From NCBI GenBank assembly GCA_017517845.1, contig JAFWXW010000032.1, forward strand, positions 1 through 54,321: 54,321 bases of DNA, in the 5' to 3' direction. The DNA is from Paludibacteraceae bacterium. GTDB lineage: Bacteria > Bacteroidota > Bacteroidia > Bacteroidales > Paludibacteraceae. Shown here in pieces: positions 1 through 54,321 of this stretch. Under the pieces are notes generated by a model, which was not told where the DNA came from, did not search any database, and saw only the letters and a list, made by a program, of their open reading frames with translations. Position 1 is the first letter of the stretch. Each line of letters starts with the position of its first letter. The position numbers and the translations under genes are program-made.

Positions 1-132
1 CTACATCTTAACTCATCTATATACGGTCTTTCAGGACCGCATTACAACCACGGAAGCCCGTTGCGTATTAAACAATCTACCAACGAATTGCATTATTTCC
101 CAATTTCCTGCCTTTTTCTCGCGAGTTCTTAC

Positions 133-140
133 TATCTTTG
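133..140 (+). promoter_or_regulatory. -7 promoter box of holA
   Basis: TATCTTTG matches the Bacteroidota sigma-factor -7 consensus TAnnTTTG. Only four bases separate it from the ATG at 145, so the transcript would be leaderless or nearly so. This box also argues against translation starting further upstream. No clear -33 element is seen. Confidence 0.55.
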
Positions 141-144
141 TGGT

Positions 145-1176
145 ATGGCAAAAACAACAAGTGGTATAACATTCGCGTCGCTAATGCAACAATTACAGTT
201 GCGTCAGTATGCTCCTATTTATCTATTAATGGGTGATGAGTCTTATTATATAGACAAAGTGGTGGAGTTTATGGAAAATAATATCCTAAATGAGGCAGAC
301 CGTGAGTTTAATCAGATTATTCATTATGCCAATGACAAGACAGAGGCAAATGTAGATTTGGTTAGTACTATAATAAATGAGGCACGTCGTTACCCAATGA
401 TGGGTGATAAACAGGTGATTTTTTTGCGTGAATGCCAAAGTCTAGACAAAAAGAACTTGTTTGACAAACTTGCACTTTATCTAGAAAATCCTCAGCCTAC
501 ATCTATCATAGTTTTAACCTATAAACATGGCACTGCCGATAGAAGAAAGAAATGGGTGCAAGCTATAGAAAAGGAGGGAGTGGTTTTTGAATCTAAGAAA
601 CCTTATGAAAATGAGGCTTCTGTGTTTATAACAGAGACGGCAAAAAAGAATAATCTTAAAATAACAGCAGATGCTAGTAGGTTGTTACTAGAATTGGTAG
701 GGGTAGATTTGACACAAATAGAAAGCATAATGAAGAAGTTTAGCATTATGCTAACCAAAGATAGAACCATAACTCCAGAGATAGTGGAACAAACCACTGG
801 GGTGAATAAGGATTATACACCATTTGAACTTTTAGCAGCCATAATCAATGGTGATGCAAGAAAGGCAAATAGAATAATTCTTAATACTTCTGCCAATATA
901 GTGGCTATTATTGCTATATTATTTAATTATTTTTCAAACCTTTTTATCTATGAGTATATGGCAGACCATAGTCCTGCTCATGTGGCATCTGTTTTAAAAA
1001 TTAATCCATATAGGGTTAAAGAAATTGAAATGGGAGCAAAGCGTTTTACAAAAATGAAATGCTTCAAGATAATAGGTTATCTTCGTGAATATGATTGTAA
1101 ATCAAAAGGTATTGGTGCTGCCGGTACTCCAGATGTTGATTTATTAAAAGAACTAATATATAAAATATTAAATTAA
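145..1176 (+). CDS. holA: DNA polymerase III subunit delta
   Basis: A 343-residue protein that looks like the delta subunit of the clamp loader, which opens the sliding clamp for loading onto primed DNA. The N-terminus has the family pattern IYLLMGDESYYID, followed by a degenerate AAA+ domain without a usable P-loop, as expected for delta, and a helical C-terminal domain. An upstream in-frame start at 61 is possible, but the start at 145 (MAKTTSG) fits family length and lies just after a -7 box. The stop codon overlaps the next start by one base (TAATG), so the two genes are probably translated together. Identification rests on recognised sequence pattern and length. Confidence 0.88.
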   Translation: MAKTTSGITFASLMQQLQLRQYAPIYLLMGDESYYIDKVVEFMENNILNEADREFNQIIHYANDKTEANVDLVSTIINEARRYPMMGDKQVIFLRECQSLDKKNLFDKLALYLENPQPTSIIVLTYKHGTADRRKKWVQAIEKEGVVFESKKPYENEASVFITETAKKNNLKITADASRLLLELVGVDLTQIESIMKKFSIMLTKDRTITPEIVEQTTGVNKDYTPFELLAAIINGDARKANRIILNTSANIVAIIAILFNYFSNLFIYEYMADHSPAHVASVLKINPYRVKEIEMGAKRFTKMKCFKIIGYLREYDCKSKGIGAAGTPDVDLLKELIYKILN

Positions 1177-2543
1177 TGCTTAACAATAATTCTTTTTTCT
1201 TTGTTGGTATTGCTGGTACAGGTATGAGTGCCATAGCACAATATCTCAAAGGCATTGGTAAAAATGTGTCAGGTTCCGACCGTTTGTTTTCAAAAGATAA
1301 AAAACTAGATACACAGGTGAAGTTTGAAGCCATGGGAATAGATTGTTATTTCCAAGATGGTAGCGGTATTACTTCTGCTACAGACATTGTGGTGGTTTCT
1401 ACAGCCATAGAAGAAACCAATGTGGAGTATCAAAAGGCACTTTCGCTTGGCATTAGAATAGTGAAGCGTTCTGCTCTGCTTGCTGCTATTTCTGAGAGTA
1501 AGAAGACTATTGCCGTAGGCGGAACTTCTGGAAAATCTACCACTACTGCTATGATTTTTCATATACTTGAATGTGCAGGTAAATCGCCTTCACTCATTAC
1601 AGGTGCAGGGCTTAGTTCTCTGCAAGAGAAAGGACTGCTTGGCAATGCTTGGAATGGAGAGGGAGAGTATTTGGTGATTGAGGCTGATGAATCTGACGGT
1701 TCTATTGTTTCCTACAAACCATATATTAGTGTACTGCTAAATGTGGAACGCGACCACAAGGAAGAAAATGAACTAATGCAACTTTTCTCTACCTTTAAGG
1801 CAAACACCTCTCATGCTTTCATTGTGAATGCAGGCAATAAACTTGCAAAACAACTTTCAAATGGCATTCAGTGGCAGTTTGAGGCAGAAGGAGTGGTAGG
1901 TGAGTCTGGCTATGAGGCATTTGGCTTTAGCCAAAATGGTTTTGAAATCTCTTTTGAACTAAACGGTATGCGTTGCAATGTGCCACTTATTGGCAAACAC
2001 AATATGGAAAACACTCTTGCAGCTGTGGCAGTTTGTAAGGAAGCAGGAGTAGCGGTGCAAGATTCTATTGAGGCTATGAAAACTTTTAAAGGAATTTATC
2101 GTCGCACTCAACTTCTTGGTCACAACAAGGAAAGAAATATCTATCTGATAGACGATTTTGCTCACAATCCTTCTGAGGTAGCGGCTGCAATACGTGCTTG
2201 CCAACAAATTTGTCCTACAGTGATGGCATATTTCCAACCTCATGGTTTTGGTCCGCTTCGCTTTATGCACAAAGATTTGGCAATAGATGTAGATGCTGCA
2301 CTTCGTGAAAGTGATGCCTTCTTGATAGGTGATGTTTATTATGCTGGTGGCACTGTGAACAAAGATATTTGCCCAAGCATTGTGTCAGATGCCATGACTG
2401 GCAATGCAGTTTTCGTTGGCAATAAGGAGAATGCTTCTGCCTACATTGTAGAAAACATACATGACAACACTGTATTACTTGTAATGGGTGCCCGCGACCC
2501 AAATTTATCAGAGTTTGGTATAGAAATATTTAATAAAATATAG
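1176..2543 (+). CDS. Mur ligase family protein, MurC/Mpl-like
   Basis: A 455-residue three-domain Mur ligase. The N-terminal Rossmann part shows GIAGTGMSAIAQYL, as in MurC, which binds the UDP-MurNAc substrate. The central ATPase P-loop is GTSGKSTTT at about residues 116-124. The acidic motif EADESDGS and the later DDFAHNPSEV follow the MurC/Mpl pattern. MurC normally reads GTHGKTTTT, so the loop here is atypical (H to S and T to S). The C-terminal motif GARDPNLSEF is also not the usual MurC ending. It may be a paralogue of the cell-wall MurC, or a recycling ligase, rather than the essential enzyme; the window does not decide this. It overlaps holA by one base. Confidence 0.75.
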   Translation: MLNNNSFFFVGIAGTGMSAIAQYLKGIGKNVSGSDRLFSKDKKLDTQVKFEAMGIDCYFQDGSGITSATDIVVVSTAIEETNVEYQKALSLGIRIVKRSALLAAISESKKTIAVGGTSGKSTTTAMIFHILECAGKSPSLITGAGLSSLQEKGLLGNAWNGEGEYLVIEADESDGSIVSYKPYISVLLNVERDHKEENELMQLFSTFKANTSHAFIVNAGNKLAKQLSNGIQWQFEAEGVVGESGYEAFGFSQNGFEISFELNGMRCNVPLIGKHNMENTLAAVAVCKEAGVAVQDSIEAMKTFKGIYRRTQLLGHNKERNIYLIDDFAHNPSEVAAAIRACQQICPTVMAYFQPHGFGPLRFMHKDLAIDVDAALRESDAFLIGDVYYAGGTVNKDICPSIVSDAMTGNAVFVGNKENASAYIVENIHDNTVLLVMGARDPNLSEFGIEIFNKI

Positions 2544-2554
2544 GTTTTAATATT

Positions 2555-2585
2555 AGTCGCATTCAGTCATGGGTGCGACTTTTTT
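2555..2585 (+). terminator. Rho-independent terminator
   Basis: The arms AGTCGCA (2555-2561) and TGCGACT (2574-2580) form a 7-bp stem with a 12-base loop, followed by a run of T. It lies 12 bases after the Mur ligase stop and ends the holA-Mur ligase unit. Confidence 0.8.
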
Positions 2586-2618
2586 GTTGAATTATTTGCA
2601 TAAATATGACTAATTAGT

Positions 2619-2626
2619 TATATTTG
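2619..2626 (+). promoter_or_regulatory. -7 promoter box of the toxin-antitoxin operon
   Basis: TATATTTG matches TAnnTTTG. The toxin ATG follows four bases later at 2631, again giving a leaderless or near-leaderless transcript. Confidence 0.55.
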
Positions 2627-2630
2627 CATC

Positions 2631-2996
2631 ATGAATCAAGAAGAAACTAATAAAACAGATATTCGCATAATCTATAAGTCGGAAGAATTTGAAATATTCT
2701 ACGCAGGGTTATCAGCAAATGTAAAGAAGAAATTTGATTACGTATTTAACGTAGTTCAAACAGTATATAATATTCCGCAAAAGTTTATAAAGAAACTGGA
2801 GAATACAGATTTTTATGAGATGAGAGTTTCTATTGGAACTAATGAATATCGTTCTGTATTATTTGCGATAGACCATGATAATATAATAGAATCTACACGA
2901 ATAATTTTGTTGAATGGATTTCTAAAGAAATCAACAAAAGATTATAAGAGAGAAATAGATAAAGCTGAAAATATATTAAATAAATTAGAGTTATGA
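2631..2996 (+). CDS. RelE/HigB-type toxin (phage-derived Gp49-like)
   Basis: A 121-residue protein with the layout of the RelE/HigB ribosome-dependent mRNA interferase family: a beta-rich core with a YEMRVSIGTNEYRSVLFAID segment, then a LLNGFLKKSTK motif and a C-terminal lysine-rich helix. This C-terminal motif (GFxKKSxKTP-like) is typical of the Gp49-like family. The ATG of the downstream helix-turn-helix gene overlaps its stop by four bases (ATGA), the usual toxin-first HigBA order. The role as a translation-inhibiting toxin is inferred from family and gene order. Confidence 0.8.
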   Translation: MNQEETNKTDIRIIYKSEEFEIFYAGLSANVKKKFDYVFNVVQTVYNIPQKFIKKLENTDFYEMRVSIGTNEYRSVLFAIDHDNIIESTRIILLNGFLKKSTKDYKREIDKAENILNKLEL

Positions 2997-3304
2997 GAAG
3001 AATAAGCGAAGAAAAGTTGGCAAAACTTTCTACAACGAATCAAATGCTTGATGAGAAGTATGGAGTACATGGTACAGAAACTCGTGATGAGTTTGATGAA
3101 GATTCTATTGCGTGGTTTTATGGTAATATGTTGAAGGAACGTAGAAAGGAACTAAATATGACCCAGAAAGAAGTAGCAGAAAAGTCTGGTCGTGACCAAA
3201 GTTATATAGCAAGAGTAGAAAGAGGCAAAGCTGATATTCAACTAACAAGTTTTTTTAGACTTGCATCAATTTTAGGAATAAGATTTGTTCCAACTTATAT
3301 ATAA
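2993..3304 (+). CDS. HigA/XRE-type antitoxin
   Basis: A 103-residue protein with a C-terminal XRE/HTH_3 domain at about residues 48-98, with MLKERRKELNMTQKEVAEKS leading into SYIARVERGKADIQL. It overlaps the toxin gene by four bases. In this family the protein neutralises the toxin and represses the shared promoter, probably by binding near the -7 box at 2619. No obvious operator palindrome was seen there. A strong bidirectional terminator follows the gene. Confidence 0.8.
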   Translation: MRRISEEKLAKLSTTNQMLDEKYGVHGTETRDEFDEDSIAWFYGNMLKERRKELNMTQKEVAEKSGRDQSYIARVERGKADIQLTSFFRLASILGIRFVPTYI

Positions 3305-3313
3305 AACAAACTA

Positions 3314-3351
3314 AAAACCTCCGAAGGTAAATGAAGAACTTCGGAGGTTTT
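3314..3351. terminator. Bidirectional terminator between higA and pgk
   Basis: A 13-bp perfect stem, AAAACCTCCGAAG (3314-3326) with CTTCGGAGGTTTT (3339-3351), and a 12-base loop. It has A/T tracts on both sides, so it can stop both the toxin-antitoxin operon and the convergent pgk transcript. Confidence 0.85.
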
Positions 3352-3397
3352 GGTTTTATAAAGAGGTAATTATACCCTTTTATTTGGATTAAATTTC

Positions 3398-4648
3398 TTA
3401 TCCTTTGATTGCAGCTACACCTGGAAGAACTTTGCCTTCGATAGCTTCAAGAAGAGCACCACCACCAGTAGAGATGTATGATACTTTATCTGCCATACCA
3501 AATTTGTTGATACAAGCTACAGAGTCACCACCACCGATAAGTGAGAATGCACCGTTTGCAGTTGCTTTAGCGATAGCTTCAGCGATAGCGCGAGAACCAG
3601 CAGTGAAGTTGTCAAATTCAAATACACCAGCAGGACCATTCCAAAGAATAGTTTTAGCACCTTCTATAGCTTCTGCAAATGCTTTTTGTGTTTCAGGACC
3701 AGCGTCTAGACCTTCCCAACCTTCTGGAATTGCGTTAGCAGGAACTACTTGTGTGTTAGCATCGTTAGAGAAGTCGTCAGCAGCAACACAGTCTGTTCCT
3801 AGTACTAGGTTTACGCCTTTAGCTTTAGCTTGTTCGATAATGTCTAGAGCAAGTTGAAGTTTGTCATCTTCGCAGATAGAGTTACCGATTTCACCACCCA
3901 TTGCTTTAGCGAAAGTATAAGTCATACCACCGCAAAGGATTAGGTTGTCAACTTTGTCCATTAAGTTTTCGATGATACCAATTTTGGTAGAAACTTTAGA
4001 ACCACCCATGATAGCGGTGAATGGACGGTTGATGTTGCTAAGGATATTATCTACAGCTTGTACTTCTTTTTCCATTAGGTAACCTAACATTTTGTTTTCT
4101 GCGTCGAAGTAGTCTGCGATAACAGCTGTAGAAGCGTGTTTACGGTGAGCAGTACCGAATGCGTCGTTGATGTAGCAGTCTGCGTATGAAGCAAGAGTTT
4201 TTGCAAATTCTTTTTGAGAAGCTTTCATTGCTTTTTTAGCATCTTCGTATGCAGGATCTTCTTTGTCGATACCTACTGGTTTGCCTTCTTCTTCACCGTA
4301 GAAACGTAAGTTTTCTAGAAGTAGAACTTCGCCTGGTTGAAGTGCAGCAGCAGCGTCAGCAGCTTTTGCACAGTCGTCTGCAAATTTCACAGCAACACCA
4401 AGTTTTTCAGAAACAGCGTCAACGATTTGGCTCAAAGAGTATTTAGCATTTACTTTACCTTTTGGTTTACCCATGTGAGACATGATGATTAAAGAACCAC
4501 CGTCTGCTAAAACTTTTTTAAGGGTAGGAAGAGCACCGCGAATACGTGTATCGTCAGTGATTTTACCATTTTCGTCTAGTGGAACGTTGAAGTCCACACG
4601 TACAATTGCTTTTTTACCAGCAAATTTGAAATTGTCAATAGTTTGCAT
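3398..4648 (-). CDS. pgk: Phosphoglycerate kinase
   Basis: A full-length 416-residue glycolytic enzyme converting 1,3-bisphosphoglycerate and ADP to 3-phosphoglycerate and ATP in the cytosol. Family signatures are clear: VRVDFNVPL near the N-terminus, SHMGKPKG, the substrate-binding GTAHRKHAS, the hinge region, [15 protein letters not shown], and the nucleotide-binding GGGDSVA and STGGGA motifs near the end. The start at 4648 fits the family. It lies 33 bp downstream of the CAP-domain gene on the same strand with no obvious -7 box between, so it may be co-transcribed. Its codon choice is more regular than its neighbours, as for a highly expressed gene. Confidence 0.97.
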
Positions 4649-4681
4649 AATGTTTATTGTTTTATGTTTAGTGTTTAATGT

Positions 4682-5182
4682 TTATTTTTTCTTTTTTGGA
4701 GCGGCAAATAATAGCACCCAAAAATCTCCACTACGTGCAATGCCAATAGAGGTGATTTGTCTATTCATAATGTTGTTACAAGCAGCAGGGGTATTCATCC
4801 AATGGTCAATAACCATATCTTCATTACCCTTTAAATAAGCAATATTCTCTACACAATAAATAGCCTCATAACCATTTTCTGCTAGTCTATTGCTTAATGT
4901 GCTACCATCTGTTCCAACGTGGCTTAAATATAAAAAGTTAGATTCGTTTTCTTTGTTGTCTGTGGCTAAATCGTCTGCATAGTTCTGTGCAATTTCTTCC
5001 AATTTATTGTCCCAAATAACTTCTGGAGCAGGTCTTTTCTTTACATTCCCACATTGACAGTCTTCTGATCTCCAACCATTTATATTATCCAATACTCTTT
5101 CTTTGTTAATTTCATTATTTTGACCAAAAGTCAATAAATAACCTAGAGAAAAAGTGATTAATAATACAATATTTCTTTTCAT
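4682..5182 (-). CDS. Secreted CAP-domain (SCP/PR1-like) protein
   Basis: A 166-residue protein with an N-terminal signal peptide (MKRNIVLLITFSLGYLLTFG) and a CAP domain. The visible CAP features are the early DNINGWRS segment, LEEIAQNYADDLA, LSHVGTDGSTLSNR, the ENIAY motif and DHWMNTPAACNNIM near the end. It is exported, but its function is unknown; bacterial CAP proteins are poorly defined. The C-terminus is basic (PKKKK). It sits just upstream of pgk on the same strand and may share its transcript. A -7 box lies at 5200-5207. Confidence 0.78.
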   Translation of the reverse strand: MKRNIVLLITFSLGYLLTFGQNNEINKERVLDNINGWRSEDCQCGNVKKRPAPEVIWDNKLEEIAQNYADDLATDNKENESNFLYLSHVGTDGSTLSNRLAENGYEAIYCVENIAYLKGNEDMVIDHWMNTPAACNNIMNRQITSIGIARSGDFWVLLFAAPKKKK

Positions 5183-5199
5183 AAATTTAAAATTTCGTG

Positions 5200-5207
5200 C
5201 AAATATA
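5200..5207 (-). promoter_or_regulatory. -7 promoter box of the CAP-domain gene
   Basis: TATATTTG on the reverse strand, 17 bases before the start codon at 5182. It matches the TAnnTTTG consensus. Confidence 0.6.
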
Positions 5208-5226
5208 CGAAAAATAACTTAGAAAA

Positions 5227-6201
5227 TTACCAAGTATATGCTAAACCTTGTGTAAAGCAATAAGTAAGATGATATGCATCTACAGGTGCTTGACCTCCGT
5301 CCCATATTAAATCAAAACGTGTAACAGCAGATAATTTTTTCCATATTCTCACTTGGAAATAACCGCCAGCACCTATGAGTGGAAGAGGTTTGGTATTAAG
5401 AATTCCTTTAAATTCATTTGGAAGCAGGTCTTCTTCTGTAGAAAGTGTTTTGAATGCCCCTTTGACTGGTTGTAATACAGTGGTATATACATTGAATGCT
5501 ATATGATCCCAATCCCCAAAGAAGTGTACGAAAGCATTAAATCTAAAGTCCCATTGATTATAATGTCCTTTTTCTGTAATGCCTAGATAATCTTTTGAAC
5601 CTTGAGCAAGGCTATTGTAACTTTGAAGTAATGCATCTCTTTCTATTCCTAAAACTCTAGCTCTACTGCCTAATGCGTCCCAGTGTTGGTATGAACCTAC
5701 TATACCAATACCTGGCTCAATGCATAAATTAGGGTGCTCTCTAAGAGGTTGGAATGTGAAATTTGTACCTATTGCAACTCTATTGTGTAGGTCTCTTAAA
5801 TAGTCATATTGGTAGGTGGCAAAAGCAGAAAAGAAGAAAGGACTTTTTGCTCTTTTGTTTTCAGAAATACGATATTGGAAGAAATCTCCTTGTAAGTGGA
5901 AAAATCCTTTGTTTCCTGTATCTCTATCATCCAAGAAGTTATAAGCAACATTTCCTGAAAAACGGAATTTATGTTTGTCTAATGCATAAATAAGTTCTCC
6001 TGTAACGTCCAATTCAAATTTTAAAGCATCTGTTTGTTCCACTTTGAGTGCCAAACCTGCTGCACCATGAAGTTTATTGACTTTTACAGAATCTAGAAGA
6101 GTTTTGGTTACCATATAACCCATGTAGCCTTGTGAGTAGGCAGAAGTAAGAGAAAGTAGGAAGAATATCACACTTACCCAAAGAATTTTTTTTCTTCTCA
6201 T
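5227..6201 (-). CDS. Outer-membrane beta-barrel protein (DUF481-like)
   Basis: A 324-residue protein with a signal peptide (MRRKKILWVSVIFFLLSLTSAYSQ) followed by alternating hydrophobic and aromatic strands typical of a beta-barrel, such as KFRFSGNVAYNFL, FFFSAFATYQYDYL, GGYFQVRIWKKLSAVTRFDL. It ends in an aromatic residue (LAYTW), as outer-membrane barrels usually do. The overall pattern resembles DUF481-type salt-induced outer-membrane proteins. No substrate can be assigned. It is divergent from the amylase gene and has its own -7 box at 6278-6285. Confidence 0.65.
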   Translation of the reverse strand: MRRKKILWVSVIFFLLSLTSAYSQGYMGYMVTKTLLDSVKVNKLHGAAGLALKVEQTDALKFELDVTGELIYALDKHKFRFSGNVAYNFLDDRDTGNKGFFHLQGDFFQYRISENKRAKSPFFFSAFATYQYDYLRDLHNRVAIGTNFTFQPLREHPNLCIEPGIGIVGSYQHWDALGSRARVLGIERDALLQSYNSLAQGSKDYLGITEKGHYNQWDFRFNAFVHFFGDWDHIAFNVYTTVLQPVKGAFKTLSTEEDLLPNEFKGILNTKPLPLIGAGGYFQVRIWKKLSAVTRFDLIWDGGQAPVDAYHLTYCFTQGLAYTW

Positions 6202-6226
6202 TTAAGTTTCTTTATAAAATTTTTAT

Positions 6227-6285
6227 TATATTTGCCAAGTGCGTTAGTGTGGCAAATGTCTGTTTATAAACACGTTGCAAATATA
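6227..6285. promoter_or_regulatory. Divergent promoter region, outer-membrane protein and amylase
   Basis: Two -7 boxes face away from each other. TATATTTG on the plus strand (6227-6234) points to the amylase gene and would give a leader of about 125 bases. TATATTTG on the minus strand (6278-6285) points to the barrel gene. The start sites cross over, so the two transcripts overlap at their 5' ends. Confidence 0.5.
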
Positions 6286-6368
6286 CTCTAATTTTTAGAA
6301 ATCACAAATATTTAAATCGTAGTATATGCTAATGCAATAATAATAAAACCTAAAAAACAAATCAATTT

Positions 6369-9044
6369 ATGAAAAAATCTTTACGAAACATTCTTGTTTT
6401 ATGTTTCTGCTTTGTTATGGCTATGCCTGCACAAGCTGCAGACCCCGAAAAAAAGGTTATTCTACAGGCCTTTTGGTGGGATTATTGGAATAGCAACTTT
6501 GAGAATTCTTACGCAAATTATTTAACAGAACTTGCCCCTCGCTTGAGAGAGTTGGACATAAACGCTGTGTGGGTGCCACCTTTTGTGAAAAATACTGGTA
6601 CAAACTCAGTAGGATATTCTCCATTCGACTTTTATGACCTTGGCGATAAATACCAAAAGGGTAGTGTTACTACTCGTTTTGGTACCAAAGATGATGTACT
6701 TAGAATGATTGCCGTGATGCATGCCAATGGTATAGAGGTAATTGCCGATGCTGTGGTAAATCATACTGTTGGTGCCGGTGGCGAAAATAATGGAGCAGGA
6801 GGCGAGGACCCAAATGCGTGGGACGATAAATGGAAAAACTTCCGTTATGTTTGTTACGAGACTCCTTACAAAGATGGTGGACAAACAGACTATTGGAACC
6901 GTAAAGGTCGTTGGCCCAAAAACTGGCAAAACTTCCATGCCAATGAAGCACACAAAAAAAATGATGACGATTGGACTGCAGGACACTGGGGTCCAGATAA
7001 CTGTTTTTATGAAGGAGCTTACGGACAAAGTTCCAACGTAAAAGGATACAATCCAGTGCAAGAAAAAAACTATATGCGTGACCAAGCTCGAGATTGGATT
7101 ATGTGGTTTAAGAAGCAAACCGCTGTAGATGGATTCCGTTGGGATGCTGTTAAACACTATCCAGAATGGGCACAACAAGATTTCTTGTACAACGTAAAAT
7201 ATTCTCTTCCAGATTTTGCCAAAGGTGGCGAAGGAATGTTCTCGGTAGGCGAGTTTATTGGTAGTAAAACTGAGATTGACAACTACTGTATGAGAGTGCA
7301 ATATGCCAATGGCAGTAGTGAATTTGCCATGGGTGGATACGATGTGCCTCTTCGTGGTGCAATCAAAAATGGCGTGATAGATGGCGGCGGTTATGGCAAT
7401 ATAGGTTCTGTTGTTGGCGAACAAATAGGTATGCGTTACAATGACTATGGCAATGGTTTTAAAGTGCATCGCTCGTTAAACTACATCAACAGCCACGATA
7501 CATTCCGTCCTATAGTAGATGACAAAGGCAACTACAAAGATTGGGATGGTTATAACGAGCTTGGTGGTCATGCCGACCCATTTAATCAACGTATGGGTAT
7601 GGCGTATGCTACAATTTTGGCGATGGATGGCAACATAAGCGTGTTTATGGAAGACTTATTTAACCTAAGCAATAGCAATCGTTACTCTCACATGCCTGCC
7701 GACGAAAAGGCACTTCCTGTGCGTGATTATTTGAAAAACCTTATCTGGTGTCACCAAAACTTGAGTTTTAAATATGGGGATTATAAGGTACGTTGGCAAG
7801 ACGAAGATCTACTTGTAATTGAACGTTCTGGCAAAGCAATTATTGCAATTACCGACGATGGTGCCAATGCTCACGATGTGTGGATTGATACCGACTTTAG
7901 AAATGTACAATTAAAAGATTATTCTGGTGGTACAAGTGGTGAACGTACAGCGTGGGGCGATGGTCGTTTCAACGTGCGTGTTACCCCTGCCGATGGAAAT
8001 GGAGGTCTGGGCTATGCTGTTTGGGCACCTGTAATCGATGATAAATATTTGAACTATGCTCCATATCGTAGTGCTGTGACCACACAAGAGTGGGAAATGG
8101 CAGATGACTTGGGCGATAGTCACTGTAACTCTCTTGGTCAAGGTGGTGCATTGCCAGAAAAATCTTGTGAACAACGTTTGGTGGGTAAAATTTACGTAGA
8201 AAAGAGTAAGGCTATCACTTACAATGTTTATCCAGAAAAAACAGGTAACGATGTAACCTTTGCTCTTTACGATTTGGATGGCAATTTGTTGCACAAGAAA
8301 AATGGTACTAAAACCATTACAGGTACTTATACTCCTACCAAAGCAGGTTGGGTAGCCATGAAAGTTTGGAATACCGTTAATACCAATGCTGGTCAAAAAT
8401 GTTGGGTCAATGTAGCTTACCAAGCACCTGCTACAGTTACGAATACCATGAGCGACCGTGCAGATACTCGTGCTAGCATCTGGACAGGTAATGCAGGTAC
8501 TAGTGCTTGGAGTGATTGTGGCAACTGGGAACAAGGCAAAGTGCCAAATGCAAACTCTAGAGTTGTGATTCCAGACAATGGAGATGTAAGACCTGTGGTT
8601 AGTTCTAAAATTACCATTAAAGAGCTTCTTATAGAAAAAGGCGAAGGAACTAGTGTTGCTCCAGATGTAAAAGTAACTGGTTCGCTAAATGTAACAGGAA
8701 AAATTTCTTGTGGCGAAGGTACAGCGTTTATCTGTGGTACAGGTAAAGTGGCTTCTGCGAGTGTAGATGGTAGTGTAGATTTTTGTGTAGCTACTCTTGT
8801 AGATGAAATCACCGACGACGAGTTTGATATGTCTGTATTCCCTGTTCCTGCTACTGACGTGCTTTATGTGCAAACTTCAAAATCTTACAATGGAGAGATT
8901 GAAGTAATCAGCATGACAGGTAATAAAGTGCTATCTGTAATGTCAGAAGGTGAAGAAATCACCGAGGTGCCAGTATCAGACTTGGCGGCAGGAAATTATT
9001 TGGTGAGATTTGGAGCACAAGTGAAACACTTTATAAAGAAATAG
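6369..9044 (+). CDS. Secreted GH13 alpha-amylase with T9SS sorting domain
   Basis: An 891-residue enzyme predicted to cut alpha-1,4-glucan (starch-like) chains outside the cell. A signal peptide ends near residue 24 (MPAQA). The GH13 TIM barrel shows VIADAVVNH, the nucleophile Asp259 in GFRWDAVKH, the acid/base Glu295 in SVGEF, and Asp377 in NSHDT. Beta-sandwich regions follow. The last ~75 residues (FPVPATDVLYV to VKHFIKK) form a type A T9SS C-terminal sorting domain, so the protein is probably exported by T9SS and anchored or released at the surface. The 5' leader is long (about 125 bases). A terminator follows. Confidence 0.92.
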   Translation: MKKSLRNILVLCFCFVMAMPAQAADPEKKVILQAFWWDYWNSNFENSYANYLTELAPRLRELDINAVWVPPFVKNTGTNSVGYSPFDFYDLGDKYQKGSVTTRFGTKDDVLRMIAVMHANGIEVIADAVVNHTVGAGGENNGAGGEDPNAWDDKWKNFRYVCYETPYKDGGQTDYWNRKGRWPKNWQNFHANEAHKKNDDDWTAGHWGPDNCFYEGAYGQSSNVKGYNPVQEKNYMRDQARDWIMWFKKQTAVDGFRWDAVKHYPEWAQQDFLYNVKYSLPDFAKGGEGMFSVGEFIGSKTEIDNYCMRVQYANGSSEFAMGGYDVPLRGAIKNGVIDGGGYGNIGSVVGEQIGMRYNDYGNGFKVHRSLNYINSHDTFRPIVDDKGNYKDWDGYNELGGHADPFNQRMGMAYATILAMDGNISVFMEDLFNLSNSNRYSHMPADEKALPVRDYLKNLIWCHQNLSFKYGDYKVRWQDEDLLVIERSGKAIIAITDDGANAHDVWIDTDFRNVQLKDYSGGTSGERTAWGDGRFNVRVTPADGNGGLGYAVWAPVIDDKYLNYAPYRSAVTTQEWEMADDLGDSHCNSLGQGGALPEKSCEQRLVGKIYVEKSKAITYNVYPEKTGNDVTFALYDLDGNLLHKKNGTKTITGTYTPTKAGWVAMKVWNTVNTNAGQKCWVNVAYQAPATVTNTMSDRADTRASIWTGNAGTSAWSDCGNWEQGKVPNANSRVVIPDNGDVRPVVSSKITIKELLIEKGEGTSVAPDVKVTGSLNVTGKISCGEGTAFICGTGKVASASVDGSVDFCVATLVDEITDDEFDMSVFPVPATDVLYVQTSKSYNGEIEVISMTGNKVLSVMSEGEEITEVPVSDLAAGNYLVRFGAQVKHFIKK

Positions 9045-9075
9045 TTAGGAATTAGGAGTGAGGAGTTAGGAGTTG
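9043..9075 (+). repeat. Dispersed TTAGGAGT-type repeat, copy 1
   Basis: A short run built from TTAGGA and GGAGT units directly after the amylase stop codon. Related copies occur at 27601-27638 (reverse orientation) and 52264-52292, each at the 3' end of a gene. Confidence 0.7.
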
Positions 9076-9096
9076 TTTCTAATTCTGGGTGTCATA

Positions 9097-9128
9097 AAAA
9101 TAGGTTAACCAAGCGGTTAACCTATTTT
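9097..9128. terminator. Bidirectional terminator between amylase and trmO
   Basis: A 14-bp perfect stem with a four-base loop: AAAATAGGTTAACC (9097-9110) and GGTTAACCTATTTT (9115-9128). The right arm contains the trmO stop codon (9122-9124), so it serves two convergent genes. Confidence 0.85.
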
Positions 9129-9784
9129 ATTTCTATCACTCTCAAGACCTGTTTCTCTACCGTAAACCTAATATTCTGCTCGCCATAACAAACCCCATAA
9201 ACTTTCTCTGGGTCGTTTTGGTAGGCAGGGCGAGGGTCTTGAGAGAGCAGGTTTATAATGGTTTCTTGGTGCTCGGCAGGGATGAGCACCTTTAGATTTT
9301 CAGGAATCTCAACTTCCAATGTTTCCCATTCCACTTGTGTGGAGAAACCACCCTTTGCATCAGGAATGCTATCCGCATGAGGAAGATATGGTTTAATATC
9401 TAGGATAGGTGTGCCATTCATCAAATCTGCTCCACTTACCCAAAGAATTGGTCCGTTTGGGGTATGTAGTTCTATTTTTTCAATTTTTACACAAGAAAGC
9501 CCAATATTGTTTGGTCTGTATGGAGAACGCGTGGCGAATACTCCCATACGAGTATTGCCTCCCAATCGTGGCGGACGCACAGTTGGCGAGAATGGCACCT
9601 TTTTGTTTTCTGAAAACTCCCAAAGAAGCCAAATATGCGAGTAGTCTTCCAAACCTTTGTAAACAGATGGGTCGCGATACTCCTCTGCCAGCACGATACG
9701 CGACATCACTCCCACCAAACCGCTCTGCCGTGGAATCCCAAACTTCTCAGTAAAAATATTCTCTATGTGTGCGATGTGTTTCAT
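9122..9784 (-). CDS. trmO: tRNA (N6-threonylcarbamoyladenosine(37)-N6)-methyltransferase
   Basis: A 220-residue TsaA/YaeB-family enzyme that methylates t6A37 in tRNA-Thr using S-adenosylmethionine. Family motifs seen include GIPRQSGLV near the start, LEDYSHIWLLWEF, RPPRLGGNTRMGVFATRSPYRPN and GVDLK-like LMNGTPILDIKPYLPHAD. The C-terminal DPRPAYQND segment is the conserved YaeB ending. Length is normal. The promoter is the TACCTTTG box at 9870-9877, giving a leader of roughly 80 bases. Confidence 0.92.
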   Translation of the reverse strand: MKHIAHIENIFTEKFGIPRQSGLVGVMSRIVLAEEYRDPSVYKGLEDYSHIWLLWEFSENKKVPFSPTVRPPRLGGNTRMGVFATRSPYRPNNIGLSCVKIEKIELHTPNGPILWVSGADLMNGTPILDIKPYLPHADSIPDAKGGFSTQVEWETLEVEIPENLKVLIPAEHQETIINLLSQDPRPAYQNDPEKVYGVCYGEQNIRFTVEKQVLRVIEIK

Positions 9785-9869
9785 GCTCTGTTTTTGCTAC
9801 TTCCTTTAGCATTTTGAAGCGGTCGCAATTTGTGACCAGTTAAGTTACTAACTTTATCTCTGAATGTTG

Positions 9870-9877
9870 CAAAGGTA
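9870..9877 (-). promoter_or_regulatory. -7 promoter box of trmO
   Basis: TACCTTTG on the reverse strand. The flank GCAAAGGTAGTGAAAA also occurs at 13261-13276 upstream of the RhuM-like gene. Confidence 0.55.
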
Positions 9878-9917
9878 GTGAAAAATATGCAATATAACTA
9901 ACTAGAGTGGTATGTGC

Positions 9918-9956
9918 AAAATTTGCACTGGGCGGAATATTCAATTTAGAATTTGG
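9918..9956 (-). pseudogene. Remnant of a RhuM-like gene 3' end
   Basis: Ungapped comparison with 12211-12249, the 3' end of the RhuM-like gene, gives 29 of 39 identical bases. Read on the reverse strand it encodes KLNIPPSANF, against KLNIPPSAIL at the end of the intact gene. It has no complete gene attached. The first AAA+ ATPase gene lies between this remnant and the intact copy. The similarity is moderate and could be a chance trace of a different family member. Confidence 0.5.
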
Positions 9957-9976
9957 AAAAGTGTAAGCAAGTAGAT

Positions 9977-10059
9977 TTTCCATATTGCAATATGGGTTTA
10001 AGAGATTATTTCCATATTGTGATATTGTTTTATAAAAATATTTCCATATTACAATATTG
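9977..10059 (+). promoter_or_regulatory. Three phased 19-bp dyads upstream of the first ATPase gene
   Basis: Three copies of a 19-bp imperfect palindrome, TTTCCATATTGCAATATGG and variants, begin at 9977, 10009 and 10041, exactly 32 bp apart (about three helical turns). The last copy begins 24 bp before the -7 box TATATTTG at 10065-10072. The same spacing is found at 18420-18504 with a different dyad sequence. It looks like an operator array on one face of the helix. Confidence 0.85.
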
Positions 10060-10064
10060 TTTTG

Positions 10065-10072
10065 TATATTTG
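10065..10072 (+). promoter_or_regulatory. -7 promoter box of the first ATPase gene
   Basis: TATATTTG, 22 bases before the ATG at 10095 and 24 bases after the start of the last dyad. Confidence 0.65.
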
Positions 10073-10094
10073 CAATATCTAAAAAATCTAGAGT

Positions 10095-11288
10095 ATGGAA
10101 TACGAAATTTTATATAGAAATTCTGGACGTTTAATAGCTATGCAAGATCTTTCATTTAAAAGGGATTTGTATGCTAAAATAAACTGGAATGCTCGTTTTA
10201 TAGGAATTAAAGGACCTAAGGGAGTAGGGAAGTCAACATTGTTATTGCAATATATTAAGGAGAATCTAGTAGGTGAGAATGTGTTGTATGTGTCGCTAGA
10301 TAATATGTGGTTTATATCTCATTCTCTGATGGATTTAGTTGAGTATCATTATATTAATGGTGGTACACATCTCTTTCTAGATGAGGTTCATAAATATCCA
10401 CATTGGCAAACATACATAAAGAATATATACGATAATTATCCAACCTTAAAGGTGGTGTTTACAGGAAGTTCAATGCTGCAGATTGACCAAAAAGAGGGCG
10501 ATTTGTCTCGTAGGGTGGTAATGTATACCATGCATGGAATGTCTTTTAGAGAATACCTTTCATTTGAAGGTGTGCTATCGTATAATCCTGTCAAATTTGA
10601 AGATTTAATAGAAAAACATGTTGCAATTGCAACCGATATAACATCTAAAATCAAGGTGATCCCATATTTCAAGGATTATTGTAAATATGGATATTATCCT
10701 TTCTATAAAGAGGATATTGATGGTTTTAATACTAGATTGGTAGAGGTTTGTCGTCAAATAATAGAAAATGACATTCCTGCAGTTGATGATGTTGCCTATG
10801 CTACAGTATTAAAATTAAAGAAATTATTGATGATAATTGCTCAACAAGTTCCTTTTATCCCAAAGATGGAGGATTTGTATGCTCAATTGGAAACAAGTAG
10901 AGAACAAGGATTGAGATTGTTAGAACTATTAGAGAGAGGTGCATTGTTAGGTCTTCTTAAATCAACAGTAAAGAAATTAAAACAAATGTCTTCTCCACAA
11001 AAAATGTTTTTGGATAATACAAATCTGGTATATGCCTTACATGATAATCCTGAGATAGGAACGATAAGAGAAACATTTTTCTTTAATCAGGTTAGCAGAA
11101 TTCTTCCTGTAAATCATACTAAAATTGGTGATTTTCTAGTTGATGAAAAGTATATTATTGAAGTAGGAGGAGCAGATAAAACATTCAAGCAGATTAAAGA
11201 TGTGCCTGATAGTTATTTAGCAATAGATAATGTGGAAGTGGGAAGAGGTAATAAAATCCCTCTTTGGTTGTTTGGATTTTTGTATTAA
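10095..11288 (+). CDS. AAA+ ATPase, AAA_14/DUF4143-type
   Basis: A 397-residue ATPase. Walker A is GPKGVGKST at about residues 40-48 and Walker B is HLFLDEVHK with Asp96-Glu97. A sensor-like VVFTGSSM follows, then SFREYL, a hallmark of this family. The C-terminal part resembles DUF4143, which has a degenerate nuclease-like fold; here IGDFLVDEKYIIEVGG replaces the usual EVDF...EVK pattern. The cellular role of this widespread family is not established. It stands alone, with the dyad array at 9977-10059 as probable control region. The gene is bracketed by a RhuM-end remnant (9918) and the intact RhuM-like gene (ends 12208). Confidence 0.8.
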   Translation: MEYEILYRNSGRLIAMQDLSFKRDLYAKINWNARFIGIKGPKGVGKSTLLLQYIKENLVGENVLYVSLDNMWFISHSLMDLVEYHYINGGTHLFLDEVHKYPHWQTYIKNIYDNYPTLKVVFTGSSMLQIDQKEGDLSRRVVMYTMHGMSFREYLSFEGVLSYNPVKFEDLIEKHVAIATDITSKIKVIPYFKDYCKYGYYPFYKEDIDGFNTRLVEVCRQIIENDIPAVDDVAYATVLKLKKLLMIIAQQVPFIPKMEDLYAQLETSREQGLRLLELLERGALLGLLKSTVKKLKQMSSPQKMFLDNTNLVYALHDNPEIGTIRETFFFNQVSRILPVNHTKIGDFLVDEKYIIEVGGADKTFKQIKDVPDSYLAIDNVEVGRGNKIPLWLFGFLY

Positions 11289-11314
11289 TATTTTAATTTA
11301 CATATCTCTATAGT

Positions 11315-11431
11315 TTACTGAAGTAAATGATTAGCTTTAGCTTCATTTATGAAGGTCAAACCTTCACTTTTAAGTAGTATAATTTGATCTTCCACAGATA
11401 TTTGTGGCTTTTGATAATAATTAGTTTTCAT
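11315..11431 (-). pseudogene. Truncated Abi_2 (AbiD/AbiF-like) abortive-infection gene
   Basis: The reverse strand encodes 38 residues beginning MKTNYYQKPQISVEDQIILL and continuing KSEGLTFINEAKA before a stop. This matches the N-terminus of Abi_2-family proteins (KPxxSxEDQIxLLKSxGL pattern), which are normally about 300 residues. The rest is missing; sequence up to the ATPase gene shows no continuation. Upstream on the same strand is a structured RNA with its own promoter and terminator, the expected partner of abiF genes. It is probably a dead phage-defence locus, cut near the insertion of the ATPase gene. Confidence 0.65.
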
Positions 11432-11443
11432 ACGCTTATTAAG

Positions 11444-11497
11444 AAAAAAAACTTACCCTGAGCGCGCTGTTCTAATGGGAAGCGGGGTAAGTATGTT
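11444..11497 (-). ncRNA. AbiF-type small RNA candidate 1
   Basis: On the reverse strand a -7 box TACCTTTG (11502-11509) precedes a hairpin. Its outer stem is ACTTACCC (complement of 11485-11492) with GGGTAAGT (complement of 11451-11458), and the loop side contains CATTAGAAC. A run of seven or more T follows, so it ends like an intrinsic terminator. The Abi_2 remnant starts 13 bases later. Published abiF RNAs are structured RNAs next to abiF genes; assignment to that family is from recalled pattern and position, not a covariance search. Confidence 0.55.
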
Positions 11498-11822
11498 GAT
11501 GCAAAGGTAATATTTCTTGTTTGACTAACCAAATTTTAATCTAATAACATGTAAATATTATTGATTTTATTCTATTTGAATACTGCTTGTTGTTCTTTAC
11601 TCCATTAACGTGTAAAAAATGCACGTTAATATCTCTTTCAACTTTTGTTTAAATCACGATACAAATGGACCAGGAAAATTAAGTTGTAAAGGATTCCTTG
11701 ACAACTAAAATAATGTATAAAAATAATATTATCAACACGCAAAAAATGCGTCTTGTTATGAGCATATGCAAAAGTTACAAATTACTGCTTGTGTATCTAT
11801 TACTTTTTGAGTGTTTTTTATG

Positions 11823-11849
11823 CAAGTGTTCGGAAAAACCGAACACTTG
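11823..11849. other. Perfect 11-bp hairpin
   Basis: CAAGTGTTCGG and CCGAACACTTG flank a five-A loop. There is no T-run on either strand, so it is not a typical intrinsic terminator. It lies just beyond the stop of the relic at 11859-12023. A second dyad, ATTAACGTG...CACGTTAAT, lies near 11606-11632. Otherwise 11510-11858 shows no gene. Confidence 0.6.
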
Positions 11850-11858
11850 ACTCAAATT

Positions 11859-12023
11859 CTAAATTTCAGACTTTAATATAGGCTCACCATTTTCGTCAAG
11901 AGAAATATTTATTTGTAAATCCTTTGCACAGAGGATATTTTGAAGTATCTTTGCAGAAACTTTTAGGCGTTGCGGCTGCTTTTGAGTAGTATTAGAACCT
12001 TCGCTTAAAAGTTTTCTTATAGT
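11859..12023 (-). pseudogene. C-terminal relic of an unidentified gene
   Basis: The reverse strand is open for 54 codons ending SLDENGEPILKSEI and a TAG stop. There is no start codon, and a stop lies just upstream. The segment has protein-like composition (for example RLKVSAKILQNILCAKDLQI), so it is likely the surviving end of a deleted gene. I do not recognise the family. Confidence 0.4.
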
Positions 12024-12034
12024 ATTTTACAATA

Positions 12035-12098
12035 CCTTACAAGTGGGACGGTTGTCGTAGAACAGCATTAGAACGTACACTTGTGAGGTTTTTCTTTT
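12035..12098 (+). ncRNA. AbiF-type small RNA candidate 2
   Basis: CCTTACAAGTG (12035-12045) pairs with CACTTGTGAGG (12078-12088) in an 11-bp stem with one G-T pair. The loop contains CATTAGAAC (12066-12074), the same nine bases as in the RNA at 11444-11497, and like it close to the 3' arm. TTTTTCTTTT follows. No intact abi gene lies downstream. A third small hairpin, CACC...GGTG, follows at about 12112-12135; the rest to 12207 shows nothing clear. Confidence 0.45.
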
Positions 12099-12207
12099 AT
12101 AACATTCCTTCCACACCAGCACCCCCGTAGGGTGGTGCAACTGAGTTGTTAGTTTAGTGGTGCATTTTCCATAAGTTCCAAAATGGAACATGTGCTACGT
12201 CCGTGTG

Positions 12208-13125
12208 TTATAAAATTGCACTTGGTGGGATATTCAATTTTGAAAATGCAAAGAGTTTCTTTCCTAGGTCTTTAAGCGAAGCTCCGATGTGATACACTTC
12301 TGTGTCGTCGATGATTAAAAACCTATCGTGCGAAGTCGTATGATTATGTATGTTGATAGGAGAATACTGCCTATTGTGTTTTTGCAAATCCTGTCTGAGA
12401 GTGTATGAAATAGGGTAGGAGTAAATATTGGCAGAGACTCCAGGCTTGCGTTTACTCAACATAAGTAGCACCGATTCATCAATGTAGTTGTCAATAAGTA
12501 CCAAACTTTTATTTGCCGACTTAATCAAATCCGTAGCAAACTTATACGCATCAAAAATCTGCCCATTGTGAAAAACTCCTTCAACAGGTGGAAGAGCCGT
12601 ACGAACAAAAAAATCTACTTGCTTGTTGAGGTCTTCAATTTTGGCATCTTGTTCAGCAAATTTTCTATCAATCTTGTCTTCTAATAGGTTAATTCTCTGA
12701 TTTACCGCATAACCGCGCAATAGATATTCTTTCAGAACCTTGTTCGCCCAACGTCTAAATTCTGTTCCCCGTTTACTTTTTACACGGTATCCAACAGATA
12801 TTACAACGTCTAAACTATAAAGTGTAGTAGGTTTGAACTTAGAAATAGTATTATGCAAAATTTGCATATTACCCTCAGTTTCTAATTCTTCCTCTGTAAA
12901 GATGTTTTTAATATGCCTAGCGATAACAGATTGATCTTTTATAAATAATTCCGCCATCTGTGCCTGGCTAAGCCACACCGTGTCATTCTCCAAACGAACT
13001 TCGAGACTAATAGTATCGTTCGGACGATAAAGGATAATTTGATTTTGTTCTTTTGCGGAAACTTCGTTAACACTCAAAGAAATCTCTTCCCTTGCAGTTT
13101 GCTTTGCTTGTAAATCAGTTTTCAT
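12208..13125 (-). CDS. RhuM family protein
   Basis: A 305-residue RhuM-type protein. The N-terminal half carries the family signature: ISLEVRLENDTVWLSQAQMAELF, then TTLYSLDVVISVGYRVKS and GTEFRRWANKVLKEYLLRGYAVN. A coiled-coil segment (residues ~160-195) leads to a C-terminal domain with SHDRFLIIDD and HIGASLKDLG, resembling a phospholipase-D-like half motif. RhuM proteins occur on mobile and pathogenicity islands, and their function is unclear; DNA binding is plausible. The promoter is the box at 13262-13269, giving a leader of about 130 bases. Its 3' end has a partial copy at 9918-9956. Confidence 0.8.
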   Translation of the reverse strand: MKTDLQAKQTAREEISLSVNEVSAKEQNQIILYRPNDTISLEVRLENDTVWLSQAQMAELFIKDQSVIARHIKNIFTEEELETEGNMQILHNTISKFKPTTLYSLDVVISVGYRVKSKRGTEFRRWANKVLKEYLLRGYAVNQRINLLEDKIDRKFAEQDAKIEDLNKQVDFFVRTALPPVEGVFHNGQIFDAYKFATDLIKSANKSLVLIDNYIDESVLLMLSKRKPGVSANIYSYPISYTLRQDLQKHNRQYSPINIHNHTTSHDRFLIIDDTEVYHIGASLKDLGKKLFAFSKLNIPPSAIL

Positions 13126-13261
13126 AATCGTATAAAATTTAAAATTCTAATTCTTTACAGAATTAAGTTTAACAATAAAAGTGTTCTCTCACATTCTCAC
13201 TTTACTTCTTCTTGGCAGTGGGGGCTACCTCTAGTATAACTTTTAATTTTCAGCAGTGATG

Positions 13262-13269
13262 CAAAGGTA
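13262..13269 (-). promoter_or_regulatory. -7 promoter box of the RhuM-like gene
   Basis: TACCTTTG on the reverse strand, followed by a leader of roughly 130 bases before the ATG at 13125. The leader has no strong hairpin that I could see. Confidence 0.5.
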
Positions 13270-13383
13270 GTGAAAATTGGTGTGGTAGGCAAGAGTTTTT
13301 GTCATTTCATACAGTTAAACAGTAGTTTGGTACATTTCTCGAAAAAACAATAACAAACATTAGCGAATAATAAAAATAATTTA

Positions 13384-13515
13384 TACATTTGTCAGTAGCC
13401 TACATCGTCTTTACAGGGGTAAAGAGGTAGGTCTTAATAAGCGGAACTGCAACAATGGAGTTCCGTTGCCTATAGGTGAAAATAACTGAACAGAAATAAT
13501 CAAACTAATTAAATT
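13384..13515 (+). promoter_or_regulatory. Promoter and structured 5' leader of the PLD operon
   Basis: A -7 box TACATTTG (13384-13391) is followed by a leader of about 120 bases with two structures. Hairpin 1 pairs CCTAC (13399-13403) with GTAGG (13427-13431) and, inside, CTTTAC with GTAAAG. Next come two mutually exclusive pairings: GCGGAACT with AGTTCCGT (13441-13448 with 13459-13466), or GCAAC with GTTGC (13449-13453 with 13465-13469). Such alternatives suggest a switch or an attenuator. No known riboswitch class was recognised. Confidence 0.5.
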
Positions 13516-13842
13516 ATGAGTATAATTATTACTTTAAAAACTGGTGTTATTGCATTGTTAGGAGAAAATTCTATCAAGCAGTGTCAAATTAAAAATTTGG
13601 CAAAGACGATTGACTTAAAAATACAATATAATGAATCTCCTATTAAGCCGATTCAGATTCAAATTGATGATGAGAATTGGAATGATATAACACATTCGGA
13701 AAATAAACGTAAAGAAGAAGATAAGGTTAATTTTTATATAAAGTTATTGCAGGACCTTGAATATTCATATGGCGGTAAACTCTATTATTTAAACGATGTT
13801 CCTGTTCTTTTACAGGAAATGGATAATCAAAATAAAAAATAA
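13516..13842 (+). CDS. Hypothetical protein, first gene of the PLD operon
   Basis: A 108-residue protein of unknown family. It has no signal peptide or membrane segment after the short hydrophobic start (MSIIITLKTGVIALLG), and a predicted mixed alpha/beta fold ending in VPVLLQEMDNQNKK. The stop codon is separated by one base from the ATG of the PLD nuclease gene, so translation is probably coupled and the two proteins may act together. The structured leader upstream would control both. Confidence 0.6.
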   Translation: MSIIITLKTGVIALLGENSIKQCQIKNLAKTIDLKIQYNESPIKPIQIQIDDENWNDITHSENKRKEEDKVNFYIKLLQDLEYSYGGKLYYLNDVPVLLQEMDNQNKK

Positions 13843-13843
13843 T

Positions 13844-14641
13844 ATGAAGTTATCTGAACTAGCAATAAAGAAAATTGTAGAAGTGGTTCTTGGAGGTAAA
13901 TCTGATGAACCTACGTACAGAAAATTAGAAGATTTGGTTGAATTATTTCAAAGATATGGTAGGAAAGAAATTTATGATTTTCTAGAAAAAGAACCGAAGA
14001 ATCCTAAAACTGGTAATACGTATGCAAGAAAAGAATATACTAAGATGGCTTTGAGGGGCCTTAATAATACTTCGCAGATGTATGATTTTTTGGTACATCA
14101 ATTAAATATAGACATTTATCATAATGATTTGAAAGAGATTCTTAAGGAAGATGGTTTTAACGTAGAGAAGATTCTAGAAAATTGGATAATTTCAAATGTT
14201 GATCAATCTAAAGTGAAGACGACGGTTGATATTTCTTTCTCAGAGAATAGAGACAAAATTATATTTGCTCTTAATGAAGCTAAGGTATCAATAGATATTG
14301 CAATGGCATGGTTTACTAGTGATGCATTTTTGCCTATTTTGTTAACAAAGAAGAAGGAAGGTCTAAGAATTAGGATAATACTAAATGATGACGGAGTTAA
14401 TAAAACGAAAGGTTGTAATTTAGAAGGGTTTGAAGTAAAAATGTTAAGAGGTAAAAGTGGCGGAATAATGCACAATAAATTATGTATAATAGATAACCAA
14501 ATTGTGATTACAGGCTCATATAATTGGAGTGAGAATGCTGAAAAAAGAAATGTTGAGAATGTTGCAATCATAGGAAAAAATGAGATTGCCTCGCAAGCCT
14601 CTATTGAGTTTCAACGATTATGGAATAATGATAAACAATAG
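13844..14641 (+). CDS. Phospholipase D-like nuclease domain protein
   Basis: A 265-residue protein with one HKD motif near the C-terminus: HNKLCIIDNQIVITGSYNWS, with His210, Lys212 and Asp217. One HKD motif per chain is typical of Nuc-type endonucleases, which work as dimers. The N-terminal ~120 residues are helical and of unknown function, possibly a targeting or partner-binding domain. The start at 13844 follows the previous stop by one base; an in-frame upstream start would overlap the first gene. DNA or RNA cleavage is inferred from the family; phospholipase activity is less likely. Confidence 0.75.
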   Translation: MKLSELAIKKIVEVVLGGKSDEPTYRKLEDLVELFQRYGRKEIYDFLEKEPKNPKTGNTYARKEYTKMALRGLNNTSQMYDFLVHQLNIDIYHNDLKEILKEDGFNVEKILENWIISNVDQSKVKTTVDISFSENRDKIIFALNEAKVSIDIAMAWFTSDAFLPILLTKKKEGLRIRIILNDDGVNKTKGCNLEGFEVKMLRGKSGGIMHNKLCIIDNQIVITGSYNWSENAEKRNVENVAIIGKNEIASQASIEFQRLWNNDKQ

Positions 14642-14694
14642 TAAAAAAGTACGAGAAAGTTTCTAAATAAATTTGAAAATATAAAATATACATT

Positions 14695-15237
14695 ATGACT
14701 AAAGATAATATTAAAGGTTCAGAAGATATTTCAGAAAAAGACTCTCTTAGAGAAAGATTACTTATGACAAGAAAGGTTAATAATAAGAGTGTAAATGGAA
14801 GGGGCTCAGAGGAAGGTGGTGTGTATGGAATAAATTCTGAAGGAACTGTCTTTATCCGTACAAAGGAAGGAATAGAATTTGGTGTGGCACAAATTAATAA
14901 GAAAGGTAAACTTCTCTCTACAGATGGTAGAAAATATGTTGAAGAATCTTTCATTTATAATAAGATCGTAATTTGGATTGTGTTAGTTGCTCTTGCTACA
15001 TTATCAATACTTGTTACTTATATGTTTGAGGAAAAACCATCTACTTATGCTCGTGTACAAAGGAATAATGATAAAATCTACGTTTTAAATTGTATAGAAA
15101 CATCTATTTCAAATATAAGGACTGATGTAAATGAATTAGAACGTAAATTACATATGAAGTGTCAAAGTTTAGGTTATGACAGGTATAGTAAATCTGTATT
15201 AGATCGAATAAATACTAATTGTGATGAATGTAATTAA
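14695..15237 (+). CDS. Single-pass membrane protein with small beta domain
   Basis: A 180-residue protein. The N-terminus has SLRERLLMTRK, similar to SLKQRLEQSGKR in the protein starting at 16688. Residues ~45-80 form a small domain, YGINSEGTVFIRTKEG followed by GKLLSTDGRKY. A membrane helix follows (IVIWIVLVALATLSILV, ~residues 90-108), then a helical outer part with Cys pairs (CIETS, KCQSL, CDECN). The next protein has the same small domain and layout. No known family was recognised. Confidence 0.6.
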   Translation: MTKDNIKGSEDISEKDSLRERLLMTRKVNNKSVNGRGSEEGGVYGINSEGTVFIRTKEGIEFGVAQINKKGKLLSTDGRKYVEESFIYNKIVIWIVLVALATLSILVTYMFEEKPSTYARVQRNNDKIYVLNCIETSISNIRTDVNELERKLHMKCQSLGYDRYSKSVLDRINTNCDECN

Positions 15238-15251
15238 TAAGAATTAAATTT

Positions 15252-15704
15252 ATGAATACAAAATATAGCATAACAGAAGATGGAATTCTTTGTGAATGTA
15301 TAGGAAAAAGAAGGATTATTGCTTGTATAGAAAAGAATGGTGTAATTAAGTCGACAATTGGGAGACGTATGACTCAAGCACCTAAGGGATATTTTTTATA
15401 TTGGTGTTTGATTGTTATACTTACAGGGTATTTATGCATTATGTCATATCAATATATTAAATATATGTCTTTGTATCAAAATAATGTAGAACAATTAGAT
15501 AGGAATTATGCTGAAATAAATAAGAAATTGCAATGTAAGAAGATATGTGCAGATAATTTAGTTCAACAAGAAAATCTACTTATAGAGGCTTTATATGGAG
15601 AATTTAATTGGTCTACTTGTAGTAATTGTTTTGCTTTACGAAATGAAGTTTGGGCATATGAACACACTATAAGTAATTATAATGAATGTATAGGGCAGAA
15701 ATAA
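15252..15704 (+). CDS. Single-pass membrane protein, paralogue of the preceding gene
   Basis: A 150-residue protein. The N-terminal segment YSITEDGILCECIGKRR then NGVIKSTIGRRM aligns by pattern with the preceding protein (YGINSEG..., GKLLSTDGRKY). A membrane helix at about residues 48-70 follows (YFLYWCLIVILTGYLCIM), then a helical outer part with several Cys residues (CKKICADN, STCSNC, NECIGQK). The pair may form disulfide-linked partners. Function unknown. It starts 14 bp after the preceding stop. Confidence 0.6.
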   Translation: MNTKYSITEDGILCECIGKRRIIACIEKNGVIKSTIGRRMTQAPKGYFLYWCLIVILTGYLCIMSYQYIKYMSLYQNNVEQLDRNYAEINKKLQCKKICADNLVQQENLLIEALYGEFNWSTCSNCFALRNEVWAYEHTISNYNECIGQK

Positions 15705-15760
15705 TTATAGTATGAAAAAAGTAGAGTTGAACATTGTGTAATCTAACAAAATTATTACTT

Positions 15761-16045
15761 ATGAAATTTAAAGGAATGATTCAAGTTTTGATACCCTTAA
15801 TTGTGGGTGTTGCTGTGTTTTTATTGTTTTATCTTTTAGGTGGTGTTAGCTATATTTTAGAATGGCTATTTGACGCTATAGATGATATTGGTATAGATAA
15901 TCGCTTAGATAGATTTTTTGATGATGTAGGAGATTTCTTTTGTGTGCTAAAAGATAGAAACTTAGCAGGTAGAGTAGTTGCTATTATTGTTTGGCTAATA
16001 GGAACTATTATTGCGGAAATAGTTTCAACAGATATTAATGATTAA
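15761..16045 (+). CDS. Small membrane protein
   Basis: A 94-residue protein with two predicted membrane helices, one near the N-terminus (VLIPLIVGVAVFLLFYLL) and one near the C-terminus (VVAIIVWLIGTIIAEIV), joined by an acidic loop (DAIDDIGIDNRLDRFFDDVGD). The ATG at 15761 is preferred to an upstream TTG at 15734. No family recognised; it is likely part of the same membrane-protein operon. Confidence 0.55.
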   Translation: MKFKGMIQVLIPLIVGVAVFLLFYLLGGVSYILEWLFDAIDDIGIDNRLDRFFDDVGDFFCVLKDRNLAGRVVAIIVWLIGTIIAEIVSTDIND

Positions 16046-16061
16046 TTAAAATACAATAATT

Positions 16062-16664
16062 ATGGAACAAAAATTTTATGTAAAAATGGATGACGAAGAA
16101 TTTGGACCTTATACAAAGGAAGAAATTCTTAGTTTAAAATTATTGCCTGATTCTTTGGTTTCTATGGATATTCTTAATACTTGGTTGCCATATAGTACCT
16201 ATAATTTAGAGGAAAAACTTCAGGCTTGCACGGAGGAAAAGGTAGGTAACATTCAAGAAGAATCTAAGACTACGACTTTTAAGGAAGAAAAAGAATCTTA
16301 TGGGAATAATGAAGTTGAGATAAAAGGTTGGAACTGGGGTGCTTTTGTGTTCAATTCATTATGGGGATTATTCAATGGAGTCTATTGGCCAATTGTAGTT
16401 AATATTATTGTAGCAATACCAACGTTTTGTCTTGTTAATGAGGTTTTTATAGCAATGGGTCAATTTATAAATCTGATTGTTTGTATTATTTTAGGAATAA
16501 AAGGGAATGAACTTTCATGGAATTCAAGCAAGAAATGGAAAAGTGTTGAGGAATTTAAGCGTGTTCAGAAAAAATGGTCTAAAGCAGTTCTATGGTGGTT
16601 AATAATAGCAGTATTATTAATATTAGTTCCTTATTTGATTGTAGAGTCAAGAATTTTTACATAA
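16062..16664 (+). CDS. GYF_2 (DUF4339) domain membrane protein
   Basis: A 200-residue protein. The first ~55 residues form a GYF_2/DUF4339 domain (FYVKMDDEEFGPYTKEEI, VSMDILNTWLPYS), a small module thought to bind peptides. The second half contains WNWGAFVFNSLWGLFNG and two or more membrane helices, a layout shared with other bacterial DUF4339 membrane proteins of unknown role. It is the fourth in a closely spaced run of membrane genes (17 bp after the previous stop). Confidence 0.68.
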   Translation: MEQKFYVKMDDEEFGPYTKEEILSLKLLPDSLVSMDILNTWLPYSTYNLEEKLQACTEEKVGNIQEESKTTTFKEEKESYGNNEVEIKGWNWGAFVFNSLWGLFNGVYWPIVVNIIVAIPTFCLVNEVFIAMGQFINLIVCIILGIKGNELSWNSSKKWKSVEEFKRVQKKWSKAVLWWLIIAVLLILVPYLIVESRIFT

Positions 16665-16687
16665 GATAATTTTTGTAATGTTAGGAT

Positions 16688-17677
16688 ATGGATCAAAATA
16701 TAGATAATAAGCAAGTAAACTGTTCTAAAGAATCTTTGAAACAGAGATTAGAACAAAGTGGGAAACGTTTAAAATACGAACAAGAGAATCTTAGTGTTGA
16801 AAAAAATGAAGTAGCAGATGAACGTTTATTACTAAAAAATAGATTAATAGATACAAAAAAAAATCGTGTTTTAGTAATAGAAAAAATCAATAGTGAGAGT
16901 GAACAAAAAGATAATGTCAACAACACAATAAATAATTCACACAGAAAGAAAACTTGGTTGCTTATTATTTTACTATCAATTGTTTTTTTTATAGTTGCTG
17001 CCTTGTGTGCTTATTTAATTGTAATAATTAATATTGATAAAGAAAAACAAGAAAAAGGTAGGTTGTTTTACGAGGAAAATGTAAAGATTAATCAGATAGG
17101 ATCTAGTGAAAAAAGTTTTGTTGATTTAGGTTTGCCAAGTGGTACTTTGTGGGCTACATGTAACGTGGGAGCAACAAAGCCAGAAGAGATTGGTAATTAT
17201 TTTGCTTGGGGAGAGGTTGTGCCTAAAAATTATTATGACCCCTTGACTTACAAGTGGTGGTATAAAAATGATTTGACAAAGTATTATAACTTATTTATGG
17301 TTTCTAAGAACACTCTAGAATTATCTGATGATGTTGCAAACGTAAATTGGGGAGGGAATTGGCGTATGCCCACCGAGACAGAATTAAGAGAATTAATATC
17401 TTATACAGATGAAGGTAAGTTTTATAAAAATGGTGTAAGTGGAATTGAATTAACTAGCGTAATAAATGGGAATACTATATTTTTTCCAGGTTCAGGCTAT
17501 AAGGTAGAAGATAAGATTTACAATAGTGATGTTGTATATTGTTGGAGTAGTTCATTATCAGAAAATGACTATCATGCTTTTTGCATAGAATTTGGATCTT
17601 ATTTATGGACAGAGAAAAAATATCGTGCTTATGGTTTACCTGTTCGTCCTGTGAAGAATAAATATATTGCAGAGTAA
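16688..17677 (+). CDS. Membrane-anchored FISUMP/DUF1566-like surface protein
   Basis: A 329-residue protein. The N-terminal cytosolic part contains SLKQRLEQSGKR and a long charged coiled coil, followed by a membrane helix at ~residues 95-118. The outer domain begins FVDLGLPSGTLWATCNVGA, the hallmark of Bacteroidota major-paralogue (FISUMP) domains, and continues with FAWGEV, NWRMPTETELREL and a C-terminal GLPVRPV. This fold is related to C-type lectin/FGE-like domains and often mediates binding. I found no template repeat or reverse transcriptase that would make it a diversity-generating target. Confidence 0.75.
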   Translation: MDQNIDNKQVNCSKESLKQRLEQSGKRLKYEQENLSVEKNEVADERLLLKNRLIDTKKNRVLVIEKINSESEQKDNVNNTINNSHRKKTWLLIILLSIVFFIVAALCAYLIVIINIDKEKQEKGRLFYEENVKINQIGSSEKSFVDLGLPSGTLWATCNVGATKPEEIGNYFAWGEVVPKNYYDPLTYKWWYKNDLTKYYNLFMVSKNTLELSDDVANVNWGGNWRMPTETELRELISYTDEGKFYKNGVSGIELTSVINGNTIFFPGSGYKVEDKIYNSDVVYCWSSSLSENDYHAFCIEFGSYLWTEKKYRAYGLPVRPVKNKYIAE

Positions 17678-17703
17678 AAGGAAAAAGTATAACTTCTATT
17701 AAA

Positions 17704-17862
17704 ATGAAAATCAATTCCACTCCTAAACGCATACTTGCTATGATAGGTATTGGCTTTGTGCTCGTATTGATATTTTATGCCATAGGAGTTCCATACAATG
17801 CCATCGGCTCACTCACTGGTGGCATTCTTTTCTTTGTGTGGATGTGGTTAGGCGGGAAGTAA
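17704..17862 (+). CDS. Small two-helix membrane protein
   Basis: A 52-residue reading frame, MKINSTPKRILAMIGIG to MWLGGK, with two hydrophobic helices. It starts 27 bp after the previous stop and ends exactly at a strong terminator. Base composition is less AT-rich than the preceding operon. Function unknown. Confidence 0.6.
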   Translation: MKINSTPKRILAMIGIGFVLVLIFYAIGVPYNAIGSLTGGILFFVWMWLGGK

Positions 17863-17888
17863 AACGGCACAATTTAAAGTGCCGTTTT
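17861..17888 (+). terminator. Rho-independent terminator
   Basis: AAAACGGCAC (17861-17870) and GTGCCGTTTT (17879-17888) form a 10-bp stem with an 8-base loop and a trailing T-run. It probably ends the operon that begins at 13384. Confidence 0.85.
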
Positions 17889-17906
17889 TATTTTGTAGAA
17901 AATATC

Positions 17907-17945
17907 TCACTTCCTCTTCTAAACTATCATGTTCACGTTTTTGGG
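17907..17945 (-). pseudogene. Relic of the 3' end of the NAGPA-like gene
   Basis: 33 of 39 bases match 19837-19875, the 3' end of the intact gene at 19837-20736. Read on the reverse strand it gives PKNV, then a TAG in place of the Trp codon, then KRK and the stop. Only nine bases further right begins a copy of the upstream site of the LytTR gene (17955-17988). So this looks like a copy of the whole two-gene operon reduced to its two ends by deletion. Confidence 0.7.
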
Positions 17946-17954
17946 TTAATGATA

Positions 17955-17988
17955 AATGTACAAAATATAGCTAATTCTGTACCAAATT
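17955..17988. promoter_or_regulatory. Candidate LytTR operator, copy 1
   Basis: 32 of 34 bases match 21160-21193 upstream of the LytTR gene. The core is an imperfect dyad around TAGCTA: GTACAAAAT...ATTCTGTAC. Here it lies about 95 bases upstream of the small membrane protein gene at 18082. Confidence 0.6.
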
Positions 17989-18081
17989 TATATGTTGTTG
18001 AAATTGATACAATAGTGACTAATTTACTTGTTATGCATGTAAAATACTGCTACTTTTACCAATATTTTAAAACAATCAATT

Positions 18082-18330
18082 ATGTTAGGTAAAATTTTAT
18101 TAGGATGTGTAATTATTGGAGCGATAATTGGGGTTATTGCTATGTTTACTTCTGATGATAAATCAGGAAAGACTGGGAAGACTTGGCTTGATACTCTACT
18201 TGGTGCATTAGGTGGAGGTGTTACAGGAGGCATAGCTGGTATGGGTTGCTTGGCAGAGCTTATCATTTCTTTGGCTCCTATTATTATTACAATTTTTATT
18301 ATTATTTCTATTGTAAAGGGGTGTTCATAG
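18082..18330 (+). CDS. Small glycine-rich membrane protein
   Basis: An 82-residue protein with two hydrophobic segments (ILLGCVIIGAIIGVIAMF and LIISLAPIIITIFIIISIV) joined by a Gly-rich stretch LLGALGGGVTGGIAGMG that could act as a glycine zipper. Function unknown. A copy of the LytTR upstream site is about 95 bp before the start, so it may be controlled by the regulator at 20733. The region 18331-18419 after it holds no gene. Confidence 0.55.
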   Translation: MLGKILLGCVIIGAIIGVIAMFTSDDKSGKTGKTWLDTLLGALGGGVTGGIAGMGCLAELIISLAPIIITIFIIISIVKGCS

Positions 18331-18419
18331 CAAGCTTGTCATTCTCCAACCATATAAGCACCCATATTGTACCAAGTGGATTACGTTTTATAAGTGTTTT
18401 TAGTGGAATATTACATCTA

Positions 18420-18504
18420 TTTCCTTCTAAAAAGGAAAGAAATGTGCAAAAATTTCCTTTTGAAAAGGAAATAATTAAGTAAAAGTTTCCTTTTTAGAAG
18501 GAAA
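18420..18504 (+). promoter_or_regulatory. Three phased 19-bp dyads upstream of the second ATPase gene
   Basis: Three 19-bp palindromes (TTTCCTTCTAAAAAGGAAA, TTTCCTTTTGAAAAGGAAA, TTTCCTTTTTAGAAGGAAA) begin at 18420, 18453 and 18486, exactly 33 bp apart. The last begins 24 bp before the -7 box TATATTTG at 18510-18517. Spacing and position match the array at 9977-10059, but the sequence differs beyond the shared TTTCC. The last dyad would cover the -33 region, so binding there should repress. Confidence 0.9.
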
Positions 18505-18509
18505 TGTTT

Positions 18510-18517
18510 TATATTTG
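18510..18517 (+). promoter_or_regulatory. -7 promoter box of the second ATPase gene
   Basis: TATATTTG, 17 bases before the ATG at 18535 and 24 bases after the start of the third dyad. Confidence 0.65.
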
Positions 18518-18534
18518 CAAGAAAAGTAAACATT

Positions 18535-19836
18535 ATGGACTATAAAAAGACATTTCAGTCAATAATAACATTGCATCAGGCAGAATTTCCTATAGACTTG
18601 TATGAACGTGAGACCCAGTTGCCAATAGACGAAAAACGTATAGTAACGGTTACTGGTGTAAGGCGTTGTGGTAAATCTTCACTTTTAGAACTCACTATCA
18701 ATAAGTTGTTACAAATGGGAGTGGCAAAAGAAAGAATCTTGTATATAGGTTTTGATGATGAACGTTTTATGTCTTTAAGAACAGAAAATCTAGATGAGAT
18801 ACTTCAAGCCTATAGAGAATTGTTTCCAGAGCAGAATCTAAAAGATGTTTACATGTTTTTTGATGAAATTCAGTTGATAGAGGGATGGGAACTTTTTGTG
18901 TTGAGGTTGTATAAGAGTTATTGTAAAAACATCTACATAACAGGTAGTACTGCCCAAATGTTGTCTGAAGAAATATCTTCTGCGCTTCGTGGTTGGCCAG
19001 ATGAATACAAAGAATACCCTTTGAGTTTTAAAGAATACTTATATTTTAAAGGTGTAAAGGCAAATCCTTTTTTAGAACAAGATAGAGCGATACATGCGGA
19101 TAAATATTTGTCATATTGTAGAGAGGGGGCTATGCCTCAAGCTGTTCTTTTAGAGACAAAGTCTGCCAAGATAAAGTTGTTGCAGTCGTATTTTAATACG
19201 ATGCTCACTCGTGATATGATAGAGCATTATGAAATCACCAGTCCGATAGAGGTAGTAAGATATTTTCTGAAACGTGTGATGAATAACCTTACAAAACCAA
19301 CTAGTGTGCATAATATCTATAACGAACTAAAATCTCAAGGATTTAAGGTCTCTAAGGATTCTTTATATTTGTGGTTGGGTTATGCATGTAATATATTCTT
19401 GTTTTACAACCTTCCTCAATATACGGCATCTTTAGTGAAAGAAAAATCTACTCCTTCTAAATATTATGTTTCAGATGTGGGGTTGAGAAATGCGGTGCTT
19501 CTTGCTCAAAGCGAAGATGATGGCAAATCGTTGGAAAATATGGTTTATCTTAGTTTGAAAAGAAAGTTATCTGAAGCAGATAAAATGTATTATTTTTCAG
19601 ACAAGAATGAATGTGATTTTGTAGTACAACGAAATGGTAAAGTAGAAGAACTTGTGCAAGTTTGTTGGGAGTTGGATAGTGACAATGAAAAGCGTGAAGT
19701 GGATGGATTAGTAGCAGCTTCAAAAGTAACAGGTTGCAAGAACTGTAAAATAGTTACATTTAACCAATCCATGACCTTGCAATCGCAAGACTTGCAAATC
19801 ATGGTTGTGCCAGCATGGGAGTTGGAGGTGAATTAA
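18535..19836 (+). CDS. AAA+ ATPase, AAA_14 plus DUF4143
   Basis: A 433-residue ATPase. Walker A is GVRRCGKSS (residues 41-49), Walker B is VYMFFDEIQ with Asp110-Glu111, then ITGSTAQML and SFKEYL. The C-terminal DUF4143 part reads YYVSDVGLRNAVL, LENMVYLSLKR and FSDKNECDFVV, a nuclease-like core in which the usual EVK is replaced by LVQVC. The family is abundant in Bacteroidota, and its role is unknown. The stop codon directly abuts the stop of the convergent gene at 19837 with no base between, which is notable given the copy of that gene's 3' end at 17907. Confidence 0.85.
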   Translation: MDYKKTFQSIITLHQAEFPIDLYERETQLPIDEKRIVTVTGVRRCGKSSLLELTINKLLQMGVAKERILYIGFDDERFMSLRTENLDEILQAYRELFPEQNLKDVYMFFDEIQLIEGWELFVLRLYKSYCKNIYITGSTAQMLSEEISSALRGWPDEYKEYPLSFKEYLYFKGVKANPFLEQDRAIHADKYLSYCREGAMPQAVLLETKSAKIKLLQSYFNTMLTRDMIEHYEITSPIEVVRYFLKRVMNNLTKPTSVHNIYNELKSQGFKVSKDSLYLWLGYACNIFLFYNLPQYTASLVKEKSTPSKYYVSDVGLRNAVLLAQSEDDGKSLENMVYLSLKRKLSEADKMYYFSDKNECDFVVQRNGKVEELVQVCWELDSDNEKREVDGLVAASKVTGCKNCKIVTFNQSMTLQSQDLQIMVVPAWELEVN

Positions 19837-20736
19837 TCACTTCCTCTTCCACACTATATAGCTCACGTTTTTGGGGCAACCGGATGGGTTATTGCGCCAG
19901 ATGTCTTCGCCGTGTTCGTGTGTGATGCCGTTTTGGTCAACAGACCATCCGTAGGCAGTAGAGCCCACAAGATAAATGGCATTGTTCACACCAAGGTCTA
20001 CAAGTGCTTGCGCAAAATCGTGGAAAGACTCGCGAGTGAGTGACTCTACCATAAATACACTGCTTTGCATTTGGCAGATGGCACGACGAATTGTTTTGCC
20101 TTTAGGGTTGTTTTCTACTAGCTTACCATTATCTACCAAAGCATATTGTCTAAAGAAATATCCTTCATTTTCTGTTGCCATTTCAAACAATGGAGTGCTT
20201 TCTGCTACGCCTACATATACTTTCCCATTGATAGAAGCGCAGTAGCCTTTTTTTGATTTTCCCCATGAAATTGGCTTTCCTTTGTGAACAAATGCACCTA
20301 CAATTTCACCATTATCTGCTCGTACGTCTGCTGCTTGTCCAACAAAAATAACAGATGGATCGTCCTTTTTCATTCTGCCTATATAGAGTGACATTTCTGC
20401 GTGATGCGGAATGAACAAACGTAGTTGTATGTCGTTGATGCATGTGTCTATGCGTTCGATATAGCCAACGTTAGTAGTGTCGCTTGGAATATTAAACAAA
20501 GGTACGCTGTCTGGCAATACTGGTGTAGGCTTTGCTTGAGGTTCAAAGGCACTTGAATAATTATTTTCGTTTGCTACGTTAGTACGTGTATTTTCAATAA
20601 TCAATAATGCCACAACTATAAATAATAGGCATACAATCGCAATTGGTATCCACTTCATTTTGTGTGAAGTGGTTGGATTTTTGTCGCCAACAATGCGAAT
20701 TTGGTCGTCTCTTATATCTTTATTTTGGTTTATCAT
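19837..20736 (-). CDS. Membrane-anchored phosphodiester glycosidase-like (NAGPA domain) protein
   Basis: A 299-residue protein with a membrane helix at ~residues 29-49 (WIPIAIVCLLFIVVALLII) and an outer domain. The domain resembles the NAGPA/DUF2233 phosphodiester glycosidase family: GYCASINGKVYVGVAEST, KTIRRAICQMQ, SFHDFAQALVDLGVNNAIYL and a GSTAYGW loop. It overlaps the LytTR regulator gene by four bases, so the two form an operon. The stop codon abuts that of the ATPase gene. A broken copy of its 3' end is at 17907-17945. Confidence 0.68.
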   Translation of the reverse strand: MINQNKDIRDDQIRIVGDKNPTTSHKMKWIPIAIVCLLFIVVALLIIENTRTNVANENNYSSAFEPQAKPTPVLPDSVPLFNIPSDTTNVGYIERIDTCINDIQLRLFIPHHAEMSLYIGRMKKDDPSVIFVGQAADVRADNGEIVGAFVHKGKPISWGKSKKGYCASINGKVYVGVAESTPLFEMATENEGYFFRQYALVDNGKLVENNPKGKTIRRAICQMQSSVFMVESLTRESFHDFAQALVDLGVNNAIYLVGSTAYGWSVDQNGITHEHGEDIWRNNPSGCPKNVSYIVWKRK

Positions 20737-21098
20737 AAGTTAGCCTCCTTTTCTATTAACTCTTTAAGCTGTCTTAGTGCTTCTTTAGACGCTGATACTG
20801 TATGGATAAATTTCTCGGCGTCGGATAGGATGAGTTTTTGATTAGGAATATTAATATAGTAAATGTAACTTCTATTTATAATTAGCGATTTGCCAATACG
20901 TATAAAGCATTTACCTTCACTTCCAAGTTGTGTGGAAATCATTTTCTCTATCTGCCCCAATTGATAGGTGATTAGGCGCGTCTGATTGTCGGTTTGTATC
21001 AAATTCGAGTAATTTCCATCGGAAGTGATACAAATAATTTTTTCTGGCGCTATGCGCACCAAATCAGTACTGGTAGATATGATTAATGATTTTTTCAT
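20733..21098 (-). CDS. LytTR-domain DNA-binding regulator
   Basis: A 121-residue protein made of one LytTR domain: RIAPEKIICITSDGNYSNLI, TRLITYQLGQIEKM, FIRIGKSLIINRSYI and KLILSDAEKFIHTVSAS. There is no receiver domain, so it acts alone or is controlled otherwise. An upstream in-frame ATG at 21116 overlaps the -7 box (21114-21121), so the ATG at 21098 (MKKSLII) is the likely start. It overlaps the membrane protein gene by four bases. A candidate site for self-control is at 21160-21193. Confidence 0.82.
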   Translation of the reverse strand: MKKSLIISTSTDLVRIAPEKIICITSDGNYSNLIQTDNQTRLITYQLGQIEKMISTQLGSEGKCFIRIGKSLIINRSYIYYINIPNQKLILSDAEKFIHTVSASKEALRQLKELIEKEANL

Positions 21099-21113
21099 GT
21101 GCAAATTGATAAA

Positions 21114-21193
21114 CAAATATAAAAATGTTTTTTATAATAAACAAAACTCAAAGCAGATGAATGTACAAAACATAGCTAATTCTGTATCAAATT
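21114..21193 (-). promoter_or_regulatory. LytTR promoter and candidate operator, copy 2
   Basis: The -7 box TATATTTG is at 21114-21121 on the reverse strand. The element at 21160-21193 is 32/34 identical to 17955-17988 and has an imperfect dyad around TAGCTA. It lies about 40-75 bp upstream of the -7 box, a position suited to activator or repressor binding. The remaining sequence to 21365 holds no gene I can support. Confidence 0.6.
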
Positions 21194-21365
21194 ACTACTT
21201 GTGGAAGTTTTATACATTGCTAGTGTATTTCTTTGATAATGTTGCTATAAACAGATAATTTTACACAAAATTTCTATTTTCTTCACTTTTAAATGATTAT
21301 CAGTTTGTCGTATAATTTTAATAAAAACAGTGTGTATAAATGTATTAATATAAAATAATTTGAAT

Positions 21366-21485
21366 ATGAAAAATTTATTATTAGTTTTTGTTATGTTATT
21401 AGTGCCTTTAACGATATTACAGGCAGAAAACTCAGAGTATCAAGATTGGGAAAATGAAGAGGTTGTCTTTTATAAAAAACCTTAA
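21366..21485 (+). CDS. Small secreted peptide
   Basis: A 39-residue reading frame: a signal peptide MKNLLLVFVMLLVPLTILQA followed by a short acidic mature part (ENSEYQDWENEEVVFYKKP). It ends 29 bp before the membrane protein gene at 21515. It could be a genuine small exported peptide or a leader remnant; no family is recognised. Confidence 0.5.
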   Translation: MKNLLLVFVMLLVPLTILQAENSEYQDWENEEVVFYKKP

Positions 21486-21514
21486 ATAAAATTAACTCTC
21501 AAAACTAAAATTAT

Positions 21515-23395
21515 ATGTCAGAGAAATTATTTGACTGCGTTATTTATGCAGTTCTGTTTTATCCAATTGTTCCGCTTATTGCGGCAGTTGTATCATCGTT
21601 TAAAAGTAAACACATTTGGTGCTTTAGTGTGTATCCGTATGCTGTTTGGGTAATCTTATGGATGTTGTTTGTGTACTGCGATGGGACTGGGTATCCACCA
21701 TCAATATATGCTGTGATAGGCTTAATCGTTTCACTTACGATAATATTAGGACTGCCTTTGTTTATTCAATTAAAGTCGCTTACCAAGAAAACTCGTTTGT
21801 TACTTATGTGGGGATCAACGTTTGTATTTCCTATAGTGGTAGCGTTAATGAGTGTCGGAATAACTTTTGATAGCAGACCATTGAATAAGAATGAAATAGA
21901 GAAGTTTACTCTACTGGAATTGCCTGATTATGAAATAGTTGGTTTTAAACAAGGTAAAAAGCTGATGTATAGACATCAAGATTGTTTGCTAAAGTTTGAT
22001 TATTATGCAGACCTCGCTGAGTTGGAAGAACAATTAGAGAAAAAATGTGCAGAACCTCCGTTTGAGTCTTATGAAGTTTCGTGGGAGTGGAAAAAAGAAG
22101 GTACTTGGTATGTTTTTTCTCACTCGGGTCTATTTCAACTATCTATCGACCTGCGCTCAAAGGTGATGGTGTATAGTTTTATTGACATTTGGGGAAAGAG
22201 ACTTGCTCCAGCGTGTGTTGCGGATAATGGTGCTGAAGATGTTACTACGGAAGTATCAGAATCTCATGAAGATGAGCTTAGAAAGATTTGGGAAGAATCA
22301 AAACTAGTAGATTCGGTATCTATAGCTACTGATAGATGGTATCCTATGCCAATTACAGATTTTCCAGAGAAAGTTACTCAAGAACAACTAGATAACTGGA
22401 AGAAAAAATTGTTAGAGATAAGGCATAAAGATGGTTTTGTTATACCTACTAAATTTTTGGGAGGCGATGAAGATGCTCAGTTATGGCAAGCAGATTTGAC
22501 AAACTATCTGCATTATATAGCACAAACAGGTGATTCTGCAGATTATAAGTTGATTAGGTATTATGCTAATGCTATTTTTTCTTATGGTAGTGATGATATA
22601 GAGAATGAAGCTGATCGTGCATTTCGTTTGCTTTTTAATTTAGATAGGGCTGCTGGTATGTTGGGATTGGTGAGTTTCAATGTAAGTAGAATTTCAAATC
22701 TTTATGCGTATTCTTATAGGAATTCTTATATAATGTATCAACATATATTGCAAAAATGCAATTTCATAGATTTTTATGTTTCCATATATAGTGACAGTAT
22801 TAAGGGGAATGCTGAATTGCAAAAAGAATTTAATGCTTTAAAGAATCATCTTAACGATATAAAGAAGTTTGAGTTGTCTGGTAATTATAAGCCATCAGCA
22901 GATTTAAGAAATGCGTTGTGTTATCATGTAAATGCGTATGACTATTATGAAAATACACTTAAGGAATTGGCTTATGTAGATTATATTTTACCGGATGAAA
23001 GTTTTAATGATATTAAGTTGTATGATAGAATATCAACCGAAGAGATCAATGATGCAATAGACCAACTTAAAAATGATTTAATACTAAATGCTGATACTGT
23101 TTATACAGAAATTACTCTGAAAGACGATTTGCGTTTTATTGAAGTATATAGGTCTAGTCTTGATAAATGGTTAAATAGTAGAGAAAAAGCGCTAGCGAAA
23201 CTCTCTGGCAAAGAGTATGATGCATTTTTGAAGGCAGATAATGCTGTGAGGTATTTTTGTATGATGCATATAAAAAATGCTTTTAGGCATTATAACGAAC
23301 ATCTTGACGATGAAATGCGTGAGTACATAGAGAGTCTTTATACCTTTAATTCGCCAGAAGACTCTGTTCGTTATGGCAGAAATTGGTATCGTTAG
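21515..23395 (+). CDS. Large membrane-anchored protein of unknown function
   Basis: A 626-residue protein. The first ~120 residues contain four predicted membrane helices (from CVIYAVLFYPIVPLIAAVV to FPIVVALMSVGITF). The rest is a soluble region of ~500 residues with no recognised domain. It contains a Trp/Tyr-rich beta part (WEWKKEGTWYVFSHSGLFQL) and then a helical part. A segment near residues 535-575 (SSLDKWLNSREKALAKL) faintly recalls LprI/DUF1311 modules, but too weakly to assign. It ends four bases inside the end of the convergent mfd gene. Confidence 0.6.
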   Translation: MSEKLFDCVIYAVLFYPIVPLIAAVVSSFKSKHIWCFSVYPYAVWVILWMLFVYCDGTGYPPSIYAVIGLIVSLTIILGLPLFIQLKSLTKKTRLLLMWGSTFVFPIVVALMSVGITFDSRPLNKNEIEKFTLLELPDYEIVGFKQGKKLMYRHQDCLLKFDYYADLAELEEQLEKKCAEPPFESYEVSWEWKKEGTWYVFSHSGLFQLSIDLRSKVMVYSFIDIWGKRLAPACVADNGAEDVTTEVSESHEDELRKIWEESKLVDSVSIATDRWYPMPITDFPEKVTQEQLDNWKKKLLEIRHKDGFVIPTKFLGGDEDAQLWQADLTNYLHYIAQTGDSADYKLIRYYANAIFSYGSDDIENEADRAFRLLFNLDRAAGMLGLVSFNVSRISNLYAYSYRNSYIMYQHILQKCNFIDFYVSIYSDSIKGNAELQKEFNALKNHLNDIKKFELSGNYKPSADLRNALCYHVNAYDYYENTLKELAYVDYILPDESFNDIKLYDRISTEEINDAIDQLKNDLILNADTVYTEITLKDDLRFIEVYRSSLDKWLNSREKALAKLSGKEYDAFLKADNAVRYFCMMHIKNAFRHYNEHLDDEMREYIESLYTFNSPEDSVRYGRNWYR

Positions 23396-26300
23396 TTAAT
23401 CCCTTTGAAGATTGCCAACGCTTTGCTCACCGACTGCATTGGTTCGATTTGGAGCATTCGTTTGCCTTTGTCTTCTTTGAAGACGCAAGTGTTGTAGTTG
23501 GCAAGGGCGTATTCGAGCATCTTGTTGAAAATAGGAGACTGATAGTATGGTGAATCAAAATTGCTGATGAAATATGCTGTCAGTCTTTTGTTTTTGAGTG
23601 TTAGTTTTTCTATGCCTAGTTGCATACCAAGCTGACGCAAGCGAACTACATTAATTAATTCCTTGGTGATTTCTGGAATAGGTCCAAAACGGTCCACCAA
23701 TTCATTTTCTAATGCAATAAGTTTTTCCTCATTTTGCATATTGTCTAGTCTGCGATATAGGTCTATTCGTTCAGAAATGTTTTCTACATATTCTACAGGG
23801 AAGAGTAGTTCCATATCAGACTCAAAGATGCAATCGGTGGTGAAGTTTCTGATTTCTTCTTGAATTTCTTCTTCAAAAATGTCGGCAAATTCGTTGTATT
23901 TAAGTTCGTGAATGGCCTCATCTAATATTCTATGATAGGTCTCGTAGCCCAAGTCTGTAACGAAACCACTTTGTTCGCCTCCCAAAATATTTCCAGCTCC
24001 ACGTATGTCGAGGTCTTGCATTGCTATGTGAATGCCACTGCCAAGGTCTGAGAAGTTTTCAATGGCTTGAAGCCTGCGGCGAGAGTCGGCAGGCAGTGTG
24101 CTAAGCGGTGGCGAGATAAGATAACAGAACGCCTTTTTGTTTGTTCTACCCACGCGACCGCGTAACTGATGCAGATCACTCAATCCATAGTTTTGAGCAG
24201 AATTTATAAAGATTGTATTCACATTTGGAATGTCAATCCCAGACTCAATGATAGTGGTGGCTAGCAAAATATCATATTCATAATTGATGAAATTAAGAAT
24301 AATTTCTTCTAGTTTTTCGCTATCCATTTGGCCGTGACCCACGCAAATACGTGCTTTAGGCACAAGTCGGCGTATTTTGTCTTCAAGTTCTGGCAAGTTT
24401 CCCACTCTGTTGTTTACAAAGAAAATTTGCCCTCCACGACTTATTTCAAATTCAATTGCATCCTTAATTGTGTCGTCATCAAAACCTATCAATTCTGTTT
24501 GCACAGGATAACGGTTTGGCGGAGGAGTGTTGATAACAGACAGGTCTCTTGCTCCCATAAGTGAAAACTGCAGGGTGCGAGGAATAGGGGTTGCCGTTAG
24601 GGTAAGGGTATCTACGTTTGCCTTGATGGTTTTAAGTTTTTCCTTTGCACTAACGCCAAATTTTTGTTCTTCGTCTATGATAAGCAAGCCTAAGTCTTTG
24701 AATTTCACTTCTTTACTTAGGATCTTGTGTGTGCCAATAATAATGTCTATTCGGCCTTCTGCCAATTCTTCTAGTATCTTTTTCACGTCTGATGCCTTTC
24801 TTGCTCTAGAAAGATATTCTATCTTACATGGAAAGCGTTTTAGACGGCGAGAAAAACTTTTGAAGTGTTGGAATGCAAGCACAGTGGTAGGTACAAGCAC
24901 TGCTACTTGTTTGCTGTCGGTCACTGCTTTAAATGCAGCACGCATAGCAATTTCTGTTTTGCCAAAACCAACGTCGCCACAAATAAGCCTATCCATAGGT
25001 TTGCTGCTCTCCATGTCTTTTTTCACCATCACGGTGGCTTTTTGTTGGTCTGGAGTGTCTTCGTATATAAATGAAGATTCTAGTTCTTGTTGCAGATAAC
25101 TATCTCTAGAGAAACTAAATCCTTTTTCTGCCTTGCGTTTTGCATATAGGGCAATAAGTTCACGAGCAATGTCTTTAACCTTTTTCTTGGCTTTCTCTTT
25201 TAGGTTGCTCCAACTTGCACTGCCCAGTTTGTTGAGTGTTGGCGGTTCGCCATCTTTACTTTTATATTTTGAGATGCGATGCAGAGAGTGGATATTTACA
25301 AAAACAATGTCGTTGTTTCTAAATAGAAGTTTTACCACTTCTTGCATTTTGCCGTTGATTTCTGTGCGGATAAGTCCACCAAATTTGCCTACGCCGTGGT
25401 CCACATGCACCACAAAGTCGCCCACTTGCAGTTGGGTAAGTTCCTTGAGCGACATAACCACTTTGCCTGCACGTGTTTTGTTCGACTTGAGTGAATATTT
25501 ATGATAACGTTCAAATATTTGGTGGTCGGTGTAAACACAAATTTTAAGGTCGTGGTCTATAAAACCTTCGTGAACAATATTTATAACAGGTGTAAAACTA
25601 ATATGTTCTGGTCGGTCGGCAAGTATTTCTTTTAGTCTATCTATTTGTTTTGCGTTGTCGCTCAGTACCAATACTTCGTAACCTTGACTTTGGAATTCCT
25701 TAAAATTACTAGCTACGAGGTCAAAATTTTTATGGAAAACACCCTGAATACTTTGATTGAAATTTATTGTCTTTTTACTACCAAAGAAGTTTCTAATTCC
25801 CCATTCTAGGCATTTATATTGTCTGCACTCGGCATCGAAGTCTTCTTTTGTTATAAAAAGTGATGTTTCGGCGTTTTCGTCTGATATTTGTTTTATAATG
25901 TCTTGTGTGTAGGCAGCGTCTATAAAACCAAGTATAAAGTCTTTTGGGAAATATTCAAAAATACTTACAAGTTCCTCTTCTACAGTATTTTGCAAAATAT
26001 TTGAAACAATAGAAATCTCGCTCAAAGACTCTACAGAGAGTTGGTTCTCTATATCGAATGTTCTAATGCTGTCTATCTCGTCGTCCCAAAAATCTACACG
26101 ATAGGGCAGGTCGTTTGAATATGAAAAAACGTCCAGAATGCTACCTCTTATAGAAAATTGTCCTGGCTCATAAACAAAATCTACTCTCTCAAATCCATAG
26201 TCTGTGAGTATAGCACTCAAGGTGTTTAAGTCTGCACTTTCGCCTGTTTTAAGGGTTAAACTTTCAGATTCCAATGCTTTGGGTTTAACCACAAGTTCAG

Positions 26301-26685
26301 AAATGGCTTCTGGATAGGTTACCACTACATTAGCTTGATTCTTACTTAAAGCATTGAGGGTTTCGGTCCTTAAAACTAGGTTTGCACCGTCTTTTTGCAA
26401 GTCGGCTTTTACTTTTTTCTTATATGAAGAAGGAAAATAAAATACTTCTGTGCTAGGGGAGAGTTGTAGAATGTCGTTGTAGAAATACCCTGCTTCTTCT
26501 GCATCTCTCAGTACATAAAGTGTTTTAACGTTATGTTTCTTTTGAACAGAATGCAAAAAGAGTGCTGGAGCAGAACCGTACATTCCACTCAATTTCAGAA
26601 ATTTTGAAGTGCCCAAAAACCACTTTTCTATCTCTGCAAACTTCTCCGTCTTGGAGATAACTTTTACTAAGTCGTTTATATTCAT
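23392..26685 (-). CDS. mfd: Transcription-repair coupling factor
   Basis: A full-length 1097-residue Mfd. It removes RNA polymerase stalled at DNA damage and recruits UvrA. The order of parts fits: N-terminal UvrB-like module (RGSILDVFSYS), the RNA-polymerase-interaction domain (VGDFVVHVDHGVGKFGG), then the translocase with Walker A GDVGFGKTEIAM, the DEEQ box, TLTATPIPRTLQ, and RGRVGR motif VI, and a C-terminal TRCF domain. The -7 box TAACTTTG lies at 26716-26723 on the reverse strand. The 3' end overlaps the convergent gene by four bases. Confidence 0.97.
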   Translation of the reverse strand: MNINDLVKVISKTEKFAEIEKWFLGTSKFLKLSGMYGSAPALFLHSVQKKHNVKTLYVLRDAEEAGYFYNDILQLSPSTEVFYFPSSYKKKVKADLQKDGANLVLRTETLNALSKNQANVVVTYPEAISELVVKPKALESESLTLKTGESADLNTLSAILTDYGFERVDFVYEPGQFSIRGSILDVFSYSNDLPYRVDFWDDEIDSIRTFDIENQLSVESLSEISIVSNILQNTVEEELVSIFEYFPKDFILGFIDAAYTQDIIKQISDENAETSLFITKEDFDAECRQYKCLEWGIRNFFGSKKTINFNQSIQGVFHKNFDLVASNFKEFQSQGYEVLVLSDNAKQIDRLKEILADRPEHISFTPVINIVHEGFIDHDLKICVYTDHQIFERYHKYSLKSNKTRAGKVVMSLKELTQLQVGDFVVHVDHGVGKFGGLIRTEINGKMQEVVKLLFRNNDIVFVNIHSLHRISKYKSKDGEPPTLNKLGSASWSNLKEKAKKKVKDIARELIALYAKRKAEKGFSFSRDSYLQQELESSFIYEDTPDQQKATVMVKKDMESSKPMDRLICGDVGFGKTEIAMRAAFKAVTDSKQVAVLVPTTVLAFQHFKSFSRRLKRFPCKIEYLSRARKASDVKKILEELAEGRIDIIIGTHKILSKEVKFKDLGLLIIDEEQKFGVSAKEKLKTIKANVDTLTLTATPIPRTLQFSLMGARDLSVINTPPPNRYPVQTELIGFDDDTIKDAIEFEISRGGQIFFVNNRVGNLPELEDKIRRLVPKARICVGHGQMDSEKLEEIILNFINYEYDILLATTIIESGIDIPNVNTIFINSAQNYGLSDLHQLRGRVGRTNKKAFCYLISPPLSTLPADSRRRLQAIENFSDLGSGIHIAMQDLDIRGAGNILGGEQSGFVTDLGYETYHRILDEAIHELKYNEFADIFEEEIQEEIRNFTTDCIFESDMELLFPVEYVENISERIDLYRRLDNMQNEEKLIALENELVDRFGPIPEITKELINVVRLRQLGMQLGIEKLTLKNKRLTAYFISNFDSPYYQSPIFNKMLEYALANYNTCVFKEDKGKRMLQIEPMQSVSKALAIFKGIN

Positions 26686-26715
26686 AGGATATGAGACTTC
26701 GTTTTTATTAATTTA

Positions 26716-26723
26716 CAAAGTTA
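26716..26723 (-). promoter_or_regulatory. -7 promoter box of mfd
   Basis: TAACTTTG on the reverse strand, 30 bases before the start codon at 26685. Confidence 0.5.
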
Positions 26724-26847
26724 AATATTTTTATTTAATTATGTGTACACTAACGTTATATTATCGTGTTTTGGGGCAAGGAGAGCAATTGAACTAACTT
26801 TTTTTGGAAAAATGCAGAAAATAGAGTGTTTTTTACTTAGAAAAGTG

Positions 26848-26855
26848 TAAATTTG
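26848..26855 (+). promoter_or_regulatory. -7 promoter box of the GT2 gene
   Basis: TAAATTTG, 23 bases before the ATG at 26879. Confidence 0.5.
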
Positions 26856-26878
26856 TATTCTGCAAAAAATAAATTACT

Positions 26879-27619
26879 ATGTCTAAGAATTTAGTACTTA
26901 TTCCTACATACAACGAAAAGGAAAATATCGAGGCGATAATAAGAGCAGTGTTTAAACTACCTGTGGCGTTTGAAATCTTGGTGATAGATGACAATTCGCC
27001 TGATGGTACTGCCGCTATAGTAAAAAATCTGCAAAAGGAATTTACTACAAATCTTCATATTTTGGAGCGTCCTGGCAAACAAGGTTTGGGTAGGGCATAC
27101 ATTGCTGGTTTTGATTGGGCTATTGCCAATAAATATGACTACATTTTTGAGATGGACGCAGATTTTTCTCACAATCCTAACGACTTGGTTCGCCTTTACA
27201 AGGCTTGCGCCGAAGAGGGTGCTGATGTGGCAGTGGGGTCACGTTATGTGTCTGGGGTGAATGTGGTGAATTGGCCTATGGGACGTGTGCTAATGTCTTA
27301 TTTTGCTTCTAAATATGTGCGTTTTGTAACTGGCATTCCTGTGGCTGATACTACTGCGGGTTTTGTTTGCTATTCTCGTAAAGTATTGGAAACTATTGAA
27401 TTAGACAAAATTAAATTTGTGGGATATGCCTTCCAAATAGAAATGAAATTTACTGCCTACAAGTGTGGATTCAAGATTAAGGAAGTGCCTATTATCTTTG
27501 TAAACCGCGAGCTTGGCACTTCTAAAATGAGTGGTGGTATTTTTAGTGAGGCGCTTCTAGGTGTGTTAAAACTTAAAATCCGCTCATGGTTTCGTAAATA
27601 TCCAACTCCTAACTTCTAA
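26879..27619 (+). CDS. Polyprenol monophosphomannose synthase-like GT2
   Basis: A 246-residue family-2 glycosyltransferase of the dolichol-phosphate-mannose-synthase type, transferring a sugar from a nucleotide donor to a polyprenyl phosphate carrier at the inner membrane. Motifs: IPTYNEKENI, VIDDNSPDGT, the metal-binding DADFSHNP, RYVSGVNVVNWPMGR and VNRELGTSKMS. It has no C-terminal membrane domain, as in many bacterial Ppm1-like enzymes. The last few codons (PTPNF) come from a dispersed repeat (27601-27638), so the natural C-terminus may have been slightly changed. Dihydroorotase follows at 24 bp. Confidence 0.87.
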   Translation: MSKNLVLIPTYNEKENIEAIIRAVFKLPVAFEILVIDDNSPDGTAAIVKNLQKEFTTNLHILERPGKQGLGRAYIAGFDWAIANKYDYIFEMDADFSHNPNDLVRLYKACAEEGADVAVGSRYVSGVNVVNWPMGRVLMSYFASKYVRFVTGIPVADTTAGFVCYSRKVLETIELDKIKFVGYAFQIEMKFTAYKCGFKIKEVPIIFVNRELGTSKMSGGIFSEALLGVLKLKIRSWFRKYPTPNF

Positions 27620-27638
27620 TTCCTAACTCCTAACTTAA
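27601..27638 (-). repeat. Dispersed TTAGGAGT-type repeat, copy 2
   Basis: The reverse complement reads as tandem TTAGGAG/TTAGGAATTAG units, like those at 9043-9075 and 52264-52292. It spans the end of the GT2 gene and the gap before pyrC. Confidence 0.7.
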
Positions 27639-27643
27639 ATACG

Positions 27644-28981
27644 ATGTATTTAATAACTAACGCTTATATAGTAAACGAGGGTCGCATTTTTAAGGGTGCG
27701 GTGCTTGTAAAAAATGATATAATTGATAGTATTTTTAAGGGTGATGTGCCTGATTCTATACGTGAAAAGGCTGAGGTAATAGACGCATCCGATTGTTGGT
27801 TGATGCCAGGCGTAATAGACGATCACGTACATTTTCGCGACCCTGGTATGACCGAAAAGGCAGATTTCTACACAGAAAGCCGTGCTGCAGTGGCAGGTGG
27901 TGTTACGTCTGTGATGGATATGCCAAACACCAATCCTGCAACTATTTCGCTTGCCTCTTGGAATGAGAAAATGGCGATGATAGGTGAAAAATCACTAGTT
28001 AATTATAGTTGTTACCTTGGTGCTACCAACAACAATCTAGAAGATGTGCTAGCTGCAGACCCAACTGCAGTTTGTGGTATTAAGCTTTTCATAGGTTCTT
28101 CTACAGGCAATTTGCTTGTAGATGACAACAATGCCATGACTGCAATTTTTAGCAAAGTGAAGTCGCTTGTGGCAGTGCACGCAGAAGATAATGCTATTAT
28201 TGCCAATAATGTAGCTAAGTTTAAGGAACAATATGGTGATGACCTTCCTGTGTCTCTTCATCCACAGATTCGCTCTCACGAGGCTTGTTATAAATCTACT
28301 TCTTGGGCAGTGGATATGGCTCGTAAATATGGCACTCGACTTCATGTGATGCATATTAGCACAGAAAACGAACTTGCTTTGTTTGAAGATAAACCACTTG
28401 CAGATAAACTAATTACTGCAGAAACTTGCCCTCAATATCTTATATTTGATGCATCAGATTTTGAAACTCTTGGTGCTCGCATCAAATGCAACCCAGCCAT
28501 TAAAAATGAGGCGGATAAAAAAGCATTGCTTAAGGCTGTTGCTTCAAATAAGATAGATGTGATAGGAACAGACCATGCTCCACACTTGCTTTCTCAAAAA
28601 GAGGGTAATGCTCTTACTGCTGTGTCTGGTATGCCAGGTATTCAGTATTCGCTTGAGCTAATGCTGTCACTTGCAAAACAAGGTGTGCTTAGCGTGGAAC
28701 AAGTGGTAGAAAAAATGTGTCACAACCCAGCACGATTATATCGCATGGAAAAACGTGGATTTATTCGTAAGGGTTACAAAGCCGACCTTGTAGTGGTGCG
28801 TCGTAGTATTCCTACAAATGTGACAGCCTCTGACGTGCTTTCAAAATGTGGTTGGTCGCCATACGAAGGTATGACACTACCAGTTTCAGTTGCCTATACT
28901 TTTGTAAATGGTCGTCCTGTCTATGCAAACGGCATTATTGATGAAACTATAAAAGGTGAAGCTTTGAGATTTAAGGAATAG
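27644..28981 (+). CDS. pyrC: Dihydroorotase
   Basis: A 445-residue amidohydrolase closing carbamoyl-aspartate to dihydroorotate in pyrimidine synthesis. The metal-binding HxH is in DDHVHFRDPG, the candidate carboxylated lysine is in GIKLFIGSSTG, and later metal ligands are in AVHAEDN and VMHISTENE, with GTDHAPH holding the catalytic Asp. Length and motifs fit class I dihydroorotase; allantoinase is the main alternative but lacks support here. It is probably co-transcribed with the GT2 gene 24 bp upstream. A terminator follows. Confidence 0.88.
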   Translation: MYLITNAYIVNEGRIFKGAVLVKNDIIDSIFKGDVPDSIREKAEVIDASDCWLMPGVIDDHVHFRDPGMTEKADFYTESRAAVAGGVTSVMDMPNTNPATISLASWNEKMAMIGEKSLVNYSCYLGATNNNLEDVLAADPTAVCGIKLFIGSSTGNLLVDDNNAMTAIFSKVKSLVAVHAEDNAIIANNVAKFKEQYGDDLPVSLHPQIRSHEACYKSTSWAVDMARKYGTRLHVMHISTENELALFEDKPLADKLITAETCPQYLIFDASDFETLGARIKCNPAIKNEADKKALLKAVASNKIDVIGTDHAPHLLSQKEGNALTAVSGMPGIQYSLELMLSLAKQGVLSVEQVVEKMCHNPARLYRMEKRGFIRKGYKADLVVVRRSIPTNVTASDVLSKCGWSPYEGMTLPVSVAYTFVNGRPVYANGIIDETIKGEALRFKE

Positions 28982-29008
28982 TATAAAAATTGATTGATAA
29001 AACAGAAG

Positions 29009-29037
29009 CCCTCTGAGAAAAACCAAATCTCAGAGGG
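29009..29037 (+). terminator. Rho-independent terminator after pyrC
   Basis: CCCTCTGAGA (29009-29018) and TCTCAGAGGG (29028-29037) form a 10-bp stem with a 9-base loop, followed by TTTTCT. Confidence 0.9.
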
Positions 29038-29228
29038 TTTTCTATTAATACTCAAATCCAAACATCCATTCTTTTTTCTAATCTGCATAGTCATATGTGC
29101 AAAAACTACAAAAACTGCACAATCCCTTAGACCCTCACAATCCTCCGAAAGTTAAAATAAATAAGGATTGGTTTTGCTTTTTCACAATACTTAAGTTTAC
29201 ATAGCTTAAAATAAATTTTACTTCAACA

Positions 29229-29307
29229 AACGTACGTTAAGGAACTACCCTTTGTGTTGTAAATTCTTAAGGAAAGTAACAACGGATATGTAACCGCATT
29301 ACATTTG
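29229..29307 (+). promoter_or_regulatory. T6SS operon promoter region
   Basis: The -7 box TACATTTG is at 29300-29307. A perfect 10-bp palindrome AACGTACGTT lies at 29229-29238, and TTAAGGAA occurs twice (29237 and 29268 region), so a regulator could bind here. The box overlaps an in-frame TTG at 29305, ruling out that TTG as the clpV start. The rest of the 29038-29331 gap shows nothing clear. A similar TATACATTTGCC box precedes the E1-like gene at 51049. Confidence 0.5.
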
Positions 29308-29331
29308 CATCGCAATCAAAACTCAGCGGTT

Positions 29332-31566
29332 GTGAAAACAGAATTAATAAATATTGCAATTTCGTTTGCAGCTGAATATTCTAGCGATGCAGTTTATCCA
29401 GCACACTTATTCAAGGCCGTACTTCATAAAGAAGCAGGACTAGTACCTTTCTTGGAAAGAGATTTAGACAAAGATTACTATTATCTACAAGAATGGGCAG
29501 ATGTTCAAATGTCATTAGCTCCTCGTGCCGTTCGTCCTACCACAGATTTACAATTATCTGAAGAATCAGTTGATGTATTAGATGAAGCAGTAGTATATCA
29601 AAAACGCTTCTCTCTTGAGGAATGTGATGCAGTTTGTTTGCTTGCATCATTGGTTACACCAGGAGTAGGTTTCTCATTTGATGCACTTAAAACATTGCCT
29701 CTTACTGCAGCAGAAATCTGCGAAAAGATGGGAACAGCAAGTAGCAATGCTACACCTGCAAGTGTAGGGACAATGCGTGCATTGTCCGTGATTCCAAGTA
29801 GCCAACCAAATACATTAAAAGGCAACTTACAAAAATATTGCATAAATAAAACTGCAGAAGCAGAAAGTGGAAAACTATCTCCAGTAATAGGATTTGAAGA
29901 TGAAATATCTACTATATATGAAATTTTGGGACGTAGAACAAAATCAAACTTACTAATAACAGGTGAATCAGGAGTAGGTAAAACTTCTTTGATAAATGCT
30001 TTTGCAATAGAAATTTCAAAAGGTAATGTTCCTACTTTCTTGAAAGGTGCAGTTATCTACGAAGTAGATTTAGCTGCTCTAGGTGCAGATGCTTCATACA
30101 AAGGTGAAGTAGAAGACCGTTTTAAAAAGATATTGAACGAAGTAAAAGAAAATAAGAATGCTATTTTACTTATAGAGTCAATAGATAAACTATTTGATAA
30201 ACAAGGTTCTCTATATGGTGCGTCATCTATATTGAAACAAGAATTGAGCCGTGGCAATGTTCTTTTACTTTGCACATCTAGTATAGATGGATATACCAAA
30301 AACATAGAAACAGACAAAGAGTTTGTTACTAAGATAGAAAAAATAAGTATCGATGAACCTAATGCAGAAGATTGTTTAGACATATTAAAAGGTTCTATTC
30401 AGGCATACGAAAATTTTCATGGTTTAACCATAGAAGAAGACGTAATGGTAGAAGCCATTAGACTTGCAAAACGTTATTTGACAGAAAAAGCGCTTCCAGA
30501 CTCTGCTTTCGACCTTATCGACCGCACTATGGCGTCTGTGAAAACCAAAAATGATGTGCAAAAAGAAGCTCACACAGCACTAGAAGTATCAGACCTTACT
30601 GCAGTAGTGTCAAAACAAACAGGAATTCCAATGGGAAAAGTGCAGTCAGGAGAGCGTGACAGACTTATAAATGGAGAAAGTACTCTTAAAAAACGTGTTG
30701 TGGGTCAAGACCACGCAGTGAAAACAGTGCTTGATTCTGTGTTTGAGTCTCGTAGTGGATTAAACAAAAAAGGTCAGCCAATGGGGTCTTTCTTCTTCCT
30801 TGGACCTACAGGAACAGGTAAGACAGAACTTTCCAAAGCATTGGCAGAGTTTCTATTTGAAGATGAATCTTCACTTATCCGTTTTGATATGTCAGAATTC
30901 AAAGAGGAACACTCAGTGGCATTATTATACGGAGCTCCTCCAGGATATGTGGGTTATGAAGAAGGAGGCTTACTTGTAAATAAAATTCGCCAAAAACCAT
31001 ATTCAGTGGTGTTGTTCGACGAAATAGAAAAAGCCCATAAATCTGTCTTTGACTTGTTTTTACAAATCCTAGATGAAGGAAAACTACATGACCGTTTGGG
31101 TAGAGTAGGAGACTTCTCAAATGCATTGATACTTTTCACCTCAAATATAGGTAGTCAGTTTATAGTAGATGCGTTCAATGAAGGTCGCATACCAGAAAAC
31201 AATGAGTTAATGGATATTATGCAAGGACATTTTCGTCCAGAGTTTTTGGCTCGTTTAACAGAGATAGTTCCATTCTCACCTATAATGCCAGAGGGTGTGG
31301 TTAAAATCTTTGACATTCATTTAAATGGTTTATTAAAATTGCTAGAAGAGCAAAATATTAAACTAATAATGACAGATGAGGTTAAAAAAGAAATAGCTAT
31401 GAAAGGCTATAACCAACAATATGGTGCTCGTCCACTTATAGGTATTATCAGAAAAGAACTTCGTCACCCACTTTCAAAACTAATTATTAGTGGCAAAGTA
31501 CAATCTGGTGATACAGTACAAGTGAATATTATAAATGACAAGATAGAATTTACAGTAAAAAAATAA
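29332..31566 (+). CDS. clpV: T6SS ATPase ClpV/TssH
   Basis: A 744-residue Hsp100 ATPase that pulls apart contracted TssB/TssC sheath for reuse. There is an N-terminal Clp-N domain, NBD1 with Walker A GESGVGKTS, and NBD2 with Walker A GPTGTGKTE and Walker B VVLFDEIEKAH, then the D2-small domain. NBD1 Walker B reads AILLIESIDK, lacking the normal Asp-Glu pair, so its hydrolysis may be weak. The GTG at 29332 (MKTELIN) is chosen because the -7 box covers the upstream TTG. It is the first gene of a long operon including tssB and tssC. Confidence 0.88.
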   Translation: MKTELINIAISFAAEYSSDAVYPAHLFKAVLHKEAGLVPFLERDLDKDYYYLQEWADVQMSLAPRAVRPTTDLQLSEESVDVLDEAVVYQKRFSLEECDAVCLLASLVTPGVGFSFDALKTLPLTAAEICEKMGTASSNATPASVGTMRALSVIPSSQPNTLKGNLQKYCINKTAEAESGKLSPVIGFEDEISTIYEILGRRTKSNLLITGESGVGKTSLINAFAIEISKGNVPTFLKGAVIYEVDLAALGADASYKGEVEDRFKKILNEVKENKNAILLIESIDKLFDKQGSLYGASSILKQELSRGNVLLLCTSSIDGYTKNIETDKEFVTKIEKISIDEPNAEDCLDILKGSIQAYENFHGLTIEEDVMVEAIRLAKRYLTEKALPDSAFDLIDRTMASVKTKNDVQKEAHTALEVSDLTAVVSKQTGIPMGKVQSGERDRLINGESTLKKRVVGQDHAVKTVLDSVFESRSGLNKKGQPMGSFFFLGPTGTGKTELSKALAEFLFEDESSLIRFDMSEFKEEHSVALLYGAPPGYVGYEEGGLLVNKIRQKPYSVVLFDEIEKAHKSVFDLFLQILDEGKLHDRLGRVGDFSNALILFTSNIGSQFIVDAFNEGRIPENNELMDIMQGHFRPEFLARLTEIVPFSPIMPEGVVKIFDIHLNGLLKLLEEQNIKLIMTDEVKKEIAMKGYNQQYGARPLIGIIRKELRHPLSKLIISGKVQSGDTVQVNIINDKIEFTVKK

Positions 31567-31592
31567 ATAATTAATCCTTAAACTAAAAAATT

Positions 31593-32057
31593 ATGGCAAT
31601 GAAAGAAAATTTCATCTCAATGGCTCCAGATGAAGAATCAAATGCTAAAGTGAGTCCGATAGACAATAACAAAACATTGATGATAGATCAATACACATCG
31701 GATGCTGAGCCAGGTAATCCTGAGTTTGTAGAAAATATTCAAACTATCTCTGATGCGTTTGCTCACTTCAAACCAAAAGTAGAAGTGGATTTCGTAGATG
31801 AAGAAGGTGGTTCTGTAAATGAAGTACTTAAGTTTAATGAACTTCGTGATTTTGAAGCACAAGGTGGAAAAGGAAATTTAGTAAAAAACAGTGAGTTTTT
31901 GTCTTCTGTAAAACTAAAAATCGACACCAACGCAAAAATTCGTAAAAGCATTGAACAAAATCGTAAACTAAGAGAGATTTTAAAAGATGCTACAGCACAA
32001 AATGAGTTAAAAGAAATGCTAAAAGCAATGTTAGCAGAATTGGAAGAAAACAAATAA
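31593..32057 (+). CDS. tssB: T6SS sheath small subunit TssB
   Basis: A 154-residue protein with the TssB core: DAFAHFKPKVEVDFVDEEGG, FNELRDFEAQGGKGNL and a long charged C-terminal helix (SIEQNRKLREILKDATAQNE) ending in LAELEENK. In the complex it pairs with TssC to build the contractile sheath around the Hcp tube. It lies 26 bp after clpV and 12 bp before tssC, the usual subtype iii order. Confidence 0.9.
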   Translation: MAMKENFISMAPDEESNAKVSPIDNNKTLMIDQYTSDAEPGNPEFVENIQTISDAFAHFKPKVEVDFVDEEGGSVNEVLKFNELRDFEAQGGKGNLVKNSEFLSSVKLKIDTNAKIRKSIEQNRKLREILKDATAQNELKEMLKAMLAELEENK

Positions 32058-32069
32058 AACGAATGAATT

Positions 32070-33419
32070 ATGGCTGAATTAGAAGTTAAAAAACAAGTAG
32101 TAGCAGAACAAGCACCAGTTGCTAATTCTAGTGAAAAACAACAAGAACTTTTATCTGCTTTTGGTGGATTTAACGCAGTTCGTGGTTTTATGCCAGATGC
32201 AGACAATTTAAATCCTACAAAAAAAGCTGCTAAAGCTGTATTCTTAACAGATAAACGTTTCAAAGAAAAACGTGAAAACTTAATCAATGATATCAAAGGT
32301 TGGTTAGATATTTTGGAAGAAGGTCATGCAAGTGCAACAGAATTTGTAGATGCTTGTAAGGAAAAAGAAGAAAAACTAGAAAAAGTTCTTAGCCAAGGTA
32401 TCACAGATGCACTTTTTGCAACAGCAAACCTAGAACGTTCTTATCGTGCTTTGGATTCATTCTTTAAAACAGCTAACGCTGAAAAAGTAAAAAATCTTCG
32501 TATCATTAATGTTTACAAAGATGATATAGCAGACCCAGATTCTGGTTTTGCAGGTGAAGTAGATAATATTCTTCGTGGTGGTTTTGACCGTTTAAGTCTA
32601 AAAGATTGTTATAGCCTACTAGTAGTGCCAGGCAACGTGTTCCAAGACAAAGTATCTCTACTTCAATGGGCAAAAATAGCATTCAAATATAAAGTAATGT
32701 TACTTACCGACCACGCAGACGAATATTCTTTTGATGACCTATTTTCAAACACCGAAGGTTATAAAGATAGCGATATAGAATTACAAAATGTAATTATGAC
32801 TGCAAACTGGATAGTAGGACGTGAGTCTGAAAAACTATCTGTAGATGAAAGAGAAAATCCTGCATTCTTTATCTCTAGTTCTAGTGCATTAGCAGGTAAA
32901 CTATACGACGAAAGTGCAAATATGGCACAAGGTGCAGGAGGTAAAAAATATGGTACTCTAGATGGTGTAAAAGGTGTTCGCCTAGACCTTTTGAAATCTG
33001 AAATAGCTTCACTTATGGACAATCAAGTGATTCCTATGGTATATTCAGAAGGCAGAGTAATAGCATTTAACAATTCTACACTTTACAATGGTGATAATAC
33101 CGCAATGAAAGAATACCCTATAGTACGTGTATTTGATTGGGTGAAAAAAGTATTAATGAATTATGTTCATGAAGTGGCTCTAGAAAACTGGGACCCATAC
33201 AATTCTCCAAAAAACCTAAAGGCCAAAATTCAAGCCTTCTTAAATGATTATAAAGGTTATGGTAATTTATTCCAAAATTATGAGATTAAAGAGCCAACAC
33301 AAGACCCTGTAACAAAAAGAATCACATGTGATATTAGCTTGACTCCTTTCTATTCTGCAAAAAACTTTATCATCAAAGTATCTGCAGACAAAAAGGATAA
33401 AGAAACTCAAATGTCTTAA
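32070..33419 (+). CDS. tssC: T6SS sheath large subunit TssC
   Basis: A 449-residue sheath subunit. Family features include LERSYRALDSFFKTANAEK, a sheath core with DNILRGGFDRLSLKDCYSL, and a conserved C-terminal part ENWDPYNSPKNLKAKIQAFL then CDISLTPFYSAKNFIIKVSA. The length is normal for Bacteroidota TssC. It follows tssB by 12 bp and precedes the Hcp genes, so the sheath and tube are made from one transcript. Confidence 0.92.
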   Translation: MAELEVKKQVVAEQAPVANSSEKQQELLSAFGGFNAVRGFMPDADNLNPTKKAAKAVFLTDKRFKEKRENLINDIKGWLDILEEGHASATEFVDACKEKEEKLEKVLSQGITDALFATANLERSYRALDSFFKTANAEKVKNLRIINVYKDDIADPDSGFAGEVDNILRGGFDRLSLKDCYSLLVVPGNVFQDKVSLLQWAKIAFKYKVMLLTDHADEYSFDDLFSNTEGYKDSDIELQNVIMTANWIVGRESEKLSVDERENPAFFISSSSALAGKLYDESANMAQGAGGKKYGTLDGVKGVRLDLLKSEIASLMDNQVIPMVYSEGRVIAFNNSTLYNGDNTAMKEYPIVRVFDWVKKVLMNYVHEVALENWDPYNSPKNLKAKIQAFLNDYKGYGNLFQNYEIKEPTQDPVTKRITCDISLTPFYSAKNFIIKVSADKKDKETQMS

Positions 33420-33466
33420 TTAAGATGATATTATCGTATTTATTTAAACTTTTAAACTTTAAAACT

Positions 33467-33859
33467 ATGGCAAAGACTCCTGTAAAATTGGAAATTGATG
33501 GTTACAAAGAACGCGAAGTGTTAATGGTAACCTACGAATTTGATCAGGCAACTGACATCGAAGGACAAATGTCTGGTATTCCTCGTGGAGGTAAAATTAC
33601 TATCCGTGTCAAAGCTCATAATGATGGTACTCCAGATTTATTAGCTTGGATGATTGAACGCAATCTTCCTAAAAACGGTACAATCACCTTCATGGAAACA
33701 AAGACAGGTAAAGTGATGAAAACCATTAAATTTACTAATGGATATTGCATCGACTTCGACGAAAAATGGGAAGACAAAAAAGAACACTCAGAACAAATCG
33801 TCATTACTTGTCAAAAGATCGAATTTGGTTCAGTAGTTTATGAAAACGACTGGGCATAA
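33467..33859 (+). CDS. T6SS tube protein Hcp (TssD), paralogue 1
   Basis: A 130-residue Hcp of the Bacteroidota TssD type. Core motifs: KLEIDGYKEREVLMVTYEFD, GIPRGGKITIRVKA, LLAWMIERNL and FDEKWEDKKEHSEQIVITCQ. Hcp rings stack into the inner tube and can carry small effectors. The ATG at 33467 (MAKTPVK) fits the family; an upstream in-frame ATG at 33425 would add an odd hydrophobic stretch and lies close to the tssC stop. It is clearly related to the next gene. Confidence 0.9.
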   Translation: MAKTPVKLEIDGYKEREVLMVTYEFDQATDIEGQMSGIPRGGKITIRVKAHNDGTPDLLAWMIERNLPKNGTITFMETKTGKVMKTIKFTNGYCIDFDEKWEDKKEHSEQIVITCQKIEFGSVVYENDWA

Positions 33860-33897
33860 AGTTAACAAAAACGTGTAACTAATTAAATTTAAACATT

Positions 33898-34296
33898 ATG
33901 GCAGAAAATAAAACTCCAGTACAATTGGAGGTAAGTGGCTTTGAAGCCCGTGAAGTAATGTTGGTTGACTATAAGTTTAACCAAGAAGTGGATCGTGAAG
34001 GTCAAATCGCAGGTATTCCTCGTGGTGGCAGAATTACTATCCGTGTAAAAGCAATGAACGACGGTAATAACCAACTTCTACAATGGATGCTTTCTGCAAA
34101 CGATCCTCGCGACGTAAAAATCTCTTTCGCAAACACAGTAGATGGTTCTACCATGAAAGAACTAACTGGCAAAGGTTGCTACTGCGTACATTTTACCGAA
34201 AAATGGGAAGATGGCGAAGGTCACTATGAAGAAGTAGAAATAGTTTGCCAAGAATTGAAAAACGGACCAGTTGAGTTCGCAAATCCTTGGAAGTAA
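33898..34296 (+). CDS. T6SS tube protein Hcp (TssD), paralogue 2
   Basis: A 132-residue close relative of the preceding Hcp, with the same order of motifs: QLEVSGFEAREVMLVDYKFN, GIPRGGRITIRVKA, LLQWMLSAND and FTEKWEDGEGHYEEVEIVCQ. About half the residues match paralogue 1. A stable hairpin follows it at 34320-34348, which may set higher levels of the genes before it. Confidence 0.9.
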   Translation: MAENKTPVQLEVSGFEAREVMLVDYKFNQEVDREGQIAGIPRGGRITIRVKAMNDGNNQLLQWMLSANDPRDVKISFANTVDGSTMKELTGKGCYCVHFTEKWEDGEGHYEEVEIVCQELKNGPVEFANPWK

Positions 34297-34319
34297 TTAT
34301 TTATTTTAAACTGTAAGTG

Positions 34320-34348
34320 AGGGTGGACTAAACCACTTAGCCCACCCT
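34320..34348 (+). other. Intra-operon hairpin after the Hcp pair
   Basis: AGGGTGG (34320-34326) pairs with CCACCCT (34342-34348); the 15-base loop can partly pair (CTA/TAG). No strong T-run follows, so it looks like a partial terminator or a processing/stability element between the two highly expressed hcp genes and the later tip genes. Confidence 0.55.
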
Positions 34349-34370
34349 TAATAATAAAAAAATTAAAATT

Positions 34371-34787
34371 ATGTCATTATCTGCGACTTTAAAAATAGGC
34401 GACAACTCAATTGGAAATTATGATAAAGAATACAATGTTGTTAGTTGTCGATACAAATGTTCTTGCGGATACAATTATAGACTGCCAGATACAGATGCCA
34501 AAAATAATAGTATAGAAATCACTTTGGTTTCTCCAAATGATAGAGACTTGACTATTTATGATTGGTATATTAAAAGAATGTTGTTGTCTGGTTGTTTAGA
34601 ATTTAAATTCTCTCCTCATTCCGATTCTCAAAAAGAGGAAAAAATAGTGACTTTTGAAAATGCTTCTTGTTTCTCTATAAGTGAGTCATACGATATAGAT
34701 GCAAAAAGTTTACGACTTATAAAACTAGAAATTGTAGCAGAGAAAACCACTATAGATGGTGTAGAATTTCAGAATTATAATTTATAA
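34371..34787 (+). CDS. Divergent Hcp-like (TssD) protein 3
   Basis: A 138-residue protein. It has the TssD layout, with NVVSCRYKCSCGYNYRLPDT replacing the GIPRGG region, IYDWYIKRMLLSGCLEFKF in place of LLxWM, and DAKSLRLIKLEIVAE near the end. It is much diverged from paralogues 1 and 2 and contains a CSCGYNYR patch. It could form a tube section near the spike or carry a specific effector. Identification is by pattern. Confidence 0.68.
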   Translation: MSLSATLKIGDNSIGNYDKEYNVVSCRYKCSCGYNYRLPDTDAKNNSIEITLVSPNDRDLTIYDWYIKRMLLSGCLEFKFSPHSDSQKEEKIVTFENASCFSISESYDIDAKSLRLIKLEIVAEKTTIDGVEFQNYNL

Positions 34788-34798
34788 AACTTTACTTT

Positions 34799-35266
34799 AT
34801 GGCAGAAATCTTTTCAAACCAACTTAAAGCGGTTCTTTTTTTAGGAGATGTAAATGAACTTGCTGCTTTGCGTCAAGAGAACGGATATACTGTGCAACAT
34901 TTAGATTATGAATCTTTTCGTTCTCGTGACAAATCTGGTCAGCCATACGGTCTAATTAATGCTTCTTTAGCAAATATTACTTTGCGTTCTATATCTGGAG
35001 AAGGTTACAAAGATTTATATAATATCCTTAAAGATAGAGAATGTCACGCTTTTTCAGTTTTATATAATATAACATATAAGAATGATAGATTGGTAGAATC
35101 TTATGATACAGCAACAGTTCTTTATGGTTACATAGTGGAGATAGAAGAAATATTTGATACTAATCATAAGAGAGGTCAAGGTATGATTCTTAATATGAAG
35201 ATTTTACTTCATGATGTTAGTTACATAGGATCAAATACACAGAGGAGATTAGTGGTTAATAGTTAA
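34799..35266 (+). CDS. Divergent Hcp-like (TssD) protein 4
   Basis: A 155-residue protein with a similar tube-protein pattern: LDYESFRSRDKSGQPYGLIN, then LRSISGEGYKDLYNILKD. It is longer than the other paralogues, ending in LHDVSYIGSNTQRRLVVNS. It lies 11 bp after Hcp-like 3 and 12 bp before vgrG1, so it may sit at the tube-spike junction. Its exact role is inferred from position. Confidence 0.62.
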   Translation: MAEIFSNQLKAVLFLGDVNELAALRQENGYTVQHLDYESFRSRDKSGQPYGLINASLANITLRSISGEGYKDLYNILKDRECHAFSVLYNITYKNDRLVESYDTATVLYGYIVEIEEIFDTNHKRGQGMILNMKILLHDVSYIGSNTQRRLVVNS

Positions 35267-35278
35267 AAACGTAGGGTT

Positions 35279-38200
35279 ATGAAAACGGGATATAAGGTAT
35301 TAATCAAAAAAGTTTTTTCAGATGATACCACAGAACCAATAACTTTTACACAAGATGCTTCTTTGGAAAATGCAGAGGTACTATTGAGTGCTTCACTAAG
35401 TAAAATGATGTATAAACCTAGTAGCCTAGAAGTTGAGATTCAAACAGAAAGGTCTATAGGAGATTTTAGAAATTCATTAATTACACTTTCTAATGAAGCT
35501 ACCATTTATGCAAAAGACTATTTCATTTTTAATATAAAACTTAATAATGAGAAAGTAATTCTTACTGCATATAGTCCAGATTATTTTCTTACAATAGATA
35601 AATTTTGTCAGGCGTTTACTGCCAAAACATTAATAGATGGCATTATAAAACCTAGTCTGCAAAATTCCCAAAGTAAACACTTCGATAAATTTAGAAAAAT
35701 ATTAACAGGAGATAGAAGAGGGGAAATAAGTAGTTATGTTTTGAATAATGTTCATAACTTTCTAGAAAAGAAACTAAAAAATCCAGAAGAAAGCAGGGAA
35801 GAAAAACAGGAGTATGTTTATGTAGAGACTATCATTCCGTACGCAGTGCAATACAATGAGAGTTTTTATGACTTTTTGGTGAGATTATGCAGTCGTGACG
35901 GAGAATTTCTATATCTAGACGATGACAATAAATTAAATATAGGGTTAGGAAATGGCAATTCTTTTGATATAAAGACTTTGAAACCTACCTACATTGAATA
36001 TATAGAATCTTATAATGAATCTGATGAAACCAATTGGGTAGATAGAAATTATTTATTAGGTTCAGAAAATTATAATGAAGCAGTTACTGAGAATAAAAAA
36101 CTCAATACTGCATTTGGCGTTTTAGCCCCTGAGTATTTAGAAAAAATAGAAATAGATGAATATTCCACTTGGGATGACTTTACTCACCCTTTTTCAGAAG
36201 TCTGTACAGTACTTCGTGCAATGGCATTAGAAAGAACACTTAAAGATTCTTTGATGACTGCAGGAGCTGTGATTTCTATTAATAATTCCCATTATGGACT
36301 TTTTGTTTGGTATTTTAATAGTGTCTTTAATCATAAGTATCCAAAAGATATGTTACTATATTCTTCTGGAGAAATGACTAGAGAAGAAGAAAATGATATA
36401 GTAAGAGATAATAAAGGTTATCAATGTTTGTATTCTCTTCAAGAAGAAGCAAAAAATGGTCAATTAAAAGTTATTACATCAGAACATTATAATTATAGGT
36501 TGGGTGATATAGTAACAGACAAAAATGATTCGTATGTTGTGTATCAGATAGACCTAAAACTATCACAAGACGAAAATCAATATTACAATGAAGAAAGTGA
36601 ACTTCTACTAGTAAAAAAGACTCCAAAAGGTTTCTTTCCACTACCAATGCCAGAAAAACATATCAGAAGATCTTCTGCTCAGAGAGCAATAGTAGTAGAT
36701 AATTTTGATCCTAGTCGTTTAGGTAGAGTTCGTGTGAAATATCCATGGCAAGATGGTGTGATAAATAATGAAGAGGAGGATTTGAATAAAATTAATAGTA
36801 CTCCATGGATTAGAATTTCTTCTCCAATGGCTTCTGATGGGTCTGGCTTTTTATTTACTCCTTCTGTAAAAGATGAGGTTTTGGTAGATTATGAAGAAGG
36901 AAATATAGAAAGACCATACGTTTGTGGGGCATTTTATAATAATACCAACAGACCTTCTATTCCTTCTAGAAGCCAAACCAAAGGTATTGTAAAATCTATT
37001 ACCTCTGCCAATGGTCATCACTTGTCTTTTATTGATAATGCAGGAGGAGAAAGATATGCGGCAAACTTTTTACCATTAGCCAGATTTGCTGCATCATTTG
37101 GGTTGGCAGACCAACGTATATTCAAAGGTCCATATACCAAATATTTTGGAGGTGGATTTGAGATAGCAGATTATTATGGAATTTATTCCATTACAGGTTC
37201 TACTCACAATAGAAGCATAAATATTAGTTCTCCATTTGGTAAAGTATCTATTGACGCTTTTTCTGGAATAAATATAGAGGCACCCATGGGAGATGTAAAT
37301 ATAGTAGGGAAGAATGTGAATATAGAAGCTAGAAACAACCTAACAATCACCTCTGGAACAAACATTCCAGGATATTTTCGTAACAAAGAAAATTTGGGAA
37401 TATTTGTTGAACCATGGGCAGTGCTTAATAAAGTAACAGGTATAGATTTTAGTTTCTTAAGAACATATTTAGAAGTTATTTTACGCCCAATTGGTGGAAG
37501 CATGCTTATAAAGTCAAATCGTTATATGTGTTTAGAAGCAGGTGATGGGGAAACTATAATAGAAAGAGATAGGGCAAACAACGATTTTGGTTCATTTTTG
37601 TCTTGTACCAATGAAAAAAATGTTGTTGATGTATTATTAAATACAATCTCTAATATACAGACTATTGCTAGAAATTATCGTTCTATGTGTGAAAAATGGG
37701 CTAGTTTATGTGAGAGGGTAAAGGAATATAAAAATACTGCGATTCAACTTGTAGGGGAAACTTTAGTTACAGATTTGGGCGTGCTAACAGAAGAAGAGTT
37801 GGAAAATAAGATTTACACTTTGTCTTCTGACGAAAGAGGACTCTTGAGAGCTATGCGTAGAGATGCAAATGAAATCCATGATATAAAAGATTCATTATTT
37901 GATAATTATAAATTACATGACAATGAAATTAAATCCAAAATAGAGGATTTTGATAATATATTTAAATCTCAAATGAAGAATTGGGATAGCGAAGCTGATG
38001 CTCCTAATATTATTTCAACAAAAGAACTATTGTATAAAGAATTAAAATATGCAGTAAAAGGTGAAAAGAATCTAGATGATGTGGTAGAAATGGACGATTG
38101 GGCAGATGGAATGAATATAGAAGATGCGGTGAGAAGAAAAGATAATTCAGAATTTAATGTGAAATCTTTAATAAAAACCGTAGCAAAAGAGGCAACAGGA

Positions 38201-38383
38201 ATAGCAGATTTTGCTAGATTAAATGACGAAAGAGCCTGGACAGAACGTGAAAAAGGAGCAATTTTGATTTCTGATGACAAGAGAAATTTCTTTAAGATAG
38301 GAACTGATGGCAATCTTCAAAAAGGTTCTCTCAGAGATTACGATAGATTTATTATCGATACCATTAATAGTATAAATGAGTAA
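35279..38383 (+). CDS. T6SS spike protein VgrG (TssI) 1
   Basis: A 1034-residue VgrG. The N-terminal gp27-like part has MYKPSSLEVEIQTE and IPYAVQYNESFYDFLVRLCSRDGEFLYLDDDN. The gp5 OB-fold follows at about residues 460-560 (RAIVVDNFDPSRLGRVRVKYP, PYVCGAFYNN), then a beta-helix (NRSINISSPFGKVSIDAFSG). About 250 further residues form a helical extension, ending in a GAILISDDKRNFFKIGTDG motif also found at the end of VgrG2. The extension may hold or recruit an effector; no toxin motif is seen. Confidence 0.92.
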   Translation: MKTGYKVLIKKVFSDDTTEPITFTQDASLENAEVLLSASLSKMMYKPSSLEVEIQTERSIGDFRNSLITLSNEATIYAKDYFIFNIKLNNEKVILTAYSPDYFLTIDKFCQAFTAKTLIDGIIKPSLQNSQSKHFDKFRKILTGDRRGEISSYVLNNVHNFLEKKLKNPEESREEKQEYVYVETIIPYAVQYNESFYDFLVRLCSRDGEFLYLDDDNKLNIGLGNGNSFDIKTLKPTYIEYIESYNESDETNWVDRNYLLGSENYNEAVTENKKLNTAFGVLAPEYLEKIEIDEYSTWDDFTHPFSEVCTVLRAMALERTLKDSLMTAGAVISINNSHYGLFVWYFNSVFNHKYPKDMLLYSSGEMTREEENDIVRDNKGYQCLYSLQEEAKNGQLKVITSEHYNYRLGDIVTDKNDSYVVYQIDLKLSQDENQYYNEESELLLVKKTPKGFFPLPMPEKHIRRSSAQRAIVVDNFDPSRLGRVRVKYPWQDGVINNEEEDLNKINSTPWIRISSPMASDGSGFLFTPSVKDEVLVDYEEGNIERPYVCGAFYNNTNRPSIPSRSQTKGIVKSITSANGHHLSFIDNAGGERYAANFLPLARFAASFGLADQRIFKGPYTKYFGGGFEIADYYGIYSITGSTHNRSINISSPFGKVSIDAFSGINIEAPMGDVNIVGKNVNIEARNNLTITSGTNIPGYFRNKENLGIFVEPWAVLNKVTGIDFSFLRTYLEVILRPIGGSMLIKSNRYMCLEAGDGETIIERDRANNDFGSFLSCTNEKNVVDVLLNTISNIQTIARNYRSMCEKWASLCERVKEYKNTAIQLVGETLVTDLGVLTEEELENKIYTLSSDERGLLRAMRRDANEIHDIKDSLFDNYKLHDNEIKSKIEDFDNIFKSQMKNWDSEADAPNIISTKELLYKELKYAVKGEKNLDDVVEMDDWADGMNIEDAVRRKDNSEFNVKSLIKTVAKEATGIADFARLNDERAWTEREKGAILISDDKRNFFKIGTDGNLQKGSLRDYDRFIIDTINSINE

Positions 38384-38427
38384 ATAAAATAATTGTGTAA
38401 TAGTTTAATTAAAAGGAATTTAAGACT

Positions 38428-41400
38428 ATGGCAACAGAATATAGATTATATGTAAGAGAAATCAATTCTGATTATACTAGAATTGATGAAACTGTACTAA
38501 ATGTGAATCTGATTCAATGTATGTATAAACCTAGTTCTTTAGAAATAGAAATTCAGACAGTTAGTGATATAAATACTTTTAAAGATAAATTGATAAAATT
38601 ATCATATAGAAATAATAACGGAACTACTGAATCTGATTTATTTAAGGATTATTTTATTTTCAACATAAGGAAAAAAGGTGAAAAGATAACTTTAACTGCA
38701 TATAGTTTAGACAAATTCTTAACTATAGATAAATTCTCTCAAGCATTTACAGGAAAACTACTTGTAGATGAAATGATAAAACCTACTTTACAAACTTCTA
38801 ATAGTACTAGTTTTAAGAATTTTAGAAAGATACTAACCAAAAGTGAAACTGGAGATATTTCAAATATAATAAAAAACAAAATACAAAACTCCATTATTCC
38901 ATACGCAGTTCAATATAATGAAAGTTTCTATGACTTTATGGTACGTATGTGTAATAGAGATGGTGAGTTCTTATTTTTTGATGAAAATCAAGAATTGCAC
39001 ATAGGTCTAGATGAAACAGTTACAAATACAAATTTAGAATTAAATACAGAAACAGAGATAATAGATTCTTATTTTGAAACGGATGAAAGTAATTGGGTGG
39101 ACCCCGATTATCTAGGTAAGTTAAAAGATAAAGGAGTAGATTATAAAGAAAACTTTAATTCTACTGCAACAAAAGAAACATCTAATCTTTATTCATCTTG
39201 CTATGTGTTGGCACCAGAATATTTAGAAAATATCAAGGAGGTGGAAAGAAAAGATTATGCGGTATTAGGAGATTATATGTGTTGGTTCTCTGAAGTAGCA
39301 GCTTCTCTTCGTGCATTTGAAGAGAATGGAGCAGTGTCTGATAGTTTAGTAGCAACCGCAAAATATATAGCAGATAGGGTTTTGCATATAAAATATTTTA
39401 AAGATGGCGTTAATAAAGATTATGAAAATAAATTTAGATATATCTACAAGAAAGAAGGTGATGAAACCATAAAGGAAGAGAGAAGTTATCTATATGCAGA
39501 TGAACAAAGAAAAAAAATAAACTATCAAGAAATATACAAAGGACAACAATTCTCTCAATCCAATCAGATTATAATCAATATTTCTTATGTGCCTCCAGTA
39601 AAAGTAGGACAAGTAATAAAGTTATCTACAGGAGATGACAAATATGTTGTTTATAATATAGAGAATTATATTATAGGAACTAAATTTGGTGATGATATTA
39701 GTTATGTAGAAGATTATAAGATACTTTTAATTAAGTTTAATGGTGATACTGTCTATCCATTGCCAATTATAGAAAACCGCTTTCGTAAATCTTCTGCTCA
39801 ACGTGCTATTGTAATGGATAATTTTGATCCCTCTCGTTTGGGACGTGTTCGTGTAAAATTCCCATGGCAAAAAGAGAAAGATACAGAGCAGAAAAATGAG
39901 GATCAAATTAATGAAAGTAATAACTGGACTCCTTGGATTCGTGTTGCTACACCTATGGCTTCTGATGGGGCGGGATTTTTATTTACACCTGCTGTGAATG
40001 ATGAAGTATTAGTGGATTATGAAGACGGAAATATAGAAAGACCATACGTTTGTGGTGCTTTTTATAATGAATCCAATAGACCTTCTATCGCATCTCAAAG
40101 CCAAATGCATGGCAAAGTAAAATCTATTACATCTGCCAATGGTCACCATATTTCATTTACAGATAATGCAGGATTGGAGCGTTATGTTTCTAACTTTATG
40201 CCAATAGCTAAATATGTGTCATCTTTTGGTTTATGTGATGAGCAGTCATTTAAATTTGATGAAGCAAAATATTTTGGAGGTGGGTTTGAAATTTCCGATT
40301 ATTTTGGAATCTATTCTATAACTGGTTCAACACACAATAGAAGTATAAATGTAAGTTCTCCTTTTGGTTCAGTAAGTATAGATGCATTCCAAGGTATAAC
40401 TATTAATGCTCCATTAGGAGATGTGAAAATAGTTGGAAAGAATGTAAGTATAGAAGCAAGAAATAATTTGAAATTAGAATCTGGTACTAATATTAAGAAT
40501 TGTTTTGGTAAATATAAAAATAGTGGATTCCAAAAAACAATTAATGAATTTGCTTCTAGTTTGTTTGCAGATAATTTGTTAGGAACTATTACAGGAATGA
40601 TTGATTTAAGTTTCTTTAGAAACTATGTAGAAGTACTTTTGCGACCTATTGGTGGTACAATGCTTATAAAATCAAATCGTTATTTAAGATTAGAGGCAGG
40701 AGAAGGGAAAGCTGTTCCAGTAAAAAATCTAAATAATAAGGGAATAGGTATTTTAAGATCATTTGTAAATGTAGAACACAAAACTCCTCTACAATATGCA
40801 AAAGAAGATGCGTTAAGAGCATATTCAGATTTGTGTTCCTATAGAGACAATTTGAATTCAATATTGAGTAAATATAGAACAATATGCGGTAGAGAGAATC
40901 ATCAAGATGTTAAATTCTTTAATGGAAGTACTCTTAAAGCATATAGTGATATCATACATGAAATCACTGAGCAAGATGAAGTATTTAAGAATTCTATAAA
41001 ACTTATAAGTGAAGAATTAGAAGAATGTAGTAAAAAGATTCAAATTTTGAAGATTTTTGATGACAAGGATTACAAAGATGAAGTAGATCGTTTATGGAAT
41101 AGACTAAAAGGTAATTTTAATGGAGAAGTGTCCAACTTGCAAATTGAATTAAATAAAAGGGAATTAGTGTATAACCATTTAAAAAGAATTGTTGGGAAAA
41201 ATGAAGAAATGGAAAAAAGTCTATCATTCGTACAAATACAAACCTATGATGATGAAAGTGTTGCAAATTCTATTACTGTAAAAAACAGAGGTATGGAAGA
41301 AAGTGAAGAAGCTTGGTACAAGGTTTGGGGTGATAAGGCTTTAGACTCAGTAAAGAAACAGCTTGATGTAGGTGGATTTATGGATTTATCTGATGATAAA

Positions 41401-41559
41401 GTTTGGGGAACAAACGACAAAGGTGCAATTCTTTTCTCTGATGATAAAAAATCATTCTTCAGAATCCAACCTGATGGTACTTTTGCAAAAGGATTGATAC
41501 GCAATTATAAAGAAGAGTTCCTACAATTAATGAAAAACGTTAATAATGATCAACAATGA
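38428..41559 (+). CDS. T6SS spike protein VgrG (TssI) 2
   Basis: A 1043-residue paralogue of VgrG1 with the same parts: MYKPSSLEIEIQT, IPYAVQYNESFYDFMVRMCNRDGEF, RAIVMDNFDPSRLGRVRVKFP, PYVCGAFYNES and the beta-helix NRSINVSSPFGSVSIDAFQG. A helical extension of ~270 residues differs in sequence from VgrG1, but both end in GAILFSDDKKSFFRIQPDG...KG.IRNY. Two different VgrGs suggest mixed spikes or alternative cargo. It overlaps the next gene by four bases (ATGA), so their products probably work together. Confidence 0.92.
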   Translation: MATEYRLYVREINSDYTRIDETVLNVNLIQCMYKPSSLEIEIQTVSDINTFKDKLIKLSYRNNNGTTESDLFKDYFIFNIRKKGEKITLTAYSLDKFLTIDKFSQAFTGKLLVDEMIKPTLQTSNSTSFKNFRKILTKSETGDISNIIKNKIQNSIIPYAVQYNESFYDFMVRMCNRDGEFLFFDENQELHIGLDETVTNTNLELNTETEIIDSYFETDESNWVDPDYLGKLKDKGVDYKENFNSTATKETSNLYSSCYVLAPEYLENIKEVERKDYAVLGDYMCWFSEVAASLRAFEENGAVSDSLVATAKYIADRVLHIKYFKDGVNKDYENKFRYIYKKEGDETIKEERSYLYADEQRKKINYQEIYKGQQFSQSNQIIINISYVPPVKVGQVIKLSTGDDKYVVYNIENYIIGTKFGDDISYVEDYKILLIKFNGDTVYPLPIIENRFRKSSAQRAIVMDNFDPSRLGRVRVKFPWQKEKDTEQKNEDQINESNNWTPWIRVATPMASDGAGFLFTPAVNDEVLVDYEDGNIERPYVCGAFYNESNRPSIASQSQMHGKVKSITSANGHHISFTDNAGLERYVSNFMPIAKYVSSFGLCDEQSFKFDEAKYFGGGFEISDYFGIYSITGSTHNRSINVSSPFGSVSIDAFQGITINAPLGDVKIVGKNVSIEARNNLKLESGTNIKNCFGKYKNSGFQKTINEFASSLFADNLLGTITGMIDLSFFRNYVEVLLRPIGGTMLIKSNRYLRLEAGEGKAVPVKNLNNKGIGILRSFVNVEHKTPLQYAKEDALRAYSDLCSYRDNLNSILSKYRTICGRENHQDVKFFNGSTLKAYSDIIHEITEQDEVFKNSIKLISEELEECSKKIQILKIFDDKDYKDEVDRLWNRLKGNFNGEVSNLQIELNKRELVYNHLKRIVGKNEEMEKSLSFVQIQTYDDESVANSITVKNRGMEESEEAWYKVWGDKALDSVKKQLDVGGFMDLSDDKVWGTNDKGAILFSDDKKSFFRIQPDGTFAKGLIRNYKEEFLQLMKNVNNDQQ

Positions 41560-43361
41560 ACACAATAGCAGAAAACTTTGAAAAGTGGCAATCTGAACTA
41601 GAGGAACTTCAGAAAAATGTCAAAAAGGATTTAGAAGAGATTAAGCGTTGCAAGACAGAAGTTCAGTCCATGAAAAACAACTTGACAGACACTCTAGGTG
41701 AACTAAAAGAACTCACCAGAGGCAAGTTTATTCGTGATGAAAATCGCATAATCCTTTCTGCACCAGAGATTATTATAGGCAATGTAGATAAAGACGGAGT
41801 ACTTTACAATATGCCTTCACACATAGTTGTGCGAGGTAATGATGTAAATATAGAAGCCACAGGTTTAGGCGGGTTATTAGGAGGAAGCGTAACAACCCGT
41901 GCTTCGCAAATTCGCAACATAGCAGAAGACCCAGGCAAAGACGGCAACGAACATGCCGTATTGCCATTCTCAGAAGTGGTGTCACAAGGACGTAGTGTCG
42001 CACTCATTAGTGAAGATGCCAAAGGAGTTTTCACTCGCCCTGCATGTGGTGGAATAACAGGAGTGGAACTTAGTTCAGAAACAGGCATTGCTATGAATGC
42101 CACATTGTCTAATACAAACAAGAAGTCTATTCTTAAAAACAGGGGTAAACAATTGGATTCTCAAATAAAAGATCTAGAGTCTCGTTCCAAATCTCTCAAG
42201 CAAGAGGTAGAATCTAATATGCAGAACTTAAAAAAGATAGTTGAAACAGAAGACCTATTGGGAAGTGTTACTGCAGCACGTACCAATTACCTAGACATTA
42301 GTGAACTTTATGAATCCTTTGAAACATGTTCTGCTTCATTATATAGTTCTATGGCAGGATATTTCAGTGTGCTATCCAAACTTGCAGAAGCCAATAGGCA
42401 AAAAAATTGCATAGAAGAGATGGAAAAAACTGTGGATAATAAAAAATCATCATTCAAAGATAAAACCACAGGTACATTCATTAGCATGCGTTCAGAAAAC
42501 ATCACAGCCCTATCTGTAGATGGTGATGGTAATTATCGTGAAAACAAAGAAGCAGGTGTAAGTATCACAGCAAAACATGTGAATATTGGAACTGTCAAAG
42601 CAGATGAATCACTTCAAGATGATAGTACCATTACCATGGCTTCACGTAAGGTAGAAATAAGTACTCTTAATCCCAAAGTGGAACGCAATGACAAAGGTGA
42701 AATCACCAAAGCAGATTACCCTGCAGTAGGTGATGTTATCATTAAGTCCAAAAACATAGATCTAGAAACTCTAGACTATGAGTGGAAAGATAAGAAACAA
42801 CAAGAAAAGGCTCTTACCAAAGATGGAAAAATAGCATTGCGAGCAGAAAAAGTGGATGTGTCTGTAACAGATACAGAAGGTAAGGCAACAGGAAAAGTGT
42901 CTGTAAATGCCAAAGTGCTAGAAGTGAAATCTATGGATGTAGATAAAGATAAACGCACAGAAAAATCACTAGCCAAAGGTAGTACTATGCTTCTGCTTTC
43001 TGAAAAAATGTATATGGGTGCACGTGATTCCAAACTTAAGAGTGCTCAATTACAAGTTTCTTCAGATAAGACAGGACTATTTGCAGACTCTACTCTAGAA
43101 CTCCAACAAGCCAAAGCAGTAGTCCAACTCTCTGGAGGCAACACAGCAGTGGGAGGTGGAAATCTAGACCTTTATGGTAAAACCACCCTTCAAGGTGATG
43201 TTACAGCAAAAGGTTCTATCACAGGTGGCGATATAGAAATGAAAAACATGAAAGTGAAATCTTCATTTAAGTCTCCAAGCACATCAGAAGGTATTGCAGT
43301 GCCAGGAGCACCTGCCACTGGCAAACTTAGTGCAAAACTTAAGGAAGAAGAACTAAAATAA
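41556..43361 (+). CDS. VgrG-coupled beta-rich spike-like protein
   Basis: A 601-residue protein of no family I can name. An N-terminal coiled coil (residues ~5-55, ELEELQKNVKKDLEEIK) is followed by IILSAPEIIIGNVDKDG and many short beta repeats of the kind xVxIxAxxVxIxT seen in VgrG beta-helices (HVNIGTV, GKVSVNAKVLEVKS, LDLYGKTTLQGDVTAKGSI). A second coiled coil lies near residues 185-230. The C-terminus is Pro/Ala-rich (GIAVPGAPATGK). It overlaps vgrG2 by four bases. It may extend the spike or be a carrier for effectors. Confidence 0.6.
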   Translation: MNTIAENFEKWQSELEELQKNVKKDLEEIKRCKTEVQSMKNNLTDTLGELKELTRGKFIRDENRIILSAPEIIIGNVDKDGVLYNMPSHIVVRGNDVNIEATGLGGLLGGSVTTRASQIRNIAEDPGKDGNEHAVLPFSEVVSQGRSVALISEDAKGVFTRPACGGITGVELSSETGIAMNATLSNTNKKSILKNRGKQLDSQIKDLESRSKSLKQEVESNMQNLKKIVETEDLLGSVTAARTNYLDISELYESFETCSASLYSSMAGYFSVLSKLAEANRQKNCIEEMEKTVDNKKSSFKDKTTGTFISMRSENITALSVDGDGNYRENKEAGVSITAKHVNIGTVKADESLQDDSTITMASRKVEISTLNPKVERNDKGEITKADYPAVGDVIIKSKNIDLETLDYEWKDKKQQEKALTKDGKIALRAEKVDVSVTDTEGKATGKVSVNAKVLEVKSMDVDKDKRTEKSLAKGSTMLLLSEKMYMGARDSKLKSAQLQVSSDKTGLFADSTLELQQAKAVVQLSGGNTAVGGGNLDLYGKTTLQGDVTAKGSITGGDIEMKNMKVKSSFKSPSTSEGIAVPGAPATGKLSAKLKEEELK

Positions 43362-43362
43362 C

Positions 43363-43391
43363 GAGTTGAATTACATCTTTTTATTCAACTC
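43363..43391 (+). terminator. Candidate terminator of the first T6SS operon
   Basis: GAGTTGAA (43363-43370) and TTCAACTC (43384-43391) form an 8-bp stem with a 13-base loop directly after the stop at 43361. A T-rich tract follows. Confidence 0.6.
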
Positions 43392-43417
43392 TTATAGTCT
43401 TTAAAATCTAAAAAAAA

Positions 43418-43478
43418 GCTCTGAATCCTGCGGAATCTATCAAATTTTACCACATTCCGCAGAGTTCAGAGTATTTTT
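43418..43478. repeat. 61-bp direct repeat with dyad, left copy
   Basis: 51 of 61 bases match 44936-44996, in the same orientation. Inside, CTGCGGAAT and ATTCCGCAG form a dyad extended by CTCTGAA and TTCAGAG. T-tracts on both sides suggest it can also work as a bidirectional terminator. The right copy is upstream of the ATPase gene at 43484-44896, so the pair brackets that gene. Confidence 0.85.
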
Positions 43479-43483
43479 ATGAG

Positions 43484-44896
43484 TTAGTAGAATAAAGAAT
43501 CTGCCAAAATTATTTTTTGAAATTCATTTGAATACTCATTTTTTTGTACTTCGTTTGCAGAAATTAAAACTAAATGTACAGCTTTGGAAGTTTGCAACTC
43601 CTGAATAAATCTAGCCTTTTTGTTCTGTATTACTTCATTATAGTCAGAATCTATTGTATATTTTTCTTTTGTATATTTTATTTCACAAATATCTATCACA
43701 TTATCATCACGTTCTATAACCAAATCTATCTGTGCTCCTTTGCCATTTTTGGAATCTGTACTTCTCCAGGAACATACATTGCTAATTACACCTGTTATTC
43801 CTAAATTTGACTTAATCTGAGGAACATGTGCTAGACATACTCTTTCAAATGCAAGCCCGCACCAATTGTAATAAAGTGGAGTTCCCTGATTATGTGACCA
43901 AAAGTTTTCGTCGTTGCGTTCATTATTCTGCATAAATTTATAGTAGAAAAGAGTAAATGGGTCAATTAATTGGTATATTGCGTTTTTCTTCTTAAATCCA
44001 ATATGATTATATTTTCTAATGAAGCCACAATATTCCAAATCTTCTAGGATTGTAGAAAGTTTGCCATTGTCAGAAATCTTTATCGACTCAATTAGTTCTT
44101 CTCTAGACATTCCTACTTTTTTTATTCCTAGTGCATGAATTACTTTGATATACGATTCAGGATTTCTAAATAATGAAGCATATAAATCATCATATTCATT
44201 ATGAAGTTCACCCTCTGGGTTAAAGAAGATACTATCTATATTTTGAGCAAGACTTTTGCTTCTATCCAAAAATGTCCAATAAAATGGGACACCGCCCATT
44301 ATCATATAGTTTTCTAGTATTTGCCTTCTACTCATTCCCAACTTGTTGGCAGTGGCATATAACTCACATTCTTGTAATGTAAAAGGTTTTATATTTATCT
44401 TAGTTGTTACACGTCCACGTAAACCACCATGATTTTTAACTAGTTTGTTAATTACCCATGAAGTAGCAGAACCACAAACAACCAATAACACATCCTTTCT
44501 GCCAGAAGCCCAACCATTCCAGAAATGTTCTAATGCAGGAATAAAACCAGAATGGAAAGTATCCATCCAAGGCATTTCATCTATAAAAATAACTTTCTTA
44601 TTTTCTGTAGAATTTTTAATTACATCTTTTAGTTGATCAAATGCATCTATCCAGGTTTTAGCCAAAGGCACATTCGCACCAGCCTCCTTCAAAGAAGATT
44701 GCCATGCTTTTAGTTGCTTTTTCATAGAAGATTTAGCCAATCCAGCATGCTCAAACGTAAACTTGTAATCAAAGGTTTCTCGCACAAAAAATGTTTTGCC
44801 CACTCTTCTGCGACCATATACTGTTACAAACTGCGAATACTCAGATTCGTATGCTTTCATCAGTTTTTCCTTCTCTAAAATTCTACCTACAATCAT
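43484..44896 (-). CDS. AAA+ ATPase with PD-(D/E)XK-like C-terminus (ATPase_2/DUF234 type)
   Basis: A 470-residue ATPase. Walker A is GRRRVGKTF (residues ~28-36), Walker B VIFIDEMPW with Asp106-Glu107, then VVCGSATSWV. A winged-helix segment (GMSREELIESIKI) precedes the C-terminal nuclease-like core AQIDLVIERDDNVIDICEIKY, which keeps the Asp and Glu-x-Lys of PD-(D/E)XK enzymes. It is related to the ATPase at 45723-47168. The gene is bracketed by a 61-bp direct repeat. The promoter has a TATATTTG box at 44919-44926. Function is unknown. Confidence 0.82.
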   Translation of the reverse strand: MIVGRILEKEKLMKAYESEYSQFVTVYGRRRVGKTFFVRETFDYKFTFEHAGLAKSSMKKQLKAWQSSLKEAGANVPLAKTWIDAFDQLKDVIKNSTENKKVIFIDEMPWMDTFHSGFIPALEHFWNGWASGRKDVLLVVCGSATSWVINKLVKNHGGLRGRVTTKINIKPFTLQECELYATANKLGMSRRQILENYMIMGGVPFYWTFLDRSKSLAQNIDSIFFNPEGELHNEYDDLYASLFRNPESYIKVIHALGIKKVGMSREELIESIKISDNGKLSTILEDLEYCGFIRKYNHIGFKKKNAIYQLIDPFTLFYYKFMQNNERNDENFWSHNQGTPLYYNWCGLAFERVCLAHVPQIKSNLGITGVISNVCSWRSTDSKNGKGAQIDLVIERDDNVIDICEIKYTKEKYTIDSDYNEVIQNKKARFIQELQTSKAVHLVLISANEVQKNEYSNEFQKIILADSLFY

Positions 44897-44918
44897 ATAT
44901 ACAGAAATTATATTTTTG

Positions 44919-44980
44919 CAAATATAATAAAAAATGCTCGCAATCCTGCGGAATGTGGCAAAAATTTACACATTCCGCAG
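44919..44980 (-). promoter_or_regulatory. Promoter and dyad of the ATPase gene at 43484
   Basis: The -7 box TATATTTG is at 44919-44926 on the reverse strand. Just upstream, a perfect 12-bp dyad CTGCGGAATGTG...CACATTCCGCAG (44946-44980) with an 11-base spacer lies within the right direct repeat, where it would cover the -33 region. Confidence 0.6.
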
Positions 44981-44996
44981 AGTTCAGAGTGTTTTT
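44936..44996. repeat. 61-bp direct repeat with dyad, right copy
   Basis: Matches 43418-43478 at 51/61 bases. The dyad arms are longer and more perfect here than in the left copy (12 against 9 bp). Confidence 0.85.
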
Positions 44997-45006
44997 GTGC
45001 TATTTT

Positions 45007-45120
45007 GTTTAATCAACTAAACAAAATAGGGTGGTTTTTATTTAATGGATTAAACAAAAAAAGGTGCTCAATAGGAAAACGCACCTTTTTTACCCTCAAA
45101 TTCATAGGAAAACGCACCTT
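45007..45120. repeat. Two repeat pairs with 33-bp period, no matching gene
   Basis: Pair 1: GTTTAATCAACTAAACAAAA at 45007 and the related palindrome ATTTAATGGATTAAACAAAA at 45040. Pair 2: ATAGGAAAACGCACCTT at 45071 and again at 45104. Both pairs are exactly 33 bp apart. They resemble the phased arrays upstream of ATPase genes, but they have no gene of their own nearby and may be left-over control regions. No gene lies in 44997-45263. Confidence 0.75.
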
Positions 45121-45185
45121 GTAAAATGTAACGTATTAATATATAAGTAGTTAGGTGATTTGTGGTAATTTTCTTTCTAAAGATG

Positions 45186-45262
45186 TCAAAATAAGATGAT
45201 TTGCAAGGTCATTTTTGTCAAAATAAGATAGTTTGGATGCTAGTTTTTTACAAAATAAGATG
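45186..45262. repeat. Three repeats with 32-bp period
   Basis: TCAAAATAAGAT (or ACAAAATAAGAT) followed by two purines and TT begins at 45186, 45218 and 45250, exactly 32 bp apart. The reverse complement matches the pair at 49633 and 49665 upstream of the ATPase gene at 48371, including the linking GTCATTTT(T/C)GTCAAAATAAGAT. It may be a left-over array from such a gene in opposite orientation. Confidence 0.8.
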
Positions 45263-45263
45263 A

Positions 45264-45506
45264 TTATATTTCTACCCGATTGAAGAATTCACTAAGTGAT
45301 ATTTGGTGAATATCAAGAATTTTAAGAAGAGAATTTAAAGTGATATTACTACCTTTCTCCATACGCCAGTAACTAATTCTATTAATATTCTTCTCGTACG
45401 CAAATATTTCTGCACTACTATATCCCATTTCAATGCGTAATTGCTTAATCAGCTTACCTATAGCGATTAATCTTTTATCTTCTATGTTATTTTCTTTTTG
45501 TTCCAT
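45264..45506 (-). CDS. Small XRE-type helix-turn-helix protein
   Basis: An 80-residue protein with an HTH_3-like domain: AIGKLIKQLRIEMGYSSAEIFAYE, ISYWRMEKGSNITLNSLLKI. The start at 45506 (MEQKENN) is preferred to one further upstream (45572), because a -7 box TATTTTTG lies at 45525-45532. No toxin gene is next to it. It could control the nearby ATPase genes or repeat arrays, but that is only suggested by position. The 150 bases between it and the repeat at 45688 hold nothing clear. Confidence 0.7.
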   Translation of the reverse strand: MEQKENNIEDKRLIAIGKLIKQLRIEMGYSSAEIFAYEKNINRISYWRMEKGSNITLNSLLKILDIHQISLSEFFNRVEI

Positions 45507-45524
45507 AAGACAAAATTTATTATT

Positions 45525-45532
45525 CAAAAATA
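45525..45532 (-). promoter_or_regulatory. -7 promoter box of the small HTH gene
   Basis: TATTTTTG on the reverse strand, 18 bases before the ATG at 45506. Confidence 0.5.
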
Positions 45533-45687
45533 CACTTTTGTAAAAGATAATTAAACCTAATAAGATAAACATAAAATGCGTACTACCTCTGTGGAATTAA
45601 TAGTACAGTTTTTAAGTTTTAAAACTCATTTAATAAAGTAATTCCAATTGGCGATTGTATGCCAGACTACCAAAATGTATCAGCAGA

Positions 45688-45718
45688 AATCATCAAGATT
45701 TAACAATTTTGCTTAAGC
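45688..45718 (-). repeat. 31-bp exact copy of the 3' end of the ATPase gene at 47370
   Basis: All 31 bases are identical to 47358-47388. On the reverse strand it encodes LKQNC and the stop, the end of the protein at 47370-48359, but without the rest of the gene. The ATPase gene at 45723-47168 lies between the two copies. Confidence 0.9.
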
Positions 45719-45722
45719 TCAA

Positions 45723-47168
45723 TTAATCTCCAAACAAGTCATCCATTGTGATTTCTTTTTGAACTAGTCCACTATATTTACCATATTTGATACCATATGT
45801 GCTAATTATGGTTAGGTGTATGGCTTGTTTTGCAGAGAGTGTATCTTTGAGGGTTTCAATGCGATGTCTAAGTTTTGAGTCTTCTTCTTTGTCAATATTG
45901 TAGATGTCGCTTGCAAATTTCATTTCACAAAGATTTACAATATTATCTTTTCTAATAATTAGAAGGTCTATTTGTGCTCCTTCTCGGTTGTCATTGCCTT
46001 TTATGCTCCAAGCTGATATAGAGCAGTTGACACCTTTTATTCCAAGAGCATTTTTGATGTTATCAATATGTTGCCAACAAACTTCTTCGAATGCAATACC
46101 TCTCCAATACTTTAAAATGTCTGAAGTAATATTTTCAGTCATATAGTTTGTTTTGTTACTGTTTGCTTCTACATGCTTAAGCCAAAACAAACAAAAGTTG
46201 TCGATAAGTTTATATTTTACTACCTTCCCGTGCTCATTGTATGGAGTGTATTTTTGTATGAAATCGCTTTCTATAAGTGATGTTAATGTATTTGTAAGTC
46301 CTCCTCCAAAAGGAATTCCAGTTTCTGCTGAGATTTCTTCTCTAGTATAACCTATATGTTTTGTAGAAAGTAGTTTGATTATTTTTTTGCAATCTTCTGG
46401 GTTGCTGAATATTGCTTTAAATAGTCTATTGTATTCGTCTTTAAGTCGAGGATTCCTTCCAAAAAGTATTTCATCAATATTTCCAGATAGGCTAAAACCC
46501 TTTTTGAAATATCTTAGATAATATGGAATTCCCCCAAATACCATATATGCTTGAATAATGTCGTAGCGTGACATTATAATATTTTCGTGTTCAAAATATT
46601 CTTCACATTCTTTTAAAGTAAAAGGTGATAATTTAATCTCGTCTGTAAGTCTGCCATATAGTCCACCTTTATTACGAGATAAGTTTCCTAATATCCATGA
46701 AGTCGCACTTCCGCATACAATAAGCATAATATTATCCCTGCTGCTACACCAACCATTCCAAAAACTTTCAAATGCAGGTAAAAATCCAGAGCGTGGGGTA
46801 TCCATCCAAGGAAGTTCATCTAAAAAGATTACTTGTTTAGAGCCATCGTCAAATCTTATCAGTAGTTGTTTTAGTTGAAAAAAAGCTTCCATCCAAGTTT
46901 TGGGTTTGTCGTAGCCTTCTAAACCATGACTCAAAAGTGTATAGTAGAAACTTTCTAATTGTGTTCTCATAAGATTCTTCTCACTTTCTTGATCTACAGG
47001 TGAAACTCCTGTGTGTTGAAAGGTGAAACGATTCTTAAAAACCTGATTGATTAGAAAGGTTTTTCCAACGCGTCTTCTGCCATATACTGCGACAAATTCT
47101 GAACGGTCACTATGATAGAGTTTTTCTAGTTCTTCTATCTCTTTTTTTCTACCTATTATTACACTCAT
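45723..47168 (-). CDS. AAA+ ATPase with PD-(D/E)XK-like C-terminus (ATPase_2/DUF234 type)
   Basis: A 481-residue relative of the ATPase at 43484. Walker A is GRRRVGKTF (residues 30-38) and Walker B VIFLDELPW with Asp117-Glu118, then IVCGSATSWI. A winged-helix segment (GYTREEISAETGI) precedes AQIDLLIIRKDNIVNLCEMKF, the nuclease-like core. The C-terminal ~80 residues end in TMDDLFGD. The -7 box is TATATTTG at 47188-47195. It is bracketed by copies of the 3' end of the ATPase gene at 47370 and lies next to a copy of the 3' end of the gene at 49667. Confidence 0.82.
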   Translation of the reverse strand: MSVIIGRKKEIEELEKLYHSDRSEFVAVYGRRRVGKTFLINQVFKNRFTFQHTGVSPVDQESEKNLMRTQLESFYYTLLSHGLEGYDKPKTWMEAFFQLKQLLIRFDDGSKQVIFLDELPWMDTPRSGFLPAFESFWNGWCSSRDNIMLIVCGSATSWILGNLSRNKGGLYGRLTDEIKLSPFTLKECEEYFEHENIIMSRYDIIQAYMVFGGIPYYLRYFKKGFSLSGNIDEILFGRNPRLKDEYNRLFKAIFSNPEDCKKIIKLLSTKHIGYTREEISAETGIPFGGGLTNTLTSLIESDFIQKYTPYNEHGKVVKYKLIDNFCLFWLKHVEANSNKTNYMTENITSDILKYWRGIAFEEVCWQHIDNIKNALGIKGVNCSISAWSIKGNDNREGAQIDLLIIRKDNIVNLCEMKFASDIYNIDKEEDSKLRHRIETLKDTLSAKQAIHLTIISTYGIKYGKYSGLVQKEITMDDLFGD

Positions 47169-47187
47169 AATGTATTGGATTTTGTTG

Positions 47188-47294
47188 CAAATATATAAAT
47201 AATTTTTCTATTTGGCAAAATATATACCTATTTATTCTGCCAGATAGAGTGTAAAATGGTTGTATGTGGCAAGATAAGCCTTTGTTTATTCTGC
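47188..47294 (-). promoter_or_regulatory. Promoter and repeat array of the ATPase gene at 45723
   Basis: The -7 box is at 47188-47195 on the reverse strand. TATNTGGCARNATA-type elements occur at 47209, 47233 (inverted) and 47263. A 32-base unit ending in TTTATTCTGC recurs at 47209-47240 and 47263-47294, 54 bp apart. The second unit runs into the copy of the 3' end of the gene at 49667. The spacing differs from the 32/33-bp arrays. Confidence 0.55.
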
Positions 47295-47334
47295 ACTCAT
47301 ATTCATGCTGAATACTGAGTCTATGCATTCTGCG
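47286..47334 (-). repeat. 49-bp copy of the 3' end of the gene at 49667
   Basis: 48 of 49 bases match 49667-49715, and the match begins exactly at that gene's stop codon. No further part of the gene is present here. Two ATPase genes (47370, 48371) lie between this copy and the intact gene. Confidence 0.92.
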
Positions 47335-47357
47335 ACCTCAAGAGATAGATGCTCAAT

Positions 47358-47388
47358 AATCATCAAGATTTAACAATTTTGCTTAAGC
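47358..47388 (-). repeat. 31-bp repeat within the end of the ATPase gene at 47370
   Basis: Identical to 45688-45718. It covers the last codons, the stop codon (47370-47372) and 12 bases beyond. Confidence 0.9.
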
Positions 47389-48359
47389 CATAATTTAAAG
47401 AGTGGGTCTGTTATATAATAAGCGCCTCCTCTTTCGGTTTTGGTCTCTTTGCCTAAAACTTTTTGATTAATCATTAGTTTTAGATAAGGAGATATTTTTC
47501 CATTTTCCAATCCAGTTTTTTCTCTTATTTCAGATAATATGATATTATTGTCTGAATGTGAAATGCTAGTTAGGATTTTTTGTGTAGGAGTAGAAAGGGA
47601 ATCGTATTTACTTTGAAAATATAGGTTGTATAAATCTAATAATACTTGGATGTCATTTGCAGAATCTTGATTTCTGCTTATTATTTCCAAAGTTATTATC
47701 AGAGATTTGATTGTTTTGGGTAAGTAAAACATCAATTTTTCGACTCGTGAGATGTCATATTTATTCCCTACTATATTTTTTATTATCTCAGAAGTGAGAG
47801 GTTTTAGATACGAAATCTTAAATCCATCAAAAAATGCAGCGTTATATTCTGTAAAAGCAGGAAGCACATTGTTGGATGTAGCAACAATAATTGGTGCTCC
47901 TGCTTTATAAATCTTTCCTCGAAAATCGTAATGTTCTACATTATTGGTTCTTTCAAAATAATATTGAATGTTATCAATAAGTAGTATAATACGTTTGCTA
48001 TTCTCTTTTTGCCAATTAATAATCTCATCAAATGTATTGTTTTTGCCACTTATATTTAGGTGTACCGCACATTTATTCCATATGTTTTTTGTAGAATAGA
48101 GTGACTTACCCTCTATTATTATTGGAATAAATTTATTGCTAAAATTTTTATTGATATGTCTAATTATTTTGTGCAATAGAAATGTCTTGCCACTGCCATC
48201 TTCACCAATAATAAGATTAGGTTGAGCAATTTTAGTTAAATTTTCAGTAGCCAGATAGTTAGTTAACGAATTATATATTTCGTTATTAATATCTGGAAAG
48301 CCTCTCAATAATTCATTATGAGGTACAATAGATTTATTAAATGACGTTTTTTTCTGCAT
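47370..48359 (-). CDS. AAA+ ATPase with winged-helix C-terminus
   Basis: A 329-residue ATPase from a different branch than its neighbours. Walker A is GEDGSGKTF (residues 52-60). The Walker B segment IILLIDNIQ has Asn130 where a catalytic Glu is usual, so hydrolysis may be slow or switch-like. The C-terminus has a winged-helix segment (LSEIREKTGLENGKISPYLK) and YYITDPLFKLWL, typical of ATPase_2-family ends, but no nuclease domain. It starts 12 bp after the stop of the gene at 48371, so the two form an operon. Its 3' end has a copy at 45688. Confidence 0.75.
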   Translation of the reverse strand: MQKKTSFNKSIVPHNELLRGFPDINNEIYNSLTNYLATENLTKIAQPNLIIGEDGSGKTFLLHKIIRHINKNFSNKFIPIIIEGKSLYSTKNIWNKCAVHLNISGKNNTFDEIINWQKENSKRIILLIDNIQYYFERTNNVEHYDFRGKIYKAGAPIIVATSNNVLPAFTEYNAAFFDGFKISYLKPLTSEIIKNIVGNKYDISRVEKLMFYLPKTIKSLIITLEIISRNQDSANDIQVLLDLYNLYFQSKYDSLSTPTQKILTSISHSDNNIILSEIREKTGLENGKISPYLKLMINQKVLGKETKTERGGAYYITDPLFKLWLKQNC

Positions 48360-48370
48360 CTATAGATGAT

Positions 48371-49534
48371 TTATTCCACAAATTTATTAAACCAATAATC
48401 TCTAAGTAGAGGTGAACGAAATACTCTTAATGAATCTTTTTTTAGAATGTATCCATCATTTTCTAGCATCTCAAGTACTTTACTTAGTGTAAAGTCAAAT
48501 TCTTCTATTTTTGAAGAATCTTGATCTGTCATTAAATAATTTAAGATAGTAGATCGTTTTAATCCAGCTTCTTGAGTAGAAAGAAGTTTTAGTATTTTTC
48601 GTGCAATTGATTCGTATGTCCTATATTCTGTTAATCGCTCAGACCATGTGTTTAGGTAGTTTTCAGAACAAAGTTTATTGTATGCATTATCTATATTCTC
48701 TTTAGTTATTTCACCTTCATATTCTTCTACTAGTTTAGAAAAAATAATTTGAATAAAATACGGAATGTTCCAATGAAGTTTTTCTAATGTATATTGCACT
48801 ATGTTGTTCTCTATTTTTATTTCTTCAGATTTACATAAACTAGTGAGTAAACCTGCAGCTTCTTCTTCTGTTAACTCGTCTAAGCCAAATTCTGTAAGGT
48901 CATTAATTGTATATCCTAGATTCATAGCAGAGGTGAAGTTTCTTAAACCTACTGAACCACAGAATAACCATCTTACTTTAGTCTTGCTTACCTGTCTTAA
49001 ACTTCTTAACCAATTAAGAATAAATGCAACTTTCTCTGCACCATTTTCACTTTTGTTTAATATGCTTAAAAAGAGAGTTAATTCATCTACTGCAATAAAA
49101 GTATCTTCATCGTGCTTAATAAGTTCTTTAAGATTCTTGTATAAATCTTCTTGCTCTTCTTTTCTTTCTAGACTAAAATCAATAGGTCCAACAGAAACTT
49201 TTTCTATACGTTCAAAAATAGAGGTAAGACCTTTAGATGCTCCTTCTGCTAGTTGTTTCCAAATGTCATTTTTCTTAAATGACTCTATTATTAGACGCAA
49301 AAAACCTTCTTCTGTTGTAGTTTCTTCTAGGTCTATATATACACATTTCCAGCCTTCATTCTTTTTTACCTCAATAAGTCTTTTAGCTAATGATGATTTC
49401 CCTATACGACGAGGTGCTGATAATAATAAAGAGTGATTATTATCAAGAAGTTTGATGGCTTTACGAATTTCTTTTTCTCTACCGTAGAAGTCTTCTCCTT
49501 CTACTGGTGGACCGATTTTATTTGATATACACAT
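48371..49534 (-). CDS. AAA+ ATPase (ATPase_2-like)
   Basis: A 387-residue ATPase. Walker A is APRRIGKSS (residues 40-48), Walker B TFIAVDELTLF with Asp150-Glu151, and a sensor-like LFCGSVG. A C-terminal winged-helix (STILNYLMTDQDSSK) precedes DGYILKKDSLRVFRSPLLRDYW. An upstream in-frame ATG at 49585 is rejected because the -7 box TATCTTTG (49566-49573) lies inside that extension; the ATG at 49534 (MCISNKIGPP) fits. It is the first gene of a two-ATPase operon with the gene at 47370. Function is unknown. Confidence 0.75.
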   Translation of the reverse strand: MCISNKIGPPVEGEDFYGREKEIRKAIKLLDNNHSLLLSAPRRIGKSSLAKRLIEVKKNEGWKCVYIDLEETTTEEGFLRLIIESFKKNDIWKQLAEGASKGLTSIFERIEKVSVGPIDFSLERKEEQEDLYKNLKELIKHDEDTFIAVDELTLFLSILNKSENGAEKVAFILNWLRSLRQVSKTKVRWLFCGSVGLRNFTSAMNLGYTINDLTEFGLDELTEEEAAGLLTSLCKSEEIKIENNIVQYTLEKLHWNIPYFIQIIFSKLVEEYEGEITKENIDNAYNKLCSENYLNTWSERLTEYRTYESIARKILKLLSTQEAGLKRSTILNYLMTDQDSSKIEEFDFTLSKVLEMLENDGYILKKDSLRVFRSPLLRDYWFNKFVE

Positions 49535-49565
49535 AGTTATAAAAAATTGAGATGTTATTATATCG

Positions 49566-49676
49566 CAAAGATACAATTTTTTCATTTAATAGAAAAATTT
49601 TTCTATAGAAAAGTTTTTTAATAAAATTCCCATCTTATTTTGACGAAAATGACTATCTAAACTGTCTTATTCTGCA
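49566..49676 (-). promoter_or_regulatory. Promoter, palindrome and 32-bp repeats of the ATPase gene at 48371
   Basis: The -7 box TATCTTTG is at 49566-49573 on the reverse strand. A perfect 16-bp palindrome TAGAAAAATTTTTCTA lies at 49590-49605. Two related 12-mers, TCTTATTTTGAC (49633) and TCTTATTCTGCA (49665), are 32 bp apart. The second contains the stop codon of the gene at 49667, so that gene's end is part of the array. The array matches 45186-45262 in reverse. Confidence 0.7.
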
Positions 49677-49715
49677 CTCATATTCATGCTGAATACTGAG
49701 TCTATGCCTTCTGCG
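49667..49715 (-). repeat. 49-bp repeat at the 3' end of the gene at 49667
   Basis: 48 of 49 bases match 47286-47334, with 41 consecutive identical bases from the stop codon on. Confidence 0.92.
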
Positions 49716-50362
49716 GCTTGTTTTTCTTCTGATGCTTTGTTTTCTTCTTGTTCTCCTGCAAGGTAGGCTTGGAAGGCTTCTTCCACTTCTTTTTCTTTAT
49801 CTTCTTTCAATTTATTGAGGGTGTTGGTATGCCAATCATAAATCTCTTGAAGTTTGTCTTTGGCTAGCTTGATATTTTCTTCTGATGCACCAGACATTTT
49901 AAGAGCCACCTTGGCAGAACCTTGTGAAAATATTGCTTCCAATTTGGTCTTGGTAACATCAAATTGTGCCTTAATATATTCCATACATACATCATGACGA
50001 TCTTTGTTCATTTCTGGCATGGTGTAATATATTACCACATTGTCTTCTCCAGTAATCTCATCTTTTTCTGTCTTCTCTTCTATTTTAAATTCTGGGTGCT
50101 CCAGTTTGATAGCTTTGGTAATAGGCACAAGATAGTCATGTTCTTTTGGCAATACTGCAAACTGTTTGTCATTTGGAATAGAAACAGATGCCACATCTTC
50201 TAGATTTAGTTCTTGATTTTCTATTTTTACCGTTGCAGAAAGCAGTGCCATAGGGTCTGCAGTGATACATAAATTGGACAAGTGAAAATAAAACAGCATT
50301 GTGTGACCGTTCATTTTCTGTTTAGTCTCATCAAATAATTCATTAATAGTCTTGGTGTTCAT
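49667..50362 (-). CDS. Unknown T6SS-linked protein, partner of the PAAR-like gene
   Basis: A 231-residue soluble protein of no family I recognise. The N-terminal half looks beta-rich (LLSATVKIENQELNLEDVAS). The second half has long charged helices (KAQFDVTKTKLEAIFSQGS, DKLQEIYDWHTNTLNKLKED), an acidic stretch (EKEVEEAFQAY, EQEENKASEEKQ), and ends GIDSVFSMNMSAE. It lies 25 bp after the PAAR-like gene on the same strand, so it may be a chaperone, adaptor or effector for the spike tip. The 3' end has a 49-bp copy at 47286-47334. Confidence 0.6.
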   Translation of the reverse strand: MNTKTINELFDETKQKMNGHTMLFYFHLSNLCITADPMALLSATVKIENQELNLEDVASVSIPNDKQFAVLPKEHDYLVPITKAIKLEHPEFKIEEKTEKDEITGEDNVVIYYTMPEMNKDRHDVCMEYIKAQFDVTKTKLEAIFSQGSAKVALKMSGASEENIKLAKDKLQEIYDWHTNTLNKLKEDKEKEVEEAFQAYLAGEQEENKASEEKQAAEGIDSVFSMNMSAE

Positions 50363-50387
50363 AACTAAAATTTATTATGTAATCTAT

Positions 50388-50777
50388 TTATTTTCCTGTG
50401 GTATTTTCTGTGTGTCCTGGATTGGTTATGGAAATATTTCCTCCATAAGCACACATAGTTTTACAATTGTCTAGCAATGCTGGCATATTAGAAACCATTC
50501 CTTTTCCTCCTGGAGCCCATGGCGAAACTATCACTGGGATACATGGCATAGGAGTCAATACTCCCATGGCTGCAGAAGTGGCAGATGCTACTGTTGGGTT
50601 TGCCATAGACCTACACATACCAAATGGCATAATATTCATCATAGGTGCAAAGTCCATGATATTGGCTTTTGGTTTATTCTGAATCATAGGGCGGAGTGGA
50701 ACTGTTACCATCAATGTAGAAGGTGTCATTCCAAAACTACATTTAAGCATAGCCCCCATACATACGTATTTAGCCAT
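50388..50777 (-). CDS. PAAR-like (DUF4280) spike-tip protein
   Basis: A 129-residue protein of the DUF4280/PAAR-like family that sharpens the tip of the VgrG spike. Signature parts: KYVCMGAMLKCSFG near the start, LMVTVPLRPMIQNKPKANIMD, FGMCRSMANPTVA, PMPCIPVI and MPALLDNCKTMCAYGG. The conserved Cys residues may bind zinc. It carries no fused toxin domain. The -7 box TACCTTTG is at 50806-50813 on the reverse strand. The downstream partner at 49667 probably acts with it. Confidence 0.88.
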   Translation of the reverse strand: MAKYVCMGAMLKCSFGMTPSTLMVTVPLRPMIQNKPKANIMDFAPMMNIMPFGMCRSMANPTVASATSAAMGVLTPMPCIPVIVSPWAPGGKGMVSNMPALLDNCKTMCAYGGNISITNPGHTENTTGK

Positions 50778-50805
50778 ATCCTTACTATTAAATTAATACT
50801 GCGAA

Positions 50806-51056
50806 CAAAGGTATCCAAAAATATATGTCATTATTTTTTTATTGCGTTTAATTAATCTATTTTTTAACATTTTACATTTGAAACGTTTGAAAATTTGAAA
50901 ATTAACTAATAGTCACACAAAAGTCCGTTTTTAAGCATTTTCATTTAAGTATTTTAATGTTAAATCTAGATTTAATCCCTTAACAATAAAAATATGTTAG
51001 ATATGTTAAACATTATTCCTAAAAAAACTTTTTAGAGGAAGTTTTATATACATTTG
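50806..51056. promoter_or_regulatory. Divergent promoters of the PAAR-like and E1-like genes
   Basis: On the reverse strand TACCTTTG (50806-50813) serves the PAAR-like gene. On the plus strand TACATTTG (51049-51056) serves the E1-like gene, 24 bases before its ATG at 51081. Another TACATTTG at 50873-50880 is unassigned. The 303-bp gap is strongly AT-rich and holds no gene that I can see. Confidence 0.5.
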
Positions 51057-51080
51057 CCACATGCTTAAAAGAAAACAGGC

Positions 51081-52322
51081 ATGGTAAAAGGAAATGATAT
51101 AGAGACGGTTACATTAGAGGAGTGGGGTGCTGATATTTACCCAAAACTTTCTTGGTTTAAACAGAATAAGGTTTCTTCTGCTCATATAATGGTGGTGGGT
51201 TGCGGTGCACTAGGAAATGAGGTTATCAAGAACTTGGCTCTTTTTGGAGTAGGAAATTTAGTTCTAGTAGATTTTGATACTTGTGAATTTAGTAACCTTA
51301 CCAGATCTATATTATTTAATAGCGATGATGCTCAAAAACATCGCTACAAGGTGGAAGCTGCTGCGGAGAGTATAAAAAGAATTAATCCTAATATTAATGT
51401 AAAAACTATTGTTGGCGATATAAGCTATAGTGTAGGACTAGGACTTATTCGTCAGATGAATGCTGTGGTGGGTTGTGTAGATAATAGGTGGGCTCGTTAC
51501 TGCCTAAATCGTCTATGTATGCGTGCTGGAGTGCCATGGGTAGATGGTGGTCTTAATGCATTAGAAGGTGTGGCAAAGGTGTTTATCCCCGGAAAAAACT
51601 GTTATGCTTGCACATTGGAACCCTCTGCTCTAGCAGAACTTAAAAGAAGCACATCTTGTGCAGTGGCTATCAAAAGAAATCAAGAAAGTGGCAGAGTTCC
51701 TACCACTCCTGTTGTGGCTTCTATTATAGGTGCAGTTCAGGCACAGGAGGCTATGAAACTTATTCACAAAGAAGAGTTGGAAAGTGGCGAACTCACCTCG
51801 TTGTGCGGAAAAATGTTTTGTTATGATGGTCAATATATGAGTGTTAGATTAATCTCACATCAGGCATGGGACGATGATTGCCCTGTACACGAAAATTGGT
51901 CTCCTATTGTGAAATCACCACTAAATAATCTCAATACAGTGGAAGAAGTTTTGTCTTGGCTAAAGAAAAAGTTCTCTACAGACCATGTGGAGATAGTACT
52001 CAGAAATCATTCTTGGGTAGATTTTATTGAAGATAGAGAAAGTGGTAAGATATATAATGTAATGCTTCCAGAGGCTGAGGTGCCCGCATTTATAGAAAGT
52101 GATGAGGTATTACGCAGCAAACCGATGGGACAATTTTACCAACACACAATTCGCAATATCAATTCAGATTTTAAGGATAAAGACTTAACACTCTCTCAGC
52201 TTGGAATTCCAGAAATGGAGGTCTTATATGTTAGAACTCAGAATGAGGAAAAGTATGTAGAGTTGAGAGTTGGGAGTGAGGAGTTAGGAATTCTTGTGCA
52301 AACGAGAGGAGAACCAAGCTAG
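51081..52322 (+). CDS. E1-like (ThiF/MoeB family) adenylyltransferase in the T6SS locus
   Basis: A 413-residue E1-like enzyme. The ATP-binding loop is GCGALGNE (residues 40-47), with Asp64 in VLVDFD, Arg75 in NLTRSILF and Asp134 in GCVDNR. Cys174 and Cys177 (CYAC) with Cys267 (CPVH) are candidate zinc ligands; Cys193 in STSCAVAIKRN is the candidate catalytic Cys. A further ~140-residue C-terminal extension ends in LTLSQLGIPEMEVLYVRT, which could be a ubiquitin-like fold. The last ~20 codons come from a dispersed repeat. A target protein is not evident. Confidence 0.78.
   Translation: MVKGNDIETVTLEEWGADIYPKLSWFKQNKVSSAHIMVVGCGALGNEVIKNLALFGVGNLVLVDFDTCEFSNLTRSILFNSDDAQKHRYKVEAAAESIKRINPNINVKTIVGDISYSVGLGLIRQMNAVVGCVDNRWARYCLNRLCMRAGVPWVDGGLNALEGVAKVFIPGKNCYACTLEPSALAELKRSTSCAVAIKRNQESGRVPTTPVVASIIGAVQAQEAMKLIHKEELESGELTSLCGKMFCYDGQYMSVRLISHQAWDDDCPVHENWSPIVKSPLNNLNTVEEVLSWLKKKFSTDHVEIVLRNHSWVDFIEDRESGKIYNVMLPEAEVPAFIESDEVLRSKPMGQFYQHTIRNINSDFKDKDLTLSQLGIPEMEVLYVRTQNEEKYVELRVGSEELGILVQTRGEPS
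52264..52292 (+). repeat. Dispersed TTAGGAGT-type repeat, copy 3, inside the E1-like gene
   Basis: GAGTGAGGAGTTAGGAA-type sequence as at 9043-9075. Here it is inside the reading frame and encodes VGSEELGI, so the repeat has become the C-terminus of the E1-like protein. Confidence 0.65.
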
Positions 52323-52394
52323 CTTGAGTTATCCCGAGTGCAGCCAAGAATCACGAGCGTAGCGAGTAATTTTAATGTATAGTCATAATAAACA

Positions 52395-53180
52395 ATGAAC
52401 ACAACTAGAAACATATCAGAAATTAGGGCAGAGGTGCTGCTAAATCACTTATATCCAGAATTGACAGAAAGTTGGATAGTGAGAAACAAAGGTTCTTTTT
52501 ATAGGAACTATAGTGATGATATATTAAAATTGGATGAAAAATCATCACAACTATCTTTGTCACGTGATGGGTTTCTACGATTATTGCCACAGGGGCTTAT
52601 TTGTACAGATGAAGAATTAAAAGGTGGAGATTTTTCTGTCAAATATGAGGCTCTCACAGCACGTAAAAAATTACTTGAAGAACTCTTTATTCCGTTTGAT
52701 TCTTGGAGTTTTAGAGAAAGTATTCACAACGAAGAAGAACTAGCAGAATTATTAGAAAACAAGTTAAGTATATTACTTAAAACATATTATGGTCTTGATA
52801 TAGAGGCAGAAACCAATCCGTACGTTCGTGAATTTATGAAATTATTGCCAAAGGTAAGTCGTTTGCGTGGCAATTTTCATAGAATATCAGATGTACTTAC
52901 TGTATTGTTAAATCATAGAGTGACCACAGAAATCTCATGTTATGATTGGAGCGACAAACCCTCAGATACCCAACCATTGATAAGTTATAAGGTATGGATT
53001 CCAAACCTAACTAGAGAAGAATATATAAAACTAGAAAACAATATAGAAGGCTTATTAAAGTTTATTGTGGAATGGTTTATTCCGTTTAATACCCGTTGTG
53101 TGATAGAACTTAAAACAGAAAATTCTACTTCACTAGACAATGGATTATTACTAAACTATAATACAAAATTGAGTTTATAA
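52395..53180 (+). CDS. T6SS baseplate protein, TssF/TssG-like
   Basis: A 261-residue protein. The pattern RLLPQGLICTDEEL, LFIPFDSWSFRESIHNEEELAELLENKL and VEWFIPFNTRCVIELK resembles baseplate wedge components, but I cannot tell TssF from TssG by eye. The gap 52323-52394 holds a GAGCGTAGCGAGT-type repeat fragment and no clear promoter. It is 22 bp before the TssK-like gene, a neighbourhood that supports a baseplate role. Alternative: another subtype iii component. Confidence 0.5.
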   Translation: MNTTRNISEIRAEVLLNHLYPELTESWIVRNKGSFYRNYSDDILKLDEKSSQLSLSRDGFLRLLPQGLICTDEELKGGDFSVKYEALTARKKLLEELFIPFDSWSFRESIHNEEELAELLENKLSILLKTYYGLDIEAETNPYVREFMKLLPKVSRLRGNFHRISDVLTVLLNHRVTTEISCYDWSDKPSDTQPLISYKVWIPNLTREEYIKLENNIEGLLKFIVEWFIPFNTRCVIELKTENSTSLDNGLLLNYNTKLSL

Positions 53181-53202
53181 ATTTATCTAAATACATATAG
53201 AG

Positions 53203-54321
53203 ATGAATGTAAATGCAAAAATAGATTGGCATGCTGGAATGGAACTTACAGCTCAAACATTTATTGAATTAGATAATTGTTTACAGAGAAATAGGGAAAT
53301 TACTCATAAAGTAGTGGCAGGAAATCATTTTGGAATTTTACCTACCACAGCATTCCAATGTAATGGTGTATTTGTGAAAAAAACATTGGAGATTAGTCCA
53401 TTGTCATTTATGGCACTCATGCCTTCTGGAGAATTATTACATGTAGATGAAGATATAGTGCTAGAGATTCCCATTTTGTACGGTAAGGAATATTATCTAG
53501 GTTGCAGACAAGGAGACAAAACTCGCAGTTTTGACAAAGAGCAGGTCCCTTTTATATCTCCTGTGCCAGAATGTGGAATATATAAAGAAGAAGATTTAGC
53601 CTCTGGCGATATTTTGCCTTTGATGAAATTCAAGGTAAAAGACGGAGTTTTTTCTGTGGACAAAGATTATATTCCACCATATCTAACATTGGGTTTAGAT
53701 GCACGTTTCGAGAAATTTATCAATACTTTTTCCGAAAAAGTTTCAATCCTAGCAAATCACCAAAACCTAGAATCTGGCGAGGCAAAGCGTAGTTTTTTAC
53801 GCTATGCTAATGTACTTAAAAATTATAGTACCACACATCGTGTAGAACATTTTATAGAATTATTACAAGAAATAGCAGAGGCGGTAGAGTATTACATAGT
53901 AAATGTTTATACAGAAAAGGCTATAGAACACGTAGTGTATTCTCCATACGATGTGGTTTCATATTTAACTTGGTTGGACGGATATTTACATGGAGCAGCC
54001 ACCATATTAGATGGTGTGGTATTAGAAGACAAAAGCATAGACTTTGAGGCTTTAAAACTTCAAGTTAAAGAAGAAATTTACGAAAAATTATACCCAGAAC
54101 TTAAAGAAACTCTTCACAAAGAGTTGCATGATGAACTTAAAAAAGAAATTTGGGACGAATTATATTCTTCACTTTCAGACTATATAAATGGTAATTTCAG
54201 AAAAGAAATTTATGAATTACTAGAAGGAAAACTTTCAGAAGAACTATACCAAAAATTATATAAATCTCTATATGATGGTTTGTATAATGCTCTGTTTGTT
54301 CCAGAAGAAGAGGAAGAGGAA
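53203..54321 (+). CDS. T6SS baseplate protein TssK-like (partial, cut by window end)
   Basis: 373 residues with no stop before the window edge. The N-terminus KIDWHAGMELTAQTFIELDN matches the start of Bacteroidota TssK, which links baseplate to membrane complex. The middle holds AKRSFLRYANVLKNYSTTHR and VVSYLTWLDGYLHG. The last ~75 residues before the edge are odd: repeats of about 12 residues built on ELYxxLYxxL, ending in an acidic run. This resembles a repeat-expanded linker or coiled region. It follows the baseplate gene by 22 bp. Confidence 0.6.
   Translation, partial: MNVNAKIDWHAGMELTAQTFIELDNCLQRNREITHKVVAGNHFGILPTTAFQCNGVFVKKTLEISPLSFMALMPSGELLHVDEDIVLEIPILYGKEYYLGCRQGDKTRSFDKEQVPFISPVPECGIYKEEDLASGDILPLMKFKVKDGVFSVDKDYIPPYLTLGLDARFEKFINTFSEKVSILANHQNLESGEAKRSFLRYANVLKNYSTTHRVEHFIELLQEIAEAVEYYIVNVYTEKAIEHVVYSPYDVVSYLTWLDGYLHGAATILDGVVLEDKSIDFEALKLQVKEEIYEKLYPELKETLHKELHDELKKEIWDELYSSLSDYINGNFRKEIYELLEGKLSEELYQKLYKSLYDGLYNALFVPEEEEEE

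Follow-up and report, generated by a model that had tools for sequence, protein, structure and literature searches.

Why are several ATPase genes in one stretch of bacterial DNA bracketed by partial copies of the genes beside them? The stretch analyzed here (the window) is 54,321 nucleotides long and comprises positions 1-54,321 of contig JAFWXW010000032.1, from assembly GCA_017517845.1 of a Paludibacteraceae bacterium. An initial annotation placed five direct repeats, termed a to e, around six AAA+ ATPase genes, and suggested that ATPase cassettes are gained at gene 3' ends with a duplicated flank. Most of these repeats look like footprints of single-gene ATPase cassettes that move between bacterial genomes. 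The cassette reading matters because the same genes rank among the commonest untested "phage-defense" genes in microbes.

The ATPases, named here by their first coordinate, belong to several families. ATPase 10095 (10095-11288, forward strand) and ATPase 18535 (18535-19836, forward strand) match PADLOC profile PDC-S01 (1.2e-24 and 2.5e-101, respectively). Above the Pfam cut-off, AAA_14 is found alone in 10095, and together with DUF4143 in 18535 and in the L302 ATPase described below. Two ATPase_2 family genes on the reverse strand, 43484 (43484-44896) and 45723 (45723-47168), are 41% identical and match profile PDC-S27 (1.1e-194 and 2.3e-192). The remaining two, also on the reverse strand, have only weak PADLOC matches: 47370 (47370-48359) is AAA_22-like, under the Pfam cut-off, and 48371 (48371-49585) is an AAA_22 ATPase.

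According to the accessible text of PMC12988326, PDC-S01 and PDC-S27 are ATPase domains fused to members of the PD-(D/E)XK group, and were named as defense candidates through a guilt-by-embedding approach. In the same text, PDC-S01 is ranked as the fourth most common defense across prokaryotes, with a reported 29,494 bacterial genes, and most such candidates are said to await experimental validation (PMC12988326). A structure model was made of ATPase 18535. The predicted fold resembles the archaeal Walker-type ATPases SSO1545 (2fna) and PABY2304 (2qen), with an AAA+ and a winged-helix part; this match covers residues 17-323, within an alignment good over residues 4-327, and applies to that part only. 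The C-terminal domain occupies about residues 325-433. In a family alignment of 44 sequences, E334 and D361 are invariant, with the consensus ExDF...ExK. The nuclease motif of 18535 itself looks degenerate, with QVC replacing ExK.

Upon realignment, all five repeats were found where the initial annotation had placed them. Repeats a (positions 17907 and 19837, 33/39), c (45688 and 47358, 31/31), and d (47286 and 49667, 48/49) are unchanged, and repeat e (9918 and 12211; 30/39, originally 29/39) is weak, as first noted. Repeat b is also present, although its extent was revised from 51/61 to 57/68, at 43411 and 44929. For a, c, d, and e, gene coordinates and Pfam matches agree with the earlier statement that one copy is the 3' end of an intact neighbor.

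Repeat a is longer than first reported, because a second repeat (17951-18067 versus 21156-21273) adjoins its 39 bp. Its source is the sequence preceding the partner gene in the same two-gene operon. The intact operon (19837-21116, reverse strand) consists of a NAGPA-like gene (19837-20736), whose stop codon abuts that of the convergent ATPase 18535, and a LytTR gene (20733-21116). By alignment, positions 17907-18067 (reverse strand) appear to be a relic of 19837-21273, in which the 3' end of the NAGPA-like gene is fused to the upstream region of the LytTR gene and the interior is missing. In repeat d, a second copy (47286-47334, reverse strand) corresponds to the 3' end (49667-49715) of an intact gene with a ribosome-recycling-factor-like domain (PF01765; 49667-50362, reverse strand). 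In repeat c, the 3' end of ATPase 47370 together with 12 additional bp (47358-47388, reverse strand) is present again at 45688-45718 (reverse strand). The short copy of e (9918-9956, reverse strand) reads SKLNIPPSANF, and is a possible, weak remnant of the 3' end (12211-12249) of a RhuM-family gene (12208-13125, reverse strand). It still encodes SKLNIPPSA, nine residues of the RhuM C-terminus. Judged from these alignments, a, c, and d appear to be remnants of duplicated neighbor genes, and e probably is one as well. Together, c and d can be interpreted as a stack of two units, [d-ATPase-ATPase-c][d'-ATPase-c'].

Repeat b has a different character. Its palindromic copies lie just past the stop codon of ATPase 43484 (43411-43481) and 33 bp upstream of its start (44929-44999). 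Going by its sequence, b is a palindrome pair hugging its gene rather than a flank duplication, and we infer that the pair represents putative recognition or regulatory palindromes bracketing the gene. No dispersed copies of this palindrome are among the matches listed for the window genome.

To place these repeats against the background of the window, 400-bp flanks were scored for 43 of the 44 listed ORFs. Repeat b reaches 35 and c reaches 31; none of the other 41 ORFs, which include the four remaining ATPases, exceeds 12. By the same rule, d scores 46 when the two-gene interval is taken, and a scores 21 at a distance of about 590-630 bp from ATPase 18535. At 12, repeat e would be inconspicuous by itself; the SKLNIPPSA residues shared with the RhuM C-terminus are what speaks in its favor.

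The initial annotation proposed a comparison with control genes, and in two separate samples flanking repeats are indeed commoner around ATPases. In the genus (80 regions examined, for 227 matches), they were observed at 9 of 83 related ATPases versus 4 of 457 control ORFs; b and c are two of the nine. The 83 are diluted by RarA-type genes that were retained (L154, confirmed; L082 3589, L155, L161, and L172, by similarity), and 74 of them score below 18 in this 500-bp test and thus have no flanking repeat. Across the class (40 regions, from at least about 150 matches, after a preliminary look at 30 short loci of which 26 were usable), the counts are 12 of 43 ATPases versus 5 of 193 controls. 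The positives are partly dependent, since L092, L093, and L094 represent one cassette in three species and L327 supplies three of the twelve class positives, and some control positives in both samples themselves adjoin ATPases (L104 and L327). Both flank tests left out ORFs whose flank was shorter than 200 bp, L105 was excluded elsewhere for a short flank, and simple repeats were disregarded in the flank tests and the site scan. One class locus, L335, holds no ATPase by profile.

Local direct duplications also enclose ATPases more often than expected, in 26 of 51 pairs versus 8.5 expected in the genus sample, and in 19 of 33 versus 7.1 in the class sample. In 2000 random placements, counts this high never occurred, in either sample. 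Overlapping pairs were merged in this count, which hides b behind a paralogous ATPase pair; 47370 and 48371, which are in neither group of the genus flank test, count as ATPases here. The idea that gain at gene 3' ends is the rule was not supported, as convergent neighbors are found at 30 of 118 ATPases versus 123 of 571 controls (p 0.39).

Sites empty of ATPase, which the annotation had led one to expect, do exist. In one genome, an ATPase lies between a decayed sufC and an intact sufC. The sufB-sufC site is empty, with a single sufC, in four relatives (G010, G014, G002, and G008). The two sufC copies are 91.4% identical to each other, and 93.8% and 94.8% identical to a relative. Their diagnostic sites are mosaic, and a single crossover inside sufC was rejected on this ground. 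Similar doubles extend over 1.2 kb at 91% (L175) and 0.9 kb at 75% (L149). However, at L149 and L087 the doubled genes are FISUMP genes, members of an expanded paralogous family, so these two doubles may have another origin. A duplicated flank, as in the initial annotation, is present, but where its length allows a judgment (sufC and L175) it is a diverged second copy of the neighbor gene and not a short target duplication.

The second empty site is that of the L103 cassette, which is missing in G014 and G015. The far-side match starts 3 and 66 bp past the upstream stop codon; this insertion is clean, and a duplication is undetectable there. Genus searches found none of the window's own sites a to e empty in a relative, and the neighbors in the window are hardly conserved within the genus. 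In a contig scan for these sites, two distant relatives came up (37% and 22%). Among the listed ORF starts and ends of the nearer one, an uncultured Alistipes, none resembled an ATPase.

Near-identical ATPase units of 1.2-1.5 kb were observed in differing contexts, with sharp ends. Those at L101 and L103 are 94% identical within unrelated flanks, those at L092 and L093 are 97.7% identical versus near 87% for their flanks, and those at L085 and L087 are 98.2% identical and inverted relative to their flanks. A palindrome-bounded unit, L302, has copies in seven genomes, where it occupies five kinds of site; the unit is conserved at 72-94%. Six of the seven copies have both palindromes, and no target-site duplication is obvious by eye. 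In different contexts the units end at the same features, namely a palindrome or iteron and the stop codon. The ATPase is the only ORF in the 1.2-1.5 kb units, which contain no transposase. Among the ATPases sampled, pairs within a genome are at most 60.6% identical, yet 20 pairs between genomes reach 90%. Unrelated ATPases occupy the same site in different species (G011 versus G013, and G140 versus G201). Taken with the empty sites and the excess of flanking repeats over controls in both samples, this observation bears out the earlier suggestion that cassettes are gained, and shows that different ATPases can lie at one site. In L114 and G011, one further gene arrived with the ATPase, so what moves can be more than one gene. 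ARAGORN finds no tRNA gene in nine loci scanned, nor are there any in five others. A tRNA gene as the target at L327, where the repeat resembled a tRNA 3' end, was dismissed on the same result.

Many of the ATPases have iterons of their own at the promoter, with a period of 32-33 or 22-23 bp, and a few have identical palindromes at both ends. In the window, three iterons (TTTCCATATTNNRATATKG, 32-bp spacing; 9977-10059, forward strand) lie just upstream of ATPase 10095, and three 19-bp palindromic iterons at 18420, 18453, and 18486 (33-bp period; 18420-18504, forward strand) lie upstream of ATPase 18535. Two more (AAGGTGCGTTTTCCTAT, 33-bp period; 45071-45120, reverse strand) lie upstream of ATPase 43484. 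Outside the window, L138 is likewise of the iteron type. Because the two iterons of 43484 sit outside the palindromes, b does not fit the unit limits seen elsewhere. The same scan detects no clear iterons at 45723, 47370, or 48371. The best lag is 32 or 33 bp for 26 of the 54 ATPases that score at least 15 (of 81), versus 9 of 63 such controls (of 466). Palindrome brackets were observed at 6 of 126 ATPases versus 0 of 657 controls, by a detector that did not flag b. Each ATPase type is paired with its own DNA sites.

We consider it fairly probable that the ATPases are single-gene mobile cassettes, that the repeats are decayed double copies of neighbors, and that b is a palindrome bracket. A cassette would consist of a promoter, carrying iterons or a palindrome as sites specific to the gene, and an ORF, and would end near the stop codon. 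In the encoded ATPase, the AAA+ domain would usually be joined to a domain of the PD-(D/E)XK type. Cassettes would be transferred between genomes, and the same intergenic sites would receive different cassettes, singly or stacked. A cassette could bring along a homologous copy of the neighbor from another lineage, to give gene X - ATPase - gene X', and one copy of X would then erode by deletion until only a short repeat is left. Recombination through flank homology is the presumed route of transfer, and the ATPase presumably binds its putative sites.

The same genes could instead be passive passengers, useful and perhaps antiviral, which ordinary recombination, both homologous and illegitimate, reshuffles within variable regions; the ATPase would have no role in its own transfer. 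This is a real possibility, though short of an even chance. It accords with the matches to the PADLOC candidates PDC-S01 and PDC-S27 and with merodiploid-like doubles having diverged copies, but sharp unit ends at recurring elements are unexpected from random recombination. A stronger form of the cassette reading holds that movement is self-driven: the ATPase would bind the iterons or end palindromes, the nuclease would cut, and repair would copy the cassette into a new chromosome in a homing-like manner. That unit ends coincide with iterons or palindromes, that sites are specific to each ATPase type, and that the units have no other ORF are all consistent with self-driven movement, as is the scarcity of close pairs within genomes despite those between genomes. 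The conserved ExDF...ExK motif and the PD-(D/E)XK superfamily assignment given in the accessible text of PMC12988326 also speak for it. However, the motif of 18535 looks degenerate, and promoter iterons may serve self-regulation only. We hold self-driven movement to be rather unlikely. The broader proposition that PDC-S01 and PDC-S27 ATPase-nuclease genes form a large unrecognized class of self-mobilizing single-gene elements, which lack a transposase and use their own sites and their ATPase and nuclease domains, is similarly doubtful.

Direct repeats and empty sites would also be produced by conventional insertion sequences or transposons, with the repeats as target-site duplications. Yet the repeats range from 23 bp to 1.2 kb, their copies have diverged, and the one-ORF units lack a transposase, which argues against target-site duplication; the ATPases sampled form no multi-copy families within a genome. 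Movement by such elements is thus very improbable. Chance similarity or assembly error deserves mention since the window genome is 81% complete and fragmented, and many genus genomes are likewise fragmented. This explanation has scarcely any likelihood, given the enrichment over controls in two samples, the inclusion of genomes rated 99-100% complete in the class sample, and the fact that a misjoin would not give diverged, decayed copies.

The cassette mobility, iterons, palindromic ends, and flank duplication of PDC-S01 and PDC-S27 genes seen here are not mentioned in the accessible text of PMC12988326. The open-access literature searched contains no title or abstract opening that presents these ATPases as mobile cassettes or with iterons. 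The BrickBuilt MITE of Porphyromonas gingivalis is a Bacteroidales mobile element that likewise carries tandem repeats, of 23 nt, but these differ in sequence from the ATPase iterons. BrickBuilt was discarded as a source of the 23-bp iterons, as the word ATPase is absent from the main text, as available, of PMC4596501, the source for these statements.

Cassette mobility offers a second reading of why these ATPases occur near defense genes, and if they are self-mobilizing, their standing as defense candidates would partly reflect mobility. Discrete cassettes with private DNA sites provide a testable handle on function, that is, whether the protein binds and cuts or only regulates itself. Diverged neighbor copies, iterons, and palindromes can serve as simple marks of recent arrivals.

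The units resemble several known systems in part. RAYT genes are single genes bracketed by REP palindromes, and RAYT is a Y1 HUH enzyme. The likeness is the single gene between palindromes; the window proteins are instead AAA+ by Pfam and predicted fold. In iteron plasmid replicons, and with Cdc6/Orc1 initiators, an ORC-like AAA+ protein is found beside iterons of fixed period. The modeled fold suggests an ORC-like AAA+ protein next to fixed-period iterons here as well, but the ATPase iterons are located at the promoter, where they may act as operators, and no free replicon was seen. Homing endonuclease genes are single-gene units with a nuclease-type domain and presence/absence polymorphism. 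The ATPase units share these traits, with a putative nuclease-type domain, and, in our sample, have one copy per type. Unlike homing endonuclease genes, they also reside at unrelated sites, which are intergenic in the cases examined.

The direct repeats that flank AAA+ ATPase genes are most likely traces of ATPase cassettes being acquired and exchanged, a cassette being an ATPase ORF with its promoter sites. The initial annotation described five such repeats around six window ATPases, and all five were recovered when the window repeats were recomputed: a at 17907/19837, b at 43411/44929, c at 45688/47358, d at 47286/49667 and e at 9918/12211, with slightly different counts for b (57/68, the aligned span now being longer) and e (30/39). 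The enclosed genes encode AAA_14 ATPases (10095, 18535), ATPase_2 proteins (43484, 45723) and AAA_22-like proteins (47370, 48371). With 400-bp flanks, flanking-repeat scores are 35 for b and 31 for c, and at most 12 for the other 41 of the 43 window ORFs tested. The same scoring gives 46 for d, 21 for a and only 12 for e; d, with two genes between its copies, and a, with one copy ~590-630 bp away, lie outside the simple flank frame. The genome is a draft (1.68 Mb, 38 contigs, 81% complete).

Because the left copy of a (17907-17945), the 3' end of a NAGPA-like gene, directly adjoins a segment (17951-18067) similar to the sequence preceding the partner gene, LytTR (21156-21273), it has the appearance of a two-gene operon that has lost its interior. 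ATPase 18535 has this relic on one side and the intact operon on the other. On the minus strand, the copies of c and d alternate in the order d, c, d', c', an arrangement that can be read as a stack of two units, the first containing ATPases 48371 and 47370 and the second ATPase 45723. Repeat e, in which nine residues of the RhuM C-terminus are retained, is statistically weak. Repeat b is unlike the others, being a palindrome on both sides of ATPase 43484.

AAA_14 matches are found in 16 genomes of the window genus at 7 to 24 each (227 in total). In a genus sample made up of the window and 80 fetched regions, a score of at least 18 is reached by 9/83 ATPases versus 4/457 control ORFs (Fisher p 1.4e-5), and a score of at least 16 by 9 ATPases versus 8 controls. 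Two of the nine positives are b and c, and another two represent a single cassette found in two species. A smaller earlier cut gave 5/40 AAA_14 genes versus 3/221 controls at a score of at least 18. In a second test, which does not take the ATPases as its starting point, direct duplications whose copies lie 0.6-6 kb apart were listed; 26 of the 51, including a, c and d, enclose an ATPase, versus 8.5 expected (sd 2.4, largest 16; random intervals, 2000 trials).

A sample of 40 regions across the class Bacteroidia, taken from the matches listed, gave 12/43 ATPases versus 5/193 controls at a score of at least 16 and 10 versus 5 at a score of at least 18, and 19 of 33 duplications enclose an ATPase versus 7.1 expected (sd 1.8, largest 13); one region, L327 of genome G187, alone gives three of the twelve positives and five of the nineteen pairs. 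The expectation that ATPases have flanking repeats more often than control genes was borne out in both samples. In L327 (569-7300), three ATPases and a RhuM-Fic gene are set apart from one another by five same-orientation copies of one repeat, an organization that resembles an array of gene cassettes. The ATPase-RhuM pairing is common to L327 and window item e.

Empty sites, which the initial annotation had proposed to look for in relatives, were found for other ATPase loci of the genus, though for none of the window repeats a-e. Genome G013 has an ATPase between sufB and sufC (suf products named by NCBIfam, SufD included) and carries sufC twice, one copy intact and one internally deleted. In G010, G014, G002 and G008, sufB adjoins a single sufC and there is no ATPase. 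In G011, which has one sufC, this junction holds, in the orientation of the suf genes, a FISUMP-like gene and a different ATPase that can be aligned to the G013 ATPase over only 155 residues (24%). The G013 sufC copies are 91.4% identical to each other and 93.8% and 94.8% identical to that of G010; as copies from a recent local duplication should be nearly 100% identical, one of the two was probably acquired from another lineage. There is no sign of a single crossover between the two copies, whose diagnostic sites form a mosaic.

The L103 cassette is absent from G014 and G015, where the far-side match starts 3 and 66 bp past the upstream-gene stop; its insertion in G013 is clean and starts 7 bp past that stop. 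At L114, a 2.7-kb stretch (an ATPase and one further gene) is absent from G012 and G013, which have 46 bp between the matching sides. In G008 (L088), an ATPase located ahead of porX is flanked on either side by a copy of the C-terminal end of MenG; no empty site is available, because the neighbours of menG differ among the other genomes seen. The neighbour gene would often be doubled on cassette acquisition, with one copy then lost. A general gain at gene 3' ends, also proposed initially, was not supported. AT-rich stretches of ~30 bp at L153 (the G013 suf locus) ~4285 and L103 ~8883 and 11738 are present in tens of copies in genus genomes. At L149, L085, L087 and L148, several ATPases have paralogous FISUMP-domain lipoproteins as neighbours (confirmed for L149), and some duplications at these loci may be due to them.

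Comparison of fetched loci revealed near-identical ATPase segments whose surroundings differ or have diverged: L101/L103 (94% over 1412 bp, flanks unrelated), L085/L087 (98.2% over 1425 bp, in opposite orientation with respect to the flanks), L092/L093 (97.7% versus flanks near 87%), L082/L143 (94.4%), L138/L152 (91.9%) and L099/L105 (94.9%). The upstream limit of the units is ~30 to 140 bp from the start codon and in several cases coincides with the first iteron (a short direct repeat of fixed period); the downstream limit ranges from ~27 bp ahead of the stop codon to ~28 bp past it. The L302 unit, bounded by 43-bp palindromes, occurs in six other genomes with 72-94% similarity over its length; the 1.4-kb flanks show no relationship apart from those of G201/G220 and stretches of <100 bp (G216/G218, G201/G218, G107/G232). 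Its right-hand palindrome was not found in G220, and the site that holds the unit in G201 is occupied in G140 by another ATPase (27% identical). Palindromes bracket 1/83 and 5/43 ATPases in the two samples versus 0/463 and 0/194 controls; two of these six ATPases are of the L302 type.

Among the ATPases fetched, a subset per genome, no same-genome pair aligning over 80% of its length exceeds 60.6% identity, and 20 between-genome pairs reach 90%, including four of RarA-type genes, which are a different kind of gene. This distribution speaks against transposition within a genome. The best hint that the ATPase-nuclease might drive its own movement is that unit ends coincide with its private sites.

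A direct repeat scoring at least 16 lies in the 250 bp upstream of 38/81 ATPases versus 26/466 controls. Among those scoring 15 or more, 26/54 ATPases versus 9/63 controls have their best period at 32 or 33 bp, and 6/54 ATPases at 23 bp; in the class sample, 5/43 ATPases have a 22 or 23 bp period at a score of at least 18. Window iterons lie at 9977/10009/10041, 18420/18453/18486 and 45071/45104; no further copies turned up in the window when two mismatches were allowed. The iterons at 45071/45104, which belong to ATPase 43484 and are spaced by 33 bp, are outside palindrome pair b. Because the sets at 9977 and 18420 closely precede a TAnnTTTG-like promoter box, self-regulation of the ATPase gene would be a natural reading.

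Relatives of 18535 are present on 236 records of a plasmid collection, 175 of them from Acinetobacter. Window positions 35279-43361 and 50388-50777 encode two large proteins, related to each other, that carry type VI secretion/phage-baseplate domains, and a DUF4280 protein, which suggests that a type VI secretion-like island adjoins the ATPases. The gene at 49667-50362, adjoining the DUF4280 gene, encodes a ribosome-recycling-factor-like domain (PF01765, 4.7e-14) and has a 37% relative in an uncultured Alistipes.
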